From Acidisarcina polymorpha (GTDB lineage Bacteria; Acidobacteriota; Terriglobia; Terriglobales; Acidobacteriaceae), in contig NZ_CP030840.1 of assembly GCF_003330725.1 (NCBI RefSeq), positions 2,976,001 through 3,040,000 on the forward strand: a stretch of 64,000 bases of DNA. Direction: 5' to 3'. A program made the position numbers and the translations under genes. Below, one piece after another: positions 1 through 64,000 of this stretch (within the stretch, counting starts at the first letter, position 1; the number at the start of each line of letters is the position of its first letter). The notes beneath the pieces were generated by a model that saw only the letters and a program-made list of their open reading frames with translations, ran no database searches and was not told the DNA's origin.

Positions 1-141
1 CAGCCAAATCTTATGAGGACCGGGCACTACACCGCGAAGCTTCATCGTGAAGTCGTAGGCATCTTTCATCTCCGGCGACATCTCACCGACCGGCGTCTCC
101 TGAAAACGGCCGAAGGTACCAAAATCGCTAATTTCTGCCAT
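1..141 (-). CDS. Carboxymuconolactone decarboxylase family protein (N-terminal part, runs off window)
   Basis: Only the first 47 codons are visible, read leftwards from an ATG at 141-139. The ATG is preceded by a clear GGAGGA ribosome site. The peptide begins MAEISDFGTFGRFQETP and continues with a segment typical of the N-terminus of CMD/AhpD-like proteins (SPEMKDAYDF, then VVPGPHKIWL). Family members are small helical proteins acting as decarboxylases or alkylhydroperoxidases. The active-site cysteines lie outside the window, so the enzymatic class cannot be decided. Confidence 0.6.
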   Translation of the reverse strand, partial: MAEISDFGTFGRFQETPVGEMSPEMKDAYDFTMKLRGVVPGPHKIWL

Positions 142-376
142 GTATCCTCCGGTGGTTGCAGCGAGAGCGCGGATGAGGTAAATTTTTACCTCATCCGCGC
201 CCAAACCGCCCTCTGCGTGTGAGCAAACACAGAGAATAGATGCGTTCGCGACGCCTATACCCGTTGACACAGGGGAAAACGGAGTTGCGCCTATGCTACA
301 GTGACCGCAAAGCAGCACCACTTCTCGTCGCATCTCATCCCCGAAGCCTTCGCATTCGCTACACGGAGACGCGAGA

Positions 377-1345
377 ATGCCGTCAACAAATATACGTCAA
401 GCCAAGCTCTCAACAGTCGCCCTCTTTCCGCCCAAGTACTTTTTGGAGAATCTTGCGGTGCGCGAGGACAATTCAATTCTGGTAACCGTGGCAAACCATC
501 ATGAATTATGGTTTGTCCCATCGGCTATTAGAGGGCAAACAGTCGTACCATTGTTGTTGTTTACATTTGCTGAAGTGGCGTGCGGTATCACGGAAGTCGA
601 GCCGGACGTTTTCTATGTTGCCACAGGAAACTTCTACACATCGCACGAGGCGTATCTTCATCGGTTGGATCTGCGCAACTGGCGCGTTGGTACGTCAATC
701 CATCCGGAGATGGTGCTGCAACTCCCCCCTCTAGCCCGGGGATTGAATGGTAGCTGTCTGATCGCGCCTGGTGTGTTACTGATAGCAGATTCGTTCGCGA
801 GCCTAATCTGGCGCATCGACCTGCCCCAGGAAGGGGGCACCCCCAAGGCTCGTGTTTGGACGAAACATGAAAGCATGGGCTATTACCCCGGCCAACTGAA
901 ACCCGAACAGCCAGGCGTCAATGGCGTACGTTTCGCGAAGAAGACCAATTATCTTTACTACACCGCGACTGCCAAGAAGCTGTTCATGCGTATACCCGTT
1001 GATCCGGAGACGCACGATCCGGCAGGAGAGCCCGAACTTGTGGTCGCCGGTAGGATGGGAGATGATTTCTGCATCGACGAGGATGCTGGATTCGTATACC
1101 TGACAACCCACCGCCAAAACACGATCGACCGCGTCTCGATGAATCCTGCCGAGAACAGCGGATTGACGGAGAGCGTAGCAGGGGATCCCTTCAACGAAGA
1201 ACTCATTGGACCATCCAGCGGTGCCTGGAGCCGAATGCCAGGAGAGTATGGGAAGGTAGCCTTCTTCCTCTCCGATGGCGGCACGGCATCGCCTCCTCCC
1301 GACGGGATCGTGCGACCAGCTAAGCTTCTGCGTGTTGAGTTTTAG
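377..1345 (+). CDS. SMP-30/gluconolactonase-like beta-propeller protein
   Basis: A 322-residue protein without an obvious signal peptide. The repeated strand pattern (for example GNFYTSHEAYLHRLDL, then GVLLIADSFASLIWRIDL, then GVNGVRFAKKTNYLYYT, then DDFCIDEDAGFVYLTTHRQN) is that of a six-bladed SMP-30/gluconolactonase/LRE-like propeller. Such enzymes open sugar lactones with a bound divalent metal. I cannot place all metal ligands by eye, so substrate is unknown. The stop is TAG at 1343-1345. It stands alone, divergent from the CMD gene on its left and followed by a broken SnoaL-like gene. Confidence 0.6.
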   Translation: MPSTNIRQAKLSTVALFPPKYFLENLAVREDNSILVTVANHHELWFVPSAIRGQTVVPLLLFTFAEVACGITEVEPDVFYVATGNFYTSHEAYLHRLDLRNWRVGTSIHPEMVLQLPPLARGLNGSCLIAPGVLLIADSFASLIWRIDLPQEGGTPKARVWTKHESMGYYPGQLKPEQPGVNGVRFAKKTNYLYYTATAKKLFMRIPVDPETHDPAGEPELVVAGRMGDDFCIDEDAGFVYLTTHRQNTIDRVSMNPAENSGLTESVAGDPFNEELIGPSSGAWSRMPGEYGKVAFFLSDGGTASPPPDGIVRPAKLLRVEF

Positions 1346-1590
1346 TACGTTTCTGAAGTCCTCAATACGTGAGGTATTCTTCGGACGGAAGGGCTCTGGT
1401 GCTAGCACGCACTGCCGGCCGGACAGACGCCTCCGGCCGTCATCGCTAGCATTTCCGGGGTGTTGGAAGGGGCTGCGCGATCGTGGTGCTGCTAGGCTCT
1501 GTTGCAAGGCAACGGTCGACCGTGCCCCTCGCCGCGGGCACGATGAAGCGTTCGACTCGATCCGCCTTGCCGTAGAATCTGCACTCCCCT

Positions 1591-1992
1591 TTGAAACTGA
1601 CCACAAATTCAGATTATGAGGCTGACGTGGAACAAGCGAAGGCACCCCAATGGATCATTCACTTAGTCGACGAGATTGATTCTGTCCGGTTCGGCGAGGC
1701 CTTCCAGAGGTTCGCCCCAGATAGGGAACTATTGTTCGGAAGTCACCGCTCTGATGGGCAGAGGGAGATACAGGAGTAGTTCCGTCGAATGCATATTCCT
1801 ATGGAGACAAAGCATCAGATTAGCGAAGTCTGGGCAGGCAGTCATCGAACTTATGTCCTCGGTGAAGTCAAGATGATTAAGAAGACGGAACCCCGCGAAC
1901 TATCTGTCGAACCATTTCAGTGGATGTTCTATGAGGACGAGGGCGGTGGCGGACTATTGCGGAGATGGCTGGTCACGGCAGGACCGGTATGA
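1591..1992 (+). pseudogene. SnoaL-like (NTF2 fold) protein interrupted by an in-frame TAG
   Basis: Two short reading frames, 1591-1779 and 1789-1992, are in the same frame and separated only by a TAG at 1777-1779 and three codons (FRR). Read through, the product is about 133 residues. It has a SnoaL-like pattern: an acidic N-terminal helix, GQREIQE-stop-FRRM where the family has a helix, then strands such as HQISEVWAGSHRTYVLGEV and a C-terminal LRRWLVTAGPV. The start would be the TTG at 1591, with no strong ribosome site. Fold assignment rests on pattern only. The in-frame stop makes it a likely pseudogene. Confidence 0.4.
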
Positions 1993-2157
1993 ACTAGCGG
2001 AGGCAGGGAGACACACATCTGTCCAGGGAAGGCGCTGCCGGGAGCTTCCTTGACGGCCCGGTGAAGGTCTGCGCACTTCAATCTATCGCACCGCAGGAAA
2101 CAGCCATTTGTAAGCCAATGAAGTATTGCCGATCCTGGCGAGAACTGGAGGAGGGCC

Positions 2158-3117
2158 ATGGAGATTGTTGCGACTCAATTTGGAGACCCCGATGTGCTCA
2201 AAGCTGTCAACACCGAGCCGCGAACGCCCCTGAAAGGAGAGGTTGCGATCCGACTTCGCGCGATCGGTGTGAACCATCGAGACTACAAGATCTACGCAGA
2301 CCCTTCGTATACAAGATCGCGTGGTCAGAATCTGCCAACTTTTCCTTTGCGCCTTGGAGTGGAGGCAGCGGGCGTGGTGACTGCAGTGGGTCCAGAGGCA
2401 GTCGGACCAGCAGGGCCGATCATAGCCGGAGACGAGGTGATCGCGTATCGCATCGACGGAGCTTATGCGGAAGAAATCGTTGTATCAGCATCGCAGGTGG
2501 TCCCCAAGCCGGACCAGCTTTCGTGGGAACAAGCGGCGACCATGATGCTGGATGGGACGACAGCTGTGCACGCGCTTGCCGCGGTTCGTATACGGAGAGG
2601 CGAAACTGTGTTACTCCACGCGGCCGCGGGCGGCGTGGGGCTTGCGGCAGTGCAGCTTGCGGTGATGGGTGGGATTCGTGTGATCGGTACAGCTTCCGAG
2701 AAAGATTTCGAGATGCTCCGCCGATACGACGTCGAACCCGTGGAATACGGACCGGGGCTTCTTAATCGTGTCAACGCAGTTGTTCCTGGTGGCGTGGATG
2801 CCGCGCTTGATTTCGTTGGATCCGATGAGGCCCTTGATGTATCCCTGGAATTGGTCAGGGATCGCTCTCGCATCGCAACGATTGTGGCATTCGATCGGGC
2901 CAAAGACATCGGCATTCAGGCCATAGGCGGCGCGGCCGGAGAGGATCCGTCCGGCTTGGAAGTTCGCAAGTATGCTCGACTCCGCCTCACCGCGCTGGTT
3001 GATGCGGGAGCTTATGACGTGATCGTAGGGCGCGTCTACCCACTTTCTCGGGCTGCGGATGCACATTGGCTGCTATCCAAGGGCGGCTCCGGTGGGCGGA
3101 TTGCTTTGGTTCCGTAG
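2158..3117 (+). CDS. Zinc-independent MDR alcohol dehydrogenase / NADPH:quinone oxidoreductase
   Basis: A 319-residue medium-chain dehydrogenase/reductase. The N-terminal GroES-like domain includes GVNHRDYKIY (about residues 37-46) and GVEAAGVV (67-74). The Rossmann domain has the quinone-reductase nucleotide motif HAAAGGVGLAAVQLA (154-168). The catalytic and structural zinc cysteines of true alcohol dehydrogenases are absent, which fits the quinone oxidoreductase branch (QOR/zeta-crystallin). It probably reduces quinones or enones with NADPH in the cytoplasm. ATG at 2158 follows a strong GGAGGAGG ribosome site. The gene lies upstream of a broken NDH-2-like gene on the same strand. Confidence 0.85.
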   Translation: MEIVATQFGDPDVLKAVNTEPRTPLKGEVAIRLRAIGVNHRDYKIYADPSYTRSRGQNLPTFPLRLGVEAAGVVTAVGPEAVGPAGPIIAGDEVIAYRIDGAYAEEIVVSASQVVPKPDQLSWEQAATMMLDGTTAVHALAAVRIRRGETVLLHAAAGGVGLAAVQLAVMGGIRVIGTASEKDFEMLRRYDVEPVEYGPGLLNRVNAVVPGGVDAALDFVGSDEALDVSLELVRDRSRIATIVAFDRAKDIGIQAIGGAAGEDPSGLEVRKYARLRLTALVDAGAYDVIVGRVYPLSRAADAHWLLSKGGSGGRIALVP

Positions 3118-3192
3118 CTCGAGCTTCCCTGAGCGGCCGGCGTCTAGGACACTGGTCGCAGTGTTAATCGATGAAGATACTTGAGGTCAACG

Positions 3193-4385
3193 ATGCAGTC
3201 ACCGAAAAAAATCGAAGCTAAAACAAACCTCCCGATCGCTGAACACATAGTAATTCTCTGAGGAGGCTTTGCCGGTTGGTACGCCGCGCGGGAGCTCGCC
3301 CTTCGTCTGGCTCGCGAACACCAGATCACGCTGATTGATCGTGTAGATCATATGTTGTACACGCCGATGTTGACGGAGGTCGCTGGGGGGACACTCAGAC
3401 CCGCTGATATTGCTGTTCCAGCAAAAGAGCTCCCCAAGCGAGTCGTCTTCGTGAGGGGTGAAGTCCTTTCGGTTGACGTGGCCTCCAAGCAGATAACGCT
3501 TACAGACGGAAGCGTCATGCAGGCAACGCAGCTAGTTTTCGCGTTGGGAGCTACCACGAACTATGATCACGTTCCCGGTGCATCCGAAAACAGTCTCGCG
3601 CTGAAGTCCCTCGACGACGCACAACGAGTTGTTGCGAGAATAAACGAGGTTGTTACGCTCGCCGCGAAGTGCACTGATGCAGAGGAGCGACGCAAGCTGC
3701 TGACCATTCTCGTCGCCGGTGGAGGCTACACGGGCGTGGAAACGATGGCGGCGGTCGTCGAGCATTTTCGTCGCAAAGGGAGGGCTGTACACATTGATCC
3801 CGACGAGATGAGTTTTATGCTCATCGAACCGACAGAACGGCTTATGCGCGAAACCAGCGCTACTCTAGCCGCGTACAGTCAGAAGGAACTCGAGCGAGAT
3901 GGCGTCCGGGTAATGTTGAACACAGGGGTGAGTAGCGTTAATGGGAGAGCCGTGCAGCTCACCGACGGCTCGCGCTACGAAACTGGCCTACTGATTTGGG
4001 ACGCGGGGATAACACCGAATCAGCTTCTGGAGAAGTTAGACCTTTCAAAAGGAAAACACCACGGAGTGCTTACAGACCAATGTCTTCGGTGCAGAACCGG
4101 CCAGGAGTTTGGGCCGTAGGAGATTGTGCGGAGATTCCAAAGGCGAATGGGAAGGAAACCTACGCTCCAACAGCCCAGAACGCTACGCGAGAGGGTACGT
4201 GGCTGGCTCGGAATGTGAATGCGGTGCTTCGAGGACGCGTTCCGAGACCCTTTCGCTACAAGATGCTCGGACAGCTGGCATTGCTGTCTCATCGGCGCGC
4301 AATCGCTGATCTGCTGGGTTTGAAGATAGAGGGTTTCATCGCATGGGCTATTTGGTGGGCCATCTACACTCTCAAGCTGCCTTAA
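3193..4385 (+). pseudogene. NDH-2-type FAD/NAD(P)-dependent oxidoreductase, stop codon plus frameshift
   Basis: Reading from ATG 3193, the frame reaches IVIL-stop-GGFAGWYAARELA: a TGA at 3259-3261 replaces the first glycine of the FAD-binding GxGxxG motif. The same frame resumes and carries the NADH-binding ILVAGGGYTGVETMA. Near 4085 the frame must change by one base to reach VQNRPGVWAVGDCAEIP, the second FAD motif, and continues to 4385. The product would resemble type II NADH dehydrogenases, membrane-associated and non-proton-pumping. The usual C-terminal amphipathic tail is short or missing: after the TAA at 4383-4385 the frame continues as WNGRIGVL, which may be more of it. Two independent lesions make this a pseudogene. 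Confidence 0.8.
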
Positions 4386-4580
4386 TGGAATGGCCGTATC
4401 GGAGTACTTAAGAGTTTTTTTGCAAGCAATCGTCTCTTTGAGTTGGGTTCTATCTCGGAACAACGGCCGTTTTCAAAGAGTCACAAGCGGAGCCGAGTGT
4501 AAGTTCAAGTGGAATAGGCTTAGCAGCCGAGCTTTACAGTGCGGGTATAAACAATTTAGGAACAACGGCGAGTGGTCAAC

Positions 4581-5672
4581 ATGACAAGGGCGTTAGGCGT
4601 GGGCATTATCGGGGCAAGTGCAACACGCGGTTGGGCAAAGATCTCTCATGTTCCCGCCATACAGGGGCTTGCTGGATTGGAAGTGGTTGCCGTAGCTTCG
4701 GGCACCCAATCGAAAGCGGAAGAAGCCGCAAGGGCTTTCGGTGCGAAGACCGGCTATGCGGATGCTGAGGACCTGATCAAAGATCCCGCCGTGGACATCG
4801 TGACAATTGCGGTCAAGGTGCCCGATCACCGTGAGCTCGTGTTAGCGGCGCTGGAAGCGAGCAAGCACATCTACTGTGAGTGGCCTCTCGGCCGAAGTCT
4901 TGCCGAAGCAGAGGAACTAGCTGCTGCAGCAAAGGCGACAAAGGTTCACGTCCTTACCGGTTTACAGACTCGTCTGAATCCGGTCATGCTCCGTGCTCGC
5001 GACCTGGTCTCGACGGGTACTATCGGTCGGCCGCTCGCGGCTCGCATCTTCTCGAGCACGATAGCCTTTGGGCCCAAGGTGGAGACGGCGATGAGCTTTG
5101 CCGAAGATCCGGCGAACGGCGCCACTCTGGTGACGATTCAGGGAGCACATACGCTGGACTTTCGGATCGCCGTGCTAGGTCCGCTGACGGACTTGAGTGC
5201 CTTAGCGACGACGCAATTTCGCCAGACCACCGTCGGCGACTCGGCGACACAGAAGACAAGGTTGACACATGACCACCTGCTTGTTCAGGCTCGCGTCGGT
5301 GCAGCTATTCCTTTGTCAGTGGAAGTAGCTGGAGGACGACCAATCGATTCGGTTGCCTTCCGGATGGAAATAGATGGGGAGATGGGAACGCTCCACATAG
5401 ATGGGGGTGCACCGCGCGGCTTCCAGTCGGGAAAACTAATCGTTAGTTGGTGTGGCGAGCTCCAACACGTCGATGAAGGCGAGGGTGCTGCAATGCCGGC
5501 GGAAGCCGCGAACGTCGCACTTATGTATGCAGCACTGCGGAACGACTTTCTCTCAGGCACAGCCACTGTTCCCGACTTCGAACACGCAGTCCGATTGACC
5601 AAGCTGCTTAGTGACTTGACGGCATCCTCGCGAACCGGTTGCAGGAAACTGTCCGCGGATTGGCCGACCTAA
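4581..5672 (+). CDS. Gfo/Idh/MocA family oxidoreductase (Gal80-like)
   Basis: A protein of 363 residues beginning with a Rossmann motif (GVGIIGASATRGWAK). It carries CEWPLGRS where classic members have CEKP, and the C-terminal mixed-sheet domain of the family. CEWPLG is usual in the Gal80/oxidoreductase subgroup. These proteins oxidise or epimerise sugars or polyols with NAD(P), and the substrate is not evident. ATG 4581 is preferred over an in-frame GTG at 4572. Its TAA overlaps the end of a VWFA pseudogene on the other strand at 5669-5672, which may be a rearrangement junction. Confidence 0.8.
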   Translation: MTRALGVGIIGASATRGWAKISHVPAIQGLAGLEVVAVASGTQSKAEEAARAFGAKTGYADAEDLIKDPAVDIVTIAVKVPDHRELVLAALEASKHIYCEWPLGRSLAEAEELAAAAKATKVHVLTGLQTRLNPVMLRARDLVSTGTIGRPLAARIFSSTIAFGPKVETAMSFAEDPANGATLVTIQGAHTLDFRIAVLGPLTDLSALATTQFRQTTVGDSATQKTRLTHDHLLVQARVGAAIPLSVEVAGGRPIDSVAFRMEIDGEMGTLHIDGGAPRGFQSGKLIVSWCGELQHVDEGEGAAMPAEAANVALMYAALRNDFLSGTATVPDFEHAVRLTKLLSDLTASSRTGCRKLSADWPT

Positions 5673-6538
5673 GGAGCGTAGACGCATCTTTCATCTCGAA
5701 TGGAAGCGAATGCCTTGGCTTGGTCCTCCCAACTCTTGGAGAAATATGCTTTGCCTCCGGTGGCTCTGCTCATACGTTCGAAAACAGCGGTAGACTCCGG
5801 CTCCTTCGCCGCCTCTTGGGTGCTGATCATGTAAATGACGGTTACGGTGGACTGTGCCAGCTCAGCTACGTCTTCTGGAGGAACGACGCTTGCGTTGTCG
5901 GGGCCATTGGAGAAGACTACGATTACCTTTCAGCCGGTGACACACGCGGCGTCCTTCACGGTCAATAAAAGGCAGTTGTAGAGAGCGGCATCGTCTCCAG
6001 CTACTGTACTTCGTACACCTTGGAGCACGCGCCCCCGATCGGGGGTAAGCAAGGCCGCACGGAAGAGATTACGGCTGTAGGAGTAAAAGGCAACCTTATT
6101 CGCCTCCTGGAGGGAGCGAACAAAACCGGCGATGGCATCCTGCGCATAAACAAAGCCGCGATACATGTAATTGCTCGTGTCAAAGAGCACAAATACACTC
6201 GCGTCTTTGAAAGGGGAGGCAGCCACTTCAAGGACCCCGCTGGAGGTAGTTCGTTTGGCCTCATTAGGCACGGAACTGGTGATCGGAGATGGCGTCGTCG
6301 ATGCCTGACGAGTCTCATTGCCGTCTTCAAAGATGGCGATCTACTGCGGAATCTTATCCTCTATTATGGAGAATTCCTGCGGCGTAGGCCAATCACATAA
6401 TTCCCGTCGCGATCGGTGACCGCCACGTTGAGCTGCACCAGATTGACACGCACGTGGATACGGGACTCGTCTTCTTGGCCGGAGTTCCCGCCACACCAAT
6501 GAAGAATGAGCTGGCAGTGAGATAAGATAGCTTTTCAT
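5669..6538 (-). pseudogene. VWFA-related domain protein, copy A (frameshift and two stops, C-terminus missing)
   Basis: Translated on the minus strand, this is a typical acidobacterial VWFA-related protein in pieces. HVRVNLVQLNVAVTDRDG lies in one frame. A frameshift near 6395 leads to PQEFSIIEDKIPQ, then a TAG at 6341-6343. Next comes IAIFEDGNE through SVFVLFDTSNYMYRGFVYA (MIDAS-like DTSxxM) to a TGA at 5930-5932. After that VIVVFSNGPDNASVVPPEDV and TGGKAYFSKSWEDQ continue to 5669. The homologous region downstream of SIRDE is absent here, but a matching C-terminal piece lies at 9585-9802 on the opposite strand. Secreted VWFA-related proteins of this type have no known enzymatic function. Confidence 0.75.
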
Positions 6539-6939
6539 GAAATAAACCCTCCCGCGGTCGCGTCTTCATGCCGCTCAAACGCCTGGACGACTTGCCGCAG
6601 CTTAGGCAAACATGCACGGGCACAAGCTTTTTCTTCGATCCTCCTAGATCTCGGGTCGACATTTGCCCTCCAGTAAAGTAAATGGTTTGGCCACAAACAA
6701 GGGGTGGCTAATTAGCACCCACGGACCCTGACTGTATCTATCTGCAGGCACAGAGAACAAATTGGCATCAGTTTAAACACCACAACTGGTGACGTCCTGA
6801 ACCAGCCTCATAGCCATAGACCTCTTCCCGTGCCGCGCATGATTGAACGCAACGATGTTAGGTGATCGACCTGCCCCCTTCGGGGGCGTGAATTCCGAAG
6901 GTGGCGTACATCTCTTCTCGTTCCATTCAGAACCGCTCA
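6539..6939. other. Intergenic, no gene recognised
   Basis: About 400 bases between the VWFA relic and the 3' end of the amidohydrolase. Short reading frames on the minus strand continue the relic's alternative frames but show no recognisable protein. No convincing terminator or RNA is visible. Confidence 0.5.
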
Positions 6940-7953
6940 TCAAGGCACCAGCTTGAAAAGCCGATCGGCATTGCTGTGCATGATCTTCTCCAAGTCTGAG
7001 CTTGTCACAGGCAACGTCCGAATGAACCGCGTTGCTCCTTCCAACGGCACGAATGGATAATCGAGTGAAGCAAGAATCCTGTCTGGGCCGAAAGTTTTCA
7101 GAACAGTCTCAAACATTGCTGGATACGCGAAGCCGCTAATCGTGACGTGCACCTGCTGCAACAGCATTTCGCGCACTGTTCTGGCGGTTCCTTCGGCGAG
7201 CCTACGCGTCAGGATCTGATCAAAGCGGGTAAGCATCTCCGCCAGTCCCTCTCCTAGATGACCGATCACAAGCTGAAGCTTTGGATGGCGATCCAAGGAT
7301 CCGGAAAGAGCCATGCGCAGGACGTGGATCGCGGTGTCAGAGTGCCATCCCCAACCCGCGATAGATAAAAAGAACCCCAAGGGTTCTGGGAGGTGACTGA
7401 AGTAAGCGTCTCGCGCGGCCTTCGGAGGTATGCCAGGGTGCAGGTAAAGCGGCACTTCGAGTGCCTCGGCACGAGCGAGCAACGGCGCGTAAATAGGATC
7501 GTCAAGGAAGCGCCCCTCGGTTGCGCCACGAACCATGGCTCCTTTGAAGCCAAGTTGTCTGATGCAACGCTCAAGCTCGTCTGCGGACGCTTCCGGTGAG
7601 TTGAGAGGGAGGTGAGCAAGTCCTGCGTACCTGTCTGGATGCGTGGCAACGATAGATGCTAGACGATCGTTCACCTGTTTAGCCCATGTGACACCGGCTT
7701 CACCGTGAATGAGATCGGCCCCCGGCCCATCCCACGATAGAACCTGAACCGTAATTCCAAATTGGTCCATTGTTGCGATGCGTTTGTCACCGACTTCCAA
7801 CAGTTCCTCGAGGAAGCTAAGAACTCCATAGGGTTGATCACGTGACCAGTAACCCCTCTCTTTAGCGGTCCCCGGATCGATCTCGTGCACGCATTCAGAG
7901 ATCGTGAAGTGCTCTTCGAGTGTGACCAGACGCATGGGTTTATACTCCGACAT
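6940..7953 (-). CDS. Amidohydrolase-2 family protein (ACMSD / dihydroxybenzoate decarboxylase-like)
   Basis: A protein of 337 residues from the ATG at 7953. It starts MSEYKPMRLVTLEEHF, where EEH is the metal-binding pair at the end of the first strand in this TIM-barrel family. Other family features are VPLYLHPGIPP (metal His), LQLVIGHLGEGL (catalytic His) and SLDYPFVPLE (catalytic Asp near the C-terminus). Relatives are zinc or manganese decarboxylases acting on aromatic or muconate-type acids. Substrate here is not known. An upstream in-frame ATG at 8028 would add 25 residues that do not look like the family. The gene is in line with the alpha/beta hydrolase upstream, separated by 680 bases. 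Confidence 0.8.
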   Translation of the reverse strand: MSEYKPMRLVTLEEHFTISECVHEIDPGTAKERGYWSRDQPYGVLSFLEELLEVGDKRIATMDQFGITVQVLSWDGPGADLIHGEAGVTWAKQVNDRLASIVATHPDRYAGLAHLPLNSPEASADELERCIRQLGFKGAMVRGATEGRFLDDPIYAPLLARAEALEVPLYLHPGIPPKAARDAYFSHLPEPLGFFLSIAGWGWHSDTAIHVLRMALSGSLDRHPKLQLVIGHLGEGLAEMLTRFDQILTRRLAEGTARTVREMLLQQVHVTISGFAYPAMFETVLKTFGPDRILASLDYPFVPLEGATRFIRTLPVTSSDLEKIMHSNADRLFKLVP

Positions 7954-8637
7954 CGCATAAGACTTCTTACTTTGTGGGATGCCAGGGTGCAGCGAAGCAT
8001 TCGTCAGGAAGTCGGCGCGCTGGTGCAAATCTGTTTTGCGCTTTCCTCTGCAATGATCCGCAAAACCTTGAAGGTACCTTGTGCCGTACGCGCCGCCGTC
8101 CTAGTATTCACGCTTCGAGGATGAGCGTAGGTGAAGGCGGTACTTACAGGTATGCTGAAAATAAAGCTAGATCCAATTTCTTCTGCTAAGACTTCTATGG
8201 GAAACCTCGGCGCCAATTTGCTGCCGCCGTAGGGACCATGATCGAGCGTAGGGAAAACGGTTGTGCTCGACCCGACGAAGATGATGCTCCATCGCCAGCT
8301 AAATGCTTGGCGGCCTTTTGGATAGGTAAAGAAAGCACATCTTTCTTGGTGTCAAAGCCATCCTGCACGATGGTGCCGCTACAGTATCCGAAATAACTTC
8401 GCTTGCTCGAGACAAGACGGGTGATGATTGCGGATGAATTGAATGTGGGGACCACAGCCGCTAAGGTGGATACGAGAACCTGACTCTATTCATCCGCGAA
8501 TAGGGGAGTATCTTTGGAATGTCCCCCTCGATGGGATTTGGTCACCCAAGATAGACTGCTTTTAGTGATCTTTTTGCGGAAGAAAAACTATTCGTAAAAA
8601 GTGCTCGACCGGCAGGTCCTCGCGGTCGCCACGACTA
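7954..8637. other. Gene-poor gap with unassigned minus-strand reading frames
   Basis: Roughly 680 bases between two minus-strand enzymes. Two overlapping minus-strand frames exist, 8195-8455 (86 codons) and 8004-8216 (70 codons). Their composition is protein-like (for example KRSYFGYCSGTIVQDGFDT), and reading from one into the other gives a continuous-looking sequence, as in a frameshifted gene. I do not recognise a family. It may be a decayed gene or chance coding. Confidence 0.25.
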
Positions 8638-9513
8638 TCAAACATCTTCGCGGAAGAATCGTAGGAGTTCATCAGTGAGACGCCCTGGTTGCTCCTCGGG
8701 CACGTAATGGCCGCAGCCCTCGATCATAACGGCTCGCATATTCTTTGCCAACGGGCGAATCTCGCCTTCCAGATCCGCACCGAAGCTTGCAGTACCGCCC
8801 ACGGTGAGTACCGGCATCGAGAGTTTCGTGCTGGCGTATTCGCGATTGTGCTCGGCGTCCATTCTGTGAGCTCGGAAATAGGCGATGCCTGCGCGCAGTG
8901 CTCCGGGTGCCGCAAGCCGATCCGCATAGCCATCCAGCACGTCATCTTCAAGAGCGGCTGTGTTGTAGGCCTGCTGTCGCATGAAGTGTCGGACAAACAT
9001 CTTCTCGCGGCCGGTAATCAGGGCTTCAGCCAGGCCATTTGGCGCTTCAAACAGCGGGAGGTGGTACATGCGGGGATACTTATCGGCGTCATACAGTTTC
9101 TCGAGGCCCAAGCCGGGAAGCGCTGCTTCTATCAACACCAGTCGCCTTACCTCGGCGGGATACACCGAAGCGTAGGCGTAACCGACCATCATGCCGACAT
9201 CGTGACTGACGAGGTTGATCGGACCCAGCCCGAGTTGTCGAACGAGCTGGTAAACATCTTCGGCGACTGTGCGCTTGTCGTAGCCGGTGTCCGGTCGGTC
9301 GGAGTCCCCAAAGCCGCGGAGGTCGGGCGCTAGGACGGTGTAATGCGCCGCCAATGCGGGCATGACCTTGCGCCAGGCACGCGAGGTCTCTGGAAAGCCG
9401 TGCAGGAGAACGACGGGCTCGCCTGATCCGGCGATGCGATAGTAGATCCGAATGCCGTTTACCTCGGCTCTGCCGAAGGTGGCGTTAGAAGGATCCGAGT
9501 CGACATTTGCCAT
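8638..9513 (-). CDS. Alpha/beta hydrolase (epoxide hydrolase / haloalkane dehalogenase-like)
   Basis: A 291-residue hydrolase. The oxyanion-hole motif is VVLLHGFPETSRAW. The nucleophile elbow is NLVSHDVGMMVG, with Asp rather than Ser as nucleophile, which marks the epoxide hydrolase/dehalogenase branch. The C-terminal catalytic His lies in EGCGHYVPEEQP. ATG 9513 has GAGGAAA seven bases upstream and is chosen over an ATG at 9570 that would reach into a VWFA relic. Probably cytoplasmic detoxification of epoxides or halogenated compounds. The exact substrate cannot be read from the sequence. Confidence 0.85.
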   Translation of the reverse strand: MANVDSDPSNATFGRAEVNGIRIYYRIAGSGEPVVLLHGFPETSRAWRKVMPALAAHYTVLAPDLRGFGDSDRPDTGYDKRTVAEDVYQLVRQLGLGPINLVSHDVGMMVGYAYASVYPAEVRRLVLIEAALPGLGLEKLYDADKYPRMYHLPLFEAPNGLAEALITGREKMFVRHFMRQQAYNTAALEDDVLDGYADRLAAPGALRAGIAYFRAHRMDAEHNREYASTKLSMPVLTVGGTASFGADLEGEIRPLAKNMRAVMIEGCGHYVPEEQPGRLTDELLRFFREDV

Positions 9514-9584
9514 AAGGATTTCCTCGGCCGCCAGTACATGGGGCTCGTTTGTTGTTGTTGAATTAGTCACACAGGCCGAGCCGC

Positions 9585-9802
9585 GTGATCAGAGTTTTAC
9601 CATCAATCTAGCCCATCTTTACGCAATCAGCTATTACCCCCAGCCAAACCCCAACCATGGCTGGCGTTCAATCACCGTCAAACTGAACGGCAAAGACATG
9701 CGGAAGTATCACATTCGCACCAGGGACGGCTATCGCCTGCAACAGATAAAGTCAGACGAGGAAGACGTGGCCCATACTCTCACATCAAACACCACCAATT
9801 AA
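9585..9802 (+). pseudogene. VWFA-related protein, C-terminal fragment B
   Basis: The plus-strand frame reads LAHLYAISYYPQPNPNHGW then RSITVKLNGKDMRKYHIRT and RDGYRLQQ. This is the stereotyped C-terminal end of acidobacterial VWFA-related proteins, where the VWA domain is followed by HLYxxSYYP and a KYHVRTRxGY tail. No start codon or upstream VWA part precedes it. It abuts the divergent alpha/beta hydrolase. It covers the portion missing from copy A at 5669-6538, which lies on the other strand. Confidence 0.65.
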
Positions 9803-9841
9803 GGAACTCGTTAGTCTTCTGTCAGCGCATTGCAAAATGGA

Positions 9842-9870
9842 TTGACAGCGTTGTCATTTGACACTACCAT
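9842..9870 (+). promoter_or_regulatory. Promoter with overlapping LacI-type operator TGACAGCGTTGTCA
   Basis: The 14-bp near-palindrome TGACAGCGTTGTCA at 9843-9856 is identical to copies at 21647, 25328 and 44414. A TTGACA -35 box (9842-9847) overlaps it, and TACCAT (9865-9870) stands 17 bases downstream as -10. A repressor bound here would block RNA polymerase. No intact gene follows. A strong terminator lies about 50 bases downstream. Confidence 0.55.
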
Positions 9871-9917
9871 GATTTCATGGCTGTCTTTTCGAAGCTGGTT
9901 ATTTCACTAACCTCCCA

Positions 9918-9948
9918 AGAAGGGAGTCTCTTGGCTCCCTTCTTTTTT
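9918..9948 (+). terminator. Rho-independent terminator
   Basis: A perfect 9-bp stem AGAAGGGAG / CTCCCTTCT (9918-9926 with 9935-9943) with an 8-base loop is followed directly by a T-run. It would end transcripts coming from the VWFA fragment or from the promoter at 9842-9870. Confidence 0.75.
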
Positions 9949-10029
9949 AAAATGATGGCGCGAATCGCGCAGTGTAAAAACTCAGATCTCACAGGTGCTC
10001 TCGGCGTTTGGGAATTGTCGACGTGTAAT

Positions 10030-10401
10030 TGCCGAAAGATCATTCCCTTTTCTAGGGGCCCCGACAACGCCAGCGTCGTTCCTCCCTATAATGCAACTGA
10101 GCTGATCCACCGGAACCGTCACCACATGATCAGCACACGAAATCAGAGGCAGAAAAAGAACCGAGCTCCACCGCCATCTTCGGACGCAGGAGTGACGCTA
10201 CTGGCGGCAATGCCTATTTCTCCAGAAGCTGAAAGGGCGAAGCTAAGGAATTGTTTTCTATTCGTAGTGACTTGGCCTAATCTCTATGCCGTCAGCTATT
10301 ATCCCAATCTCGGCTGGCCAACGATCACGCTCAAATGCTCGGCCGCGACCTGCCGAAATAGGACATTCACACGCCCGACGGCTATCACCTCGAGCAGATA
10401 A
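10030..10401 (+). pseudogene. VWFA-related protein, C-terminal fragment C (degenerate)
   Basis: The frame contains SRGPDNASVVPPYNATEL and HHMISTRNQ, which match the SNGPDNASVVPPEDV and IYMISTRE segments of VWFA-related proteins. After an unrelated stretch it continues with WPNLYAVSYYP and GWPTITLK. The final KYHVRTRDGY-type tail is recognisable only after a frame change (RPRPAEIGHSHARR). The surrounding bases code for nothing consistent. It is a third, more decayed relic, separate from copies A and B because it overlaps both in content. Confidence 0.55.
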
Positions 10402-10598
10402 GAGCAGTCAAGCAAAGACCTTGCCCAGGCGCTTGTCGATGAGGAATCCCGGGGGCGATATGAAGTCACAAAAAAAATGGAGATTGCGAGTTCGCGAACC
10501 CAGCAGCCGAGCTCAATTCGGTTAAGGCATCACTGTCAAGAGTATCCTCAGAAAGCATCATACTTACGTTTCCGAACAGTATTACTTGCATGTTGACG

Positions 10599-10632
10599 AT
10601 CCCCCAAAACAGTCCAGTTTTCGGGGATTTTG
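10599..10632 (+). terminator. Terminator-like hairpin upstream of the MFS relic
   Basis: ATCCCC (10599-10604) pairs with GGGGAT (10623-10628), and AAAAC with GTTTT inside, followed by TTTTG. It could be a weak terminator or attenuator before the broken sugar porter. The T-run is short. Confidence 0.35.
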
Positions 10633-10700
10633 CGATGTGAGCTTGGGCGGTGATGGTCCATCCCTTTCTCACAAGGACTCCGTCCAATTGAGGGATTCAA

Positions 10701-11988
10701 ATTAATAAGCACCTAATAACGGCTACCTTCGTTGGTTCACAAGGTGGGTTTGTCTTCGGGTATGACCTCGGAGCACTGTCCTCTTCAACCCAGAGTCTCA
10801 GAGGTCATTTTGGCCTTTCTTCTGCCGCTTTTGGATTGACCATTTCGATTTCCTTATGGGGTACCATCTTCGGGTCGCTGCTCGGGGGGTGGGCTGCAGA
10901 TAGGGTAAGACCACGACACTTGATTGCATGGTGCGCTATCCTCTACGCGATCACCACGTTTGGAATCAGTCTGCCGGTGTGCGACAAGTGGATTTTTCTT
11001 CTCGTTATGAGATTCCTCTGCGGAACGGCCATAGGGGGTTTTACAGTTGCTTGCCCACTCTATCTTTCTGAAGTGGCTCCAATTGGTCAGCGCGGTCGAG
11101 TTGTCAGCATGTTCCAGCTTCAGGTTGGGGCGGGAGTTTTGATCGCTTTTTGCATCGGGTCAGCGGTCGCACACTTGGTTGCTGTCGATATGGCGTGGAG
11201 TGTGCCTTGGACTGGGATCGTTGCCCGCTATACTTCTGCTCTTCCTGCTGCGTTTGAAGACACTAGAACCAATCAATGTTCCCATTCGGGACATCCAAAC
11301 CGAAGTTCAACGTGTCCCTTGTTTGGGAGACGCCGTCAGACCCTCAACACGAGCAAGGTTATTTCAGCGGAGAAACATACGTCCCATCCTGCTGGCAACG
11401 AGTATCGCGATCTTTAATCAGCTCTCTGGTGTCAATATCCTCTTGCTGTATATGCTGGATATTCTTGCTAGTGCGGGAATCGGTTTGTCCTTGGAGCATA
11501 CGTATTCAGTGCTGATTTCCTGCCTCAGTCTGGTAACAACCACGCTTGGTATGGCCTTCGTTGATAAATTGGGTCGCAAGCCGCTCTTGTTCATAGGAGC
11601 AGCTGGAATGGCCTTATGCCTCATCGGCTTGGGTTTTGCCATCCCGCGACATTTCGCGGCGTTGTGGTATCTGTCTATCTTTGCTCTATACAACGCCTTC
11701 TTTGCGTTTTCACAAGGAACTGTGGTGTGGGTATATCTCAGTGAGTTATTTCCGCCAGGAGTGCGCGGTGCAGGCCAAGGATACGGCTCTTCGGTGCATT
11801 GGATTGCTAACGCTCTTCTCGTTCTGGTCTACCCAATTATGCAGCATGCCTCATCGGTGCGAACCTTCTACCTATTCTCGTTGATGATGGCCCTTCAGAT
11901 CGGGGTGATATGGCTGTGGTATCCGGAGACGAGGGGCACTGTTTTAGGTGCTGGAGTTTCTGTTCGAGGTAGGGAGGGGAGCGGATAG
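10701..11988 (+). pseudogene. MFS sugar porter, frameshifted, start codon lost
   Basis: The frame from 10701 gives INKHLITATFVGSQGGFVFGYDLG, the first helix of a sugar porter, followed by LGGWAADRVRPRHLI (the loop 2-3 motif) and further helices. Near 11198 a one-base shift moves into LGLGSLPAILLLFLL and on to LSGVNILLLYMLD, then GQGYGSSVHWIAN and WYPETRG. A GAGGG ribosome site at 10690 faces ATT, not ATG, at 10701, and a TGA lies just upstream. The PESPRWL segment expected after helix 6 is missing. Intact members import hexoses by proton symport. This copy looks dead. Confidence 0.75.
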
Positions 11989-12380
11989 GTGCTGCCACTC
12001 GTGGCCAGCGATCAGATGATGATGCTGGCTTGAAACCGAGACTCTTCTTTTGTGCGTCAGACGGAGCAGGTCTAAGACCGAGTTATGTCGATGTATTTGT
12101 ATGAGTTCCAAGAGCGTCCGGGATGGAGGTCGACTAGTGGTGTCCGCGCGGGACAGTCTCCTGATCTGCAGAAGGCCCAGTTCCAGAACGCACGATGGAT
12201 TTTTCATGCATTTGACTTGAATCGGCATGGCGAGATGGAATTGCCGTGACTTTTCGTATCGAAGGCGCCTGCTTTTATTCAAGCCACATCGCGTGCTCGG
12301 AATCGATCGCGCAATGAGCCTTCGCACATAAAGAAGTTTGCGGCTTGGTAGGTTGATATGTAACTCTCAGGAGTTTTGAC
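11989..12380. other. Intergenic, no gene recognised
   Basis: Nearly 390 bases before the ROK kinase. A 127-codon minus-strand frame here has a basic, low-complexity composition and no family likeness. CAGGAG at 12368-12373 is the ribosome site of the kinase. No operator of the TGACAGCGTTGTCA type is present. Confidence 0.45.
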
Positions 12381-13391
12381 TTGATTTTGGAACGTTACGC
12401 GATAGGAGTGGATCTCGGCGGGACTAACCTTCGCATTGCCACTTATAAAGAGGACTCTTCTCCAAATGGAATGATTGCGGACAGCATCGGACTGCCTACT
12501 CGGGTGAAAGACGGACCGGATGCGGTCGCCGACGACATGAGCGGGGCAATCCGGAAGCTCTTAAGCAAGCATGGTCATGGAGGCTTTGCCGGTTTGGGCA
12601 TCGGCACTCCCGGGCCGCTGGATCTGCCGGATGGCGTTTTGCGCAATCCTCCAAACTTGCCTGGCTTCGACGGGTACAATTTACGCCGAGCAGTCGAGCT
12701 TCGGGTTGGTGTTCCGGCGATCATCGAGTCCGATGCGAACCTAGCGGCGCTGGCCGAATTTCGTCTGGGTTCCGGAAAGACCTATGGGGCGCAATCGCTC
12801 TGCATGCTGACCTTGGGCACGGGCGTCGGGAATGGAATTATCCTTGATGGTAAGGTGTGGAACGGCCACAACGGGATGGGCGGAGAGGCAGGGCACAATA
12901 CCGTGGATCCTGAAGGGGAACCTTGCCCATGCGGAAGTCGGGGCTGTCTGGAACTCTACGCGTCAGCAACGGGATTGAAGCGCATGGCCAAAGATTCGCG
13001 CGGCTCCCACGCGAATGACTCGGACGAATCAGCAATTCTGACGGCGCGGCACATCGCCGAGAGTGCAACCGCAGGAGACCATGCGGCACTCGCCGTCTTC
13101 GCCCGTGTCGGCACGGCTTTGGGAATCGGTGTTGGAGCATTGGTGAACACTTTGAACCTGCCGCTCTATGTGATCGGCGGCGGAATGTCGGCGTCCTGGG
13201 ATCTGTTTGCTCTGCAGATGATGGAGGAGTTGCGCATGCGCAGCTATGTCTACCGTATGAACGCGCCGACTGAGGAAGAATCGCGCGTACGCTCTCCCCG
13301 AAAAACGCATGTGGTGCGCGCCGAACTGGGCTCGGATGCAGGTATCCTTGGGGCCTGCTTGTTGCCGTTGATGCAGGGTCGTTCTGGATGA
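12381..13391 (+). CDS. ROK family sugar kinase
   Basis: A 336-residue ROK protein. It has the ATP phosphate motif DLGGTNLRIA near residue 11 and a GIGTPGPLD motif. ESDANLAALAE holds the catalytic Asp, and GTGVGNGIILDG follows. The zinc-binding signature is GGEAGH, then CPCGSRGCLE. No N-terminal helix-turn-helix is present, so it is a kinase rather than a ROK repressor. Likely phosphorylates a hexose released in the cytoplasm (glucose, mannose or fructose); specificity cannot be read. Translation probably starts at TTG 12381, eight bases after CAGGAG. It lies between a dead and a fragmentary sugar porter, and a LacI gene converges on it. Confidence 0.85.
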   Translation: MILERYAIGVDLGGTNLRIATYKEDSSPNGMIADSIGLPTRVKDGPDAVADDMSGAIRKLLSKHGHGGFAGLGIGTPGPLDLPDGVLRNPPNLPGFDGYNLRRAVELRVGVPAIIESDANLAALAEFRLGSGKTYGAQSLCMLTLGTGVGNGIILDGKVWNGHNGMGGEAGHNTVDPEGEPCPCGSRGCLELYASATGLKRMAKDSRGSHANDSDESAILTARHIAESATAGDHAALAVFARVGTALGIGVGALVNTLNLPLYVIGGGMSASWDLFALQMMEELRMRSYVYRMNAPTEEESRVRSPRKTHVVRAELGSDAGILGACLLPLMQGRSG

Positions 13392-13635
13392 AAGGCCGGA
13401 CTTGACGATGAATCGATGCTCTGTTCGAAGATAAGGCGGTTGACAGGTTGGACCGCCGCGGTCCAATTTTGATATGGCAGTGATCGCGAGCGCGATGCAA
13501 GAACTGACTTAGGTCTACTCGCAGACTCCGTCGCAACTCTCGGCCGGGCGACCGGCACTTCGAGGGGGCCGTTATATAACTGCTTTAGCTGAGCAGTCGG
13601 GATTTGCATGAAATTTGTGTACGCTGCCTGTCGCA

Positions 13636-13935
13636 CGATTCATTGGCGGCTTAGGGTCGAGATTTTCGGTCAGGTACTGTGTTCATCGGGGAAGCCACTT
13701 CGGCAATGACGAGATCAGCAGACTGGGCGTGTCCCAGGCGAACATCGTGCTCGGCATTTTGCTGGCCTACTTCTCGAACTTCGTCATCTCTGAATTCCAT
13801 CTAGGAGCCGATCAATGGGTCGGCAACTGCGGCGGTTCGAGGGAATCTGTTCCTCATCCTGCTGTTCGGAAATCCGCGCAGTACGGACGGGGCGCAATCG
13901 CGCGGCAACATGCGCGAAACTGACCACGATCAGAA
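13636..13935 (+). pseudogene. MFS sugar porter fragment, multiply frameshifted
   Basis: Pieces in different frames line up with the intact porter at 16465-17811. RFIGGLG is followed in another frame by SGTVFIGEA, then QANIVLGILLAYFSNF and a FHLGADQW segment. In a third frame LFLILLFGNPRST follows. The order matches helices 4-6 of the intact porter (VNIVIGILFAYFSNF, FHLGATEW, LFLIMLFGIPRSS). Both ends are missing. Confidence 0.65.
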
Positions 13936-13942
13936 AAGGACG

Positions 13943-14998
13943 TTATCGTCGAGGTCTCGTGGCACGAGGTCGGCGGCCAGACAGGCTGCAACCGCAAGAC
14001 TCACGTAAGATGAGCTCGGTCGACAGTACAACCGATGCGCGTTTTTCCGACGCTTGCCCATTGAGCCGATTAAACAGCAGCCTGGCGGCCTCATAACCAA
14101 ATTGCGCAGCAGGTTGGCGGACAGCGGATATGGTAGGTGAGAGCATATCCGCTAAATCGAAATCATCGAAGGAGAGTATGGGAACATCGCGGCCAGGTTC
14201 CTTCCCAAGAACTCGCAGGCCGCGTAGCGTAAGCATCGTGCAAACCCAGTTCATCGGAATAATTGCGTCCGCTTTATGCTTTTTGAAGACGGAATCGGAG
14301 AGCCATTCGCTGGTCAGCGCCGTTTCATGCTCAACCGTACACATCCGCGGTTCTAGTGAAGCGACGCTGATAGCATCGCGATAACCAGCCAAACGTTCGG
14401 AGCATGTGTATAAATGCGGACGAGCCCCAATCGCAACGATTCGTTGAAAACCATGACCCAACAGATGTTGAGTCGCTTCTTTAGCGCTGCGGCGATTAGG
14501 GATGGTTACGACGTCGAAACGGGAGTGCTTGACAGGCTGGTCGAAAGTTACAACTTTCAGCTCAGGGGGAATGACATCACTGAAATTGTCAGTCCGGCCG
14601 TCGGCGGGAGCAATGATCAGACCATCGATCTGTCGGCCAACAAGGCTTTCGATCTCGGAACGCTCGACATCAGGATAGCCGCCCGAGCTTGCCAGGATAA
14701 CCACATGCCCGTTGGCCCTGGAGACCTCTTGGACAGCCTTGACGGCGCTGGCAGTAAACGGATCAGACAAATTTGCGACAATCATTCCGATGGCTGCGGA
14801 TTTGCGTGCTTTCAAGCCCCGGGCCAACTCATTGGGACGGTAGCCAAGACGAGTCATGGCCTCACGAACCTTGCTTGTTTTGTCCTCTTTGACGGAAGCC
14901 GCTCCATTGAGCACGCGCGAAGCGGTCTTTAGAGAAACACCTGCCTCTCGGGCAACATCAACGAGGGTAGGGGCATTTCGATTCTGCGTTGTGGTCAT
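13943..14998 (-). CDS. LacI family transcriptional regulator 1
   Basis: A 351-residue regulator. Residues 11-60 form the LacI helix-turn-helix with hinge: TLVDVAREAGVSLKTASRVLN, ending RLGYRPNELARGLK. The rest is a periplasmic-binding-protein-like sensor domain (AIGMIVANLSDPFTASAVKAV, then VPILSFDDFDLADMLSPTIS). The hinge GYRPNELARGL should place it in the minor groove of a palindromic site. It faces the ROK kinase and is followed upstream by the GH76-MFS-GH38 genes. One of the two LacI proteins here should read TGACAGCGTTGTCA. Which one cannot be decided from sequence. Confidence 0.9.
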   Translation of the reverse strand: MTTTQNRNAPTLVDVAREAGVSLKTASRVLNGAASVKEDKTSKVREAMTRLGYRPNELARGLKARKSAAIGMIVANLSDPFTASAVKAVQEVSRANGHVVILASSGGYPDVERSEIESLVGRQIDGLIIAPADGRTDNFSDVIPPELKVVTFDQPVKHSRFDVVTIPNRRSAKEATQHLLGHGFQRIVAIGARPHLYTCSERLAGYRDAISVASLEPRMCTVEHETALTSEWLSDSVFKKHKADAIIPMNWVCTMLTLRGLRVLGKEPGRDVPILSFDDFDLADMLSPTISAVRQPAAQFGYEAARLLFNRLNGQASEKRASVVLSTELILRESCGCSLSGRRPRATRPRR

Positions 14999-15277
14999 AA
15001 ACGTTGGGTAAATATAAGCCTATCCTAGATGACCGGACCACTGGTATTAGAGTATCTTCCTGGATCGTATTTGATCCGCGGCTTCCCGCTGTTCCACTAC
15101 AGGTTTTTGTCGAGTTTTGAAGACCCGCGACCCTCCGACCGTTCGCCAAACGACCTTCATGGATGGTCTCGAAGTCAACAAGCGTAGCTCTCGAACATCC
15201 CGACCGAGCTTGAGGAAAATGTCGTCGCCACCCTAAACAGATAGCCGGAATGGCTTCATCCTTTCCCCATTTCTCAT

Positions 15278-16388
15278 TCAGTTGAACGCGTTCTTAGCTG
15301 ACAGCTCCGCTGCGCTCACCAAGACATCTAAAGCTGAGCTTTGGCTGCTTGCATCGGGGGTGCCCGACGTTGCGGACCAGACTTCACCGAGGTGGTAATC
15401 CGGTGAACGCACCTGATTCCAAATGCTGTCAGCATTTGTTCTCGCGAAACGGTCATAAGCTAGTTTTGGATCCTCTTCATTGAGAGCTCGCAGATTTCGC
15501 GCGAACGCACCTTTGAACTGAGTGCCATCGCCGCCGCATTTCGGTTCGCAGACGTCGTGAAGGACACCCTGCTGGTCAGTAAGGGCCGACAACGCGGCTC
15601 GGGCGATCTTGTGGGCTTCAGACAGAAGGGCTGCATCACCCGACACAGCGTGCAAAGCGATGAGGCCACCCAAGATCACACCTTGGTTGTAGGTCCATAT
15701 GGTGCGCTGATTGTTCTTACATGATTCGGTGAGTCCGTCATTTACGAGTTGTTCAGGGTTGATCATGCCCGAACCGACAAACCATTGCCACTCTCGGTTG
15801 GCCCAGGCCGAGTAGTTCGTCCGTTGCTTGGGATCTGTGGTGAGGACAGCCAGCCGTGCCGCGACCGAGAGAAACAACTCGTTTGCGATAGCGTTCTTGT
15901 ACTTTCGATCTTTGCTCCACCAGATCCCACCGGAGCATGTTTGAACCCAGCCGTAGGTCATGTCCGCAAAGATCGAAGCTGCGGTAGCGAGGTAGCGCTC
16001 ATCATGGGTGAGGTCGTACACATCAATCCAGGCGAGTGCCCACCAACCTTCGTCGTCGTAATACTTGTTGATAAATCCCGGGCGAGGTTTTCTGCGCGGT
16101 TGAGAGTGTGTTCGAGAAGACGAAATTGCATTCGCTTGATTTGGCAACGCGTGCATAGTCGGCAAGAACGGTGATAGCGTTTGCGGAATTCCACCAGCCT
16201 GTCGTTTTGTATAGGCCCGAGTCAAGATTATACCAGCTTTGAAGAGTACTTATCGCAAGAGATGCCCGTTCTTCGTAGGACGGGGTCTGTGCCGAGAGGA
16301 CGCCGCTCGACATCACGCACAGAAGGAGAAGCGGAGCGGCAAGCCAAATGAACGGGCGACGTCTCGATTCTGGAATGTAAGTCAACAT
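15278..16388 (-). pseudogene. GH76 family glycoside hydrolase (alpha-1,6-mannanase-like), one frameshift
   Basis: The N-terminal frame from 16388 holds a signal peptide (LAAPLLLLCVMSSGVLSAQ) and SLQSWYNLDSGLYKTTGWWNSANA. Near 16088 the reading frame must shift by one base to enter GFINKYYDDEGWWALAWIDV. The DD pair there is the catalytic aspartate motif of GH76. Downstream segments (CSGGIWWSKDRKYKNAIANEL, then WTYNQGVILGGLIAL) are also typical. GH76 enzymes cut alpha-1,6-mannan backbones outside the cytoplasm. The single indel may be a real lesion or a sequencing error. The rest of the frame is undamaged. Confidence 0.8.
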
Positions 16389-16464
16389 GCGTTAACCTCT
16401 TGAGTGTTCTAAATATGTCTTGATCGAATTCAAAGATTATTACGAATAGAGCAGCCCTTGCGAC

Positions 16465-17811
16465 TCACTCGATTCCCAACTGGAGCTGCAACTGTTCGAG
16501 CGACACCCACTTGGTTTCGGGATAAGCAAAGAGCACCACAACGAACTGCAACACCATCATCGAGGCGAAGAACACAAACGGGTATGCACCCGACGACTTG
16601 GCGAGCAAGGGAAAGGAATAAGCGATGACAGCATTCATAATCCAATGGGAGCTGCTTCCTAAGCTCTGCCCTTTGGATCGCACTTTAGTAGGAAACACTT
16701 CGTTGATATATACCCAGATGACTGCACCCTGCGAAACGGCGAAAAAGGCGATGTAAGCCATCAACAACCACACCAGTAATGCCTGATGGGAGTTCACAAA
16801 GAATACGTATGCCACACCAGCCAAACAAACCGCAGTACCTACCGACCCGAAGAGAAGCAGTCTCTTTCTCCCTAACTTGTCGATCACCGTTATGGCCAGA
16901 AGGGTTGCGACCAGGTTCGTAGCACCGATCGCCACCGCCTGCAGATCCCCGGACACTCGGCCGAAACCCGCCGCGGCGAAGATGTCGTTGAGGTAATATA
17001 GGATCGCATTGATCCCCGACAATTGATTGAACATGCCGATCGTGGTGGCGAGAAAGATCGGCTTGCGATACTTCCAGGAGAAGAGCGGCTCAGATCGATG
17101 TGCGCGCTCCGTATGGATGGAATCGACAATCTCTTTTAGTTCCGCCCAGGAATTGGGCGAGCCCATAAGCTCCAGCACTTGCCTAGCTTCGTCGATTCGG
17201 TCCTGTGTAACAAGCCATCGGGAGCTGCGAGGGATACCGAAGAGCATGATGAGGAAGAGTTCTGCCGGAAGGGAAGCAATTCCGAGCTGCCAGCGCCATT
17301 CCGTCGCGCCCAAGTGGAATTGAGCTATCGCGAAGTTTGAGAAGTAAGCGAACAGAATGCCGATCACGATATTGACCTGAAACATGCCGACCATGCGGCC
17401 GCGCCACCGAGCGGGAGCAAGTTCTGCGATATACACGGGCCCGAGTACGGAGGACCCTCCGATGCCAAGGCCGCCAACGAGTCGCGCGGCCAACAACGCG
17501 TGCCAGCTCCAGGCGAGTCCCGATCCTAATGCGGAAACGACATATAGCACGGCCATCGCGCGCAGCGTGTCACGACCGCCGAACTTTTGCCCGATGGCAC
17601 CGGCCGACATGGCTCCGATCACGGTGCCGATGAGCGCGATCGCGACCGTCAAACCCAGCTGCCAAGGTACCAAAGCGTAGACTCGGGTCAATTGGTGGGT
17701 CGTGCCCGCAATCACCGCCGTATCGAAGCCGAAGAGCAGTCCTCCCAGTGCGCCTACCGCTGTACCCTTGAATAGGTATCGATTCATCTTCAATGTGGCC
17801 CTGTGCTCCAT
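16465..17811 (-). CDS. MFS sugar porter (hexose:proton symporter type)
   Basis: A 448-residue, twelve-helix transporter and the only intact sugar porter in the window. Features are GGLLFGFDTAVIAG in helix 1, GRDTLRAM at loop 2-3, LAPARWRGRMVGMFQ after helix 4, PRSSRWL after helix 6, QLSGINAILYYLND in helix 7, and the terminal YPETKWVSLEQL. These are the signatures of the sugar porter family, and the transporter sits in the inner membrane. Start is ATG 17811, or the ATG eight codons on at 17787. It lies between GH38 and GH76 on the same strand, and the three probably form one transcript read from about 21.5 kb. Likely imports mannose or short oligosaccharides. Confidence 0.9.
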   Translation of the reverse strand: MEHRATLKMNRYLFKGTAVGALGGLLFGFDTAVIAGTTHQLTRVYALVPWQLGLTVAIALIGTVIGAMSAGAIGQKFGGRDTLRAMAVLYVVSALGSGLAWSWHALLAARLVGGLGIGGSSVLGPVYIAELAPARWRGRMVGMFQVNIVIGILFAYFSNFAIAQFHLGATEWRWQLGIASLPAELFLIMLFGIPRSSRWLVTQDRIDEARQVLELMGSPNSWAELKEIVDSIHTERAHRSEPLFSWKYRKPIFLATTIGMFNQLSGINAILYYLNDIFAAAGFGRVSGDLQAVAIGATNLVATLLAITVIDKLGRKRLLLFGSVGTAVCLAGVAYVFFVNSHQALLVWLLMAYIAFFAVSQGAVIWVYINEVFPTKVRSKGQSLGSSSHWIMNAVIAYSFPLLAKSSGAYPFVFFASMMVLQFVVVLFAYPETKWVSLEQLQLQLGIE

Positions 17812-17908
17812 CTACATCTTCATAAACGGCAATGGGTAGACACTTAGTGCGCCAGCCCCGGTCGAAGTTGAGCTGGGCCGACTTCCATCGAACTCTCAAT
17901 CGGTGCGA

Positions 17909-20900
17909 TCAGTGCGACTTGGCGTCAGCTGCAACTGCAGGGAGAACGTCATAGAGTGGTCGTACCGGCGTGACGGCCGGGCTTTCATCCGCTAGCGAGA
18001 TTGCCAGGATGCGAACGCTTGGATTGATGGGCAGCTTGATGGTCTTTGCACCGGAAGGAAGGTCGAGGACATACGCGAACAAATAGGAGTAAGCATAGGC
18101 CACGTTCTTTCCGGCGGCGTCTTGGTGATGGTCGCAGTACCAGGCGAGGTCGGCCCGTTTGATAAAGCCGGGTTTCAGACCGACCATCTCTCCATACCTG
18201 TCATGGGAGACATCAGGCGGGTTCCATTGTCTGTCGTCCCATTGTCCAATGAACCCGCCCCAATCCTCGATGTTCAGTTCCGCCTTCTCAGCACCAACGT
18301 CAAAGACCACTTTCTGATCACCGTCAGCCGATGCCGCAAGCAGGTAGATGCGGTTAAAGTGTCCCGCAGGAAGACTGATGGTTTGTCCCTTGGTCGTCAC
18401 CGCATTCGGTGTATTGCTCTTGGCCGGAGCCAGTTGGAAATTGACATCGTTGAATCGGATCTGGGCCGGTAGCATCCCTGCCGGATATGCATTGCCAATC
18501 AAAGCCGGTCTTGGAGGGATCGCCGTCATTGCTCGCGGTCGCGAGGTCATAGGGCAGGGTTACCGGTGTAGATTCCATGCCCTTGACACTGGAGGCGAGC
18601 GAGCCCAGATGGAGAGCGAAGGTCCGCGGCTGATAACCTCCGAAGGAAGTCATAAGTGCGCCGTCGCTTACGGTTGCCGGCCCGACCGGTTGCTCCTGTC
18701 CATTTACCTCGCGAGCATTCTTGACTGGCGCGGCGAAAGTCACCCTTACATCGGCTGGGGCTTACCATCAAGCTCAACCATGCGCACAATTACTTCATCA
18801 CTCAGTTCAGCTTTCTTAACTGCTAGAACCCGTATTCGCGGATTGCTTACCTTTAGCAAGGAAAACTCCTTGCCCAATGCACCTTCGCGCTTCGGTGTTC
18901 TGAATACCAGCAGCGGGGCGTTCAGCCGCTGCGCCTGCCAGTCGGTTTGTGCAGTGCGCCAGTCGGCTGAGTGCCCGGCAATTCCATAGATGAACTCATG
19001 GTGTCCGATATCTTGTGTGGCCTGATCCGGATAGCCCCCGGCAACTCCTGGAGTTCGAATTAGTGTAAGGCGGAGCGTGTTGTCGACTGGCTTGTCTGAT
19101 CCAGTTTTGTTGTCAGTCAGGATCGTTGCTCCATACGTGCCACTCATATCGGTGAGATCGATCCACTGGTGCGATGGTACTTCAAATTTCTTGGGCTGAG
19201 CCGTCGGGCGCTCGATGGTGCCGATGTCCCAGTTGTACGTCGCCATCACGTTTGACGCGGCGAGCGGAAAAGTCGCCTTGAGATTCGACTCCCGGGTCTT
19301 CCAGTCGATGACATTACCGAATTCAACCCGCCTTCCGCCATCGCCCGCGGAAAGACTGATCGTCTGCACGAAGCGTGAGCCTGCGGTTTCCCGTATAACC
19401 TCGAGAGCTACGCGCGCGGACCCATCTTCGACGACCCGAACCTGCGCCGGACCGGAAACAAATTCTTTCGGGGCGGCCTGCTCCTGTTCCCAGCCCATGT
19501 TCCAGGCCGGCCATTGGGCCGGATTGTCATAAGAGATGGCTAGCCGGGCTGGGGCCGCAAGCAACTCCTTGCCGACTTCCTTGTCGAACATACTTACAAC
19601 ATCGCCGTCACCGTTGAGCTGAAGGCGATAATAGTCGTTCTCCAACTTGTTTTGCGAAACGCTCAGAGTGGATGAGGAGATGACCGGCGTATTGACGGAC
19701 TGAACATCGTAGACGGCATATCCCACAGACGGCATGCTGGCCAAGAAGATTACCTTACCCTCGGAGATCTGGGCCGGAACATTTTTGCCATCAGGAGCGG
19801 TCACGACGACTGCCTTTGGCGTCCCGTTCGGAAAGCTGACTGAGGCTTCGACGACGTCCTCACGGGGAATGTTGAGAGGATTGAAGACAACCAGCGGCAC
19901 CCCTTTGGCGGTGGTATTCAGATTCGCCGCGACCCCTTCGACAGCGCTATTAAACACGCCGGCAAACTGGTTCAGCGCGATCACGTCGTCGTTCCATGCG
20001 AACTCATACGCGCGTGGCGTCGCGGTTCCGGCCGCCAGATCATGAAAGTGTGCACCCATCGCTAGCGTCCAGGCGCCATTGAGCCGCTCCAGCGGATACG
20101 GTCTCGCGCCTAGCAATTGAGCGGCAATGGAAGTCTTCTCCGCTGCATCCGCCAGTAGCTCCTCATGCCGGATCCAGCGCTTGTGATAGGCCTGCGACGT
20201 CAAAGATCCAGCTGAGTGGTTCGTGAGTTCCATCTCGCCGGTGTAGCGCGGCAGGCCGGCCGCCTCCTTCGGCGTGATGTTAAGGAACATCTGGTCCGCC
20301 GTGGCCGAGATTACGTGCACTGGACCATCACCCACCTTCACCATGGAGGTCTCGGCTTGATCATTGCCGTGCATTGCGGGCTGTTCCGGCGGCGGAAGCG
20401 CTACGGTGCTCTTGGTGACAATAGCCTCCAACGCCTTGACCGACGGCTCGCGCGGCGATCCGCCTATATCGCCCGTGCCGTAATAATGGTAGTCGGTGAA
20501 AACCCCACTTACTTCTCCATTGAGCTCGACACGCGCAGCCCAGTCGTTCTGGAACTTCTGCAGGTCGCGGTTTGCCTGAGACTCGACAAGAGCGGCTCGC
20601 GTCTGATGCAGGCTGTTGAGCTCCTGCATTTCCTTCTGGTCTGGCGGCTGACCATTCTTCCTAGCCTGTTGGAGTTTCTCCTGCAGTTCGCCGATCCTCT
20701 TCTCCGCGTCCGCCAGAGCCTGATTTGGCGGCGGTGGAGGGAGCGGTTCGCTGAGATCGGTAGTGATGTTACCGCCATAGCCGCCCGGATTTACACCGGC
20801 GAGCACGCTTTCCCGTCCGGTCCGACCCACACCCCCACATTAAACGGTGTACCCTCCGGCGTCCGCTCTAATGACTGAACGCCGCCGACATCGACCGACG

Positions 20901-21459
20901 ATCCCCACGTCAGCTTCTGCGTCGAAAAGCCCTTGACGCCAGAATGGGCCAAAATAGTTGGTAACGATGACGGGAATCCGAAACAGTCCGGCAACATGTA
21001 TTCAGCGCCAGCTTTGCCGAACTCGCCACGAAACCAATTGTTTCCGTAGAGAATCTGCCGAATGATCGCTTCAGCGCTGGGCGTGTTTACGTCGCCCTCC
21101 TCCATCGAAGATCCCGCCGGGAACCACCGCCCCTCATTGACATATGTCTTTACTTTCGCAAAATCGGCGGGAAAATACTCCTTCATGAAACGGTAACGAT
21201 TGGCCCCGCTGAAATTAAACGTGTAATGGGGATACTTTTCGAACAGCGCAAAGTTATCTTCCATAGTTTCAGGAAGATACTCGTCGATGACTTGCGGGTA
21301 TTCCCAGCGCCATTCCGTGTCCAGATGGGCGTAACCAACCACATAGAGAGTAGGTTGAGTGCTCAAATCAGGTCTCTCAGCAGACTGGGCGATTGCGCCA
21401 CATGGCGACACCAGAGTGAGAAGCAGGATGCCAACCAGAGAGGTCCACAGGTGTCGCAT
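17909..21459 (-). pseudogene. GH38 family alpha-mannosidase, three frameshifts
   Basis: Four reading frames join into one protein of about 1,180 residues. The first (from ATG 21459, site GGGAGA) has a signal peptide and then VVGYAHLDTEWRWEYPQ with the zinc-binding His-Asp. LPDCFGFPSSLP carries the nucleophile Asp of GH38. The frame breaks near 20815 within VGPDG/ESVLAG. The long second piece includes GH38 middle and C-terminal beta domains. Breaks near 18765 (VELDGKP / ADVRVTFAAP) and 18505 lead to the last piece ending at 17909. Family enzymes remove terminal alpha-mannose. Three indels in one gene mean it is either inactive or poorly sequenced. Confidence 0.8.
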
Positions 21460-21645
21460 TAATTCTCCCAAAAAAGACGGTCGAGGATAGTCGGATCTAG
21501 GCAAAGTACAAGTAGATTCCAGGCGGTGGGCAAGGAAGCAGCGTTGTCGTTGAGTATTGAATAATTAGGGCATTTGATGCGAAAGTACAAAGAGTGTTCG
21601 TTTCAAACCGATTTACCTGCGCTTAAAGCAGAATTGTTTACGGAT

Positions 21646-21660
21646 TTGACAGCGTTGTCA
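21646..21660 (+). promoter_or_regulatory. LacI-type operator TGACAGCGTTGTCA between GH38 and GH125
   Basis: The operator occupies 21647-21660 in the 396-base divergent spacer, so one bound repressor could control both transcripts. A TTGACA -35-like box (21646-21651) overlaps it, pointing towards GH125. The matching -10 (TACTGC near 21671) is weak. Confidence 0.6.
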
Positions 21661-21855
21661 ACTACGCTGCTACTGCGTGTGAAATTGACCTAATTGCTTT
21701 GGTGTTTGGCGACTGCGTATCGTCCGCTTTGCGAAACCAACGTCGCTCCACCTGAATGCTAAACGTCGCGAGACTGCAAAAGTTCAAGAGACAGGCATGA
21801 GTTCCGTCCGTAATGAGTTGAAGTCGGAACGGAGCATTCTTTGAGGAACGAAAGC

Positions 21856-23334
21856 ATGAGCCTAAAGAGCCGTGATGACAACGAAAAGCTCGCGCAAGCA
21901 AGGATCCTAACAAGACGCAGGTTTGGGTCTCATATGGGCAGGCTCATAGCCGGCGCGGGTCTGATCTCTGTCGCCCCGAGATCAGTATTTCCGCGGTCGA
22001 CGGCATGGATTCCGTCGAAGCGGCCGCTCCCCGCAGACCGCAAGTTTCGGAGTAGCACTGTTGAAGCCTACATCCTTTCGACGGTCGCCAAAATTCAAGA
22101 TCCTGTTTTGGCTGCTATGTTTACAAATTGTTTCCCTAACACACTCGACACCACCGTCGAGCCAGGTAGATTTGGAGGCAAGCCAGACACTGCAGTGATC
22201 ACCGGAGACATTCCCGCAATGTGGTTACGAGACTCTTCGGCCCAGGTATGGCCTTATCTTCCTCTGGCCGCCGAAGATACCGCCCTTCGTGAGCTTCTCG
22301 AAGGAGTTGTTCGCAGACAGACTCGCTGCTTATTGATCGATACCTATGCAAATTGCTTTATGGCAGACCTTAACGCACCGCCTCTGGCGTGGAGCCGAAC
22401 CGATAAAACCGAAATGAAACAAGGAGTGGGAGAGCGCAAATACGAGTTGGACTCCCTATGCTACCCGATTCGGCTCTCCTACGGGTACTGGAAGAGTACA
22501 GGGGATGCCCGCCCATTCGACGCAGCTTGGAAACTCGCAATGAAGAGTGTGCTTACTACCATGTATGCTCAACAGCGAAAACATGGGCCGGGACCATATT
22601 CCTTTCAACGCGACGCGGTCAACCCTACAGACACGCTTGTTAACGGCATCGGGAACCCTGTTTATCCCGTAGGCCTTATTGCTTCTTGTTTCCGGCCGTC
22701 CGACGATGCATGCATTTTCCCGTTTTTGGTCCCATCCAATTTATTCGCCGTCACTTCTCTCCGGCAGCTCGCCATGATGTCTAACTCCATTTTGGCCGAC
22801 GCGGCCATGGCCAATCAAGCCTCCTCTCTAGCCGACGAAGTCCAAGCCGCCCTGTTGCAGCACGCTATCGCCTCCACAGATCTGGGATCTATTTGGTGCT
22901 ACGAGATCGATGGCTTCGGGGGGTGCACTCTTATGGATGACGCCAATGTTCCAAGTTTGCTCAGTTTGCCTTATCTTGAGATTTCCCCGGATGCGGCACT
23001 TTATAGACGCACACGGGAGTTTGTCTGGAGCGCCAGAAACCCGTGGTTCTTTCGTGGAAGGGCAGGCGAGGGGATTGGCGGCCCGCACATCGGCCGCGAC
23101 AGCATATGGCCGATGTCACAGATCATCTACGCTTTGACTAGCAGTTCGAGCAATGAAATTGCCCACTCAATTCAAATGTTGAAGCTGTCCGCCGCCGGTA
23201 CCGGGTTCATCCATGAATCCTACAACCGGAACGACTCAGCTGTTTTTACAAGGTCATGGTTTGCCTGGGCGAATACACTGTTCGGAGAATTGATAGGAAG
23301 AACTGCGAAGTTTCGGCCGGAACTACTGGCATGA
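21856..23334 (+). CDS. GH125 family glycoside hydrolase (exo-alpha-1,6-mannosidase-like)
   Basis: A protein of 492 residues from ATG 21856, which has GAGGAACG just upstream. A Tat-like signal TRRRFGSHMGRLIAGAGLI near the N-terminus suggests export. The core shows the (alpha/alpha)6 GH125 pattern: FTNCFPNTLDTTVEP, then GDIPAMWLRDSSAQVWPYLP, then DSLCYPIRLSYGYWKSTGD, then CYEIDGFGGCTLMDDANVPSL. The C-terminal segment is GFIHESYNRNDSAVFTRSWFAWANTLFGEL. GH125 enzymes release non-reducing alpha-1,6-linked mannose without a metal. It is divergent from the GH38 operon across a LacI-type operator. Confidence 0.9.
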   Translation: MSLKSRDDNEKLAQARILTRRRFGSHMGRLIAGAGLISVAPRSVFPRSTAWIPSKRPLPADRKFRSSTVEAYILSTVAKIQDPVLAAMFTNCFPNTLDTTVEPGRFGGKPDTAVITGDIPAMWLRDSSAQVWPYLPLAAEDTALRELLEGVVRRQTRCLLIDTYANCFMADLNAPPLAWSRTDKTEMKQGVGERKYELDSLCYPIRLSYGYWKSTGDARPFDAAWKLAMKSVLTTMYAQQRKHGPGPYSFQRDAVNPTDTLVNGIGNPVYPVGLIASCFRPSDDACIFPFLVPSNLFAVTSLRQLAMMSNSILADAAMANQASSLADEVQAALLQHAIASTDLGSIWCYEIDGFGGCTLMDDANVPSLLSLPYLEISPDAALYRRTREFVWSARNPWFFRGRAGEGIGGPHIGRDSIWPMSQIIYALTSSSSNEIAHSIQMLKLSAAGTGFIHESYNRNDSAVFTRSWFAWANTLFGELIGRTAKFRPELLA

Positions 23335-23798
23335 CCGCTACTCTGCACTCCATGACTCGAGGAAGTTTGAAGTGAATAAAAAACCAGGTTTAGCGAGTTG
23401 CCCTTTCGGCGTTAATAAGGCTGGTTCCCGCTTAAGCACAAATCGGGTAGTTTGAACTTCCGAAAGTACAGTCGGAGTTGAAATGTCCGCATATCATTGA
23501 GCGATCGAGTTTAAAAGGGGGAATGCGGGTGATCCCAAAGTCTTCTTCCGCCGCGGCGCAAACCACACATTTACAATCTTGCTGGACGATCATGTCCTTG
23601 CTCGCTGATGGCGCAGACACAACTCGCATCATTTAATTGATCGGCGCCATGCGCCGATACGAAGGCAGGCACGGGATCGAGGACGGTCACGCTTGTCATT
23701 GATGATTGCGCAATCAAACTCAAGACGGACATTACTACTGGCTCGCGTTCTACGTTAAAAAGGCAATGACGCGGGACGGGTGATGACTAGACGTATGA
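23335..23798. other. Intergenic, no gene recognised
   Basis: About 460 bases between GH125 and LacI regulator 2. A 66-codon minus-strand frame at 23432-23632 has several cysteines but no recognisable family. No operator copy or strong hairpin is seen. Confidence 0.45.
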
Positions 23799-24872
23799 TT
23801 GTTGATTGTGAAGAACCTAGGAAAGCATCATGATGGCTTAAAGTTCGGGAAACGGCCGACCCTTGAAGATGTCGCGAGGGTTGCTAAGGTGGCGCCAATG
23901 ACCGTCTCCCGCGTCATCACCAATCATCCCTATGTCTCGCAGAACACAGCCGAAAGAGTTCGGGCCGCGATTCTTCAATTGAATTATCAGCCGAATCGCG
24001 CAGCTCGCGTCCTAAACGGTCAACTCACTCGTTCAATTGCCTTGATTGTTCCGGATGTCGCTGACAGGTTTTTCTCTGCCATCAGCCACGCCGTTCAGGA
24101 GACAGCGCGCGCCAACGGCTATGTTGTGTTGCTTGCAGCGTCGAACAACGATCCCGAGAATGAAGCTGCTTTGATCGAGCAGATGACATATCATCCTGTC
24201 GATGGAATTCTTCTCGTTCCAGCCGACAGCAAACGCAAGCATCTCACCGTGACAGCCTCGAGTGGTATTCCTCTGGTTGCGATTGACAGGCGCATCGAAG
24301 TGGCTAAGGCCGACTCCGTTGAGGTAAATAATAGGCGCGGCGCTCGGGCCGGGGTCGAACACCTGGTACATCATGGCTGTAAAAGAATCGTGTGCGTTGC
24401 TCAAAACTCTCAGTTACCTACTATTAGAGAACGCATTGCTGGTTATCAGGAATGTTTGCGACGCGCAAAGCTGCCTCCAGCGAAAACGCTGCACGTGACC
24501 GATGAAGCTGAAGCGAAGGACGTTCTGATCACGCTACTTTTGTCGCGCCGAAGACCGGACGCCCTGTTCACAACCAACAACTCCGCTACGATCTGCACGA
24601 TCGATATTCTGGATCGAACCGACATGAAAATCGGCCGGGACGTTGCCCTCGTGGGCTTTGACGACGTCGAATTCTACACTCTCTTGCATCCCTCGATCAC
24701 CGCCATCCGTCAACCGACTGCTGAACTTGGCGAAACGTCTGCCCGGTTGTTATTACAGCGAATCCATGGCGATCCTCTACCGCCGCAAGTTCACTCGATC
24801 CTTCCTGTGGATCTGATAATCCGAGAATCTTGCGGATGCGAAAGGCGGGACCCCCTCCCCAATCACACATAG
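23799..24872 (+). CDS. LacI family transcriptional regulator 2
   Basis: A regulator of up to 357 residues. The DNA-binding domain begins near residue 18: RPTLEDVARVAKVAPMTVSR, then the hinge LNYQPNRAARVLNG. A sensor domain follows (IALIVPDVADRFFSAISHAV, then ALVGFDDVEFYTLLHPSIT, and the terminal RESCGCERR). Start codons are weak: TTG 23799, TTG 23802 and GTG 23808 are all possible. It lies directly upstream of the TonB receptor on the same strand, making it the closest candidate for the repressor of the receptor operator at 25328. It is only distantly similar to LacI regulator 1. Confidence 0.9.
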   Translation: MLIVKNLGKHHDGLKFGKRPTLEDVARVAKVAPMTVSRVITNHPYVSQNTAERVRAAILQLNYQPNRAARVLNGQLTRSIALIVPDVADRFFSAISHAVQETARANGYVVLLAASNNDPENEAALIEQMTYHPVDGILLVPADSKRKHLTVTASSGIPLVAIDRRIEVAKADSVEVNNRRGARAGVEHLVHHGCKRIVCVAQNSQLPTIRERIAGYQECLRRAKLPPAKTLHVTDEAEAKDVLITLLLSRRRPDALFTTNNSATICTIDILDRTDMKIGRDVALVGFDDVEFYTLLHPSITAIRQPTAELGETSARLLLQRIHGDPLPPQVHSILPVDLIIRESCGCERRDPLPNHT

Positions 24873-25216
24873 CCACGCGAACTCTGTTCCCTTAGAAGTA
24901 AAGTTTGTCGGCGCGAAGATCGCCGAGCAGCAAATTCAGTAAATCGGTTTTCACCTCGGTGGGTATCAAAACAAGGCCGTGCAGTTGCGACCGTTGCGAT
25001 GCCTACTCAGCGCGCGGAACCTCCCTGTATTGACTCCTTCTATAAATGTGGCTTGACAGGGACCAACTTCCAGGAGTACCTGAGATTGCGGATCATAAAG
25101 TGCTGCGCGATGATGTTCTGATTCGGTTTGAAGGTTCTCATTGGAAGCACTATCGATCTAGCTCGACGGACAAATGCGTGCTGAACAAATGCTGTAGCAG
25201 AATTCTCCAGACAAAA
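24873..25216. other. Intergenic upstream part of the receptor control region
   Basis: No gene is recognised. The stretch separates LacI regulator 2 from the operator-bearing promoter region of the TonB receptor. Confidence 0.4.
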
Positions 25217-25230
25217 AGACAACGCTGTCA
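25217..25230 (-). promoter_or_regulatory. Secondary operator, 13 of 14 matches
   Basis: AGACAACGCTGTCA is the reverse complement of TGACAGCGTTGTCT, one mismatch from the consensus. It stands 111 bases centre-to-centre upstream of the perfect copy at 25328-25341. Such spacing would allow looping between two repressor dimers. Confidence 0.5.
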
Positions 25231-25282
25231 TCTCTTCCTGTCCTGATACGCAGCTGCTTATCAAATAGGGGTGGCCAACGTA

Positions 25283-25341
25283 TTGACAACGACGTCGTGC
25301 TTACTTTAATCTTGCGCCGTTAATCAATGACAGCGTTGTCA
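25283..25341 (+). promoter_or_regulatory. TonB receptor promoter with downstream operator
   Basis: TTGACA (25283-25288) and TTTAAT (25305-25310), 16 bases apart, form a good sigma-70-type promoter. The operator TGACAGCGTTGTCA at 25328-25341 starts about ten bases beyond the predicted start point, where a repressor would act as a roadblock. Receptor translation starts at 25386. Confidence 0.6.
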
Positions 25342-25385
25342 TAAGCGCAAAAGATAGTGTTGTGCATAAATTTAGGAGGCAACAG

Positions 25386-28300
25386 ATGCAGATCAGCATG
25401 ACAAGATTGCGGGTTATTATGCTCGTAATCGCCCTTGGCCTAGTCAACTCCGCGTCCTTGATCTTCGCGCAAGGTACGAACGGAAGCTTAACTGGACAGG
25501 TTACCGATCCTGCCGGGGCGGCCGTTTCGGGGGTATCCGTTACGCTCACCAACGTTGACACCAGCTATCCGCAGGTCGGGACAACGGACAGCAGCGGCGT
25601 TTACTTCTTCAAGCTCGTGCCGCCCGGCAATTACGCGCTGAGGATTGCTGCCACGGGATTCGCACAGTATATGCAGACCGGCATCGTCATCCAGGCCAAT
25701 GCGAACGCAACGCAGAATGTGCAGTTGAAGGTGGGGAGCACCGGCGCGATGGTAAGCGTGGATGCCGACGCCGAGTTGATCAACACCACTACATCGGAAC
25801 TCGGTATAACGATCAACCAGCAGTCGGTAACTGAGTTACCGCTGAACGGGCGCGATCCCTCAACATTGGCGCTATTAGCGCCAGGTATCGTTGATGCCGG
25901 CAAGGCGGGCGTTTATTCGAGCCAGAACGGGGTCTCGTTTCCCAATGAATCTGCGGCATCGACCAATGGCGGGCGCAATGGCAGCACCTACTACATGCTT
26001 GACGGCGTCTCCAACATGGACACTTATCTGGGCTCCAATTCGCCTACGCCCAATCCCGACGCCATTCAGGAATTCCGGCTGATCTCCAACAACTTCAGCT
26101 CCGTTTATGGTTTCTCGACCGGGGGTGTAGTTTCGATCGCCACCAGAAGCGGCACCAACGACTGGCATGGCGGCCTCTTCGAATTTCTGCGTAATCAGGG
26201 TTTCAACGCCAGAAACTGGAGTAATCATCAACTCGATCCGCTCAAGCAAAACCAGTTCGGCGGCTATGTTGGCGGACCCGTCCTTAAGAATAAGCTTTTC
26301 TTTTTCTTCAACTACCAAGGAACCCGGGCTAATTTCGGAGCCGGCGCGTCAAATAACCAGACTACAACCCCCACAGTGCAGATGCTGAATGGGGATTTCA
26401 GCGGATTGGTCGATTACGCAGTGGCGAACAATAGCAGTTGCGGTCCCGGTTATGCGGGCCCGCGGACACTCAGCTGCGGCTGGTTGAATGGGCCGTTTCA
26501 GTTCGCCAATGGAAAGCCTAACCAACTCATTGGTTCGCTTGATCCAGTGGCTGTGGCGTTTACGAACGACGGTCTGCCGGGGCACACGAGTCCTGCAATG
26601 GGGACTGCACCTCCTTCGGGTCCTGTTCAGAACTTAGCCGGGCAGATGTTTTATTCCTCAGCCGGGGTCAAGAACAACCTGAACCAGTACACGGCCAGGG
26701 GTGACTACGATCTCTCGAAAAGTCAGCGCCTCACGGTGCGGTCGTTTATAGACAGATTCGTTCAGCCCTCGAGCGTAACACCAGGCAATGTTCTCTCCGT
26801 GTTGAACTTGACCAATTGGTCCGAGACTTACGGTGAGCATATGTGGTACTTCAATGAGATCGCGCAGCACACCTGGACAGTCAACCCGTCTACCGTCAAT
26901 ACCATAACGGTTCTGTGGACCCAGCAGAGCGCCCATAATGGCGCGCAGGTAACGGATCATAGCGGCAAGCCACTATGTTGGTCGGAATTCATCAAAATTA
27001 ATGAACCCTCTTGCTACATGGAGGGCGCAGTTTTCGGCGGTGCCAACGGCGGATGGACGAACCCCGGCGACGAGGTCCGCACCACGGTAGGCTTCACCGA
27101 CACGCTGATCAAGACGGTCGGACGACACAACATCTCTGTGGGTATGGAGTTAAAGCACCAGCGAGCGGTTGAAGATGCTCAAAGCTACCCGGCCAACCCG
27201 ATCATCGGATTCGGCGGCGGCTACACGGGCAATGGCGAAGCAGACTGGCTGTTGGGTTACATGAGCAGCTTCGAACAGGGCGCAGGCGAACTGGCCGACA
27301 TCCAGGGATGGCAAATCGAGCCCTACGTAAACGACGAATTTCGCGTGAAGCCTGGTCTTACCCTAACGCTCGGCTTGCGCTGGGCTCCCGACATCGCGCC
27401 AGTTTCTGTAGGCGGACGCGGGGCGGCCTTTGTGCCCGACCAGCAAAGCACTCGGTTCGCCGCGGCCCCACTGGGCCTGGTGTTTCCCGGCGACCGCGGC
27501 GTGAATAACGCGCTTCGCCCCAGCGACTACAATTTCTTTGAGCCACGCATCGGAGTGGCCTTTCAGCCAGCGTTTTTGCCGCACACCGTTCTCCATGCAG
27601 CATTCGGGCTGTTCAGCGGCCCGGTAAACTACTCCAACTACAATCATGCCGTGGATATAGCACCCTTTGCGCCCGCATTTGCGCCGGCCCCGCCGTCGAA
27701 TGTGCCGATCTGCTCGTCTGGAGGAGTTACGGCGGCTTGCACTCCAAACACGGGTCAGGTAATTTCGGGCTACAATAACTTTCACGATCCATGGGCGACG
27801 TCGTCATTCGGGACCAACGGCGTAAGTCCATTTCCGCCGTTCGCCACCATCGGCTACGTGCCGCCCGCTAACTCGCCGATTGCCACCCCCGTCTATTTGC
27901 AGGCTTCTTTTTCTCGAAACTTTAAAGGATCGATGACCGAGGCCTGGAATGCCTCAGTGGAGCAGCAACTCAGCAATGTGATGACCATGCGCGTGGCCTA
28001 TGTGGGCAGCGAATCCTATCATCAGAGCTACGTGCAGGATAACAACTTCGCCGGCTACAGCTACTGCACGTCTTACACAAATCCCACATGCCCGCCACCG
28101 GCCTCGGCGCCCCGACCTGTTGCCCCATACGCTAGTTACACCGGCATTCTGGAGTACGACAGCAATGCCACAGCCAATTACAACTCTCTGCAATTATTTG
28201 TTGAACGCCGTATGGCCCATGGCCTTCAGGCACAGTCAAGCTTTACCTGGCAGAAGACAATGGACGTGGCCAGTTTCGCCGACCTCGCCGTCACCCAGAG

Positions 28301-28937
28301 TGGCTTAAACAATCCTAGAAACCTTCGCTATAGCCACGGCATCTCCAACGCAAGCATTCCCCTCAACTGGGTGTTCAACTTTATATACCGAACTCCGGAT
28401 TTGCGCGGGCAAACCCTACTCTTGCGAGAAGCGCTCGGAGGCTGGCAGATCAGTCCGATTGGCACTTGGCAGTCGGGCTCGCCGTTCAGCATCGGCTCCG
28501 GTAGCAGCCAAGCTGCATATGGCGAGCCCGGCTACGGTGGCGGCTGCCTGCAGTTTTGCAGCGGCGATCGCGCCGACCGCGTCCCAGGAGTACCGCTCAA
28601 TGTCCGTCGGGGCGGCCGTGCGAATTGGATTAATCAGTACTTCAACCCGGCTGCATTTGTTACTCGCCACGACGGTACATTCGGCAATAGTCAGCGAAAT
28701 ATTATGTACAACCCCCCGGGCTTCAACGTCGATGCAGCGCTGTCGAAGAACTGGTCCATCCAGGAACGATATCAACTGCAATTCCGCTTCGAGTTTTTCA
28801 ACGCCTTTAACCATCCAATCATGGGCGGTCCGGACACCTCTCCGACTGACTCCACGTATACCCAAGTCAACAGCGGCCAAGGCTCGGTGGTAAACGTATC
28901 GCGTGTTGGCCAAGCTGGTCTCAAATTCAGCTTCTAA
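25386..28937 (+). CDS. TonB-dependent receptor, Oar-like, with carboxypeptidase regulatory domain
   Basis: A protein of 1,183 residues from ATG 25386, with AGGAGG six bases upstream. A signal peptide (LRVIMLVIALGLVNSASLIFAQ) is followed by a CarboxypepD_reg domain (SLTGQVTDPAGAAVSGVSVTL, about residues 32-115). Then comes a plug region (ELPLNGRDPSTLALLAPGI, and GGRNGSTYYMLDGVSN) and a large outer-membrane beta-barrel ending GQAGLKFSF with terminal phenylalanine. Acidobacteria use this Oar-type receptor for glycan uptake without a SusD lipoprotein. Its place between the LacI genes and mannan-type glycosidases suggests mannan fragments as ligand. That specificity is inferred from context. Confidence 0.9.
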   Translation: MQISMTRLRVIMLVIALGLVNSASLIFAQGTNGSLTGQVTDPAGAAVSGVSVTLTNVDTSYPQVGTTDSSGVYFFKLVPPGNYALRIAATGFAQYMQTGIVIQANANATQNVQLKVGSTGAMVSVDADAELINTTTSELGITINQQSVTELPLNGRDPSTLALLAPGIVDAGKAGVYSSQNGVSFPNESAASTNGGRNGSTYYMLDGVSNMDTYLGSNSPTPNPDAIQEFRLISNNFSSVYGFSTGGVVSIATRSGTNDWHGGLFEFLRNQGFNARNWSNHQLDPLKQNQFGGYVGGPVLKNKLFFFFNYQGTRANFGAGASNNQTTTPTVQMLNGDFSGLVDYAVANNSSCGPGYAGPRTLSCGWLNGPFQFANGKPNQLIGSLDPVAVAFTNDGLPGHTSPAMGTAPPSGPVQNLAGQMFYSSAGVKNNLNQYTARGDYDLSKSQRLTVRSFIDRFVQPSSVTPGNVLSVLNLTNWSETYGEHMWYFNEIAQHTWTVNPSTVNTITVLWTQQSAHNGAQVTDHSGKPLCWSEFIKINEPSCYMEGAVFGGANGGWTNPGDEVRTTVGFTDTLIKTVGRHNISVGMELKHQRAVEDAQSYPANPIIGFGGGYTGNGEADWLLGYMSSFEQGAGELADIQGWQIEPYVNDEFRVKPGLTLTLGLRWAPDIAPVSVGGRGAAFVPDQQSTRFAAAPLGLVFPGDRGVNNALRPSDYNFFEPRIGVAFQPAFLPHTVLHAAFGLFSGPVNYSNYNHAVDIAPFAPAFAPAPPSNVPICSSGGVTAACTPNTGQVISGYNNFHDPWATSSFGTNGVSPFPPFATIGYVPPANSPIATPVYLQASFSRNFKGSMTEAWNASVEQQLSNVMTMRVAYVGSESYHQSYVQDNNFAGYSYCTSYTNPTCPPPASAPRPVAPYASYTGILEYDSNATANYNSLQLFVERRMAHGLQAQSSFTWQKTMDVASFADLAVTQSGLNNPRNLRYSHGISNASIPLNWVFNFIYRTPDLRGQTLLLREALGGWQISPIGTWQSGSPFSIGSGSSQAAYGEPGYGGGCLQFCSGDRADRVPGVPLNVRRGGRANWINQYFNPAAFVTRHDGTFGNSQRNIMYNPPGFNVDAALSKNWSIQERYQLQFRFEFFNAFNHPIMGGPDTSPTDSTYTQVNSGQGSVVNVSRVGQAGLKFSF

Positions 28938-28946
28938 CCTTTACCT

Positions 28947-28978
28947 ATACCCGGGCGGTGATCTGATCGCCCGGGTAT
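28947..28978 (+). terminator. Hairpin terminator after the TonB receptor
   Basis: A perfect 11-bp inverted repeat ATACCCGGGCG / CGCCCGGGTAT with a 10-base loop starts nine bases after the receptor stop. No strong T-run follows, so termination may be partial, allowing some read-through into the downstream genes. Confidence 0.6.
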
Positions 28979-29040
28979 GACTTTCCTGATTAAAAGAGTC
29001 CACGGTCACAGTTAGCGCGTGAACTCTGGAGGTTCAACCG

Positions 29041-31476
29041 TTGGCCGATTCAACACCGCGGCGATTTCGCTTGTACCCGCACTTGGTTGTTGCGGGCCCA
29101 AGTATTCTAGCCATGCTCGTCGTCTTCTCGATTCTTGCACCCCCACGCAACAAAGTCTTCGGCCGTGCACATGCAGACGATCCCAAAGCCGTGCTTTGGC
29201 CGCTGTCCATTGACTATCCTCTCGATGGTTCCATTTTTCCTCCGGGAATTACGCCGCCAACGTTTATTTGGCGCGATGCCTCAGCCAACTCGTGGCAAAT
29301 CGAGTTTGTATTTGCTGATAACTCGGCTCCAGTTCAAGTTGAAACATCAGGACAAAGAATGCAGATCGGGCCTATCGATCCGGACTGCGTAAGCAGTACG
29401 AATGAGCTGCCTCAGCTGACGCCAAAGCAAGCTGCTTCCCGGACATGGTCTCCCGACGTAGCCACCTGGGCAAAAATTCAGCAGCGCTCTGCTACTCAAC
29501 CTGTCATATTGACCATAACGGGATATAACTCTGCGCATCAGGCCACTTCGCAGTCGCGTATCGCTCTTTCTACTTCGCTTGATCCAGTAGGTGCGCCAAT
29601 CTTCTATCGTGATGTGCCGCTGATGCCAAGCCAGGGTGCAAACGGTACTGTGCAGCCGCTTTCCCCAACATCAATTCATCTGATCAAGTGGCGTCTCAGG
29701 GATGTGCGTCAATCCGAGAGCCACACAGTCTTGAAGGATATGCCCACATGCGCTAACTGCCATTCATTCTCCGGCGATGGGAAGACCATGGGAATCGATG
29801 TGGACGGACCTGCCAATGACAAGGGTCTTTACGCGGTCGTTCCTGTCGAACGTCACATTTCCATTCAGAATAAAGATGTGGTGCAGTGGAATACAGACGG
29901 CCAAGCCGGAAAGGTCAGGGTCGGCTTCATGTCTCAGGTTTCTCCGGATGGACGCTACGTCGTGAGCACCTTCGCCGGCTCGGCACTGGACATCTCCAAT
30001 ACGTATTACGTCACAAATTTTAAGGACTATCGATTCCTCCAGGTCTTCTATCCAACACGAGGCATTCTAGAGTGGTACGACAGAGCTTCAGCCACACGCC
30101 AGCCGCTCCCCGGCGCAGACAATCCGCGCTACGTGCAAACTGATGGAGTCTGGAGTCCTGACGGAAAATACATCGTCTTCGCTCGGGCTGAGGCAAAGGA
30201 TCCCTACCCCGAGGGCCAGCCGAAGGCGATACACGCCAACGATCCCAATGAAACCCAAATTCAATACGATCTTTATCGGGTGCCGTTCAATGATGGCCGC
30301 GGCGGGGTGGCCGAGCCCATCAGCGGCGCTTCACACAACGGGATGAGCAACAACTTTCCCAAGGTATCTCCGGATGGTCGGTGGATCGTATTCGTGCAAT
30401 GCCAAAATGGGCAATTGATGCGACCGGATAGCCAGCTCTACATCGTTCCCTTCGGCGGCGGTGAGGCACGGCGTCTAGCTGCCAATACATCTCTGATGAA
30501 TTCTTGGCACAGCTTTTCGCCGAACGGACGTTGGCTTGTGTTTTCCTCCAAAGCCCGATCGTTCTATACGCAAATGTATCTAACCCATATCGACGAGCAG
30601 GGGAACTCCAGTCCCGCAATTTTGATCGAAAACGCCACCGCAGCAAACCGGGCCGTGAATCTGCCTGAATTTGTAAACACATCTGGAGATGGGATTGAAG
30701 AAATCCAGGTGCCGGCGGTAAATCAATACAAGATGATTGACGAAGCTAGGCAACTGGAAGAAAAGGGAAAAGCCGACCAAGCGCTCGAGACATGGAAGAA
30801 AGCACTAGCGCTCGATCCCAGCAATGGAAGGGTTCAAAGCGGACTGGGCGCGTCGCTCTATTTTCATAGCAATGTTGAGGAGTCCTTTCAGCATCTGCGC
30901 GAAGCTATCCGCATTAACCCTCTATCGGCTCAGGACCACTTCTTGCTTGGCAAGTTCATGCTGGAACAAACTCACGCGGAGCAAGCCCTACCAGAGCTTG
31001 AGGCAGCTATCACGATCAGACCGCACTTCGAATTGTGCGAAGAGGCTCTGGGCAAAACTTTTGAGGCTTTGGGCAAAGATTCCGAAGCCCTGTCTCATTG
31101 GCGAAAAGCGCGGCTTATCGATCCGACTAGCGTTAGTGCGACGATCGGTACCGCCTGGCTCCTTGCTACCTCACCTGATGCTTCATTGCGCGACGGTGCT
31201 GAAGCCGTGCGCTTGGCTGAAAGCGCTGTAAATCTTCAGCCGGACAATGCTGAAGTGCTGGATACGCTGGCGGTTTCCTGCGCCGAAGAACGCTTGTTCT
31301 CTCGCGCCTCTTCTATAGAGACGCACGCTCTTGAACTGGCGGAAGCGCAAGCAAACAACTCCTTAACAGCGGCCATCCGTGTTCACGAAGCATTGTTTGC
31401 GAAGCAAAAGCCGTTCCATGAAGGCCGGGAATCTGTCGTCGCAGATCAAACCAGATGGAGCCCACGCTCCATGTGA
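29041..31476 (+). CDS. PD40 (TolB-like propeller) and TPR protein with a CxxCH motif
   Basis: An 811-residue protein starting at TTG 29041, eight bases after GGAGG. An N-terminal membrane segment (LVVAGPSILAMLVVFSIL, about 15-32) anchors or exports it. CANCH at residues 237-241 is a c-type haem attachment motif. Propeller repeats of the PD40 type follow (FMSQVSPDGRYVVS, GVWSPDGKYIVF, FPKVSPDGRWIVF, SFSPNGRWLVFSS). The C-terminal third is TPR (ALETWKKALALDPSN, HLREAIRINPLS). The function is not known. The combination appears in acidobacterial and planctomycete secreted proteins near glycan genes. It lies between the receptor and GH2, in the same direction. Confidence 0.75.
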   Translation: MADSTPRRFRLYPHLVVAGPSILAMLVVFSILAPPRNKVFGRAHADDPKAVLWPLSIDYPLDGSIFPPGITPPTFIWRDASANSWQIEFVFADNSAPVQVETSGQRMQIGPIDPDCVSSTNELPQLTPKQAASRTWSPDVATWAKIQQRSATQPVILTITGYNSAHQATSQSRIALSTSLDPVGAPIFYRDVPLMPSQGANGTVQPLSPTSIHLIKWRLRDVRQSESHTVLKDMPTCANCHSFSGDGKTMGIDVDGPANDKGLYAVVPVERHISIQNKDVVQWNTDGQAGKVRVGFMSQVSPDGRYVVSTFAGSALDISNTYYVTNFKDYRFLQVFYPTRGILEWYDRASATRQPLPGADNPRYVQTDGVWSPDGKYIVFARAEAKDPYPEGQPKAIHANDPNETQIQYDLYRVPFNDGRGGVAEPISGASHNGMSNNFPKVSPDGRWIVFVQCQNGQLMRPDSQLYIVPFGGGEARRLAANTSLMNSWHSFSPNGRWLVFSSKARSFYTQMYLTHIDEQGNSSPAILIENATAANRAVNLPEFVNTSGDGIEEIQVPAVNQYKMIDEARQLEEKGKADQALETWKKALALDPSNGRVQSGLGASLYFHSNVEESFQHLREAIRINPLSAQDHFLLGKFMLEQTHAEQALPELEAAITIRPHFELCEEALGKTFEALGKDSEALSHWRKARLIDPTSVSATIGTAWLLATSPDASLRDGAEAVRLAESAVNLQPDNAEVLDTLAVSCAEERLFSRASSIETHALELAEAQANNSLTAAIRVHEALFAKQKPFHEGRESVVADQTRWSPRSM

Positions 31477-31681
31477 CCCATGAGCGGCATATTGGCTGTT
31501 CGATGGCGCATGTCATACAAAAAATCCTGAAACGAATGAATTGTGCGGTCTCGATCATGGCGAACGGGATAACTCATCAGCCGAATTCGCGAAGTGAAGT
31601 TCGCTTGCACACAGCAAAAGAAACATTGCCCGTAGTTGAGTTTGTCACGAAATTAGACCTTTATTTCCAATGAGGTATTTC

Positions 31682-34201
31682 ATGCTTATCGGATTTACGC
31701 GCCGCGACTTTTTGAGCAGTGCGGCGAAGGCAGTGGTCGCTTCGAGGTTGCCTGTCAATGTCGATTCAGAAAGCGCTACAGAAATCATTCTGCCGCTCCG
31801 CCGAACTAACTTCGATGACAATTGGACATTCTTAAAGGGAGACGTACAAGGGGCCCACCTACCCGAGTTTAATGACGAGAACTGGAACAAGACCAATTTG
31901 CCTCACGACTGGAGCATCGAAGGTCCCTTCAGCAAAGATGCTCCAGGGGGCGCCACATGTGCTTATCTGCCGACGGGGATCGGCTGGTATCGGAAGCAAT
32001 TCACACTGCCACGTGCCTCAGCCGGGCGAAAAATAGCCATTCAGTTCGATGGCGTTTACCAGCGAAGTGAGGTCTGGATCAACGGTCACTGGCTGGGAAT
32101 GCGTCCTTATGGCTTCATCAGTTTCGTTTACGATCTCACGCCGTATCTGCGGGTGGGTCACCAGCCGAATGTTCTCGCTGTTCGCGTCGATAATTCTTTG
32201 CAGCCAAATGTGAGATGGTATTCCGGCTCAGGCATATACCGGCATACTTGGTTGATCAACACGACGCCCGTCCATATTGCGCACTGGGGAACCTGCGTCC
32301 GCACTCCTCAAATCGACGGCAAGAGCGCAATCGTAGAAGTCACAACCCGCGTGCAGAATGGTCTTCTGCAAGCGGCTCCATCTTCGCTTCGTACTTTCAT
32401 TCAAGACAATGATGGTAAGACGATACAAGAGGCTACAACGAATGCTGAAATTGACGCAGATGGCGATTTTGTCTTTACCCAACGTATCGAGATACTGTCC
32501 CCGACACTTTGGTCGACAGATGTGCCTTATCTTTATTCCGTTGTTCAGGAGCTGGAGCACAACGGGCACGGTGTGGACACGACAACGACACCTTTCGGTG
32601 TACGCTCCATCTGTTTTGACGTTGATAAAGGATTTCTGCTGAACAATGAGCGCGTCAAGTTGAATGGAGTTTGTCTTCACGGAGACGCCGGCGCGGTGGG
32701 GACGGCCGTTCCCGAGCGGATGTGGCAACGGCGGCTTAGTCTGCTCAAAGAGATGGGATGCAATGCGATTCGCTGCAGCCATAATCCTCCGGCGCCAGAG
32801 TTTCTCGATCTATGCGACACGATGGGTTTCATGGTCATGTTTGATGCCTTTGACGAATGGCGTGTGGGTAAGTCACAAACACCGCTATATGGCTATCACA
32901 AGTATTTTGATGAATGGTCGCATCGTGATTTGAAGTGTATGATCCTGCGCGATCGCAATCACCCATCTATTGTTATCTGGACGGCTGGGAACGAGGTGCC
33001 CGACCAGGGTTCGCTGAGGGGAGTCGCAACTCTGCGCGGATTGAAGAAAATTTTGCAGACGGAAGATCCGACGCGCCCAGTCACCGTGGCTTGTGACGGG
33101 ATCGCTGCCGATCCCGCCGGGGCGTTGCCAGAGTTTTTAGCCGAGCAAGATGTGGTGGGATACAACTATGTAGACCGCTGGCGTGACAGACGGGAGAAGT
33201 TCTATAGCATTGATCGGCATCAGTTTCCTGATCGACGGTTTATTGGAACGGAAAGCGTCGCGTTAAGAGGCGCGCGCGGGAACTATAGGATTGGTGCAGA
33301 AGCAGCCCTATATGTTGACAAAAGCACCAACCTGCTTGTCGAGGTCGAGCAGCTACAGAAGTTCATCCAAACATACGACTACGTGAGCGGCGATTTCATG
33401 TGGACAGGAATCGATTACTTAGGCGAGGCGTTATGGCCCGCAAAAGCTACGTCAAGCGGGGTGCTCGATACTTGCGGTTTCCGGAAGGACAGCTACTACT
33501 TCTATCAAAGCCTGTGGGCAAAGACGCCAGTGCTTCATCTTTCTCCGCATTGGAATTGGAAGGGGCATGAAGGCTTAGTCATTTCGATTATCTGCTACAC
33601 CAACTGCGATACGGTTGAGCTCTTTGTGAATGGAAAGAGCTGGGGAGTAAAGGGTTATGCATTTCCAAGACCAGGGATGGAAAAACGATACGGAAATTAT
33701 CCGGCGCGCGCGAAGGTATTGCAAACCACGGCAGACCTCCATTTGTCGTGGGATGTTCCGTACGAAGCCGGAACTCTGAAGGCCATAGGCGTCAAAGAGG
33801 GAAAGGTCGTCAGCACTGTAGAAGTTTCGACAACTGGAGAACCGTCACGTCTACTTCTATCCGCAGATCGGCAGACGCTTGACGCTGATCGCCGCGATGT
33901 GGTTCACGTTACAGTGGAAATTCAGGACAGTGATGGGCGCCGCGTGCCTACCGCTAATAGTGTCGTGACCTTACAGGTCCATGGAGGAGGCCGGCTTCTC
34001 GGCATGGATAACGGTGATCCAGAAAGCCATGAAGATTACAGAGCCGCGCAGCATAGGGCGTTCAATGGCCTGTGCCTTGCCCTCATCGGTCCGACGGATC
34101 GCGCGGGCGATATTGAAATTGCGGCATCTTCCCCAGGTTTAGCGCAAACAACTCTTAGGTTGACGACCCGACGCTTGAAGTCGTCGTCGACGGTCGGCTA
34201 A
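31682..34201 (+). CDS. GH2 family glycoside hydrolase (beta-galactosidase / beta-mannosidase-like)
   Basis: A protein of 839 residues from ATG 31682, preferred because GAGG lies seven bases upstream; an in-frame ATG at 31670 adds four codons. A Tat signal TRRDFLSSAAKAVVAS starts the protein. The sugar-binding domain includes GVYQRSEVWINGHWLG and an immunoglobulin-like domain follows. The TIM barrel has IRCSHNPPAPEFLDLCD, acid/base Glu438 (IWTAGNEVPDQ) and nucleophile Glu524 (FIGTESV). The C-terminal domains resemble the DUF4982 and Ig-like extensions of GH2. Linkage specificity is unclear. In a mannan or N-glycan locus, beta-mannosidase or beta-galactosidase activity would be plausible. Confidence 0.85.
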   Translation: MLIGFTRRDFLSSAAKAVVASRLPVNVDSESATEIILPLRRTNFDDNWTFLKGDVQGAHLPEFNDENWNKTNLPHDWSIEGPFSKDAPGGATCAYLPTGIGWYRKQFTLPRASAGRKIAIQFDGVYQRSEVWINGHWLGMRPYGFISFVYDLTPYLRVGHQPNVLAVRVDNSLQPNVRWYSGSGIYRHTWLINTTPVHIAHWGTCVRTPQIDGKSAIVEVTTRVQNGLLQAAPSSLRTFIQDNDGKTIQEATTNAEIDADGDFVFTQRIEILSPTLWSTDVPYLYSVVQELEHNGHGVDTTTTPFGVRSICFDVDKGFLLNNERVKLNGVCLHGDAGAVGTAVPERMWQRRLSLLKEMGCNAIRCSHNPPAPEFLDLCDTMGFMVMFDAFDEWRVGKSQTPLYGYHKYFDEWSHRDLKCMILRDRNHPSIVIWTAGNEVPDQGSLRGVATLRGLKKILQTEDPTRPVTVACDGIAADPAGALPEFLAEQDVVGYNYVDRWRDRREKFYSIDRHQFPDRRFIGTESVALRGARGNYRIGAEAALYVDKSTNLLVEVEQLQKFIQTYDYVSGDFMWTGIDYLGEALWPAKATSSGVLDTCGFRKDSYYFYQSLWAKTPVLHLSPHWNWKGHEGLVISIICYTNCDTVELFVNGKSWGVKGYAFPRPGMEKRYGNYPARAKVLQTTADLHLSWDVPYEAGTLKAIGVKEGKVVSTVEVSTTGEPSRLLLSADRQTLDADRRDVVHVTVEIQDSDGRRVPTANSVVTLQVHGGGRLLGMDNGDPESHEDYRAAQHRAFNGLCLALIGPTDRAGDIEIAASSPGLAQTTLRLTTRRLKSSSTVG

Positions 34202-34386
34202 CGATGTTTACGCCGATCTCAGAGTTCGCTAAGAGTTCAGTACGGCACTTCGCAGGGCACGGTAAGCCGTAGCGCGGTGCAAAGTCGGAGTTCGGTTGAG
34301 TGTGCAGTCAGTGGCGAGCAGAAGTGACAACAAGAGCAAGTTCGGCCGCCAATATCCACATCTGGCGGTAACCAATGGGGGTTTAG

Positions 34387-35517
34387 ATGCAACGGATTGC
34401 CGTTCGCGTCCTTTCAAGTCTTCTTGTAATTATTCTTTCTGCTCCGGTCATGGCCGAAGATATGTTTGTATACTTCGGATCGCACGGAAGTGGGCCGCAT
34501 ATAGGGTTCTCGCTTGCGCACTTTGATACCGAGACGGGGAAGCTGACCGAACCTGTCTTTCTCGAAGAAGCAGTGGCGCCTGCGTATTTTATTATTCGAC
34601 CGGACGGCAGACGTCTTTATACCTGCAACTCGTTTCCGGGCAGTTCGGTGAGCGCGTACGCGATCGATCCTGCCACTGCCAAACTGACGCTTCTAAACCG
34701 GCAACCGAGTGGAGGGGGCGACCCTAGCTACGTAAGCTTGGACCCAAGCGGACGGTATTTGATGGTTGCTAATTATCTCGGGGGGAGTGCCGCGGTATTC
34801 GCGCTGCGCCACGACGGCAGCATTGGCAGGCGTACGGCGTTTGTTCAGCATGTTGGAGCCAGCCTGGATCCCAATGATCCAAGGCATGCCCATGCGCACT
34901 CGATTCGCTTCGATCCTAGTCATCGATTTGTGCTGTTGGCCGATCTCGGACTGGATAAAATTTTCGTTTATCGTCTGAACCCGAAGACGGGCGCGCTGAC
35001 GCCGAACGATCCGCCATTCGCGACCGTTGCACCCGGTTCGGGCCCGCGCCACATCGCGTTCGATCCGCGCGACCGCTATGTGTATGCAATCAACCAGACA
35101 GCCAATAGCATTGTTGGTTTCGGATGGGATTCAAATCGCGGTATCCTGACCCGATTCGAGACTGTATCCACGCTCCCGAAAGGCTTTAAGGGTGAGAATA
35201 CGGGATCTGAAATCCTCATGCATCCAAGCGGTAAATTTCTCTACGCCACCAACCGTGGGAATAACAGTGTCGCGGTGTTTTCCGTCCAAGCGGATACGGG
35301 GCGCCTTACACCTGTACAGTACATCTCAACCCAGGGCAAAACGCCACGAAATGCCGACTTCGACCCCACGGGCAAATGGCTGTTGGTGACCAATAAGGAC
35401 AGCAACAATGCCGTGGTTTTCCGGATTGATCAATCAACTGGTCAACTGACTCAGAACGGAGACCCAATTTCGGTCCCGGCTCCGTTTTGCGAGAGATTTC
35501 TTCCGGCAGGGAAGTGA
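34387..35517 (+). CDS. Lactonase family protein (6-phosphogluconolactonase-like seven-bladed propeller)
   Basis: A 376-residue secreted protein with signal peptide IAVRVLSSLLVIILSAPVMA. Propeller repeats are of the YkgB/Pgl lactonase type: FIIRPDGRRLYTCN, YVSLDPSGRYLMVANY, HSIRFDPSHRFVLLADLG, HIAFDPRDRYVYAINQ, EILMHPSGKFLYATNRG, NADFDPTGKWLLVTNKD. Cytoplasmic relatives hydrolyse 6-phosphogluconolactone. An exported copy more likely acts on unphosphorylated sugar lactones or is a structural propeller. It lies between GH2 and RidA on the same strand. Confidence 0.85.
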   Translation: MQRIAVRVLSSLLVIILSAPVMAEDMFVYFGSHGSGPHIGFSLAHFDTETGKLTEPVFLEEAVAPAYFIIRPDGRRLYTCNSFPGSSVSAYAIDPATAKLTLLNRQPSGGGDPSYVSLDPSGRYLMVANYLGGSAAVFALRHDGSIGRRTAFVQHVGASLDPNDPRHAHAHSIRFDPSHRFVLLADLGLDKIFVYRLNPKTGALTPNDPPFATVAPGSGPRHIAFDPRDRYVYAINQTANSIVGFGWDSNRGILTRFETVSTLPKGFKGENTGSEILMHPSGKFLYATNRGNNSVAVFSVQADTGRLTPVQYISTQGKTPRNADFDPTGKWLLVTNKDSNNAVVFRIDQSTGQLTQNGDPISVPAPFCERFLPAGK

Positions 35518-35741
35518 TTTCGGGAGGAAACGGTACGCCAAAAGAAAAGTGGGATAGCTCTCGCTCACTGAATCTGATCGTTGATGGAATATCCATCTCG
35601 ATCAGCATTGCAGGTAGCTCCCTGAAGTCTGACTTTTCTACTTCGGCCTCCCGACAAAACGTTGGTTGCGACGATCAAAGGACTTACTCACAGAGCTCCA
35701 GAAACAGAGTAACAACGGGGAAGGAATAAGGAGGGACGATC

Positions 35742-36233
35742 ATGAATGAATCAACCAATTTACTTGAAACGCTTGCTCACACTCCCGTGGAGAAGCGTGC
35801 CATTACCAATCACGGCGTGCTCAACGAAGCGTACGCGTATGCCAAACCCAGTTCGTTCTCGCGAGGCATGCGCATCGAGCTGAATGGGTTCACAATCCTG
35901 CTGATCTCGGGGACGGCATCGATCGACGAAAATGGCAAGAGCGTGCACGTTGGCGATTTTCGCGCGCAGATGCGGCGCACCCTGGAAAATATTAGGGGCC
36001 TACTGGAGAGCGAAGGCTGCACCTGGCACGATATCGTGCGCACTACATGCTACCTGCGCGACATTGAACGAGATTACGAAGCATTCAATGAAGAACGCAC
36101 TGCTTACTTCGCGGAGCGGGGGCTTGACCCGCTGCCTGCCTCGACCGGGATTCAGGCAATACTCTGCCGGCCGGAACTCCTGGTGGAGATTGAAGCCATC
36201 GCCATGTTCAAGACAGTGAACAGTGCCTCATGA
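35742..36233 (+). CDS. RidA family protein
   Basis: A 163-residue protein with AAGGAGG before ATG 35742. RidA-type core segments are FTILLISGTASIDENG, MRRTLENIRGLLESEGCTW and TTCYLRDIERDYEAFNE. The C-terminal part is ASTGIQAILCRPELLVEIEAIA, where true RidA proteins have a catalytic Arg in RxxV. Here CRPELLVEIEAIA keeps the Arg. RidA enzymes deaminate reactive enamines. Several relatives of this slightly longer type sit in carbohydrate clusters with unknown roles. It probably shares a transcript with the lactonase and GH92. Confidence 0.8.
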   Translation: MNESTNLLETLAHTPVEKRAITNHGVLNEAYAYAKPSSFSRGMRIELNGFTILLISGTASIDENGKSVHVGDFRAQMRRTLENIRGLLESEGCTWHDIVRTTCYLRDIERDYEAFNEERTAYFAERGLDPLPASTGIQAILCRPELLVEIEAIAMFKTVNSAS

Positions 36234-36449
36234 TTCGTGATTCAAGATGGGATGCTGAACTAGGTTGAAGTCTGCCAAACATTCCTACCGATCGCGCCTC
36301 GACGTGCCGGCGCTCCGCCTCACTCGCGAATCCGAAAGCCCACAGGTCTAAAAACAAACCCAACACGATGGATAGGGAGCCATACCCGCAATGAATGCGT
36401 TCAAAGGCAAGTTAGAGCGTAAGTACGGAATTCTGAGGAGGGTGTCGCG

Positions 36450-38627
36450 TTGGCAACGATAAGCATATCGAAAGGCAACTGCCTGTCAGCTGTTTTGATC
36501 TCAATTATGGTCGTTCCGCATGCACTCTCTCAGCGACAGCCGGTCGACTATGTAAACTCGCTCATCGGTACAGCTCCGATGACCGATAAGGAGTACTTGG
36601 GCAATAATCCCGCTCCGGGTGAGGAACTATATTCCGGAACCGTAAACCCGTGTGCCATGGTTCCAGACCCAGGCGGATATCTATGTGTTGGCCCTGTAAC
36701 CGGCTTTGACGGCGCGTATCATGTGCGCGGGTCGGGGTATCGCTTTGATGATGCAACAATAATGGGCTTCACTCAAATGAATGGCGAGTATAGCAATGAA
36801 AACAGGCTATTATTCATGCCGACCATTGGCCCAATAAAGACGAGCCCTGGCAGCCGAAAAGATCCCTCTTCGGGCTATCGGTCGACCAGAGATACGCAAA
36901 GCGAGAAGGGATCGGCTGGATATTATTCCGTACTCCTTACAACTTATGGCATAAAAGTGGAGCTTACTGCTACGGCGCATTGTGGTTTTCATCGCTACAC
37001 GTTTCCCGTTTCCCGGCAAGCCAATATTCTCATCGACATGGCCAACTCGCGGCCGGCGGTTTCGAATGCCTCCCTGTCCGTAATAGATAAGCACACTATC
37101 GAAGGTTTTCAAACGGGCGGAACTAGCACTGTTTACTTTCGTGCGGAGTTTAATAGGGACTTCACGTCTTCGGGGACCTGGAAGAGCGGCGTCTTGGCCC
37201 CGAATTCTTCTCAGGTGAGTGGAACTCCCGTGGGAGCTTATGCCAGCTTCAACACCTCGCCGAGCGAGCCGGTCCTTGTCAAAGTAGGCACATCCACCAT
37301 TAGTCTTGCCGACGCCGCAGCCAATCTTAAGGAAGAAATACCATCGGGTACGAGGTTTGAGGCGATTACGAGCCAAGCTAGGACCCTTTGGAGCCAGATA
37401 TTAGATCGAATGCTAGTTGAAGGCGGCTCCGAAGGGGACCGAACAAACTTTTACACGGCTGTATATCGCATGGCAGCAGGTCCCAAATATTCCTGGTTCC
37501 CGTTCTACGATGCCAACGGAATGCTTCTTGCTCGAGGTGAAGATTGGGCATCGCAGCGAGTTGCCAATAAGGGGGGATTTTGGGGGTGGCATTGGGGCGG
37601 GGGCTATTGGGGACCTGGAAATGTCTCGAGTCTGCTGGGGTTGTACAAAATGGGAGTCTATGGCATCGACCTCGATGCGGCGTATAAGGAGCTACGCAAT
37701 CAGGCGTTGAACGGAGGCGGCGCCGCGGGCGAAGCCTATCGACGTTACGGGTATATACCTGCCGACTCTGGGGTGAACGACTACGTCAATCGCTCTATAG
37801 GGTTATCTCTCGATGATCGTGCTCTTTCAGAACTAGCTAAACTGACTGGCAATGAGACTGATTCCGAGTTCTTCTTTAAGCGTTCGCAGAGCTATAAGGC
37901 GCTTTACGACGCATCGTTGGGGTTTTTCGCGCCACGTCGCGCGGACGGGTCGTGGATTCTTCCGCTGGATCCGGCGGAGCCTCACGCAGAGGACATGTAT
38001 CGGGAGGGAAATGCGTGGAATTACTTGTGGTTCAATACGGGGGACATACCTGGACTTATCGAGTTGCTGGGTGGTCCTCAGAAGTTTGCTGCAAGGCTAG
38101 ACACATTCTTCACCGAACGCTACAACCCCAGAGTGCCTCTTCGCGACCTGACGGGAGTAGTCGGCTTATATTTTCATGGAAACGAGCAGTATAGGCACAT
38201 CCCATATCTTTACGACTATGTTGGACAACCTTGGAAAACTCAGGCACTTGTTCGAAGAATCCAGAGCGATCTGTACCGGCCTATACCCGCCGGACTATGC
38301 GGCATGGACGATTTCGGAGATCTGGAGGGTTGGTATGTAACTAGCGCGCTTGGTTACGTCCAAGTCGATCTCGCAAGTAAATATTATCAGATAGGAAGTC
38401 CACTGTTCCCAAAAGTGACAATCCAGCTGCCAGGTGAGCATCCCGGCACCTTTACTATTCTGGCAAATCACGTATCGAACTCGAACAAGTACATTCAGTC
38501 TGCCAGGTTGAATGGTAGACCGCTTAACGTTCCGCGCTTTACGCAACTCGATATGGGCCCCGGAGGCAGCCTCGTCTTCGAGATGGGATCAACACCTAAC
38601 TTTAATTGGGGAGCGGAAGAGCCTTAG
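36450..38627 (+). CDS. GH92 family glycosidase (alpha-1,2-mannosidase-like), divergent
   Basis: A 725-residue protein starting at TTG 36450 with GAGGAGGG upstream. A signal peptide ends near HALSQ. The N-terminal domain is GH92-like (YVNSLIGT, VNPCAMVPDPGGYLCVGPVT, GAYHVRGSGYRFDDATIMGFTQ). The catalytic barrel includes GLYFHGNEQYRHIPYLYDYV, then GQPWKTQALVRRI, and CGMDDFGDLEGWYVTSALGY, where common GH92 enzymes have GNEDxGxMSAWY. The usual WDTYR motif of the barrel is not obvious, so it belongs to a divergent branch. GH92 enzymes are calcium-dependent exo-alpha-mannosidases. It is the last gene of the mannan-type locus. Confidence 0.8.
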   Translation: MATISISKGNCLSAVLISIMVVPHALSQRQPVDYVNSLIGTAPMTDKEYLGNNPAPGEELYSGTVNPCAMVPDPGGYLCVGPVTGFDGAYHVRGSGYRFDDATIMGFTQMNGEYSNENRLLFMPTIGPIKTSPGSRKDPSSGYRSTRDTQSEKGSAGYYSVLLTTYGIKVELTATAHCGFHRYTFPVSRQANILIDMANSRPAVSNASLSVIDKHTIEGFQTGGTSTVYFRAEFNRDFTSSGTWKSGVLAPNSSQVSGTPVGAYASFNTSPSEPVLVKVGTSTISLADAAANLKEEIPSGTRFEAITSQARTLWSQILDRMLVEGGSEGDRTNFYTAVYRMAAGPKYSWFPFYDANGMLLARGEDWASQRVANKGGFWGWHWGGGYWGPGNVSSLLGLYKMGVYGIDLDAAYKELRNQALNGGGAAGEAYRRYGYIPADSGVNDYVNRSIGLSLDDRALSELAKLTGNETDSEFFFKRSQSYKALYDASLGFFAPRRADGSWILPLDPAEPHAEDMYREGNAWNYLWFNTGDIPGLIELLGGPQKFAARLDTFFTERYNPRVPLRDLTGVVGLYFHGNEQYRHIPYLYDYVGQPWKTQALVRRIQSDLYRPIPAGLCGMDDFGDLEGWYVTSALGYVQVDLASKYYQIGSPLFPKVTIQLPGEHPGTFTILANHVSNSNKYIQSARLNGRPLNVPRFTQLDMGPGGSLVFEMGSTPNFNWGAEEP

Positions 38628-38992
38628 ATGTTTAGTCCCGGCGTGCGATACTGTATTCTTATCCAAAGCTAGACGGAGGCACTGTGGGCTGGTTCTAGCA
38701 GGGCGATACAACATAGTCAAGATGACCTGAGAACGCTAGCTTGCCGGCATCGGAGCAGCCCAGAGATATCGGCCATTTTGAGCAAACACTGGATAGCAGA
38801 GGTCTCTACAGGGGCAAAGCGCCTCCTCTTGCCAGTGTGCTCACAGTCTGGCAGAATGCATTTGTGTCCCTTTCGAAAGCAAACCCTGCGGTCTCTCGGG
38901 GGTCTCTTCGATTCTGGCGAGCTCGCCATCGACCCCGTAAATCGGTGCAGGCGCGGGCATGCGGGGTATGTTCGAGAGTCTATTCAATTCCG
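38628..38992. other. Intergenic, no gene recognised
   Basis: About 365 bases between converging GH92 and the RHS-like gene. Short plus-strand frames show no family likeness. No operator copy is present. Confidence 0.45.
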
Positions 38993-40060
38993 CTACGAGG
39001 AGTAGTAGGTAATCGACCTGCGTTCGATATTTGAGCGCTCAAACTCAGACTCTGATCCAGATCGGAATGACACGATCCGCTCAGTCCAGTCCCCATGGCC
39101 GTCGTGAACATACTCAAGCCGGTTATGCTGAACGTTCAGCCGGTCCGAGGTGTAGTGCAAAGTGCCAGTCTCATCGTAGCTGGCCTCTCGACTTCTATGT
39201 TCGGCCGTTTCCTCACTGGGGTCATCATTGGCATTATAACGATAGGTCGTTGAGCTTCCGCCGAGGTTACCCATTCTATGGTCGCGTGTTAACAAGCGAC
39301 CATAGGCATCGTATCTGTATATAGTCCTAGAAATTGCGTCACCTAACACAGCCTCGAACATGGCAGCTAATCTTTCGCGTTCCTCCGGCGCAGCCTGATC
39401 CAGATGGCTCTGGAATAGGAGTTTGTCACCCTGCTGCATCTCTTCACTCAGGAGTTTTCCCGTTCTATCGCGCCTCAAGTTCACATAACTGAGCAGGCGA
39501 TGGTCTGCATCCTGAAAGGACACTTTGACTGGTAGAGTTCTTTCATCGTAAACGACAGTCATGGTCGTGGCCCCCGGAGCGTTATATGCCGATTCTGTGC
39601 CTTCGACTGCATACCCGGTGCAAGCTCCACAGACATCTGCGGAGCTGCACTCCAAGGCCACTACCCCAGTAGACAGAAATCTTACTTTGGTCTTGCTACC
39701 GCCGACCTCGTAGCTGCAGACCTCTACGTCGGTTTGGGTTCCGTCATGATCTACATGCGTGGTTCGAATATGCCTTCCGCCCTCATCGTAAACGTAGGCG
39801 GTCCTGTCGAGAGGTCCCTCATTCATCGAAGAGTTCGACTCTGCCAGCCGGCCGCCGTCGTCGTAGAGCCATTGTGAATGTGCGATGGTTCCATCCGGGT
39901 TCTTGGCATCAAGCCTCAGGATCATACCGTCTAGACGGAATGTCCCCACGGTGAAGTGCTGAATTGGCTGCCAATCTTGTCGGTCGAGATCCCAGGTGGC
40001 AAACTCTGACCTGAGCGTTTTAACAGGACCCCGAACTTTCCATCGAGCAACGTCGCTCAC
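38993..40060 (-). CDS. RHS/YD-repeat-like protein of unknown function
   Basis: A protein of 355 residues starting at GTG 40060, which has GGAGG six bases upstream; a longer frame to an ATG at 40144 has no such site. It carries YD-type repeats: WLYDDGGRLAES, YVYDEGGRHIRTT, YRYDAYGRLLTR, YRYNANDDPSEET, ASYDETGTLHYT. It is much shorter than true RHS proteins and has no signal peptide or toxin-like C-terminus. The C-terminal half has a helical segment (AAPEERERLAAMFEAVLG). Function is not recognised. It lies upstream of nothing obvious and follows the CRTAC1 gene on the same strand. Confidence 0.6.
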   Translation of the reverse strand: MSDVARWKVRGPVKTLRSEFATWDLDRQDWQPIQHFTVGTFRLDGMILRLDAKNPDGTIAHSQWLYDDGGRLAESNSSMNEGPLDRTAYVYDEGGRHIRTTHVDHDGTQTDVEVCSYEVGGSKTKVRFLSTGVVALECSSADVCGACTGYAVEGTESAYNAPGATTMTVVYDERTLPVKVSFQDADHRLLSYVNLRRDRTGKLLSEEMQQGDKLLFQSHLDQAAPEERERLAAMFEAVLGDAISRTIYRYDAYGRLLTRDHRMGNLGGSSTTYRYNANDDPSEETAEHRSREASYDETGTLHYTSDRLNVQHNRLEYVHDGHGDWTERIVSFRSGSESEFERSNIERRSITYYSS

Positions 40061-40216
40061 GAGAATGCCTCCTTCGTTTGCGTTTGGGATTTGAATATGA
40101 TCCCGTCCATCGGGACATTCGATAGGCTCAAGTGGCCCAGCCACCTAAAAGTAGGTGCAATCGAGTGCAATTCAAACGCGGGTCGAGGGTCGAAGCCAGG
40201 TTCACTCGGCCACCGC

Positions 40217-41980
40217 TCAAAGCTTTTCAGCGTGAAAGGATGCACAGCCTTCGCGGAATGTGACCAACTGATTCGAATCCATGGCCTTGTGAATCTCAAT
40301 TGCGCCCAACGGCCATCGAATCTCGACGTCTACTTTGTCTGCTCGTCCGAGGCCGAAGTGCAGGCGTGGGTCGTTCGAAGATACGTAACTGGATTGGCTG
40401 AGCAGCTCTTGGACCTGCAATTTCCCATTACTGCGGATAAATACTTTAGCTCCAATCGCGCTGCGATTGCTCTTTGTCCCTTGCAGCCGGATCTTGATCC
40501 AATGATTTCCGGTTGGGGCGTCATTCCTTAATAGCGACGGTGGTTCATTTTGATTCATGATTATAATGTCGAGGTCACCGTCGTTGTCGAAATCGCCGAA
40601 GGCGCAGCCACGACTGACATGACGCGAAGCGAGCGCTGGCATGCTTTTCTCATCAAGCTCCTGAAAGGTGCCGTCTCCTAGATTGCGGAATAACAAGCGC
40701 GGGCCACGACGTGGATACTTGAGGTACTTTGCTTCGAGCTCCGGATAGACCTGGCCGGTAACAAGGAAGATGTCAGGGTAACCGTCGTTGTCGAGGTCGA
40801 CGAGTCCGACGCCCCAACTTACGAAGCGTTGTTCGTGCATCAATCCAGACTTCGCAGTAAGATCCTCGAACTCGCCTTTGCCCAGAGAATGGTAGAGGCC
40901 AGTGGGTTGATTTGTAAAATGCGTGCGGACAATATCGAGATGGCCATCGCAGCGGTAGTCGCCCACTCCGACACCCATGCCCGCCATTTCAATGCCTTGG
41001 TCATTGAGAGCAAGTCCGCGCAAGAGAGCTTCCTCACGAAATGTGCCGTCGTGATTGTTCATCAGCAGCAGGCTGGGTGTGGAGTCGCAGGCAACGAAAA
41101 TGTCGGGCCATCCGTCCTCGTCCGCATCGAAGGCCACCGCGGTGAGGCCGTACGAACCACGCATCGCCGCAATACCAGACTCCTTCGAAACATCCGTGAA
41201 GGTGCCGTCTCCATTGTTGCGGTACAACGAATGCGTTGGGACAGGGAGGCCTGAGGGTCCGCAGTTGACCGGTACTCCTTCGAAGTTGCAATTAGGTTGT
41301 TCCAGCGATGGCTTGGGCAACTTCGCCAGATCGACATCAGCATAGTTCGCGACGAATAGATCAAGCCAGCCGTCTCGGTTGTAATCCACAAAAGTGCATC
41401 CAGATCCAAAGCGGACTGAAGCGCTATTCAGTCCTGCCTCCTTTGTGACGTCGGTGAATGTGCCATTGCCATTATTGCGATAGAGACGGTTCTGACCAAA
41501 ATACGTCACATAGAGATCCTCGAAGCCATCATTGTTGTAATCACCCACGCAGACCCCCACGGCCCAGCCGGCGTCCTGCAGACCAGCTTCCTTCGTCACG
41601 TCGGTGAACGTCCCGTTGCGATTGTTGTGGTAGAGACGATTGCTGGCTCCTGGCGGGATTTCTGACAGTCTGCGCCCCCCAAGAATAAAAATGTCCATCC
41701 AGCCGTCGTTGTCGTAGTCAAAGAAGGCGCAGCCCCCCCCCATAATCTCGATGATGTAAGTGGCGTGATCTCCTTCTCCGTAGAACTGGATCTCGTTGAG
41801 ACCCGCGGATTTAGTTACATCCACAAAGTGTGAGAACGGAGCCGCACGCTTAATAACCGGTTCGCCGTTGAGATGTCCGACCGGGAACGCTGCGGATGCT
41901 GCAAAGGTCGAAATCATCTTCAAGAGATAGCGACGCGACCATGTCGAAGCCTTTGACCATTGCAAAATAGGTACCATCAT
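40217..41980 (-). CDS. CRTAC1 family protein (FG-GAP/VCBS repeats, ASPIC/UnbV domain)
   Basis: A 587-residue protein. After an N-terminal hydrophobic stretch come at least seven FG-GAP repeats with calcium-binding DxDxDG loops: FFDYDNDGWMDIFIL, GDYNNDGFEDLYVT, VDYNRDGWLDLFVA, FDADEDGWPDIFVA, VDLDNDGYPDIFLV, GDFDNDGDLDIIIM. The C-terminal ASPIC/UnbV domain is visible as NHWIKIRLQGTKSNRSAIGA. Such proteins are exported in acidobacteria and are often adjacent to long TPR proteins, as here. A biochemical role is not established. Start may be either of two adjacent ATGs at 41980 or 41977. Confidence 0.9.
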   Translation of the reverse strand: MMVPILQWSKASTWSRRYLLKMISTFAASAAFPVGHLNGEPVIKRAAPFSHFVDVTKSAGLNEIQFYGEGDHATYIIEIMGGGCAFFDYDNDGWMDIFILGGRRLSEIPPGASNRLYHNNRNGTFTDVTKEAGLQDAGWAVGVCVGDYNNDGFEDLYVTYFGQNRLYRNNGNGTFTDVTKEAGLNSASVRFGSGCTFVDYNRDGWLDLFVANYADVDLAKLPKPSLEQPNCNFEGVPVNCGPSGLPVPTHSLYRNNGDGTFTDVSKESGIAAMRGSYGLTAVAFDADEDGWPDIFVACDSTPSLLLMNNHDGTFREEALLRGLALNDQGIEMAGMGVGVGDYRCDGHLDIVRTHFTNQPTGLYHSLGKGEFEDLTAKSGLMHEQRFVSWGVGLVDLDNDGYPDIFLVTGQVYPELEAKYLKYPRRGPRLLFRNLGDGTFQELDEKSMPALASRHVSRGCAFGDFDNDGDLDIIIMNQNEPPSLLRNDAPTGNHWIKIRLQGTKSNRSAIGAKVFIRSNGKLQVQELLSQSSYVSSNDPRLHFGLGRADKVDVEIRWPLGAIEIHKAMDSNQLVTFREGCASFHAEKL

Positions 41981-42195
41981 CCTTCGTTATTTTTCTCCGT
42001 TCGATATCTGATTCTCGTATCTGATAAATATTGATCATGCGACCCTCAGCATGGGTTGCATTCGGCCCAAGCGGACCATGCGACGAGGTTTTCGACATGG
42101 ATTTCGTAACGTGTAGCTAATCGGCGAAACCCATTGCAGCACGCGAAGAACAGCTACTCGCCCGTTGCGCTCGGAGCGGTGCAAGACTGACACCA

Positions 42196-43860
42196 CTATG
42201 GGCCTGAATGGGCGTCATTCAGAGCCTGTTCCAGCCGCCGTGCCTGGCCATTGTTCGGATCGATTTCGATCGCGTGCCTCAATGCCTGCTTGGCATCCTG
42301 CCACTTCTCCTCGCTGGCCAAAGTGGCGGCAAGGTTAATCCATGCGACGACGTACGAAGGGGAAACACGCACCGCGACGCGAAAGTAGTCTTCGGCCTGC
42401 GTCAAGTCGCCTGTTCGATCGGCAAGATAGCCCATCTGATTTTGGGCCTCTACAAGATTGGGGTTCAGTTGAATGGCCTTCTGGAGAGCGATTTTCTCGC
42501 CTGCGAAATCCTTCGTCTTGTCTAATGCTTGAGAAAGTTTGTAATACAGCAGCGGCTCATTGGGGTTAATCTCAAGCGCTTCCCGGAAGAGTGACACCGC
42601 CTCCGATGGATTGCCAGCTGCAATCGCTTGATCGCCCATCTCTGCCTTCCCCGCTCCTTGGGTTGCATCCAATCGTGCTTTTCTCAATTGCTGGTAGATG
42701 CGCAACTTCTCCTGCGCCTGTGCGGTGTCACCGAGTCGCTGAAGAACCTTGGCCAGTTCGTACTCGACCTCCTGCTGGTTGTCGCCCAGGGCAATGGCTT
42801 TCTCCAAATGTCGCTTGGCGGCGAGCAAGTTGCCCAATTCGAACAAAACATTGCCCAACTCCTGCTGCGACTGATAGTAGCCCGAGTTTAGAGAAACAGA
42901 ATGTTCAAGGTGCGCGCGTGCTTGCTCGTATTCTGCTTTCCGCGACTCAAGCAGTCCTGCGAGATAAAGCACCTCCCATTGATCCGGGTAAGCTGCAAGC
43001 AGTTTGTTGCAGTAATTGTGCGCCCTGTCTGACTTGCTGGTGACCATAGAGTGCAAGTAGAGAATTTGCGTTGGTTGATCGCCAGGATGTTTGGAGAGGG
43101 CAAGATCGAAGATACTATATGCTTCTTCATTGTTCCCGAGCAGCATTAATACCACCGCCAATTCATCGGCGATCGGAAGCGAGTCCTGGTGGTCGTTGAG
43201 TCCCTCGCGGAGCACGCTTGCGGCCTTGTCGAGCTGCGCCCTGCCTGCGTAGGCCATTCCAAGGTTTAGGCTCTGCACTTCTGTCCAGTTCGATTCCGCG
43301 CCCGGCTCGTCAAGCAAGGCGATCACGGACGAATAGTCCTTTTTATCGACAAGGTGTTGGGAAAGTGAATCGAGAGCGATCGTTGACTGGGGGTCAATGG
43401 CAAGAGCCGCACGCCATTCGGCCTCTCCTTCGGCAGTCTTTTTCATACGATCCAGTGCAGCCGCCAGAACCAAGTGAGGGCGGATGTCATTTGGGTCCAG
43501 CCGTATAGACTGTTCCAAGGGCGCAATTGCCTGCTCATCTCGTCCGGCGGAGGACAGGCTTAATCCCCAAAGATACGCCGCGGCTGCCGACGTTGGCTGT
43601 AGACGGAAAGCTGACGCAAACGCACTGGCAGCGCAGTCAAAACGCTTGCGGCTAGCAAACCAGTTGCCTAGGCTTGTATAGGTATCCGTGGTGCGTCTGC
43701 TTCTTAGGAGGCTCTGCAACTCTGGTGATGCAAGGCAAGGCGCGTCAGCAAGCGCAAAAGGTTCTGAAACAAACAGAATCGCCGCCAGAATGCAACGGAG
43801 CCTTATCCCAAACCCAAGTCGCGCCAACCCCTCCAGGATTATTGTCCATGACGATTTCAT
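42196..43860 (-). CDS. TPR repeat protein
   Basis: A protein of 554 residues from ATG 43860, with GGAGAGG upstream. A signal peptide (LRCILAAILFVSEPFALA) leads into about a dozen tetratricopeptide repeats. Examples are AAAYLWGLSLSSAGRDEQAI, PLEQSIRLDPNDI, ARAHLEHSVSLNSGYYQS, LFREALEINPNEP and LRHAIEIDPNNGQ. The protein is likely periplasmic and a protein-protein scaffold. It is upstream of, and co-oriented with, the CRTAC1 gene (215-base gap), a recurrent acidobacterial pairing that suggests joint function. Confidence 0.9.
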   Translation of the reverse strand: MKSSWTIILEGLARLGFGIRLRCILAAILFVSEPFALADAPCLASPELQSLLRSRRTTDTYTSLGNWFASRKRFDCAASAFASAFRLQPTSAAAAYLWGLSLSSAGRDEQAIAPLEQSIRLDPNDIRPHLVLAAALDRMKKTAEGEAEWRAALAIDPQSTIALDSLSQHLVDKKDYSSVIALLDEPGAESNWTEVQSLNLGMAYAGRAQLDKAASVLREGLNDHQDSLPIADELAVVLMLLGNNEEAYSIFDLALSKHPGDQPTQILYLHSMVTSKSDRAHNYCNKLLAAYPDQWEVLYLAGLLESRKAEYEQARAHLEHSVSLNSGYYQSQQELGNVLFELGNLLAAKRHLEKAIALGDNQQEVEYELAKVLQRLGDTAQAQEKLRIYQQLRKARLDATQGAGKAEMGDQAIAAGNPSEAVSLFREALEINPNEPLLYYKLSQALDKTKDFAGEKIALQKAIQLNPNLVEAQNQMGYLADRTGDLTQAEDYFRVAVRVSPSYVVAWINLAATLASEEKWQDAKQALRHAIEIDPNNGQARRLEQALNDAHSGP

Positions 43861-44094
43861 TGGCACCTCTCCGCACCTCACCAGGACAGCCGACTTCCAG
43901 TGTTGGCACCCTAGTTCAGCGCACAGCCTTCGAGAGAATATTGTCTAAGGCTCTCGATCAGGTGGAATACTTGGCCAAAGGCTACTATCAAGCGGTTTTG
44001 CGCTAGCTACGTTGGTCGATCGATGCTTTTACCGTCCTTCTTATGGCAGCGACCGCCTGTCTCAAAAACATTCTCAACGAACTATCAGATACCC

Positions 44095-44366
44095 GGTCGC
44101 CCCCCGTTCTCGTCGATCACCTCTTTCACGCATGTCGAATAGGAGCGTCGGTGACGGCTGTGGGCTTATCGACGGATCCATCGGCCGTGCCGCTTACCGT
44201 AACGATCCTATTGCGCACATTCAAACTTATCGCGTTGAACGCAGTAGTCCCATAGCCGAGGAGACTATAGGAAATCTTCTTCATCAGCATGGCTTGAAGT
44301 TCTTGATCAGAGATGTTCTCCGAAACTCACCTGAATGTCGCTGCGGACTTCGGCAACGTCCTTGAT
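44095..44366 (-). pseudogene. BON-domain protein, decayed
   Basis: On the minus strand the frame IKDVAEVRSDIQVSFGEHL ends in TGA. A shifted frame gives MLMKKISYSLLGYG, then ISLNVRNRIVTVSGTADG and SVDKPTAV. After a further shift it gives VKEVIDENGG, ending at 44095. This order matches a BON domain: helix, RVxVxNGVVTLxGTV strand, then GVKxVxNxIxV. BON proteins are small periplasmic membrane-associated proteins. A stop and at least one more frame change make it a relic. Confidence 0.55.
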
Positions 44367-44413
44367 CGTTGATTTCCCACTACCTTGGCCGAGTGATTAT
44401 TGTTCCTTGGAAG

Positions 44414-44427
44414 TGACAGCGTTGTCA
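44414..44427. promoter_or_regulatory. Orphan operator copy TGACAGCGTTGTCA
   Basis: A perfect copy of the 14-bp LacI-type site, about 50 bases upstream of the BON relic (minus strand) and 180 bases upstream of a protease fragment (plus strand). Neither neighbour is intact, so it may be a leftover of a lost regulated gene. Confidence 0.45.
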
Positions 44428-44607
44428 AGACCAGCGATACGTTATGAATTTACACCGCTCTTTGCGCGCTGAAGATTCAAGCATCGACTACATCGAGCGT
44501 CGGCCCTCTCCGGGCATTAAGTGGTCGAAATGCTATCCCGGACTCATCCCCCAATTCTGAGCGCTCCATAACGGGTTGGAAAGTGTGGCACTTCCGAGAG
44601 GACGCTC

Positions 44608-44820
44608 ATGTTCAGGCCGCTACCGTGTACAAGGTGGACAACGCTGCCATGGCTCGTCCTCGGAGCCGCTGCTTTCTTCACCGTCTACCACCCGCTCCTG
44701 GCGTGGCTGCCAGTCTTTTGCCTCGGAGTCGCGAACTGCCTCCTCTTTAAAAGAACGCGTCGGCTTCTCCCTTGTATCCTCCTCCACATGACATACAATG
44801 CCACCGTTCTGATGCGATGA
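44608..44820 (+). pseudogene. CPBP family intramembrane protease, C-terminal fragment
   Basis: A 70-codon frame reading WLVLGAAAFFTVYHPLLAW, then LPVFCLGVANCLLFKRT, then LLPCILLHMTYNATVL. It matches the last two conserved motifs of CPBP/CAAX-type membrane proteases: FxxxH followed by a glycine-rich helix, then HxxxN. The first motif (EExxxR) and the N-terminal helices are missing. A start ATG at 44608 exists, but the protein would lack its catalytic glutamates. Confidence 0.5.
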
Positions 44821-45207
44821 AGCTGCGATCAGAGATTCACGGGGCAATGGCACATCCAGACGCACCGATGGAAGCACCATTCTTATTTCGCCTGGAATGA
44901 GAACGACGAAGGCGATTGGCTTGTACCTACAGTGAACGAAGGCCCTTGGCGCCTGCGAGCTCTGCAAAGCGCGCTGCGGAACGCGCGCTGGTTCGAACTC
45001 CGATGGTTCTGTTGACGGACTAGGATGTATCATTGGCCATCTGACAACCGGCCACTCTTCAGTTACCAGTTGATTAACATGGCCGCACTCCTTGGGTACG
45101 GATGATACTGCGCATCACCGGATGACGTTTACTTTGCGGCTGACGACATCAATGTTCGGTTTGGGCCTACGCGAAAATGGTGGAGTTTTATAGGGAATCT
45201 TTGACAA
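44821..45207. other. Intergenic, no gene recognised
   Basis: About 390 bases before the serine hydrolase. A 137-codon antisense frame here shows no family likeness. Confidence 0.4.
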
Positions 45208-46344
45208 ATGAGTAGTAAAACTGCAAGCGGATTGTGGAACCGAGAATTGGCGGAGGCCTGCCTGCCGAAAGGCTATGAAAGCCGTCGAAATTCTCTCGTG
45301 GTGTTGAGCGGCACGGCGGACGAGGTTGATCAAAAGTGGGAGTGGGGCAGTATCTCTGCGGAGCGGCCGCTGTTTGAACTCGGTTCCCTGACCAAGGTCT
45401 TTACCGCCGCGCTCCTGCTGCGAATGGTCAACGCAGGCTTTTTATGCCTAAGGGACCGGGTATCCCAACATTTGCCCGACGTGGTCGCGGCGGGCTCCAA
45501 TGTCACCGTGATCGATCTGGCTAGCCATCGATCGGGTTTGCCCAGGCTGCCTCCGGACCTGAGCTCGCTGAGCCGCGATCCATATGCCGAGTACACCGCG
45601 GAGCGGCTTAAACGCTACCTGGCCGTGTATCCATGGCGGTCGACGGGCCAGTCGGAATTTCTATATAGCAACCTCGGCTATGCGATTCTTGGAATGGTGT
45701 TAGAGCGGGTTGGCGGTGAGAACTTTGCTGCGCTGCTGGAACGATATGTGCTGCGGCGGTACGGAGTGACGGACATCTCAGTAGCGACCGCCGATAAAGC
45801 CGCCGATCAGCGGTTAATGTCCGGGTATGGTGAGTCAGGGTTCCGGGCTCGGCCATGGCGGTGGTTGGTCTTCGCGCCGTGCGGAGGGCTATTGGGAACA
45901 GCGGAGGATGTCGGGCGGTTTGCGGTGGGGCTGATGGCCGACCGCTCGATGACACGTCTATTCGAACCAGTGGCGGCGGCGGGCGCAGGGCATGTAGGGC
46001 TAGCCTGGCTGCTGCACGGAGGAAGGCCAGTGGCTTGGCATAACGGAGCGACGGCCGGATTCAGCGGATATTTAAGCTTGGAATTGCGGTCGCAACGCTG
46101 GATGTTGGTGTTGACCAACCGGCTGAGTCCAGAATTGACAACGGTGGGTCGGCAGTTGGAGGATGCTTATTTCTTTGGAAAATACCAGGGCAAGCGGCCG
46201 CGCCGTAACATGCTGGGCGGACTAATCCGCGACTCGGTTACGGCCTTTACCCGTATTCCCTGGTGGCTGCAAATTCCTCTGGCCGGGGCAGTGGCCTGGG
46301 CGTTGAGCTGGTTTGTGGGATGGATCAGGTACGGGCGGATTTGA
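45208..46344 (+). CDS. Serine hydrolase, beta-lactamase class C/esterase family
   Basis: A 378-residue protein. The catalytic SxxK is Ser60-Leu-Thr-Lys63 (FELGSLTKVFTA). The second motif is Tyr153-Ser-Asn155 (FLYSNLGYAI), and HNGATAGFSGYLS replaces the KTG box. A C-terminal membrane helix (IPLAGAVAWALSWFVGWI) follows the enzyme domain, with no N-terminal signal peptide. This is the EstB/penicillin-binding-protein-like group, which hydrolyses esters or peptides rather than being a proven beta-lactamase. Ribosome site before the ATG at 45208 is weak. It is flanked by gene relics on both sides yet appears intact. Confidence 0.85.
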   Translation: MSSKTASGLWNRELAEACLPKGYESRRNSLVVLSGTADEVDQKWEWGSISAERPLFELGSLTKVFTAALLLRMVNAGFLCLRDRVSQHLPDVVAAGSNVTVIDLASHRSGLPRLPPDLSSLSRDPYAEYTAERLKRYLAVYPWRSTGQSEFLYSNLGYAILGMVLERVGGENFAALLERYVLRRYGVTDISVATADKAADQRLMSGYGESGFRARPWRWLVFAPCGGLLGTAEDVGRFAVGLMADRSMTRLFEPVAAAGAGHVGLAWLLHGGRPVAWHNGATAGFSGYLSLELRSQRWMLVLTNRLSPELTTVGRQLEDAYFFGKYQGKRPRRNMLGGLIRDSVTAFTRIPWWLQIPLAGAVAWALSWFVGWIRYGRI

Positions 46345-46354
46345 GTTCTCCGTC

Positions 46355-46539
46355 TCACCAGACCCCTTTGTGGTGACGGTCGCGCCTCAAGGCGAGCTTG
46401 GCGGCGTTGTAGCCGCCCATTCCGTGAACTCCGCCCCCCCCCCCGGCGGGGTGTAAGAACTACACAGAAAGATTGTCGGATCGCTTGTCGCGTAAGTTGG
46501 GGTCACGACACCAAACGTCAAAAATCGTACGCTAACGAT
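46355..46539 (-). pseudogene. Phytoene-dehydrogenase-like FAD oxidoreductase, C-terminal fragment with G11 tract
   Basis: The minus strand reads FGVVTPTYATSDPTIFLCSS then YTPP, after which a run of eleven G (plus-strand C run 46434-46444) interrupts. One base out of frame, GGVHGMGGYNAAKLALRR and a stop at 46355-46357 follow. LCSSxTPPGGGVHGMxGYNAA is the C-terminal FAD-binding signature of phytoene desaturase-like oxidoreductases. Eleven G leaves the tail out of frame; nine or twelve would restore it. No more of the gene is present upstream. Confidence 0.6.
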
Positions 46540-46762
46540 CTAATTCAATGAGCGCGTTGGCCTGTTCTCGACGATGAAAGTGGGTGTCTAACTTCCGCGA
46601 TGTCGGCTTCACGTTACCTGTTCCCGCGAATATAACAATAAATAAAGCACATAAGTTTCTATAATGCTCCATACAAAGTCTGCACAGCCACCAAGACTCA
46701 ATGGCTTGCACGAGAAATCTACACGGAAACTGCACAGAACGGAATAAACAGCAGGAGGCAAC

Positions 46763-48071
46763 ATGGCGTTTATTACCGCAAAAAGAGGAATTTAAGCCCG
46801 GCCTGATTCTCTTCCGGCGCGGCGACGTAGACCATCGGATGTGGTACTGCCGCATGAAGATGCCGAGGGCCGACCGCTATAAGACGGTTTCGCTTAAAAC
46901 AACCGACATCAGCGCAGCCCGCGAACCGGCCTTCGACCAGGACGCGGACGTACGGTTGCATTAAGCATGACGTTCCGGTGTTCAACCGTCCCTTCCGCGA
47001 CGTGGCGCGAGAATATCTGTTGACGCAGGAAGCACGGGCGAAGCGCGGAGAGATCAGCGCCGCGCGGCCCAAGAAACTCCGCGCCGTCATCGAGGGCGCG
47101 TTAGACAGGTATGCAGGTTCAACGCAGGTCCATCTTGTCGGTGACGAACGATGGGGCGGCTATCCGGCATGGCGGCGGGAGAATGGCGCGGGACGGCACC
47201 ACCGCAACGGTGTTCGGGAAGTTACCGCCGACGCAGCTCAATCCTCGCGGACCATGAGGCCGAGCGCCGCACCAAGGTTCCCCAAACCTTGGGCATCAGA
47301 GTATTGAAGCCGATTGAAGTCAAACCTTCCGACGAACGGGTGGTTCCTTTCGTCAGTGATTCAACCATCCGCTTCGAGATGTCCATCTTCGGTGCGGTGA
47401 TGAACTACGCGATGAAGAAACGCTATGTTCCCGCAAGCCAGCGTTTCGACGAGCGCCCGAAGCTCAAGACGATGCGGCGTGACGAGTTTACGCTGGAGGA
47501 GTATCGCAAACTCCACACCGTAGATCGCAAGTGGATTGCCGAGGCTGATAAGCCGTCAAGCGTTTGGTATCGCACCGTCACTTACAACTTGATTCTGATT
47601 GCCTGCAATACCGGCATGAGGCCAGCGGAGATGAAGAATCTCCGCTGGCGCGACATCATGCCCGCAAAAAAGCCGCGAGGCCGCGAGATTGTTGTCTTGT
47701 TCGTGCAGGGCAAGGGCAAGTCGCGCAAGCTGGTGGCTCCCAAGAGCGTAGGAGATTATTTGGAACGTATTCGCGCAATCTCCAAAGCCACGGCACAGGA
47801 CGACAGAGTATTTACCAACATCACAGGCAAGCCCGCAAAGACTCTTTACAGCAGTCTGATTGCTGATCTTCTGAACGAAGCGAATCTGCGCGAAGGCACG
47901 CAGGGCGTGCCGCGCTCGACCTATTGCTTCCGGCACACGTATGCCGCGCTTTGCTTGCAGGAAGGCGTGGACGTCTATTTCCTTGCCGAGCAGATGGGAA
48001 CCTCCGTCCACATGATTGAAGGCCACTATGGGCACGTAAATACCATCAAGCTCGCCGACCGCGTGTTGTAG
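46763..48071 (+). pseudogene. Tyrosine recombinase (phage-type integrase), three frameshifts
   Basis: ATG 46763 (AGGAGG four bases upstream) starts MAFITAKRGI and stops. One frame over, PGLILFRRGDVDHRMWYCRMKM and DRYKTVSLKTTDIS continue. A shift near 46960 gives HDVPVFNRPFRDVAREYL. A shift between 47150 and 47310 gives the catalytic domain (IRFEMSIFGAVMNYAMKK, NTGMRPAEMKNLRWRD with the first Arg, YCFRHTYAA with the second, and IEGHYGHV with the nucleophile Tyr). Intact catalytic residues suggest recent decay. It probably belonged to an integrated element whose other genes are gone. Confidence 0.75.
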
Positions 48072-48359
48072 GGGATGGCGGGATAGGAGCTGCCACAACC
48101 GGAGGATACCAAAGCCAAGGCGTCGAAGGCGGCGGACGCACGATAAGGGCAAACGAGGTCAGCGTCACAGGCCGCGCTGACCCTGAACCTCCCAAAGCTG
48201 TCTTTTGCCGGAGCCGCTGGCGGAGGCTGGCGTAGGAGTTAATCGTCTCAATGCCCGGCCCGGACGTTCCTTGCTGAGATGGTTTTGATTTGCCGCTGCC
48301 CTGCCGGGGCGTTCTTAGCGGCAAATCTTCGCGCGCGAGCCGCCGCTGGTCATGGCGTC

Positions 48360-49039
48360 ATGCTGAATGGCCACTCCGCCCCGCACATCGCGAACATAGT
48401 TGTACATGTTGCCGCTGGGGTGACTGTGATTGTCGGCGGAACCGTGGCAATCGTGAGCAGGAAGGGTGGAAGTATCCACGTCAGGGCTGGTTGGATTTTC
48501 ATATCCGCCTACGTCACCATCGCGCTCACTGCAGTGATCGGGGTTGTAGTCTTTGAATTCCGGTCATTTCTAGCCATCGCAACAATCGCAAGTTCCTACG
48601 AGGTATTTGCCGGCTATCGCTCTCTGCGTCTTCGAGGGCGTCGCCCCCTGCCTGGCGATCTAGTGCTGAGCGTAGTTGCCCTGCTAGCTCCCTTGGCTTT
48701 TGTCATCGCTATCCGTGCATTACACAAGCCTTGGTCTCCCGCACTCACTTGGTCGGTCCTGGGAGGGCTCATGGCCCTGGCTGCATACGATCTCGCCCGT
48801 GCCATTCTGCCGCAATCCTGGCTTCGTCGGTTTGGCTGCAGGAGCATCTTTATAAAATGATGGCCGCCTTCATCGCAGCCGCAGCAACAGGAGCAGCGAC
48901 AATCTTTCCCCGCTGGGCGCCACGGTCTGCGCTCGTTCCGGTGATCGCTGGAGAAGTCTTGACGATATATTTCCTGTTTGCCTACAAGCCATCAAAGGTG
49001 CGCAATGAAGCTTCTTCATCACCGGTCATTCCAAGGTGA
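48360..49039 (+). pseudogene. Multi-pass membrane protein (DUF2306-like), one frameshift
   Basis: The first frame (from ATG 48360) has helices IANIVVHVAAGVTVIVGGTV, GWIFISAYVTIALTAVIGVV, LVLSVVALLAPLAFVI and ALTWSVLGGLMALAAY. Near 48830, SWLRRF must shift by one base to VWLQEHLYKMMAAFIAAAA, with a final pair of helices (SALVPVIAGEVLTIYFLFAY). HLYKMMAAFIAAAxxGAATI is a recurrent ending of this membrane family. No clear ribosome site precedes the start. Role unknown. It faces the HxlR gene. Confidence 0.55.
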
Positions 49040-49140
49040 TCATTTCCCGTTCAGTACGACAGACGTTACGTGCCTGCGAATAGAGCCGACAGCGGCAGCA
49101 TCGTTTCCCGCAGGAAGAGTGAACAACTTCTCAGCAAGGA

Positions 49141-49476
49141 TCAGGTAGAGGGTTCTCGTTTCAAATGTTCTCTGCCCCACGAACAGAGAACGTCCAATAC
49201 TGGGACCAGCGTCCGTCCGTACGGCGTTAGCGAGTACCAAACTCGCAGAGGCATGCCTCGCTCCTGGTGACGTACCAGAATCCCAGCCCCTGTCATATCT
49301 CGCAGATGACGGAGAAGCATCCTCTCTGTGATTTCAGGAATACTCTTCCGCAATTCGTTCGTCCTCATCGGCCCGTCCAACAACCGCCAGAGGATGGTGC
49401 ACTTCCATCGTCCGTCGATGACGCTGAGCGCCGCATCGACGGGGCATGGTGAGATCTCCTTCTTTGAGACGCCCAT
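49141..49476 (-). CDS. HxlR family transcriptional regulator
   Basis: A 111-residue winged-helix regulator with GGAG upstream of ATG 49476. The N-terminal CPVDAALSVIDGRWKCTILW matches the HxlR signature, including the redox-capable Cys of CPV. A DNA-binding helix (MRTNELRKSIPEITERMLLRHL) and the wing (RVWYSLTPYGRTLVPVL) follow. HxlR proteins sense aldehydes or oxidants and usually control the divergent neighbour. Here that is the DUF1772 membrane protein, 94 bases away. Confidence 0.9.
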   Translation of the reverse strand: MGVSKKEISPCPVDAALSVIDGRWKCTILWRLLDGPMRTNELRKSIPEITERMLLRHLRDMTGAGILVRHQERGMPLRVWYSLTPYGRTLVPVLDVLCSWGREHLKREPST

Positions 49477-49570
49477 AGACTGCTCCGGCTGACAACTTTG
49501 TCAGTGCTACTTTTTGCATCAGTGCTCCATTCGAGAGCGTCTTTAGCGAGGAGTCAATAGGAGCCCCTCT

Positions 49571-50002
49571 ATGCATGCGTTCAACATGGCGACCCTCTTC
49601 GTCATTCTTACCCTGCTAGGCGTCGAGTTTTCTGTATCTGCCTTCATCAACGCTGCCGTGTCGCGGCTTGAACCCGAGTGGCAATTGAAGATGCTAAGCC
49701 GTTTTGCTCTCGTGCTTGGAAAGGTGATGCCGGTCTGGTACTCGGCCTCTACCTTGCTTCTCAGTGTCGAGACCTGGCTTTGTTGGCGCACGCCGGGGCA
49801 TTCCATCCTGCTTGCGGCGGATGCGATCATGGTTCTCATTGCGTTGGCCTCGATCTTTCTCCTGGTCCCGCTCGCCCGTCGTGTGGCGGAGGGTGCTGCG
49901 GACTGGCAGCGGATCAATCGAATCTGGGACCAGAGAAATCGAGTGCGCATAGCCGCTCTGGCTAGCGCAGCGATCCTGCTCGCAGACGTAGTCGTCCGCT
50001 GA
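49571..50002 (+). CDS. DUF1772-like membrane protein
   Basis: A 143-residue protein with four predicted helices (MATLFVILTLLGVEFSVSAF, LLLSVETWLC, ILLAADAIMVLIALASIFLL, RVRIAALASAAILLADVVV). A segment WQRINRIWDQRNRVRIA before the last helix is typical of the anthrone-oxygenase-like DUF1772 group. AGGAG precedes the ATG. It is divergent from HxlR, which probably regulates it. Function unknown, possibly involved in quinone or aldehyde handling. Confidence 0.7.
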   Translation: MHAFNMATLFVILTLLGVEFSVSAFINAAVSRLEPEWQLKMLSRFALVLGKVMPVWYSASTLLLSVETWLCWRTPGHSILLAADAIMVLIALASIFLLVPLARRVAEGAADWQRINRIWDQRNRVRIAALASAAILLADVVVR

Positions 50003-50041
50003 GGGGTGCTCGACCCAGATCAGTACCGGGAAACGTTAGGA

Positions 50042-50109
50042 CCCTATCGGGGCTGCCCCGAGGAGAAACTCGGAGCCCCAGCATTGCCGGTGGGGCAGTC
50101 CCGATAGGG
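50042..50109. repeat. Large imperfect hairpin at the outer edge of an IS91 remnant
   Basis: Arms of 18 bases, 50042-50059 and 50092-50109, pair at 17 positions (CCCTATCGGG-GCTGCCCC against its complement). Inside lies a second hairpin CCGAG / CTCGG (50058-50062 with 50069-50073). It sits about 270-340 bases beyond the transposase stop of the IS91 remnant, where the replication-origin end of such elements would lie. It could instead be a terminator for the DUF1772 gene. Confidence 0.5.
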
Positions 50110-50381
50110 CCGTTTGAAGTGAGCCGTTGGCGTTTGCGGTGGACGCGGTGATCTGCCTATGGGATTTCAATGGGCGCCAGATAGCTTGTCAGGAAGCTAG
50201 CGGCGCGGAGAGTGACGGTGCGGCGGCGCGGATGCCGGCTCCAGAGTGAAAGGCGGGCTTGTTCTGCATCGTCGGAGGCGCGTCATGAGGGCTGGCATCG
50301 GGATTCGAACGCACTTTTGCGTTGCGTGCTGGTGCACGACGTCGGGATGGGTGAATAGGGGCCGGACGAGCGTTGAGGCGC

Positions 50382-51185
50382 TCAAGAGCTGTCATCGGCG
50401 CTCCTCCTTGGCGGGGACGTAGTCCGGCTTGCACGGAAGTGAAGCTGGCCGCGGGTTAGCCATTCAACGACCAGCATGATGCCGGAGCAGGCTGGACAGC
50501 GCAAGCTGAGTGGCTCGGGCCGATCGACGCAGCCCTCCATGCCGAGCAGAGCGCGGCAGCGTTCGAGCGCTACTCCGTTTGCGGTTGGCAAAGAGTCCGA
50601 AGTGTCGGATGCGAACCAGACCGCCGGGCAGCACGTGAAGCAGGAATCGGCGCAGCAACTCATGGGCGGAAACGGTCATGACCTTCTGCTTGCCGCCGTG
50701 GGCATAGTCTCGCCAGCAGAATGAGACGCGATCGCTCTCAAAGGCCACGAGACGATGGTTGGAGATGGCGACGCGGTGGGTATAGCGGGCCAAGTAGTTG
50801 AGAACATGTTCGGGGCCACCGAAGGGTGGCTTCGCGTAGACCACCCAGTCCTTCTGGCCGAGTTCGGAGAGGAAGTGGCTGAATGCGCCAGGCAAGGCAA
50901 GTTGCTGCAGCGAGCCATGCAACTGGAGCCTGTTGTGTTCGAACAGTTCACCAAGCCCCGCCCTGAACTTGCGGCGGAAGCTGCGGCTAAGTGCCTTGAC
51001 GGGCAGGAAGAAGCGTGGCGAAGAATCGATCCATCTGGAACCATCGAGAGCCAGGCAGCCGGCGGGAACGATGTAGTGGACATGGGGATGATGCTCAAGG
51101 TTCTGCCCCCAGGTATGGAGCACGCCGAGGAATCCGATGTCGGCTCCCAGGTGTTTCGGATCGCGAGCCAGTTCGAGCATATTTA
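50382..51185 (-). pseudogene. IS91 family transposase, truncated and frameshifted
   Basis: The frame starts within ARDPKHLGADIGFLGVLHTW and continues through the HUH motif HHPHVHYIVPAG, KDWVVYAKPPFGGPEHVLNY and LARYTHRVAISNHRLVAF to LVRIRHFGLFANRKRSSA. A shift near 50565 leads to RCPACSGIMLVVEWLTRGQLH and the stop at 50382. The first third of the protein (zinc domain) is missing: at about 51185 the sequence passes into a YdeI-like gene. It differs from the two intact elements at 53.6 and 60.9 kb and is an older insertion. Confidence 0.75.
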
Positions 51186-51614
51186 TAAAATCTGGCTCAG
51201 GCAAGCCCTCAGTGACCTGGGCCGATTGTGTCGTCGAAGCAATCCGCTATGGGTGGATCGATGGCCAGAAGAAAGCCCTTGACGAAAGTTCATTTTTGCA
51301 GAGGTTATCGCCACGCAACCCCGGATCCAACTGGTCCAGCAAGAATCGCGAGCATGCAAAGAAGCTGATGCAAGAGGGGCGCATGGCCCCAGCGGGCCTG
51401 GCGCATGTTGAAGCGGCCCAAAAAGACGGGCGCTGGGAGAAGGCTTACGCCGGCTCACAAGCTCCCAAGGGCAAAGAAATTCTTTGTCACCCTGAACAGG
51501 CAAAATCTGTTCTCGATTTATTACCGGCTTCATTCTGCCAAAAAGCCGGAAACGCGGGCAAAACGCATGACCCAAATTCTGTCCATGTTGGACAACGAGA
51601 CGAAACTGCACTGA
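51186..51614 (+). pseudogene. YdeI/OmpD-associated family protein, truncated at N-terminus and frameshifted
   Basis: Immediately at the IS91 boundary the frame reads SGSGKPSVTWADCVVEAIRY then GWIDGQKKALDESSFLQR, SPRNPGSNWSSKNREHAKKL and GRMAPAGLAHVEAAQKDGRW. These are the conserved helices of YdeI-like proteins. Near 51470 the frame moves by one base into FFVTLNRQNLFSIYYRLHSA and KKPETRAKRMTQILSML, the family C-terminus. The N-terminal 30-40 residues are replaced by the transposase remnant. Confidence 0.7.
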
Positions 51615-51862
51615 AATCGTTTACGCTGAGATCCCTCTGATTTCCTCGCAGACGAGAAGAGCGTTTCCCGGTATCAATCGGGTCGACAACGGATGAACCG
51701 AGGTTGATGAGTGTGTTAGCCACTTATCGTCAGCTGAGGGCTCCTGGTATGCTGCCCGGCGGGAGGGGCTTGATGCGCTCCGGGGTTGCCGTACGACCAA
51801 CGCTTGCCATCTCAAGAGCAGCTCGGTGAAACCGTATGTCCTGGTTTGCTGTCTAAGTAGCC

Positions 51863-52503
51863 ATGCGTATTCCGATCATCATCCTCCTCGGCGTGCTCGT
51901 GCTCTCCTCTATCCATGTTCGCTCGCAAACACCTCCCCAGTCGCCGCCTTCCGTTCACCAGATATTCGTCGAAGACCAGACGGACCAGCCCACCCATACG
52001 CCTCGAATCGATCCTTCTCCGGAACTTCTCCAAGCGTTCGATGACCGCGCGGCAGCGCGTCGTGCCGTGTTGCACCCATGCTCTCCCGCGGTGAAATAAC
52101 GACGGGCAGTGATCTTTACGAAGGGGCGTTTGTATTCCAACACGGGGAGACCGCCCCCGACTACCTGCTCGCGCATGTACTCGCATTGGACGCCTTGACC
52201 AAGGGCTTTGTTCGCGCAAAATGGCTTTCCGCAGCAACGCTCGACCGTTATCTCCAACTCATCGGGCAGCCTCAGGTTTTCGGCACCCAATATCCGTTCG
52301 ACCCTAAGCTCCCGCACCCGATAACGAATGGCGGCCGCTTTAGTGGACGGACGCGATCGCCCTTTGACGATTCGTTTCTGCCGACCTACCTTCGTAGCGA
52401 CTTCTGCGTTCCTGACCTTGAGCAGCAGAAGAAGAATCTACAAACCCTCAACTCCGGAAGCTATCCGCGCGCGACGATGACGCTCCCCGGCTGCGAGCGT
52501 TGA
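51863..52503 (+). pseudogene. Secreted hypothetical protein, one frameshift
   Basis: The first frame has a signal peptide (MRIPIIILLGVLVLSSIHVRSQ) and a proline-rich linker, then IDPSPELLQAFDDRAAARRA. Around 52075 the frame shifts to MLSRGEITTGSDLYEGAFVF then QHGETAPDYLLAHVLALDAL and AATLDRYLQLIGQPQVFGTQ, ending at 52503. The second half is well conserved in style (QHG, LAH, QPQVFGTQ). I cannot name the family with certainty. The order of pieces implies one gene. Confidence 0.5.
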
Positions 52504-52536
52504 GCCAGAACGCGGTACAAGGTTAGGGAGGACGTC

Positions 52537-53454
52537 ATGAGTCGTCTAATAGCTTTCTTTGGTCTGCTGGCATTGGCTGTAACGAGCGCACGTACTATCA
52601 CGGCGCAGGCAACGACATAGCCTTGTAAAACCACTGTCACCGGAACGCTTGATGTGCTTCCGTTAGAGAGCAAGGTGTACGGCGATAAGCGTCTTCTGCG
52701 GGTTTGGCTGCCCGATGGCTATTCTGTTGCTACCGCTTCCTCGAAGCGATATCCAGTGCTCTACCTTTTTGACGGACAATTTCTTTTTAACCGCTGCACC
52801 TCTCAGCCGTTCCCAGATGAGTTGCACATCGACGAAACCCTGACGCAGTTGATCGCCAAGAAGGCAGTGCAGCCGCTCATCGTGGTTGGAATCGATAACT
52901 CAGGCCCGGGCCGGCGCGAGGATGAATACTCTAGGTATGGTGCGATGCCGGACGCACCGCAGAGGCTGTCAGCGTTTATGACGAGAGAAGTCTTGCCTCT
53001 CATCGATGGGCGTTACAGGACTATTGCAGATCGCACTCATCGGGGCGTGGGTCCCTCATCGCTCGGTTCGCTGGCCGCATTGAGTCTTCTGCTGGACCAG
53101 CCGGATACATTCGGCTTGGGTTGGCTTGAAAGCACTTCGTTACAAAATGGAAATGGCAGGGTGCTCCAAGAAACCTCAACAATAGTCCAAGTGCCGTTTC
53201 GCGTCGCCATTGGAGTAGGCACGACGGAGGTACCGACTGCAGAAGCTGCCGCGCATGGCTTTCCTGATTTCGATGCAGCCTTAGTGGCGATGAGCCGGAC
53301 GCTTGCAGAGAACATAAAGAAAAGCTTAATGAAGCATCCGGAGGTCAGGTTCACAATCGAGCCGGGAGGTCAGCATCAGTTCAGGTATTGGGGAGAGCGT
53401 TTTGGTCCCGCGGTGACGTTCCTCTTCCCCCTGGAGTCAGTCGCGTCGAAGTAA
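52537..53454 (+). pseudogene. Esterase_D/enterochelin-esterase-like alpha/beta hydrolase with in-frame TAG
   Basis: ATG 52537 has GGGAGGA upstream and begins a signal peptide (LIAFFGLLALAVTSARTITA). A TAG at 52618-52620 follows QATT, in the same frame as the rest. The body has RVWLPDGYSVATASSKRYPV, LYLFDGQFLFN and IVVGIDNSGPGRREDEYSRY, typical of the esterase-D group. The nucleophile elbow reads GVGPSSLGSLAAL, where relatives have GSSLGG. The stop looks like a CAG-to-TAG change. A short form starting downstream would lack its signal peptide. Confidence 0.65.
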
Positions 53455-53901
53455 CCGAATAACTCCCACATGCCATCGCTTTTCCTTGTTCAGATTATTC
53501 GTCTTCGTTGTGCCTCTTGAGGCATGCAAACCGCCAAGTCACGCGCCGCATTTACTGCCGAGAAGTCCTAGGGCTGTATCTGGACCGCACGTTTGAGATG
53601 GCTGGACCTAGAACAGTCCTGTTGGGGTGCGGTTCGGATACAGCGACTTGAAGGAAGCCGCTTTGTCCGGGGCCTCTGGTCTATGGGAGTTGGATAGGCT
53701 TGAGGCGCTTGTGGCAGGGATGAACCTGGTGGTCCTGGTGTTTTGGAAGCTCTTGAGGTGGGAGTGGATGGCCACCGAAGAGAGTCGGACGGTGAGTGCA
53801 TCTGTCTGTTGTCCTCGAAGAGTGTCCTTGAGTGTTCGTTGTGGCGTAGGACAGGCAGGGATGGTGAGGCACCAAGCCGATTCGAGGATGAGGTTGGAGG
53901 T

Positions 53902-55068
53902 TCATGCGGCTTGCCTGCGCGGGAGCGGTGGAGGGCGAACCATCAGTTGAGCCAAGGTGAGCCGTTCGACGACGTGCATGATTGCGCCGCAGTGTGGACA
54001 CTTCGGAAGAGCGGTGGATCGTGCAGGTTCTTGAGGGGCATGCGCTGGCAGTCCTGATGAGCGCTCGAGCAGGCTGAAGCAGAGCGGCAGCAACGTAGCA
54101 CGTTGTCGGTTCGCAAGGAAGCCGAAGTTGCGGATGCGGACGAAGCCGCGAGGCAGCAGGTGCAACAGGAAGCGACGCAGAAACTCGTCTACAGGAAGGC
54201 TCATGACTCGCTTCCTGTTGTTGTGCGCGGAGTCTCTCCAGCGGAAGCTGACCTGGCCATCGGATAGAGCGACCAGTCTGCTGTTGGAGATGCCGACGCG
54301 ATGGGTGTAAGCGCCGAGATAGCGCAGGGCATGTTCCGGTCCGCCGAAGGGACGCTTGGAGTAGACGACCCAGTCGTGACGAAACAGGATTCTGAGCCTG
54401 GCGGCGAAGCTGCGTGGCTGGGCAAGCGATGCGAGTTGGCCGTGGAACTCGAGCTTGCCTTCTTGGAATGCGGCCTTCAGGCCGGCGACGAACTTGCCTC
54501 GGAAGACACGCCCGAGCACCTTGACTGGCAGGAAGAAGGATCGTTGGGAGGAGACCCAACCGGCGTGATCCGGTGCGAGACCGCCGGCGGCGATGACGCA
54601 GTGGACATGCGGATGATGCTGCAATCTTTGGTCCCAAGTGTGCAGCACGCTGAAGAAGCCGATCTCGGCTCCAAGGTGTCGCGGATCGCGAGCGACCTCC
54701 AGCAGCGTGGCGGCACTGGCGCGAAACAGCAGTCCATAGATCAACCGCTTGTTCTGGAGTGCGAGTGGTGCCAGTTCGCGCGGCATCGTGAACACGGCAT
54801 GGACGTAGCGCGTGGGCAGCAGCTCGCGTTCGCGCTGCTGGAGCCAGCGGATGCGGGCGTTGCCCTGGCACCTGGGGCAGTGTCGGTTCCGGCACGAGTT
54901 GTAGGAGATGGCCGTGTGCCCGCAGCCGGAGCACTGGTCGCGATGGCCCCCGAGAGCGGCAGTGCGGCACCGGGTGATCGCGGTCAGCACCTTCTCATGC
55001 TGGCCGTTGATCCACCTGCGGCTGCGTTCGACGAAGCCCTGCCCAGCGTAGCGAACGATGTCGGCCAT
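53902..55068 (-). CDS. IS91 family HUH transposase (left copy)
   Basis: A 388-residue protein starting at ATG 55068 (MADIVRYAGQGF). The N-terminal zinc-binding domain holds Cys46, Cys49, Cys59, Cys64 and Cys67 (CSGCGH, CRNRHCPRCQ). The HUH motif is HPHVH at 152-156. KRPFGGPEHALRYLGAYTHR holds the candidate catalytic tyrosine. These enzymes nick and join single-stranded DNA in rolling-circle transposition. The gene starts 17 bases after the recombinase stop, so the two are co-transcribed. A longer open frame extending upstream is only the antisense-free overlap with the recombinase and is not used. Confidence 0.9.
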   Translation of the reverse strand: MADIVRYAGQGFVERSRRWINGQHEKVLTAITRCRTAALGGHRDQCSGCGHTAISYNSCRNRHCPRCQGNARIRWLQQRERELLPTRYVHAVFTMPRELAPLALQNKRLIYGLLFRASAATLLEVARDPRHLGAEIGFFSVLHTWDQRLQHHPHVHCVIAAGGLAPDHAGWVSSQRSFFLPVKVLGRVFRGKFVAGLKAAFQEGKLEFHGQLASLAQPRSFAARLRILFRHDWVVYSKRPFGGPEHALRYLGAYTHRVGISNSRLVALSDGQVSFRWRDSAHNNRKRVMSLPVDEFLRRFLLHLLPRGFVRIRNFGFLANRQRATLLPLCFSLLERSSGLPAHAPQEPARSTALPKCPHCGAIMHVVERLTLAQLMVRPPPLPRRQAA

Positions 55069-55085
55069 CTCCACAGAGGAGCGGC

Positions 55086-55970
55086 TCAGGCGCTTCGTAA
55101 GGCTTCTCCTGGTGTTCCAAGCTGAAGGGTGTCGAGCGGGCTGGAGGTTGCACTCAGATGCTTGCTGGAGAGGTGAAGATAGATCGTGGTCTCTTCGAGA
55201 TCGCGATGACCGAGCAGGACCTGGATCGTGCGTAGGTCGGCTCCAGCTTCGAGCAGGTGCGTCGCAAAGCAGTGACGCAGGGTATGCGGATGGATGTGCT
55301 TGTGCTCCAAACCGGCGCGGAGCGCGGCCTGCTGGCACGCTGTCCACAGCACCTTGGTGGTAACCGGCCGGCTCGACGTATGCCACCGGTTGCCGGGAAA
55401 CAGCCACTCGCTCGGCTTGTGCCGAAGTCCGCGCCAGTAGGTGCGCAGCGCTTCGAGCAGCGCCGGGCTCAGCATCACGTCGCGGTCCTTGCGTCCCTTG
55501 CCGCCGCGGATGTGCACCACCATCCGCCGGCTGTCGATGTCGGTCACCTTCAGCCGAGCCACCTCTGCCCGTCGCGCTCCTGTGGCATAGAGCGTCATGA
55601 CTAGAATGCGTTGGAACGGGGTCTCGGTCGCATCGATCAGGCGAGCCACTTCCTGCTGGCTGAGGATCTCCGGAAGATGCAGCACCTTCTTCGGATAGGG
55701 CGTCTCGGCGGCGCTCCAACCGCGCTTCAGTACCTGGATGTAGAGGAAGCGCAACGCAGCCAGCCGTTGCGTGACCGTGTTGGGAGCCAGCTTCCAGGTA
55801 CGGAACATGGCTGCCTGATACTCCCGGATGTGATCCAGGCCGAGCTGATCGGGTGGACGGTGAAAGTGCCGCGAGTAGTGCTCGACGGTGCGGATGTAAG
55901 CGCGAATCGTGGACGGAGCGTAGTTGCGGCGCTCCAACTCTTCCAGCATGATCTGACGTAGATGGGTCAC
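55086..55970 (-). CDS. Tyrosine recombinase of the IS91-like element (left copy)
   Basis: A 294-residue XerD-like protein, GTG start at 55970 with AAGGAGG upstream. The N-terminal SAM-like domain is about residues 1-90. Catalytic residues are all present: Arg133 (TGARRAEV), His229 and Arg232 (HTLRHCFATH), His255 (LLGHRDLEE) and Tyr264 (TTIYLHLS). An accessory recombinase upstream of the transposase is known in a subset of IS91 elements. Its role in their movement is unclear, perhaps resolution of circular intermediates. Confidence 0.9.
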   Translation of the reverse strand: MTHLRQIMLEELERRNYAPSTIRAYIRTVEHYSRHFHRPPDQLGLDHIREYQAAMFRTWKLAPNTVTQRLAALRFLYIQVLKRGWSAAETPYPKKVLHLPEILSQQEVARLIDATETPFQRILVMTLYATGARRAEVARLKVTDIDSRRMVVHIRGGKGRKDRDVMLSPALLEALRTYWRGLRHKPSEWLFPGNRWHTSSRPVTTKVLWTACQQAALRAGLEHKHIHPHTLRHCFATHLLEAGADLRTIQVLLGHRDLEETTIYLHLSSKHLSATSSPLDTLQLGTPGEALRSA

Positions 55971-56070
55971 AGAAATTCCTCCTTCTCTGCGACAAACGCT
56001 AGATCATCACCCCAACTGCTGGCCCAGCGCACGCGAATGCGTCCGCCGCACAGCGGCTTAGTTCAAGTCG

Positions 56071-56101
56071 GCTTCTCGTCAGCGCTTTGCCGACGAGAAG
56101 C
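56071..56101. repeat. 10-bp inverted repeat abutting the left IS91 copy
   Basis: GCTTCTCGTC (56071-56080) and GACGAGAAGC (56092-56101) form a perfect stem with an 11-base loop, starting at the first base outside the element. It lies just past the stop of the DUF1330-like gene and may be its terminator, used by the element as a landing place. Confidence 0.5.
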
Positions 56102-56115
56102 AGTTGCACATTCGA

Positions 56116-56538
56116 TCACGCCTCCGGCTGGAATGTTGCGATGAATTCCCAGGCTTTGAGTGCGGCTTTACGGTGTGGTTCAGCTTTTTCAAAGTAGAGG
56201 GAGCTCTCGGTGATCTTTCGAAGGGCAGAGAAGTTTGCGTAGCGGACGACCGCTACTGCATCCCATTTCGGTTCGGCTGGTCCTAGGATCGTCGCAGCTA
56301 CGGATCCAACGTACACGACCTCGATCCCTTCTATGCCGAGTTCCTGAGCAACATGGTTGAATGCAGGAGCGTACCGCTGAATGTAGGCTTCCATGCCGGA
56401 ACATGGCTTCTCACTGGGATCGTCATACTGCGCTTCTCGGAAGAATTCCACGAGGTTGATCATGGTTACTGGTGTTCCGCTCGGGATCTTAGCTTCTGCG
56501 GCAAGGACGTTCTTGAGATCGAGTTTTAATGATGGCAT
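56116..56538 (-). CDS. DUF1330-like small protein (dimeric alpha/beta-barrel fold)
   Basis: A 140-residue protein with AGGAGC before ATG 56538. The pattern PVTMINLVEFFREAQYDD, then AYIQRYAPAFNHVAQELGIE, VVYVGSVAATILGP and KWDAVAVVRYANFSAL matches DUF1330-type ferredoxin-like barrels. That family has no established reaction; relatives include monooxygenase-like and heme-handling proteins. It is 12 bases from the alpha/beta hydrolase and surely co-transcribed with it. Confidence 0.7.
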   Translation of the reverse strand: MPSLKLDLKNVLAAEAKIPSGTPVTMINLVEFFREAQYDDPSEKPCSGMEAYIQRYAPAFNHVAQELGIEGIEVVYVGSVAATILGPAEPKWDAVAVVRYANFSALRKITESSLYFEKAEPHRKAALKAWEFIATFQPEA

Positions 56539-56550
56539 TGATAGGCTCCT

Positions 56551-57291
56551 TTAATTCGACAACTGCTTATTAGCTGATTTCCAATGAGCTTCCAAGGCTT
56601 CAGCCACCTGTACACTCCGCTCCACGATGGGCCAGTGACCTGCATCGAGTCTCACCTCACGGTCGGCGCCGGCGTTCGATGCCAATTCGTCGGCGTACTC
56701 AGCGGGGCACGCTGTATCCTGCGCACCCCAAAAGACCAAGCCCGGTGAGCGCAGCTTTGAGAGATCTGGTTGCCATTCCTTTCCAACCTGAAGCGCTGAG
56801 CGATAAAGATGGAGAATGCACTCCCCCATCGTCTGGTCGATGTGACTGACGGCCTCCTCTGCAGAGTCGATTGGCAGCCCTGCTTCTACCATGAGCGCGG
56901 CTACGCTTGCAGGGTCGAGTTCTTTGAACCACTTTTCTCCCTCCCCAGACGTTTGCCATATTTTTGCGAGAGGATGCCACTCGTATTTCGCGCTGACCGG
57001 GCCACTGCCTGCCGCCCAGGAACGAATTAGGTCGGGTCGGCGCGTGGCCACGCGCATCGTCAAGATGCAACCCCAGTCGTGACCGACAAGGTCGACTGGC
57101 TCGCCGATCTCTTCCAGTTGGCGAATGATCCAATTCGCGTATTCTTCCTTTGTAGCTGTGAAATTTGTAGGGAGGGGCGCGTTGAAGCCTGGGAGAGCCA
57201 ACGCAACAACGTCCTGTCGCGATAGATGCTTGCGGAGCGGATCCCACACCCGAAAGGTGTCGGGTACTCCATGGACGAATACAGCTGGCAT
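56551..57291 (-). CDS. Alpha/beta hydrolase (epoxide hydrolase / dehalogenase-like)
   Basis: A 246-residue enzyme from ATG 57291, with GAGGAG seven bases upstream. It opens MPAVFVHGVPDTFRVWDPL (oxyanion HGVP). The nucleophile is Asp in VDLVGHDWGCILTM. The acid lies in VFWGAQDTACP, and the base His in RLDAGHWPIVE. The Asp elbow places it with epoxide hydrolases and haloalkane dehalogenases. It is divergent from a TetR gene and leads a two-gene transcript with the DUF1330-like protein. The detoxification role is inferred from the family. Confidence 0.85.
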   Translation of the reverse strand: MPAVFVHGVPDTFRVWDPLRKHLSRQDVVALALPGFNAPLPTNFTATKEEYANWIIRQLEEIGEPVDLVGHDWGCILTMRVATRRPDLIRSWAAGSGPVSAKYEWHPLAKIWQTSGEGEKWFKELDPASVAALMVEAGLPIDSAEEAVSHIDQTMGECILHLYRSALQVGKEWQPDLSKLRSPGLVFWGAQDTACPAEYADELASNAGADREVRLDAGHWPIVERSVQVAEALEAHWKSANKQLSN

Positions 57292-57339
57292 GACTATTCT
57301 CCTCGCAAATGCCCTTAGCCTAGGCACCTACGACATTTA

Positions 57340-57360
57340 GACATTATGATGCAAAGTGTC
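57340..57360. promoter_or_regulatory. Candidate TetR operator in the divergent spacer
   Basis: GACATTATGATGCAAAGTGTC has imperfectly symmetrical ends (GACA / TGTC) and lies 18 bases before the TetR start, in an 87-base divergent spacer. ACATT is also repeated at 57333 and 57341. This is suggestive only. Confidence 0.3.
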
Positions 57361-57378
57361 GGAACTATGACTCACTAA

Positions 57379-57951
57379 ATGCCGAAAAAGATCACCCAAA
57401 TCGGAGCGGAGGCGCGAAGAGCTGCCGCAGTCGAGGCGGCATCTGTGGTATTCCTGCGTTATGGATACGCTCGTACCACAATGGCCGAACTCGCAGCTGC
57501 AGCAAATTTGTCACGACCGACGCTGTATGAACTATTTGCAAGCAAGGACGATCTTTTTGCAGCAGTGATCAATCAGCTAAGCCAACAGACCATTCAGCAG
57601 TACCGTGACATGCAGCCTAAGCTCAGAACGTTGCGAACGAAGCTACAGCATTTCTGTGGGGACTGGGCAACACACGGTCTTAAGCTGATCGAACGGCACC
57701 CGGATGCCAAAGATCTGTTCGATCTCAGATTTCCGGCCGTCCGACAGATGTATGAGGACTTCATACGTTTTCTTATTGAAGTCATATCGGATGAGAATCG
57801 CTCAACAAGTTTTCCAACAGAAAAAGTCGCACGAAATCTGGTCTTCTCGCTCCGTGGGCTGAAGGATGCAGCGTCAGACGTTAAGCACATGGAAGAATTA
57901 GTCAGATTACAGGTCGATGTCTTCCTCACGACACTAGCACCCCGGGAATAG
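57379..57951 (+). CDS. TetR/AcrR family transcriptional regulator
   Basis: A 190-residue repressor. The N-terminal helix-turn-helix is intact: AVEAASVVFLRYGYARTTMA, then ELAAAANLSRPTLYELFASKDD (about residues 14-58). The ligand domain is variable and helical. Divergent transcription from the hydrolase gene suggests it controls that gene and itself. The FAD monooxygenase 190 bases downstream may be in the same regulon. Confidence 0.9.
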   Translation: MPKKITQIGAEARRAAAVEAASVVFLRYGYARTTMAELAAAANLSRPTLYELFASKDDLFAAVINQLSQQTIQQYRDMQPKLRTLRTKLQHFCGDWATHGLKLIERHPDAKDLFDLRFPAVRQMYEDFIRFLIEVISDENRSTSFPTEKVARNLVFSLRGLKDAASDVKHMEELVRLQVDVFLTTLAPRE

Positions 57952-57990
57952 CTAGCGACACGAGCACATACAAAGCGGCTAATTCTTCAT

Positions 57991-58140
57991 ACGTCCCCGT
58001 GAGGTGTAAGCTTGAGTTGGACGTGCGAAAGCCACGGCCCGGTAGGTAGTCCGGGCGACGCGAGAGCGTTCGTACAGGCATCGCTCCCTAAAAGGGTGCG
58101 GTCACCGGTACGTCCCTTCCTCTGAGAGGAGAAGGGACGT
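57991..58140 (+). promoter_or_regulatory. Structured leader RNA of the FAD monooxygenase, riboswitch-like
   Basis: Segments ACGTCC (57991-57996), GGACGT (58019-58024), ACGTCCCTTC (58110-58119) and GAAGGGACGT (58131-58140) can pair in two exclusive ways. Pairing the first two and the last two closes a 10-bp hairpin two bases before the ATG and hides the purine-rich ribosome site. Pairing the second with the third instead encloses the middle region. The middle holds four small hairpins: CGTGC-GAAA-GCCACG (58022-58036), GCCCGG/CCGGGC (58037-58056), ACGC-GAGA-GCGT (58058-58069) and CGCTCCC/GGGTGCG (58082-58100). No ligand class is recognised. Confidence 0.5.
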
Positions 58141-58142
58141 TT

Positions 58143-59366
58143 ATGCCTCAAATCAAAGTACTCATCGTTGGAGCTGGACTTGGCGGTCTCTGCCTTGCCC
58201 AGTCGCTCCGCAAAGCCCACATTGATGTAGACATCTTCGAACGGGACTCGAGCCAGTGGGATCGTCCGCAAGGATACCGTTTGCACTTGGAAGCAGACGC
58301 GTTGAATGCGCTCCGCGAAGTGCTGCCCCCGAGTCTCCACCAACTCTTCGAAGCAACGGCTATGCGCACCGAGCCGTTCACTACCATTCTCAGGACAGAC
58401 CTGAGCGTTGCCAAGCGCATTCCAACCGACGACGGACAGGATCCGCAGTACTGGCCGGAGTTCGTTTCGGACGAAAAGATTCACTGCAACGTGGATCGCG
58501 GAACCCTCCGCGGAATTGCGCTGATCGGGCTTGAGAGCTGCTGTCACTTCAACAAGCAGCTCACCAGCTATGAGTCCACGGCAGATGGTGTGGTAGCGAC
58601 TTTCGCCGACGGCACCAGTGCGACCGGACACGTATTGATCGGTGCAGACGGTATTCATTCCGCCGTTCGTCCGCAGCGCGCACCCCAACTCAATACCATG
58701 GATGCAGGAGTGCAGGCCATCTACGGTCGCGTGCCTTATGAGCTCGCGGAGAAGCTGCTGCCTCCTGAGGCGTTGGAGGACATCTTCGGCATTGCAATTG
58801 GCGAGCGTAAGCTGTTCCTCGGCACGGGTGCGGTCAGATTTCCCACAAAACCAGATGTTGCCGCAAAGGAGATTCTCCGCTCGGCGACGCTTGAGCCGCG
58901 TGACAACTACGTGGTGTGCATCGTTGGTGGGCGGCATGAACTCTTTCCGCAGAGCCACCCCGAACTTCGCAGCGCTACGCCCAAGTATCTGCAGGCGGTC
59001 GCTGTCAAAATGCTTGAGGGCTGGCCGGAAAAGGCGCGAGACTTCGTCGGCGGTGGAGATAGCGAATCGTTCTTCATCGTTGGCATGTCCACGAGCGTGC
59101 CTGGAGTGCTGGACTCACCCACTAATGTGACCTTGCTAGGCGACGCAGTGCACGCCATGACCCCGACGCTGGGCCGGGGAGCGAACCTCGCGATGCGCGA
59201 CGCGGCGTTTCTCGGACGGCAGCTCAAGACGGTTGCTAGAGGAGAGAAGGCGTTGGCGGAGGCACTCGGAACCTACGAACAGGAACTCTTGCGGTATGGC
59301 TTCGACGTTGTGCGCGAGTCGGTTGCGATGGGCCAGCAGCGAATGGGACAAAACCCGCTTCCATAA
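58143..59366 (+). CDS. FAD-dependent monooxygenase (PHBH/TetX-like group A)
   Basis: A 407-residue flavoprotein. VLIVGAGLGGLCLAQ holds the FAD dinucleotide motif (residues 10-15). The DG motif is VLIGADGIHSAVR (167-170). The GD motif is VTLLGDAVHAMTPTLGRGAN (333-334). There is no membrane anchor. Enzymes of this group hydroxylate aromatic or polycyclic substrates with NAD(P)H, and some inactivate tetracyclines or rifamycins. Specificity here is not known. The ATG at 58143 lies two bases beyond a strong hairpin within a structured leader, implying translational control. Confidence 0.9.
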   Translation: MPQIKVLIVGAGLGGLCLAQSLRKAHIDVDIFERDSSQWDRPQGYRLHLEADALNALREVLPPSLHQLFEATAMRTEPFTTILRTDLSVAKRIPTDDGQDPQYWPEFVSDEKIHCNVDRGTLRGIALIGLESCCHFNKQLTSYESTADGVVATFADGTSATGHVLIGADGIHSAVRPQRAPQLNTMDAGVQAIYGRVPYELAEKLLPPEALEDIFGIAIGERKLFLGTGAVRFPTKPDVAAKEILRSATLEPRDNYVVCIVGGRHELFPQSHPELRSATPKYLQAVAVKMLEGWPEKARDFVGGGDSESFFIVGMSTSVPGVLDSPTNVTLLGDAVHAMTPTLGRGANLAMRDAAFLGRQLKTVARGEKALAEALGTYEQELLRYGFDVVRESVAMGQQRMGQNPLP

Positions 59367-59763
59367 ACGATCAGTGGTGTCCTGACTGCGGGCGTCATTC
59401 ACTCGCCTGCAGTCAAATGGGCCATTACGGACCAATAGATCTAATCCTCAGGGGCTGGCGTTCACCGTTTTTCACGTCAGCCCCTGCCACATCTCACGGC
59501 CGACTTCGTGCTTCAGGCTCATTCAAAGCTAAAGATAGGATCACGATAGACTTGGAATCAACGACTCCACCGCAATCGCAAGGTCTGACCAGAGTGCTCG
59601 TTTCGGTATTCCTGATCGTAATGCCGGCTTCATCGGCTTCGGCATCATGGCTCCGTTGCTGCCCGGAAACGGTGTCTGGCGAACTTCACCCAAGGAGAAA
59701 ATCTGTGGCCGTTGACAACTTCATCTTCTCCAAGCGCCAAGGCTAGCGAAGCTATAGGTGCGA
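59367..59763. other. Intergenic, no gene recognised
   Basis: About 400 bases between the monooxygenase and the converging membrane protein. A 109-codon plus-strand frame at 59417-59746 has no ribosome site and no family likeness. Confidence 0.4.
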
Positions 59764-60111
59764 TCAGTAAAGGACGAAAGCACACGCCAAGTGCGCAATT
59801 GCACCAGCAGCAGCTCCCCCTATCATTCTTAGATTCTTTCTCTGGACAGCAATGAAGATGTCCGCAATTTGAACGAAGGCAGCAGCTATGAGTATTGACA
59901 TGACAGCGACTCCGCCTCCCCAGAATGGCAACGCCCCGATTGCAAGCCCGAATGGAAGCGCGCGGGCCGCGTACATCCGTACGTAGAACTCTTCCCCTGC
60001 GGTTACCTGTCGCGAATTGGAGAGAGTGGCCGGACGAAACAGCGTGACTGCGGCCCACGCAGCCGAAGCGAGAGAAGCGATGAGATTGAACCATACGATT
60101 GTAGTTGTCAT
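59764..60111 (-). CDS. Small membrane protein (DUF4267-like)
   Basis: A 115-residue protein with GAGGCC before ATG 60111. Predicted helices are IVWFNLIASLASAAWAAVTL, AARALPFGLAIGALPFW, GGGVAVMSILIAAAFVQIAD and GGAAAGAIAHLACAFVLY, the arrangement of DUF4267 proteins. These are found beside TetR or monooxygenase genes, with unknown function. It is downstream of the ABM gene on the same strand, separated by a hairpin. Confidence 0.65.
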   Translation of the reverse strand: MTTTIVWFNLIASLASAAWAAVTLFRPATLSNSRQVTAGEEFYVRMYAARALPFGLAIGALPFWGGGVAVMSILIAAAFVQIADIFIAVQRKNLRMIGGAAAGAIAHLACAFVLY

Positions 60112-60264
60112 AAGGCCTCAGATCAGAGATATGCGTTGAACTACCGACTGGCTCGCTCTTGCCTCGGGCGGGCGATTCGACAGAAATTGACCACATTGGC
60201 GGTGATGGGTTTCCAACAACACTCGAAGAATTCGGGTGGACGCGATCAGGTTAGTCCTCAGAAA

Positions 60265-60295
60265 CGCGCCTCGCGCCAGTCAGCGAGTCGGCGCG
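60265..60295 (-). terminator. Terminator-like hairpin after the ABM gene
   Basis: CGCGCC-TCGC (60265-60274) pairs with GCGA-GTC-GGCGCG (60283-60295), interrupted by a three-base bulge. It stands about 60 bases beyond the ABM stop. No T-run follows. Confidence 0.35.
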
Positions 60296-60319
60296 CCTAC
60301 AGGGGCTCTTGAGCGGAAA

Positions 60320-60338
60320 CTTCCGCTATCGCGACTTG
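60320..60338 (+). repeat. 19-base near copy of the right IS91 junction sequence
   Basis: CTTCCGCTATCGCGACTTG matches CTTCCGCTACTGCGACTTG at 60878-60896, the right copy's recombinase-side junction, at 17 of 19 positions. The shared GCGACTTG spans the point where the element starts. Confidence 0.4.
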
Positions 60339-60353
60339 CGAATAGCGGCCTCA

Positions 60354-60668
60354 TTACACCTTAGTCCAGTTGGCGATTGTCGAGTACCAAGCCGGGATGC
60401 GCTCGATCCTCAGATCGGCAATCATTTTTTCAAAATCTGCGCGATAAGGCTTGCTCAGTTGTTCCTTCATGAAGGACTCTGGACTTTCGTTCCAGACTTC
60501 GTAGTTCAGAACGCTCTCGGGATCGCTTATGTCCTGCACTACGGAAGCCTCCACAAAGGTATCTTCCTTCACAATATTAGTGAAAATATCTTGAAGCTTT
60601 GCAAGAAACTCTTCACGTGCGGATGCCCCGATGCGGAAACGAACAACAAGCGTGATTCTGTCTTTCAT
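60354..60668 (-). CDS. Antibiotic biosynthesis monooxygenase (ABM) domain protein
   Basis: A 104-residue protein with GGAGAG six bases before ATG 60668. ITLVVRFRIGASAREEFLAKL, TFVEASVVQDISDPESVLNY, EVWNESPESFMKEQLSKPYR and the final AWYSTIANW give the ferredoxin-like ABM fold (one beta-alpha-beta-beta-alpha-alpha-beta unit). ABM proteins act as cofactor-free monooxygenases or quinol-handling enzymes. Together with the FAD monooxygenase and DUF1330-like protein it suggests an oxidative detoxification set carried between the two IS elements. Confidence 0.8.
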   Translation of the reverse strand: MKDRITLVVRFRIGASAREEFLAKLQDIFTNIVKEDTFVEASVVQDISDPESVLNYEVWNESPESFMKEQLSKPYRADFEKMIADLRIERIPAWYSTIANWTKV

Positions 60669-60747
60669 AAAGCTCTCCTAGGTGCAAACGTCTGGCCGAC
60701 TAGACCGGCCATTCTGAGCACTGATGTTCCAAAAGCGCTCCACTCTT

Positions 60748-60785
60748 CATTGCTTGGGAAACGACTCATTGTTTGGGAAACGACT
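60748..60785 (+). repeat. Tandem 19-base repeat
   Basis: CATTGCTTGGGAAACGACT is followed directly by CATTGTTTGGGAAACGACT, with one difference. It lies in the spacer between the ABM gene and the right IS91 copy. Confidence 0.7.
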
Positions 60786-60989
60786 ACCATCCGCAGCGTA
60801 GATGGTTCGAACCGAGAACGCCGTTATGGTCAGTTGATACCGCCCAGCGGTCCAACGGGCAGCTCGGAGGCCGATCTCTTCCGCTACTGCGACTTGAACT
60901 AAGCCGCTGTGCGGCGGACGCATTCGCGTGCGCTGGGCCAGCAGTTGGGGTGATGATCTAGCGTTTGTCGCAGAGAAGGAGGAATTTCT

Positions 60990-61874
60990 GTGACCCATCT
61001 ACGTCAGATCATGCTGGAAGAGTTGGAGCGCCGCAACTACGCTCCGTCCACGATTCGCGCTTACATCCGCACCGTCGAGCACTACTCGCGGCACTTTCAC
61101 CGTCCACCCGATCAGCTCGGCCTGGATCACATCCGGGAGTATCAGGCAGCCATGTTCCGTACCTGGAAGCTGGCTCCCAACACGGTCACGCAACGGCTGG
61201 CTGCGTTGCGCTTCCTCTACATCCAGGTACTGAAGCGCGGTTGGAGCGCCGCCGAGACGCCCTATCCGAAGAAGGTGCTGCATCTTCCGGAGATCCTCAG
61301 CCAGCAGGAAGTGGCTCGCCTGATCGATGCGACCGAGACCCCGTTCCAACGCATTCTAGTCATGACGCTCTATGCCACAGGAGCGCGACGGGCAGAGGTG
61401 GCTCGGCTGAAGGTGACCGACATCGACAGCCGGCGGATGGTGGTGCACATCCGCGGCGGCAAGGGACGCAAGGACCGCGACGTGATGCTGAGCCCGGCGC
61501 TGCTCGAAGCGCTGCGCACCTACTGGCGCGGACTTCGGCACAAGCCGAGCGAGTGGCTGTTTCCCGGCAACCGGTGGCATACGTCGAGCCGGCCGGTTAC
61601 CACCAAGGTGCTGTGGACAGCGTGCCAGCAGGCCGCGCTCCGCGCCGGTTTGGAGCACAAGCACATCCATCCGCATACCCTGCGTCACTGCTTTGCGACG
61701 CACCTGCTCGAAGCTGGAGCCGACCTACGCACGATCCAGGTCCTGCTCGGTCATCGCGATCTCGAAGAGACCACGATCTATCTTCACCTCTCCAGCAAGC
61801 ATCTGAGTGCAACCTCCAGCCCGCTCGACACCCTTCAGCTTGGAACACCAGGAGAAGCCTTACGAAGCGCCTGA
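60990..61874 (+). CDS. Tyrosine recombinase of the IS91-like element (right copy)
   Basis: Identical to the left copy (294 residues). GTG 60990 follows AAGGAGGAA. The catalytic Arg133, His229, Arg232, His255 and Tyr264 are present. Confidence 0.9.
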   Translation: MTHLRQIMLEELERRNYAPSTIRAYIRTVEHYSRHFHRPPDQLGLDHIREYQAAMFRTWKLAPNTVTQRLAALRFLYIQVLKRGWSAAETPYPKKVLHLPEILSQQEVARLIDATETPFQRILVMTLYATGARRAEVARLKVTDIDSRRMVVHIRGGKGRKDRDVMLSPALLEALRTYWRGLRHKPSEWLFPGNRWHTSSRPVTTKVLWTACQQAALRAGLEHKHIHPHTLRHCFATHLLEAGADLRTIQVLLGHRDLEETTIYLHLSSKHLSATSSPLDTLQLGTPGEALRSA

Positions 61875-61891
61875 GCCGCTCCTCTGTGGAG

Positions 61892-63058
61892 ATGGCCGAC
61901 ATCGTTCGCTACGCTGGGCAGGGCTTCGTCGAACGCAGCCGCAGGTGGATCAACGGCCAGCATGAGAAGGTGCTGACCGCGATCACCCGGTGCCGCACTG
62001 CCGCTCTCGGGGGCCATCGCGACCAGTGCTCCGGCTGCGGGCACACGGCCATCTCCTACAACTCGTGCCGGAACCGACACTGCCCCAGGTGCCAGGGCAA
62101 CGCCCGCATCCGCTGGCTCCAGCAGCGCGAACGCGAGCTGCTGCCCACGCGCTACGTCCATGCCGTGTTCACGATGCCGCGCGAACTGGCACCACTCGCA
62201 CTCCAGAACAAGCGGTTGATCTATGGACTGCTGTTTCGCGCCAGTGCCGCCACGCTGCTGGAGGTCGCTCGCGATCCGCGACACCTTGGAGCCGAGATCG
62301 GCTTCTTCAGCGTGCTGCACACTTGGGACCAAAGATTGCAGCATCATCCGCATGTCCACTGCGTCATCGCCGCCGGCGGTCTCGCACCGGATCACGCCGG
62401 TTGGGTCTCCTCCCAACGATCCTTCTTCCTGCCAGTCAAGGTGCTCGGGCGTGTCTTCCGAGGCAAGTTCGTCGCCGGCCTGAAGGCCGCATTCCAAGAA
62501 GGCAAGCTCGAGTTCCACGGCCAACTCGCATCGCTTGCCCAGCCACGCAGCTTCGCCGCCAGGCTCAGAATCCTGTTTCGTCACGACTGGGTCGTCTACT
62601 CCAAGCGTCCCTTCGGCGGACCGGAACATGCCCTGCGCTATCTCGGCGCTTACACCCATCGCGTCGGCATCTCCAACAGCAGACTGGTCGCTCTATCCGA
62701 TGGCCAGGTCAGCTTCCGCTGGAGAGACTCCGCGCACAACAACAGGAAGCGAGTCATGAGCCTTCCTGTAGACGAGTTTCTGCGTCGCTTCCTGTTGCAC
62801 CTGCTGCCTCGCGGCTTCGTCCGCATCCGCAACTTCGGCTTCCTTGCGAACCGACAACGTGCTACGTTGCTGCCGCTCTGCTTCAGCCTGCTCGAGCGCT
62901 CATCAGGACTGCCAGCGCATGCCCCTCAAGAACCTGCACGATCCACCGCTCTTCCGAAGTGTCCACACTGCGGCGCAATCATGCACGTCGTCGAACGGCT
63001 CACCTTGGCTCAACTGATGGTTCGCCCTCCACCGCTCCCGCGCAGGCAAGCCGCATGA
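61892..63058 (+). CDS. IS91 family HUH transposase (right copy)
   Basis: Identical to the left copy (388 residues), with the zinc-binding cysteines, HUH motif at 152-156 and a candidate catalytic tyrosine in LGAYTHRVGISN. ATG 61892 has GTGGAG just upstream and lies 17 bases after the recombinase stop. Confidence 0.9.
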   Translation: MADIVRYAGQGFVERSRRWINGQHEKVLTAITRCRTAALGGHRDQCSGCGHTAISYNSCRNRHCPRCQGNARIRWLQQRERELLPTRYVHAVFTMPRELAPLALQNKRLIYGLLFRASAATLLEVARDPRHLGAEIGFFSVLHTWDQRLQHHPHVHCVIAAGGLAPDHAGWVSSQRSFFLPVKVLGRVFRGKFVAGLKAAFQEGKLEFHGQLASLAQPRSFAARLRILFRHDWVVYSKRPFGGPEHALRYLGAYTHRVGISNSRLVALSDGQVSFRWRDSAHNNRKRVMSLPVDEFLRRFLLHLLPRGFVRIRNFGFLANRQRATLLPLCFSLLERSSGLPAHAPQEPARSTALPKCPHCGAIMHVVERLTLAQLMVRPPPLPRRQAA

Positions 63059-63402
63059 ACCTCCAACCTCATCCTCGAATCGGCTTGGTGCCTCACCATC
63101 CCTGCCTGTCCTACGCCACAACGAACACTCAAGGACACTCTTCGAGGACAACAGACAGATGCACTCACCGTCCGACTCTCTTCGGTGGCCATCCACTCCC
63201 ACCTCAAGAGCTTCCAAAACACCAGGACCACCAGGTTCATCCCTGCCACAAGCGCCTCAAGCCTATCCAACTCCCATAGACCAGAGGCCCCGGACAAAGC
63301 GGCTTCCTTCAAGTCGCTGTATCCGAACCGCACCCCAACAGGACTGTTCTAGGTCCAGCCATCTCAAACGTGCGGTCCAGATACAGCCCTAGGACTTCTC
63401 GG

Positions 63403-63822
63403 GCTCAACGTCCGTTCTGCTGGCCAGAAGGCACTGACTTAATTGCAGCTTTCCCTTCGATCCCCGGAATCACCTGCGCTGAGGCTCAGAGCAGGTAAAT
63501 GGACTCTTCTTTTGGCTGCAGCCGGGGTGAGCATTTTTGAATCATTCCAGAGTTTGAGCGCTCGCTGTTCGTCAAAGGACAGTTTAGAAGACCGCTCCCT
63601 GTTTCGGCCGCCGGTGTGATTCAAGTGAGGACTCACTCGATGAGCGAGTCTGTTCGTTTAGTAAGAACTTCTGGTCGCGCTAAACGGATTCTACGACCAT
63701 AAGAAGAATGCGCGGATCCAGTTCCTTCCGGGGCGCGTTTCTGACCAGACCACCGAGGTTTACGGCGATACACAGGGGGTGCCAGACCGCGCACCGCGTT
63801 CACAGCTGCTCGTGGGGAGGTT
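63403..63822. other. Intergenic, no gene recognised
   Basis: About 420 bases between the right IS copy and the aldo/keto reductase end. Short frames on both strands show no family likeness. Confidence 0.4.
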
Positions 63823-64000
63823 TCAGGTCGCGGACGATTTGAAGCCAGTCGCGGCCTCTACGGCACGGGCCAACATCACCGGATCAGAAACTCCCTGATA
63901 GTCCATGCGTGGCGTATAAGGCAGTTCCAGCCGGGCAATTTGGTCGTCGGTCAGGTTCACTGAGAGCGCAGCGATGGCGTCGTCGATATGTTTCGCCTTA
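63823..64000 (-). CDS. Aldo/keto reductase, C-terminal part (runs off window)
   Basis: The last 58 codons, read leftwards from the window edge to the TGA at 63823-63825: AKHIDDAIAALSVNLTDDQI, then ARLELPYTPRMDYQGVSDP. This matches the C-terminal helix and tail of aldo/keto reductases (LTDEEIAxLEEPYxPH). The NADPH-binding and catalytic parts lie outside. The gene enters from the right. Confidence 0.6.
   Translation of the reverse strand, partial: KAKHIDDAIAALSVNLTDDQIARLELPYTPRMDYQGVSDPVMLARAVEAATGFKSSAT

Follow-up and report, generated by a model that had tools for sequence, protein, structure and literature searches.

We identified in the window, the whole stretch of 64,000 nucleotides analysed here, a SusD-free gene locus that is probably a LacI-controlled, TonB-receptor system of the CUT type for alpha-1,6-mannan glycans, perhaps beta-galactosylated galactomannan of fungi or lichens. 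TonB receptors with a barrel of one family number at least 65 in the genome, but few genomes of the phylum sample match SusD (PF07980, 4 of 396), and the locus thus bears on how Acidobacteria take up complex sugars. Pfam profiles at curated cut-offs, applied to 20 ORFs in and beside the locus, recovered all five glycosidase families named in the original prediction (GH76, GH125, GH92, GH38 and GH2), the assignments to GH76, GH92 and GH125 included, together with a single CarboxypepD_reg receptor of the Oar type, an MFS porter, a ROK kinase, two LacI genes, and lactonase, RidA and CxxCH/PD40/TPR proteins. The picture of an alpha-mannan locus lacking SusD and equipped with LacI genes stands, but not its intactness, as GH76 is interrupted in the window copy and GH38, taken to be one open gene, is spread over several frames. 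Likewise, the genes assigned to 12381-38627 are there, but operator-like sites and conserved partner genes widen the full locus to approximately 9842-44428. Its features are listed below, C4 being a 196-kb plasmid-like contig that carries a second copy of the left half.

9842-9857, no strand, exact copy of the operator-like palindrome, upstream of the second MFS gene
~10716-11988, plus strand, second MFS sugar porter, interrupted near 11200 by an indel of 2 nt when compared with the C4 copy, which is open (start approximate, placed via the C4 ORF)
12381-13391, plus strand, ROK-family sugar kinase (PF00480; NCBIfam matches below cut-offs only)
13943-14998, minus strand, LacI regulator 1 (Pfam)
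15278-16388, minus strand, GH76, endo-alpha-1,6-mannanase family, broken by a single frameshift near 16080 (open part 15278-16225)
16465-17811, minus strand, MFS sugar porter, open (Pfam)
17909-21504, minus strand, GH38 alpha-mannosidase, interrupted by frameshifts near 18495, 18751 and 20811 (GH38 domains by Pfam at 18746-21504)
21646-21661, no strand, operator-like palindrome, exact, between the divergent GH38 and GH125 genes
21841-23334, plus strand, GH125, exo-alpha-1,6-mannosidase family, open (Pfam; twin-arginine-like start by eye)
23799-24872, plus strand, LacI regulator 2 (Pfam)
25216-25231, no strand, operator-like palindrome with 1 mismatch, ahead of the receptor gene
25327-25342, no strand, exact copy of the operator-like palindrome, ahead of the receptor gene
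25362-28937, plus strand, TonB-dependent receptor, CarboxypepD_reg and OMP_b-brl_4 domains, Oar type (Pfam)
29041-31476, plus strand, PD40/TPR protein (Pfam) with a CxxCH motif (CANCH, by eye)
31670-34201, plus strand, GH2, beta-galactosidase type (Pfam, PDB sequence matches)
34387-35517, plus strand, 7-bladed lactonase-family protein (Pfam)
35742-36233, plus strand, RidA-family protein (Pfam)
36450-38627, plus strand, GH92 variant without the segment carrying the WD motif of the mannose subsite (Pfam, alignment)
40217-41980, minus strand, FG-GAP/ASPIC-UnbV protein, conserved receptor partner (Pfam)
42196-43881, minus strand, TPR protein, conserved receptor partner (Pfam)
44413-44428, no strand, operator-like palindrome with 1 mismatch, ~530 bp ahead of the TPR gene

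As predicted, SusD is missing: neither of the two SusD families searched (PF14322 and PF07980) has a match in the genome, while a Bacteroides control was recovered both times, and no SusC/SusD pair of the Bacteroidota PUL type was found. The TonB-dependent receptor gene adjoins genes for sugar-degrading enzymes, an arrangement kept in G587, a genome of another genus, and the open MFS gene supplies an inner-membrane sugar transporter. GH125 is matched over its full length (PF06824 positions 1-413 of 414, 502 bits). Bacteroidota mannan PULs use hybrid two-component control, in contrast to the LacI genes and palindrome found here, and our locus further departs from them in having no SusD and in holding MFS porters and a ROK kinase. 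In the available text of PMC9213526, the alpha-mannan PULs of B. thetaiotaomicron and Salegentibacter Hel_I_6 share with it the combination of GH76 with GH125, GH92 and GH2, and the B. thetaiotaomicron pathway also has GH38; Hel_I_6 has six GH92 proteins against one with an altered active site here, and a GH2 nearest to arabinofuranosidase against the beta-galactosidase type here. An organisational parallel is already known from Xanthomonas, where the sux CUT locus, as far as the excerpt of PMC1790865 describes it, likewise unites a TonB receptor, an inner-membrane sugar porter, degradative enzyme(s) and a LacI/GalR-type repressor without SusD. It differs from our locus, which is acidobacterial to judge by its relatives and has a CarboxypepD_reg/Oar-type receptor, several alpha-mannosidase families, the PD40/TPR/CxxCH, RidA, TPR and FG-GAP/ASPIC partners, and a left half present twice with different genes broken. 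LacI-type NagR regulons with TonB receptors have also been described in Xanthomonas (PMC5343134, in part), and the portions of that paper and of PMC3174227 at hand contain no precedent for the gene set. For Acidobacteriaceae, GH92, GH125, GH38 and GH76 have been tied to fungal mannan at the gene-family level in lichen metagenomes (PMC11542873), a repertoire given, in the text available, as families per genome without a locus, receptor-enzyme linkage or operator. A survey of Acidobacteria genomes (PMC5900883) makes no mention of SusD, TonB, GH92, mannan, mannosidase or polysaccharide utilization, and no acidobacterial mannan locus was found among the listed literature (titles and abstract openings, with few subscription journals).

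The gene content is compatible with a pathway in which the receptor would bring oligosaccharides across the outer membrane unaided by a SusD lipoprotein; in the periplasm, these would be cleaved by exported GH76 (endo), GH125 (exo), GH38, GH2 beta-galactosidase and the GH92 variant, and the MFS porters would take up the released sugars for phosphorylation by the ROK kinase. Regulation would come from LacI 1, bound to WTGACARCGYTGTCAW in front of the receptor operon, one MFS gene and the GH38/GH125 pair until an inducing sugar releases it.

All five exact sites of WTGACARCGYTGTCAW in the 7.6 Mb genome fall within the two copies of the locus, an exactness that is partly circular because the palindrome was derived from within the locus, so that only sites outside it are independent. 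Sites that played no part in deriving the motif lie ahead of a paralogue of LacI 1 (59%) followed by a GH92 gene, and ahead of a GH2-like gene. At up to two mismatches the window contains 6 matches (0.15 expected), and at up to one mismatch the genome contains 14, three of them inside long ORFs, compared to 1 for the reversed pattern. In G587, sites with at most one mismatch lie between the TonB-dependent receptor and TPR genes, ahead of ROK-MFS-GH76 and ahead of GH38-GH2-lactonase-GH92. Other such sites occur where a second GH92 ORF starts and in between another GH2-like gene and the gene next to it. LacI 1 is the likely cognate regulator on sequence grounds: among the stretches compared, it is the only LacI of the window with orthologues in C4, G587 and L006 (Granulicella sp. 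L46), and these carry an identical recognition helix. LacI 2 is a less likely candidate, having a different recognition helix and no orthologue seen in that role in C4, G587 or L006; its relatives (~38-41% identical) reside at separate LacI-TonB receptor-GH38 loci.

The synteny search proposed with the original prediction found relatives of 14 of the 16 locus genes in G587, all open and within ~36 kb (lactonase 87%, PD40 84%, GH92 83%, FG-GAP 82%, GH2 81%, TonB receptor 80%, GH38 74%, GH125 71% and TPR 71% identity), and this gathering in another genus, along with the shared palindrome, argues for one functional unit. Missing from it are LacI 2 and a close RidA; a G587 RidA of 39% identity was rejected as an orthologue, and closer relatives (78-80%) sit next to the receptor in G231, G248 and G246. 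The GH125 proteins of G587 and L006 are 75% identical. The locus offers a testable case: a receptor with four recurring partner proteins, plus candidates for operator and repressor, most of it matched by an open counterpart in a second genus. In three genomes, the receptor cassette (TonB receptor, PD40, RidA, TPR and FG-GAP) occurs without the window's mannan enzymes within 10-20 kb and without the palindrome, and in two of the three it adjoins a GH2 or GH35 gene; the receptor's ligand may therefore be a beta-galactoside rather than mannan. We also considered FG-GAP/ASPIC proteins as general SusD substitutes. Of the 20 chromosomal ASPIC genes, 10 have a scored receptor within 10 kb (3.1 expected, reached in 7 of 5000 rotations), but the enrichment within 5 kb is slight (4 of 20 against 1.7 expected, 626 of 5000 rotations), the count by clusters is 6 of 14, and in the window itself the pair is more than 10 kb apart, so this role is weakly supported.

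GH2, originally counted among the mannan enzymes, is instead of the beta-galactosidase type, its four best PDB matches all being named beta-galactosidases. In lichen galactomannan, according to the part of PMC6272487 available, the main chain is alpha-1,6-Man and the side chains are alpha- or beta-Galp, beta-Galf and alpha-Man.

The GH92 protein has the fold of its family, with N-terminal and catalytic domains (PF17678, PF07971, TIGR01180), and by alignment keeps the Glu of EGNAW, the GNE motif and the Asp pair of the C-terminal half, E519 and D621 being invariant among 19 aligned sequences. We take the catalytic base to be an Asp of this C-terminal half. The same motifs and fold (TM-score ~0.8) are shared with the exo-alpha-mannosidases BT3990, BT3130, BT3965 and 7zgm, but the window protein lacks their mannose-subsite segment. 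The available text of PMC5930347 gives the catalytic acid as a Glu and the mannose -1 subsite of BT3130 as Asp353, Trp390, Cys399 and Met400; the stretch aligned with these four residues is replaced by a short GGFWGWHWGGGYWGPGN stretch. The original designation as 'alpha-1,2-type' is unsupported because this WD-motif segment is missing. The gap is not a frameshift of the window: the other two frames there hold no such segment, the G587 orthologue also lacks it, and both that protein and a damaged second copy carry the same short stretch. The WD motif is retained in 20 of 23 aligned GH92 proteins, 6 of these 20 being without the Trp/Cys-Met part, and is missing from the L186 protein too. The variant provides a test of whether a 'mannosidase' family extends beyond mannose.

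GH38, GH92 and GH125 also act on N-glycans, and it is conceivable, albeit quite unlikely, that the substrates are glycoproteins and N-glycans of the high-mannose or hybrid type rather than cell-wall mannan, with these enzymes and GH2 trimming arms in the periplasm. The best match of GH92 among solved sequences, 7zgm, is titled a plant N-glycan specific alpha-1,3-mannosidase, and a beta-galactosidase-type GH2 could trim complex arms; against this, the gathering in both G587 and L006 also includes GH76, a family of endo-alpha-1,6-mannanases, and none of the 20 scanned ORFs matches an endo-beta-N-acetylglucosaminidase or PNGase family in Pfam.

Returning to alpha-1,6-mannan as the preferred substrate, the window copy alone may not function, since GH38 and GH76 are broken. 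Compared to the open copies on C4 (1202 aa), in L006 (1223 aa) and in G587 (1177 aa), the window GH38 carries three frameshifts, its N, middle and C domains being present in pieces. The GH76 ORF is without the first 80 positions of the profile, whose sequence is found in a different frame; its Asp-Asp pair (YYDDEGWW) lies inside the open part, and a second difference of 1 nt near 15291 affects the last residues only. It is a serious possibility, though somewhat less probable than true disruption, that these frameshifts arose in sequencing or assembly and that the whole locus is intact. Several of the indels are single bases, two of which adjoin short homopolymers, the frame-corrected GH38 is free of in-frame stops and has not accumulated extra amino-acid changes on its branch (57 vs 68), and the chromosome has further likely frameshifts at C1:3092 kb, in a second copy of GH92, and at C1:3121-3124 kb, where a GH2-like gene is divided between two overlapping frames. 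However, two of the indels are 2 and 5 nt long, and five in ~6 kb of coding sequence contrast with 13 other open locus genes and with only 4 damaged genes (stop or shortened frame) among the 65 receptor genes scored of 103 candidates.

The left half recurs on C4 at 83% DNA identity, the homology starting at 9842. There, GH38 and GH76 are open and the counterpart of the open window MFS gene carries an IS6-type insertion, 4 in-frame stops and two frameshifts, so that the copies together hold an open version of all seven left-half genes. This complementarity is weak as proof of selection, because, if one copy has 3 and the other 1 of its 7 genes broken, zero overlap arises by chance in 4/7 cases. 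A third locus (LacI-TonB receptor-GH38-GH92-GH76, C1:2838-2858 kb) has all five genes open, which, along with the frameshifted window genes (GH38, GH76 and one MFS gene), the damaged C4 MFS gene and the frameshifted second GH92 copy, would suit a mannan system decaying in this genome while the third locus does the work. We consider this rather unlikely, as GH125, LacI 1, ROK, MFS, receptor, GH2 and GH92 remain open, dN/dS between the copies is low (0.09-0.31), and the operator-like palindrome is found in both copies but not at the third locus. Still less likely is an elaboration of the preferred mannan reading in which a SusD-free LacI regulon serves beta-galactosylated alpha-1,6-mannan (lichen or ascomycete galactomannan), GH92 gained a new specificity after segment loss, and the chromosomal and plasmid-like copies lost different genes, making both necessary to the cell. 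With different genes broken in each, the two copies make it possible to test for a pathway shared between a chromosome and a plasmid-like element. Matches of GH92 and the C4 GH38 to PLSDB plasmids all fall below 60% identity (70 and 200 records), no replication gene was recognised on C4, and its ends share only 178 nt at 83%. By eye and motif, C4 carries a ParA-like gene with a small neighbour, recombinases and IS6-type copies, and the receptor next to its copy of the locus differs from that of the window (24-28% identity).

The fungal-mannan-type uptake locus is a genuine, conserved member of the class of TonB-receptor carbohydrate-utilisation (CUT) loci, with an unusual acidobacterial make-up. 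On the genome's contig C1 the window occupies positions 2976001-3040000. Open reading frames (ORFs) and Pfam matches agree with the original prediction for the ROK gene, two LacI regulators (LacI 1, 13943-14998; LacI 2, 23799-24872), GH76, MFS, GH38, GH125, the CarboxypepD_reg receptor (TBDT, 25362-28937), the PD40/TPR protein with its CANCH motif, GH2, lactonase, RidA and GH92. The predicted lack of SusD was confirmed, as neither of the two SusD families tested is present in the genome (7.6 Mb, 5 contigs, completeness 96.4%), and is thus a trait of the genome and not peculiar to the locus; PF07980 occurs in 4 of 396 genomes in a phylum sample. A genome of another genus (G587) carries on a single contig, within about 36 kb, open genes for FG-GAP, PD40, TBDT, TPR, GH125, ROK, MFS, GH76, GH38, GH2, lactonase, GH92, LacI 1 and the second MFS gene (MFS 2), about 50-87% identical to the window set; LacI 2 has no counterpart in that stretch, and the RidA-domain protein of G587 is just 39% identical to window RidA. 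The Granulicella sp. L46 locus (L006) has the order GH38-GH76-MFS-ROK-GH125-LacI-MFS. In the window's own genome, C1:2838-2858 kb carries a separate LacI-TBDT-GH38-GH92-GH76 locus (L160) with all five genes open, an arrangement found whole or partial in other genomes too. In 18 GH38-relative regions from 16 other genomes, the fetched sequence includes GH76 six times and GH92 four times. Named GH125 matches of 63-74% belong to Acidobacteriaceae or Acidobacteria where a group is given, one being labelled 'bacterium' only; the acidobacterial assignment of the window rests on such relatives. Family samples gave matches to GH125 in 60/200 genomes (some partial), to the GH38 query in 174/250 (many at 33-38%) and to the GH92 query in 110/250, the last not exceeding 48%, along a portion of the protein, in genomes other than the window's own among the matches listed.

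While the predicted families are present, GH38 and GH76 are interrupted in the window sequence: six-frame reading revealed that both, together with MFS 2 (~10716-11988), carry on in further frames. The differences below were placed by aligning the window with a second copy on C4, a 196,405-base contig of the same genome.

Length differences between the window and C4 copies (window positions)
near 11200: 2-nt indel in MFS 2
near 15291: 1-nt difference in GH76, touching only the gene end
near 16080: 1-nt indel in GH76
near 18495: 5-nt indel in GH38
near 18751: 1-nt indel in GH38
near 20811: 1-nt indel in GH38

C4 carries window 9841-23338 in inverted orientation at 83% identity (gap-free columns), with GH38 (1202 aa), GH76 (343 aa), MFS 2 (424 aa), ROK, LacI 1 and GH125 open; its MFS 1 (window 16465-17811) is frameshifted twice, has 4 in-frame stops and contains an entire IS6-type transposase ORF (C4:133169-133867). 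Synonymous divergence between the copies is about 0.25-0.30 from MFS 2 to MFS 1 and 0.93-1.08 in GH38 and GH125, an unevenness that makes the two copies look mosaic. On C4 there are also a ParA-like gene, several copies of IS6-type elements and remnants of such elements, and no replication gene was recognised; the contig is possibly plasmid-like. Between them, the two copies supply every one of the seven left-half genes in open form, which may reflect either selection or chance.

In C4, L006 and G587 both GH38 and GH76 are read in one uninterrupted frame, so the indels would most simply have occurred on the window side. As background, an in-frame stop or shortened frame was found in 4 of the 65 OMP_b-brl_4 receptor genes scored (65/103 candidates scored; two pieces at C1:151 kb taken as one gene), and a stop within 1 of 17 ACR_tran matches. 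Five frameshifts clustered in ~6 kb are a local excess. Read with frames corrected, however, the window copy is free of stops and its amino-acid changes are not in excess (57 GH38 changes on the window branch versus 68 on the C4 branch), and a second GH92 copy and a GH2-like gene, both within 125 kb downstream of the locus, are likely frameshifted as well; very recent decay and local sequence error are both possible.

The CG-centred palindromes in intergenic stretches of the window share one common motif, WTGACARCGYTGTCAW, and 10 kb of coding sequence gave none. It has 6 matches at two or fewer mismatches in the window versus 0.15 expected, and genome-wide 5 exact sites and 9 more with one mismatch; the reversed pattern has 1 site.

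Genomic sites of the palindrome
window 9842, 21646, 25327: exact
C4:128215, 140355: exact
window 25216, 44413: one mismatch
C4:125300: one mismatch, ahead of the C4 receptor gene
C1:3124330, 3137071, 3156774: one mismatch, intergenic
other three: one mismatch, within long ORFs

The site at C1:3137071 lies 96 bp ahead of a LacI 1 paralogue (59%), after which comes a GH92 gene, and a GH2 gene flanks the site on its opposite side; this group (L223, C1:3132001-3148000) is a candidate further member of the regulon. The site at C1:3124330 is upstream of a GH2-like gene whose coding sequence is divided between two overlapping frames (845 and 343 aa; L222 4843-8234, C1:3120843-3124234), likely by a frameshift. 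The 60 kb fetched from G587 contain 5 sites at one or no mismatch (2 exact), four of them intergenic and ahead of set genes or a further GH2-like gene, the remaining one just within the longest frame of a second GH92 of G587. L006 has no site at this threshold and four 2-mismatch sites, two of which lie upstream of GH38 and between ROK and GH125, respectively. A scan of 34 named loci, with L006 included, gave a single locus with a site, L047, where it stands 177 bp before the GH125 ORF; L160 and the receptor-cassette regions L199, L200 and L203 have none at two or fewer mismatches. LacI 1, its orthologues and its paralogue share the helix VSLKTASRVLN, which we take to be the recognition helix and which is not in LacI 2. 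We infer that LacI 1 binds the palindrome and that the genes of the locus are probably co-regulated.

As to the substrate, the presence of GH76 and GH125 speaks for a backbone of alpha-1,6-mannan. The GH2 protein belongs to the beta-galactosidase type, scoring under the cut-offs of NCBIfam GalA and GalB; galactofuranosides are substrates of some GH2 enzymes. An account of lichen galactomannans describes an alpha-1,6-Man main chain with side chains of alpha- or beta-Galp, beta-Galf and alpha-Man (PMC6272487), and one of Neurospora galactomannan describes alpha-1,6-mannose with galactofuranose (PMC6796803). Lichen Acidobacteriaceae are described as carrying GH92/125/38/76 (PMC11542873). Taken together, these points make galactomannan the most economical guess.

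The window GH92, predicted as alpha-1,2-type, is an altered enzyme: it aligns with GH92 enzymes over both halves, with the catalytic Glu and Asp residues conserved, and lacks the stretch bearing the WD motif, Trp and Cys-Met of the mannose subsite (residues as named in PMC5930347). The G587 orthologue (83%) lacks the same stretch. The WD motif is kept in 20 of 23 aligned GH92 proteins, the third exception being L186 in genome G306 (about 32-37% identical); six of these 20 lack the Trp/Cys-Met part, which is therefore not universal. At E < 1e-80 the window GH92 has matches only in its own genome, G587 and G306 (396 genomes of the phylum; at most 2 candidates scored per genome). An AlphaFold2 model (mean pLDDT 77, pTM 0.83, with low confidence for most residues in 345-389) has GH92 structures as its best matches (TM about 0.8 for the nearest), non-GH92 folds following from E about 1e-13. 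Given the missing stretch, activity of the window GH92 on mannose appears doubtful, and it may have another specificity. A second copy of the variant (L167, C1:3082001-3102000, ~9634-11780) is about 80% identical and frameshifted in its last quarter, its stops coming after the frameshift.

TBDT-PD40-RidA with TPR and FG-GAP occurs without the window mannan enzymes in 3 of 9 PD40-relative regions fetched (L199, L200, L203), adjoining GH2 in L200 and GH35 in L203 and standing at the contig end in L199; a PD40 relative is present in 42/398 genomes. The cassette, TBDT-PD40(CxxCH)-RidA plus TPR and FG-GAP/ASPIC, is possibly a SusD-free uptake unit of its own. Contigs C1, C4 and C5 hold at least 65 OMP_b-brl_4 receptor genes (65/103 candidates scored), and the genome has 23 ASPIC/UnbV matches. 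Ten of 20 ASPIC genes on C1 lie within 10 kb of a receptor versus a mean of 3.1 for rotated positions (7/5000 rotations reach 10), a nearness that is unclear at 5 kb or less.

Between the GH92 and FG-GAP genes of the window lies a 383-aa ORF (38993-40144) in which visual inspection shows YD-like repeats and Pfam gives no match. Downstream of the locus are a phage-integrase-family gene (47151-48071) and an inverted pair of 2.54-kb elements (53558-56097 and 60863-63402), 99% identical and 4.8 kb apart, each carrying a 697-aa ORF; a domain scan of one of the two (53902-55995) identified zinc-binding and Y2 transposase domains of the IS91 type.
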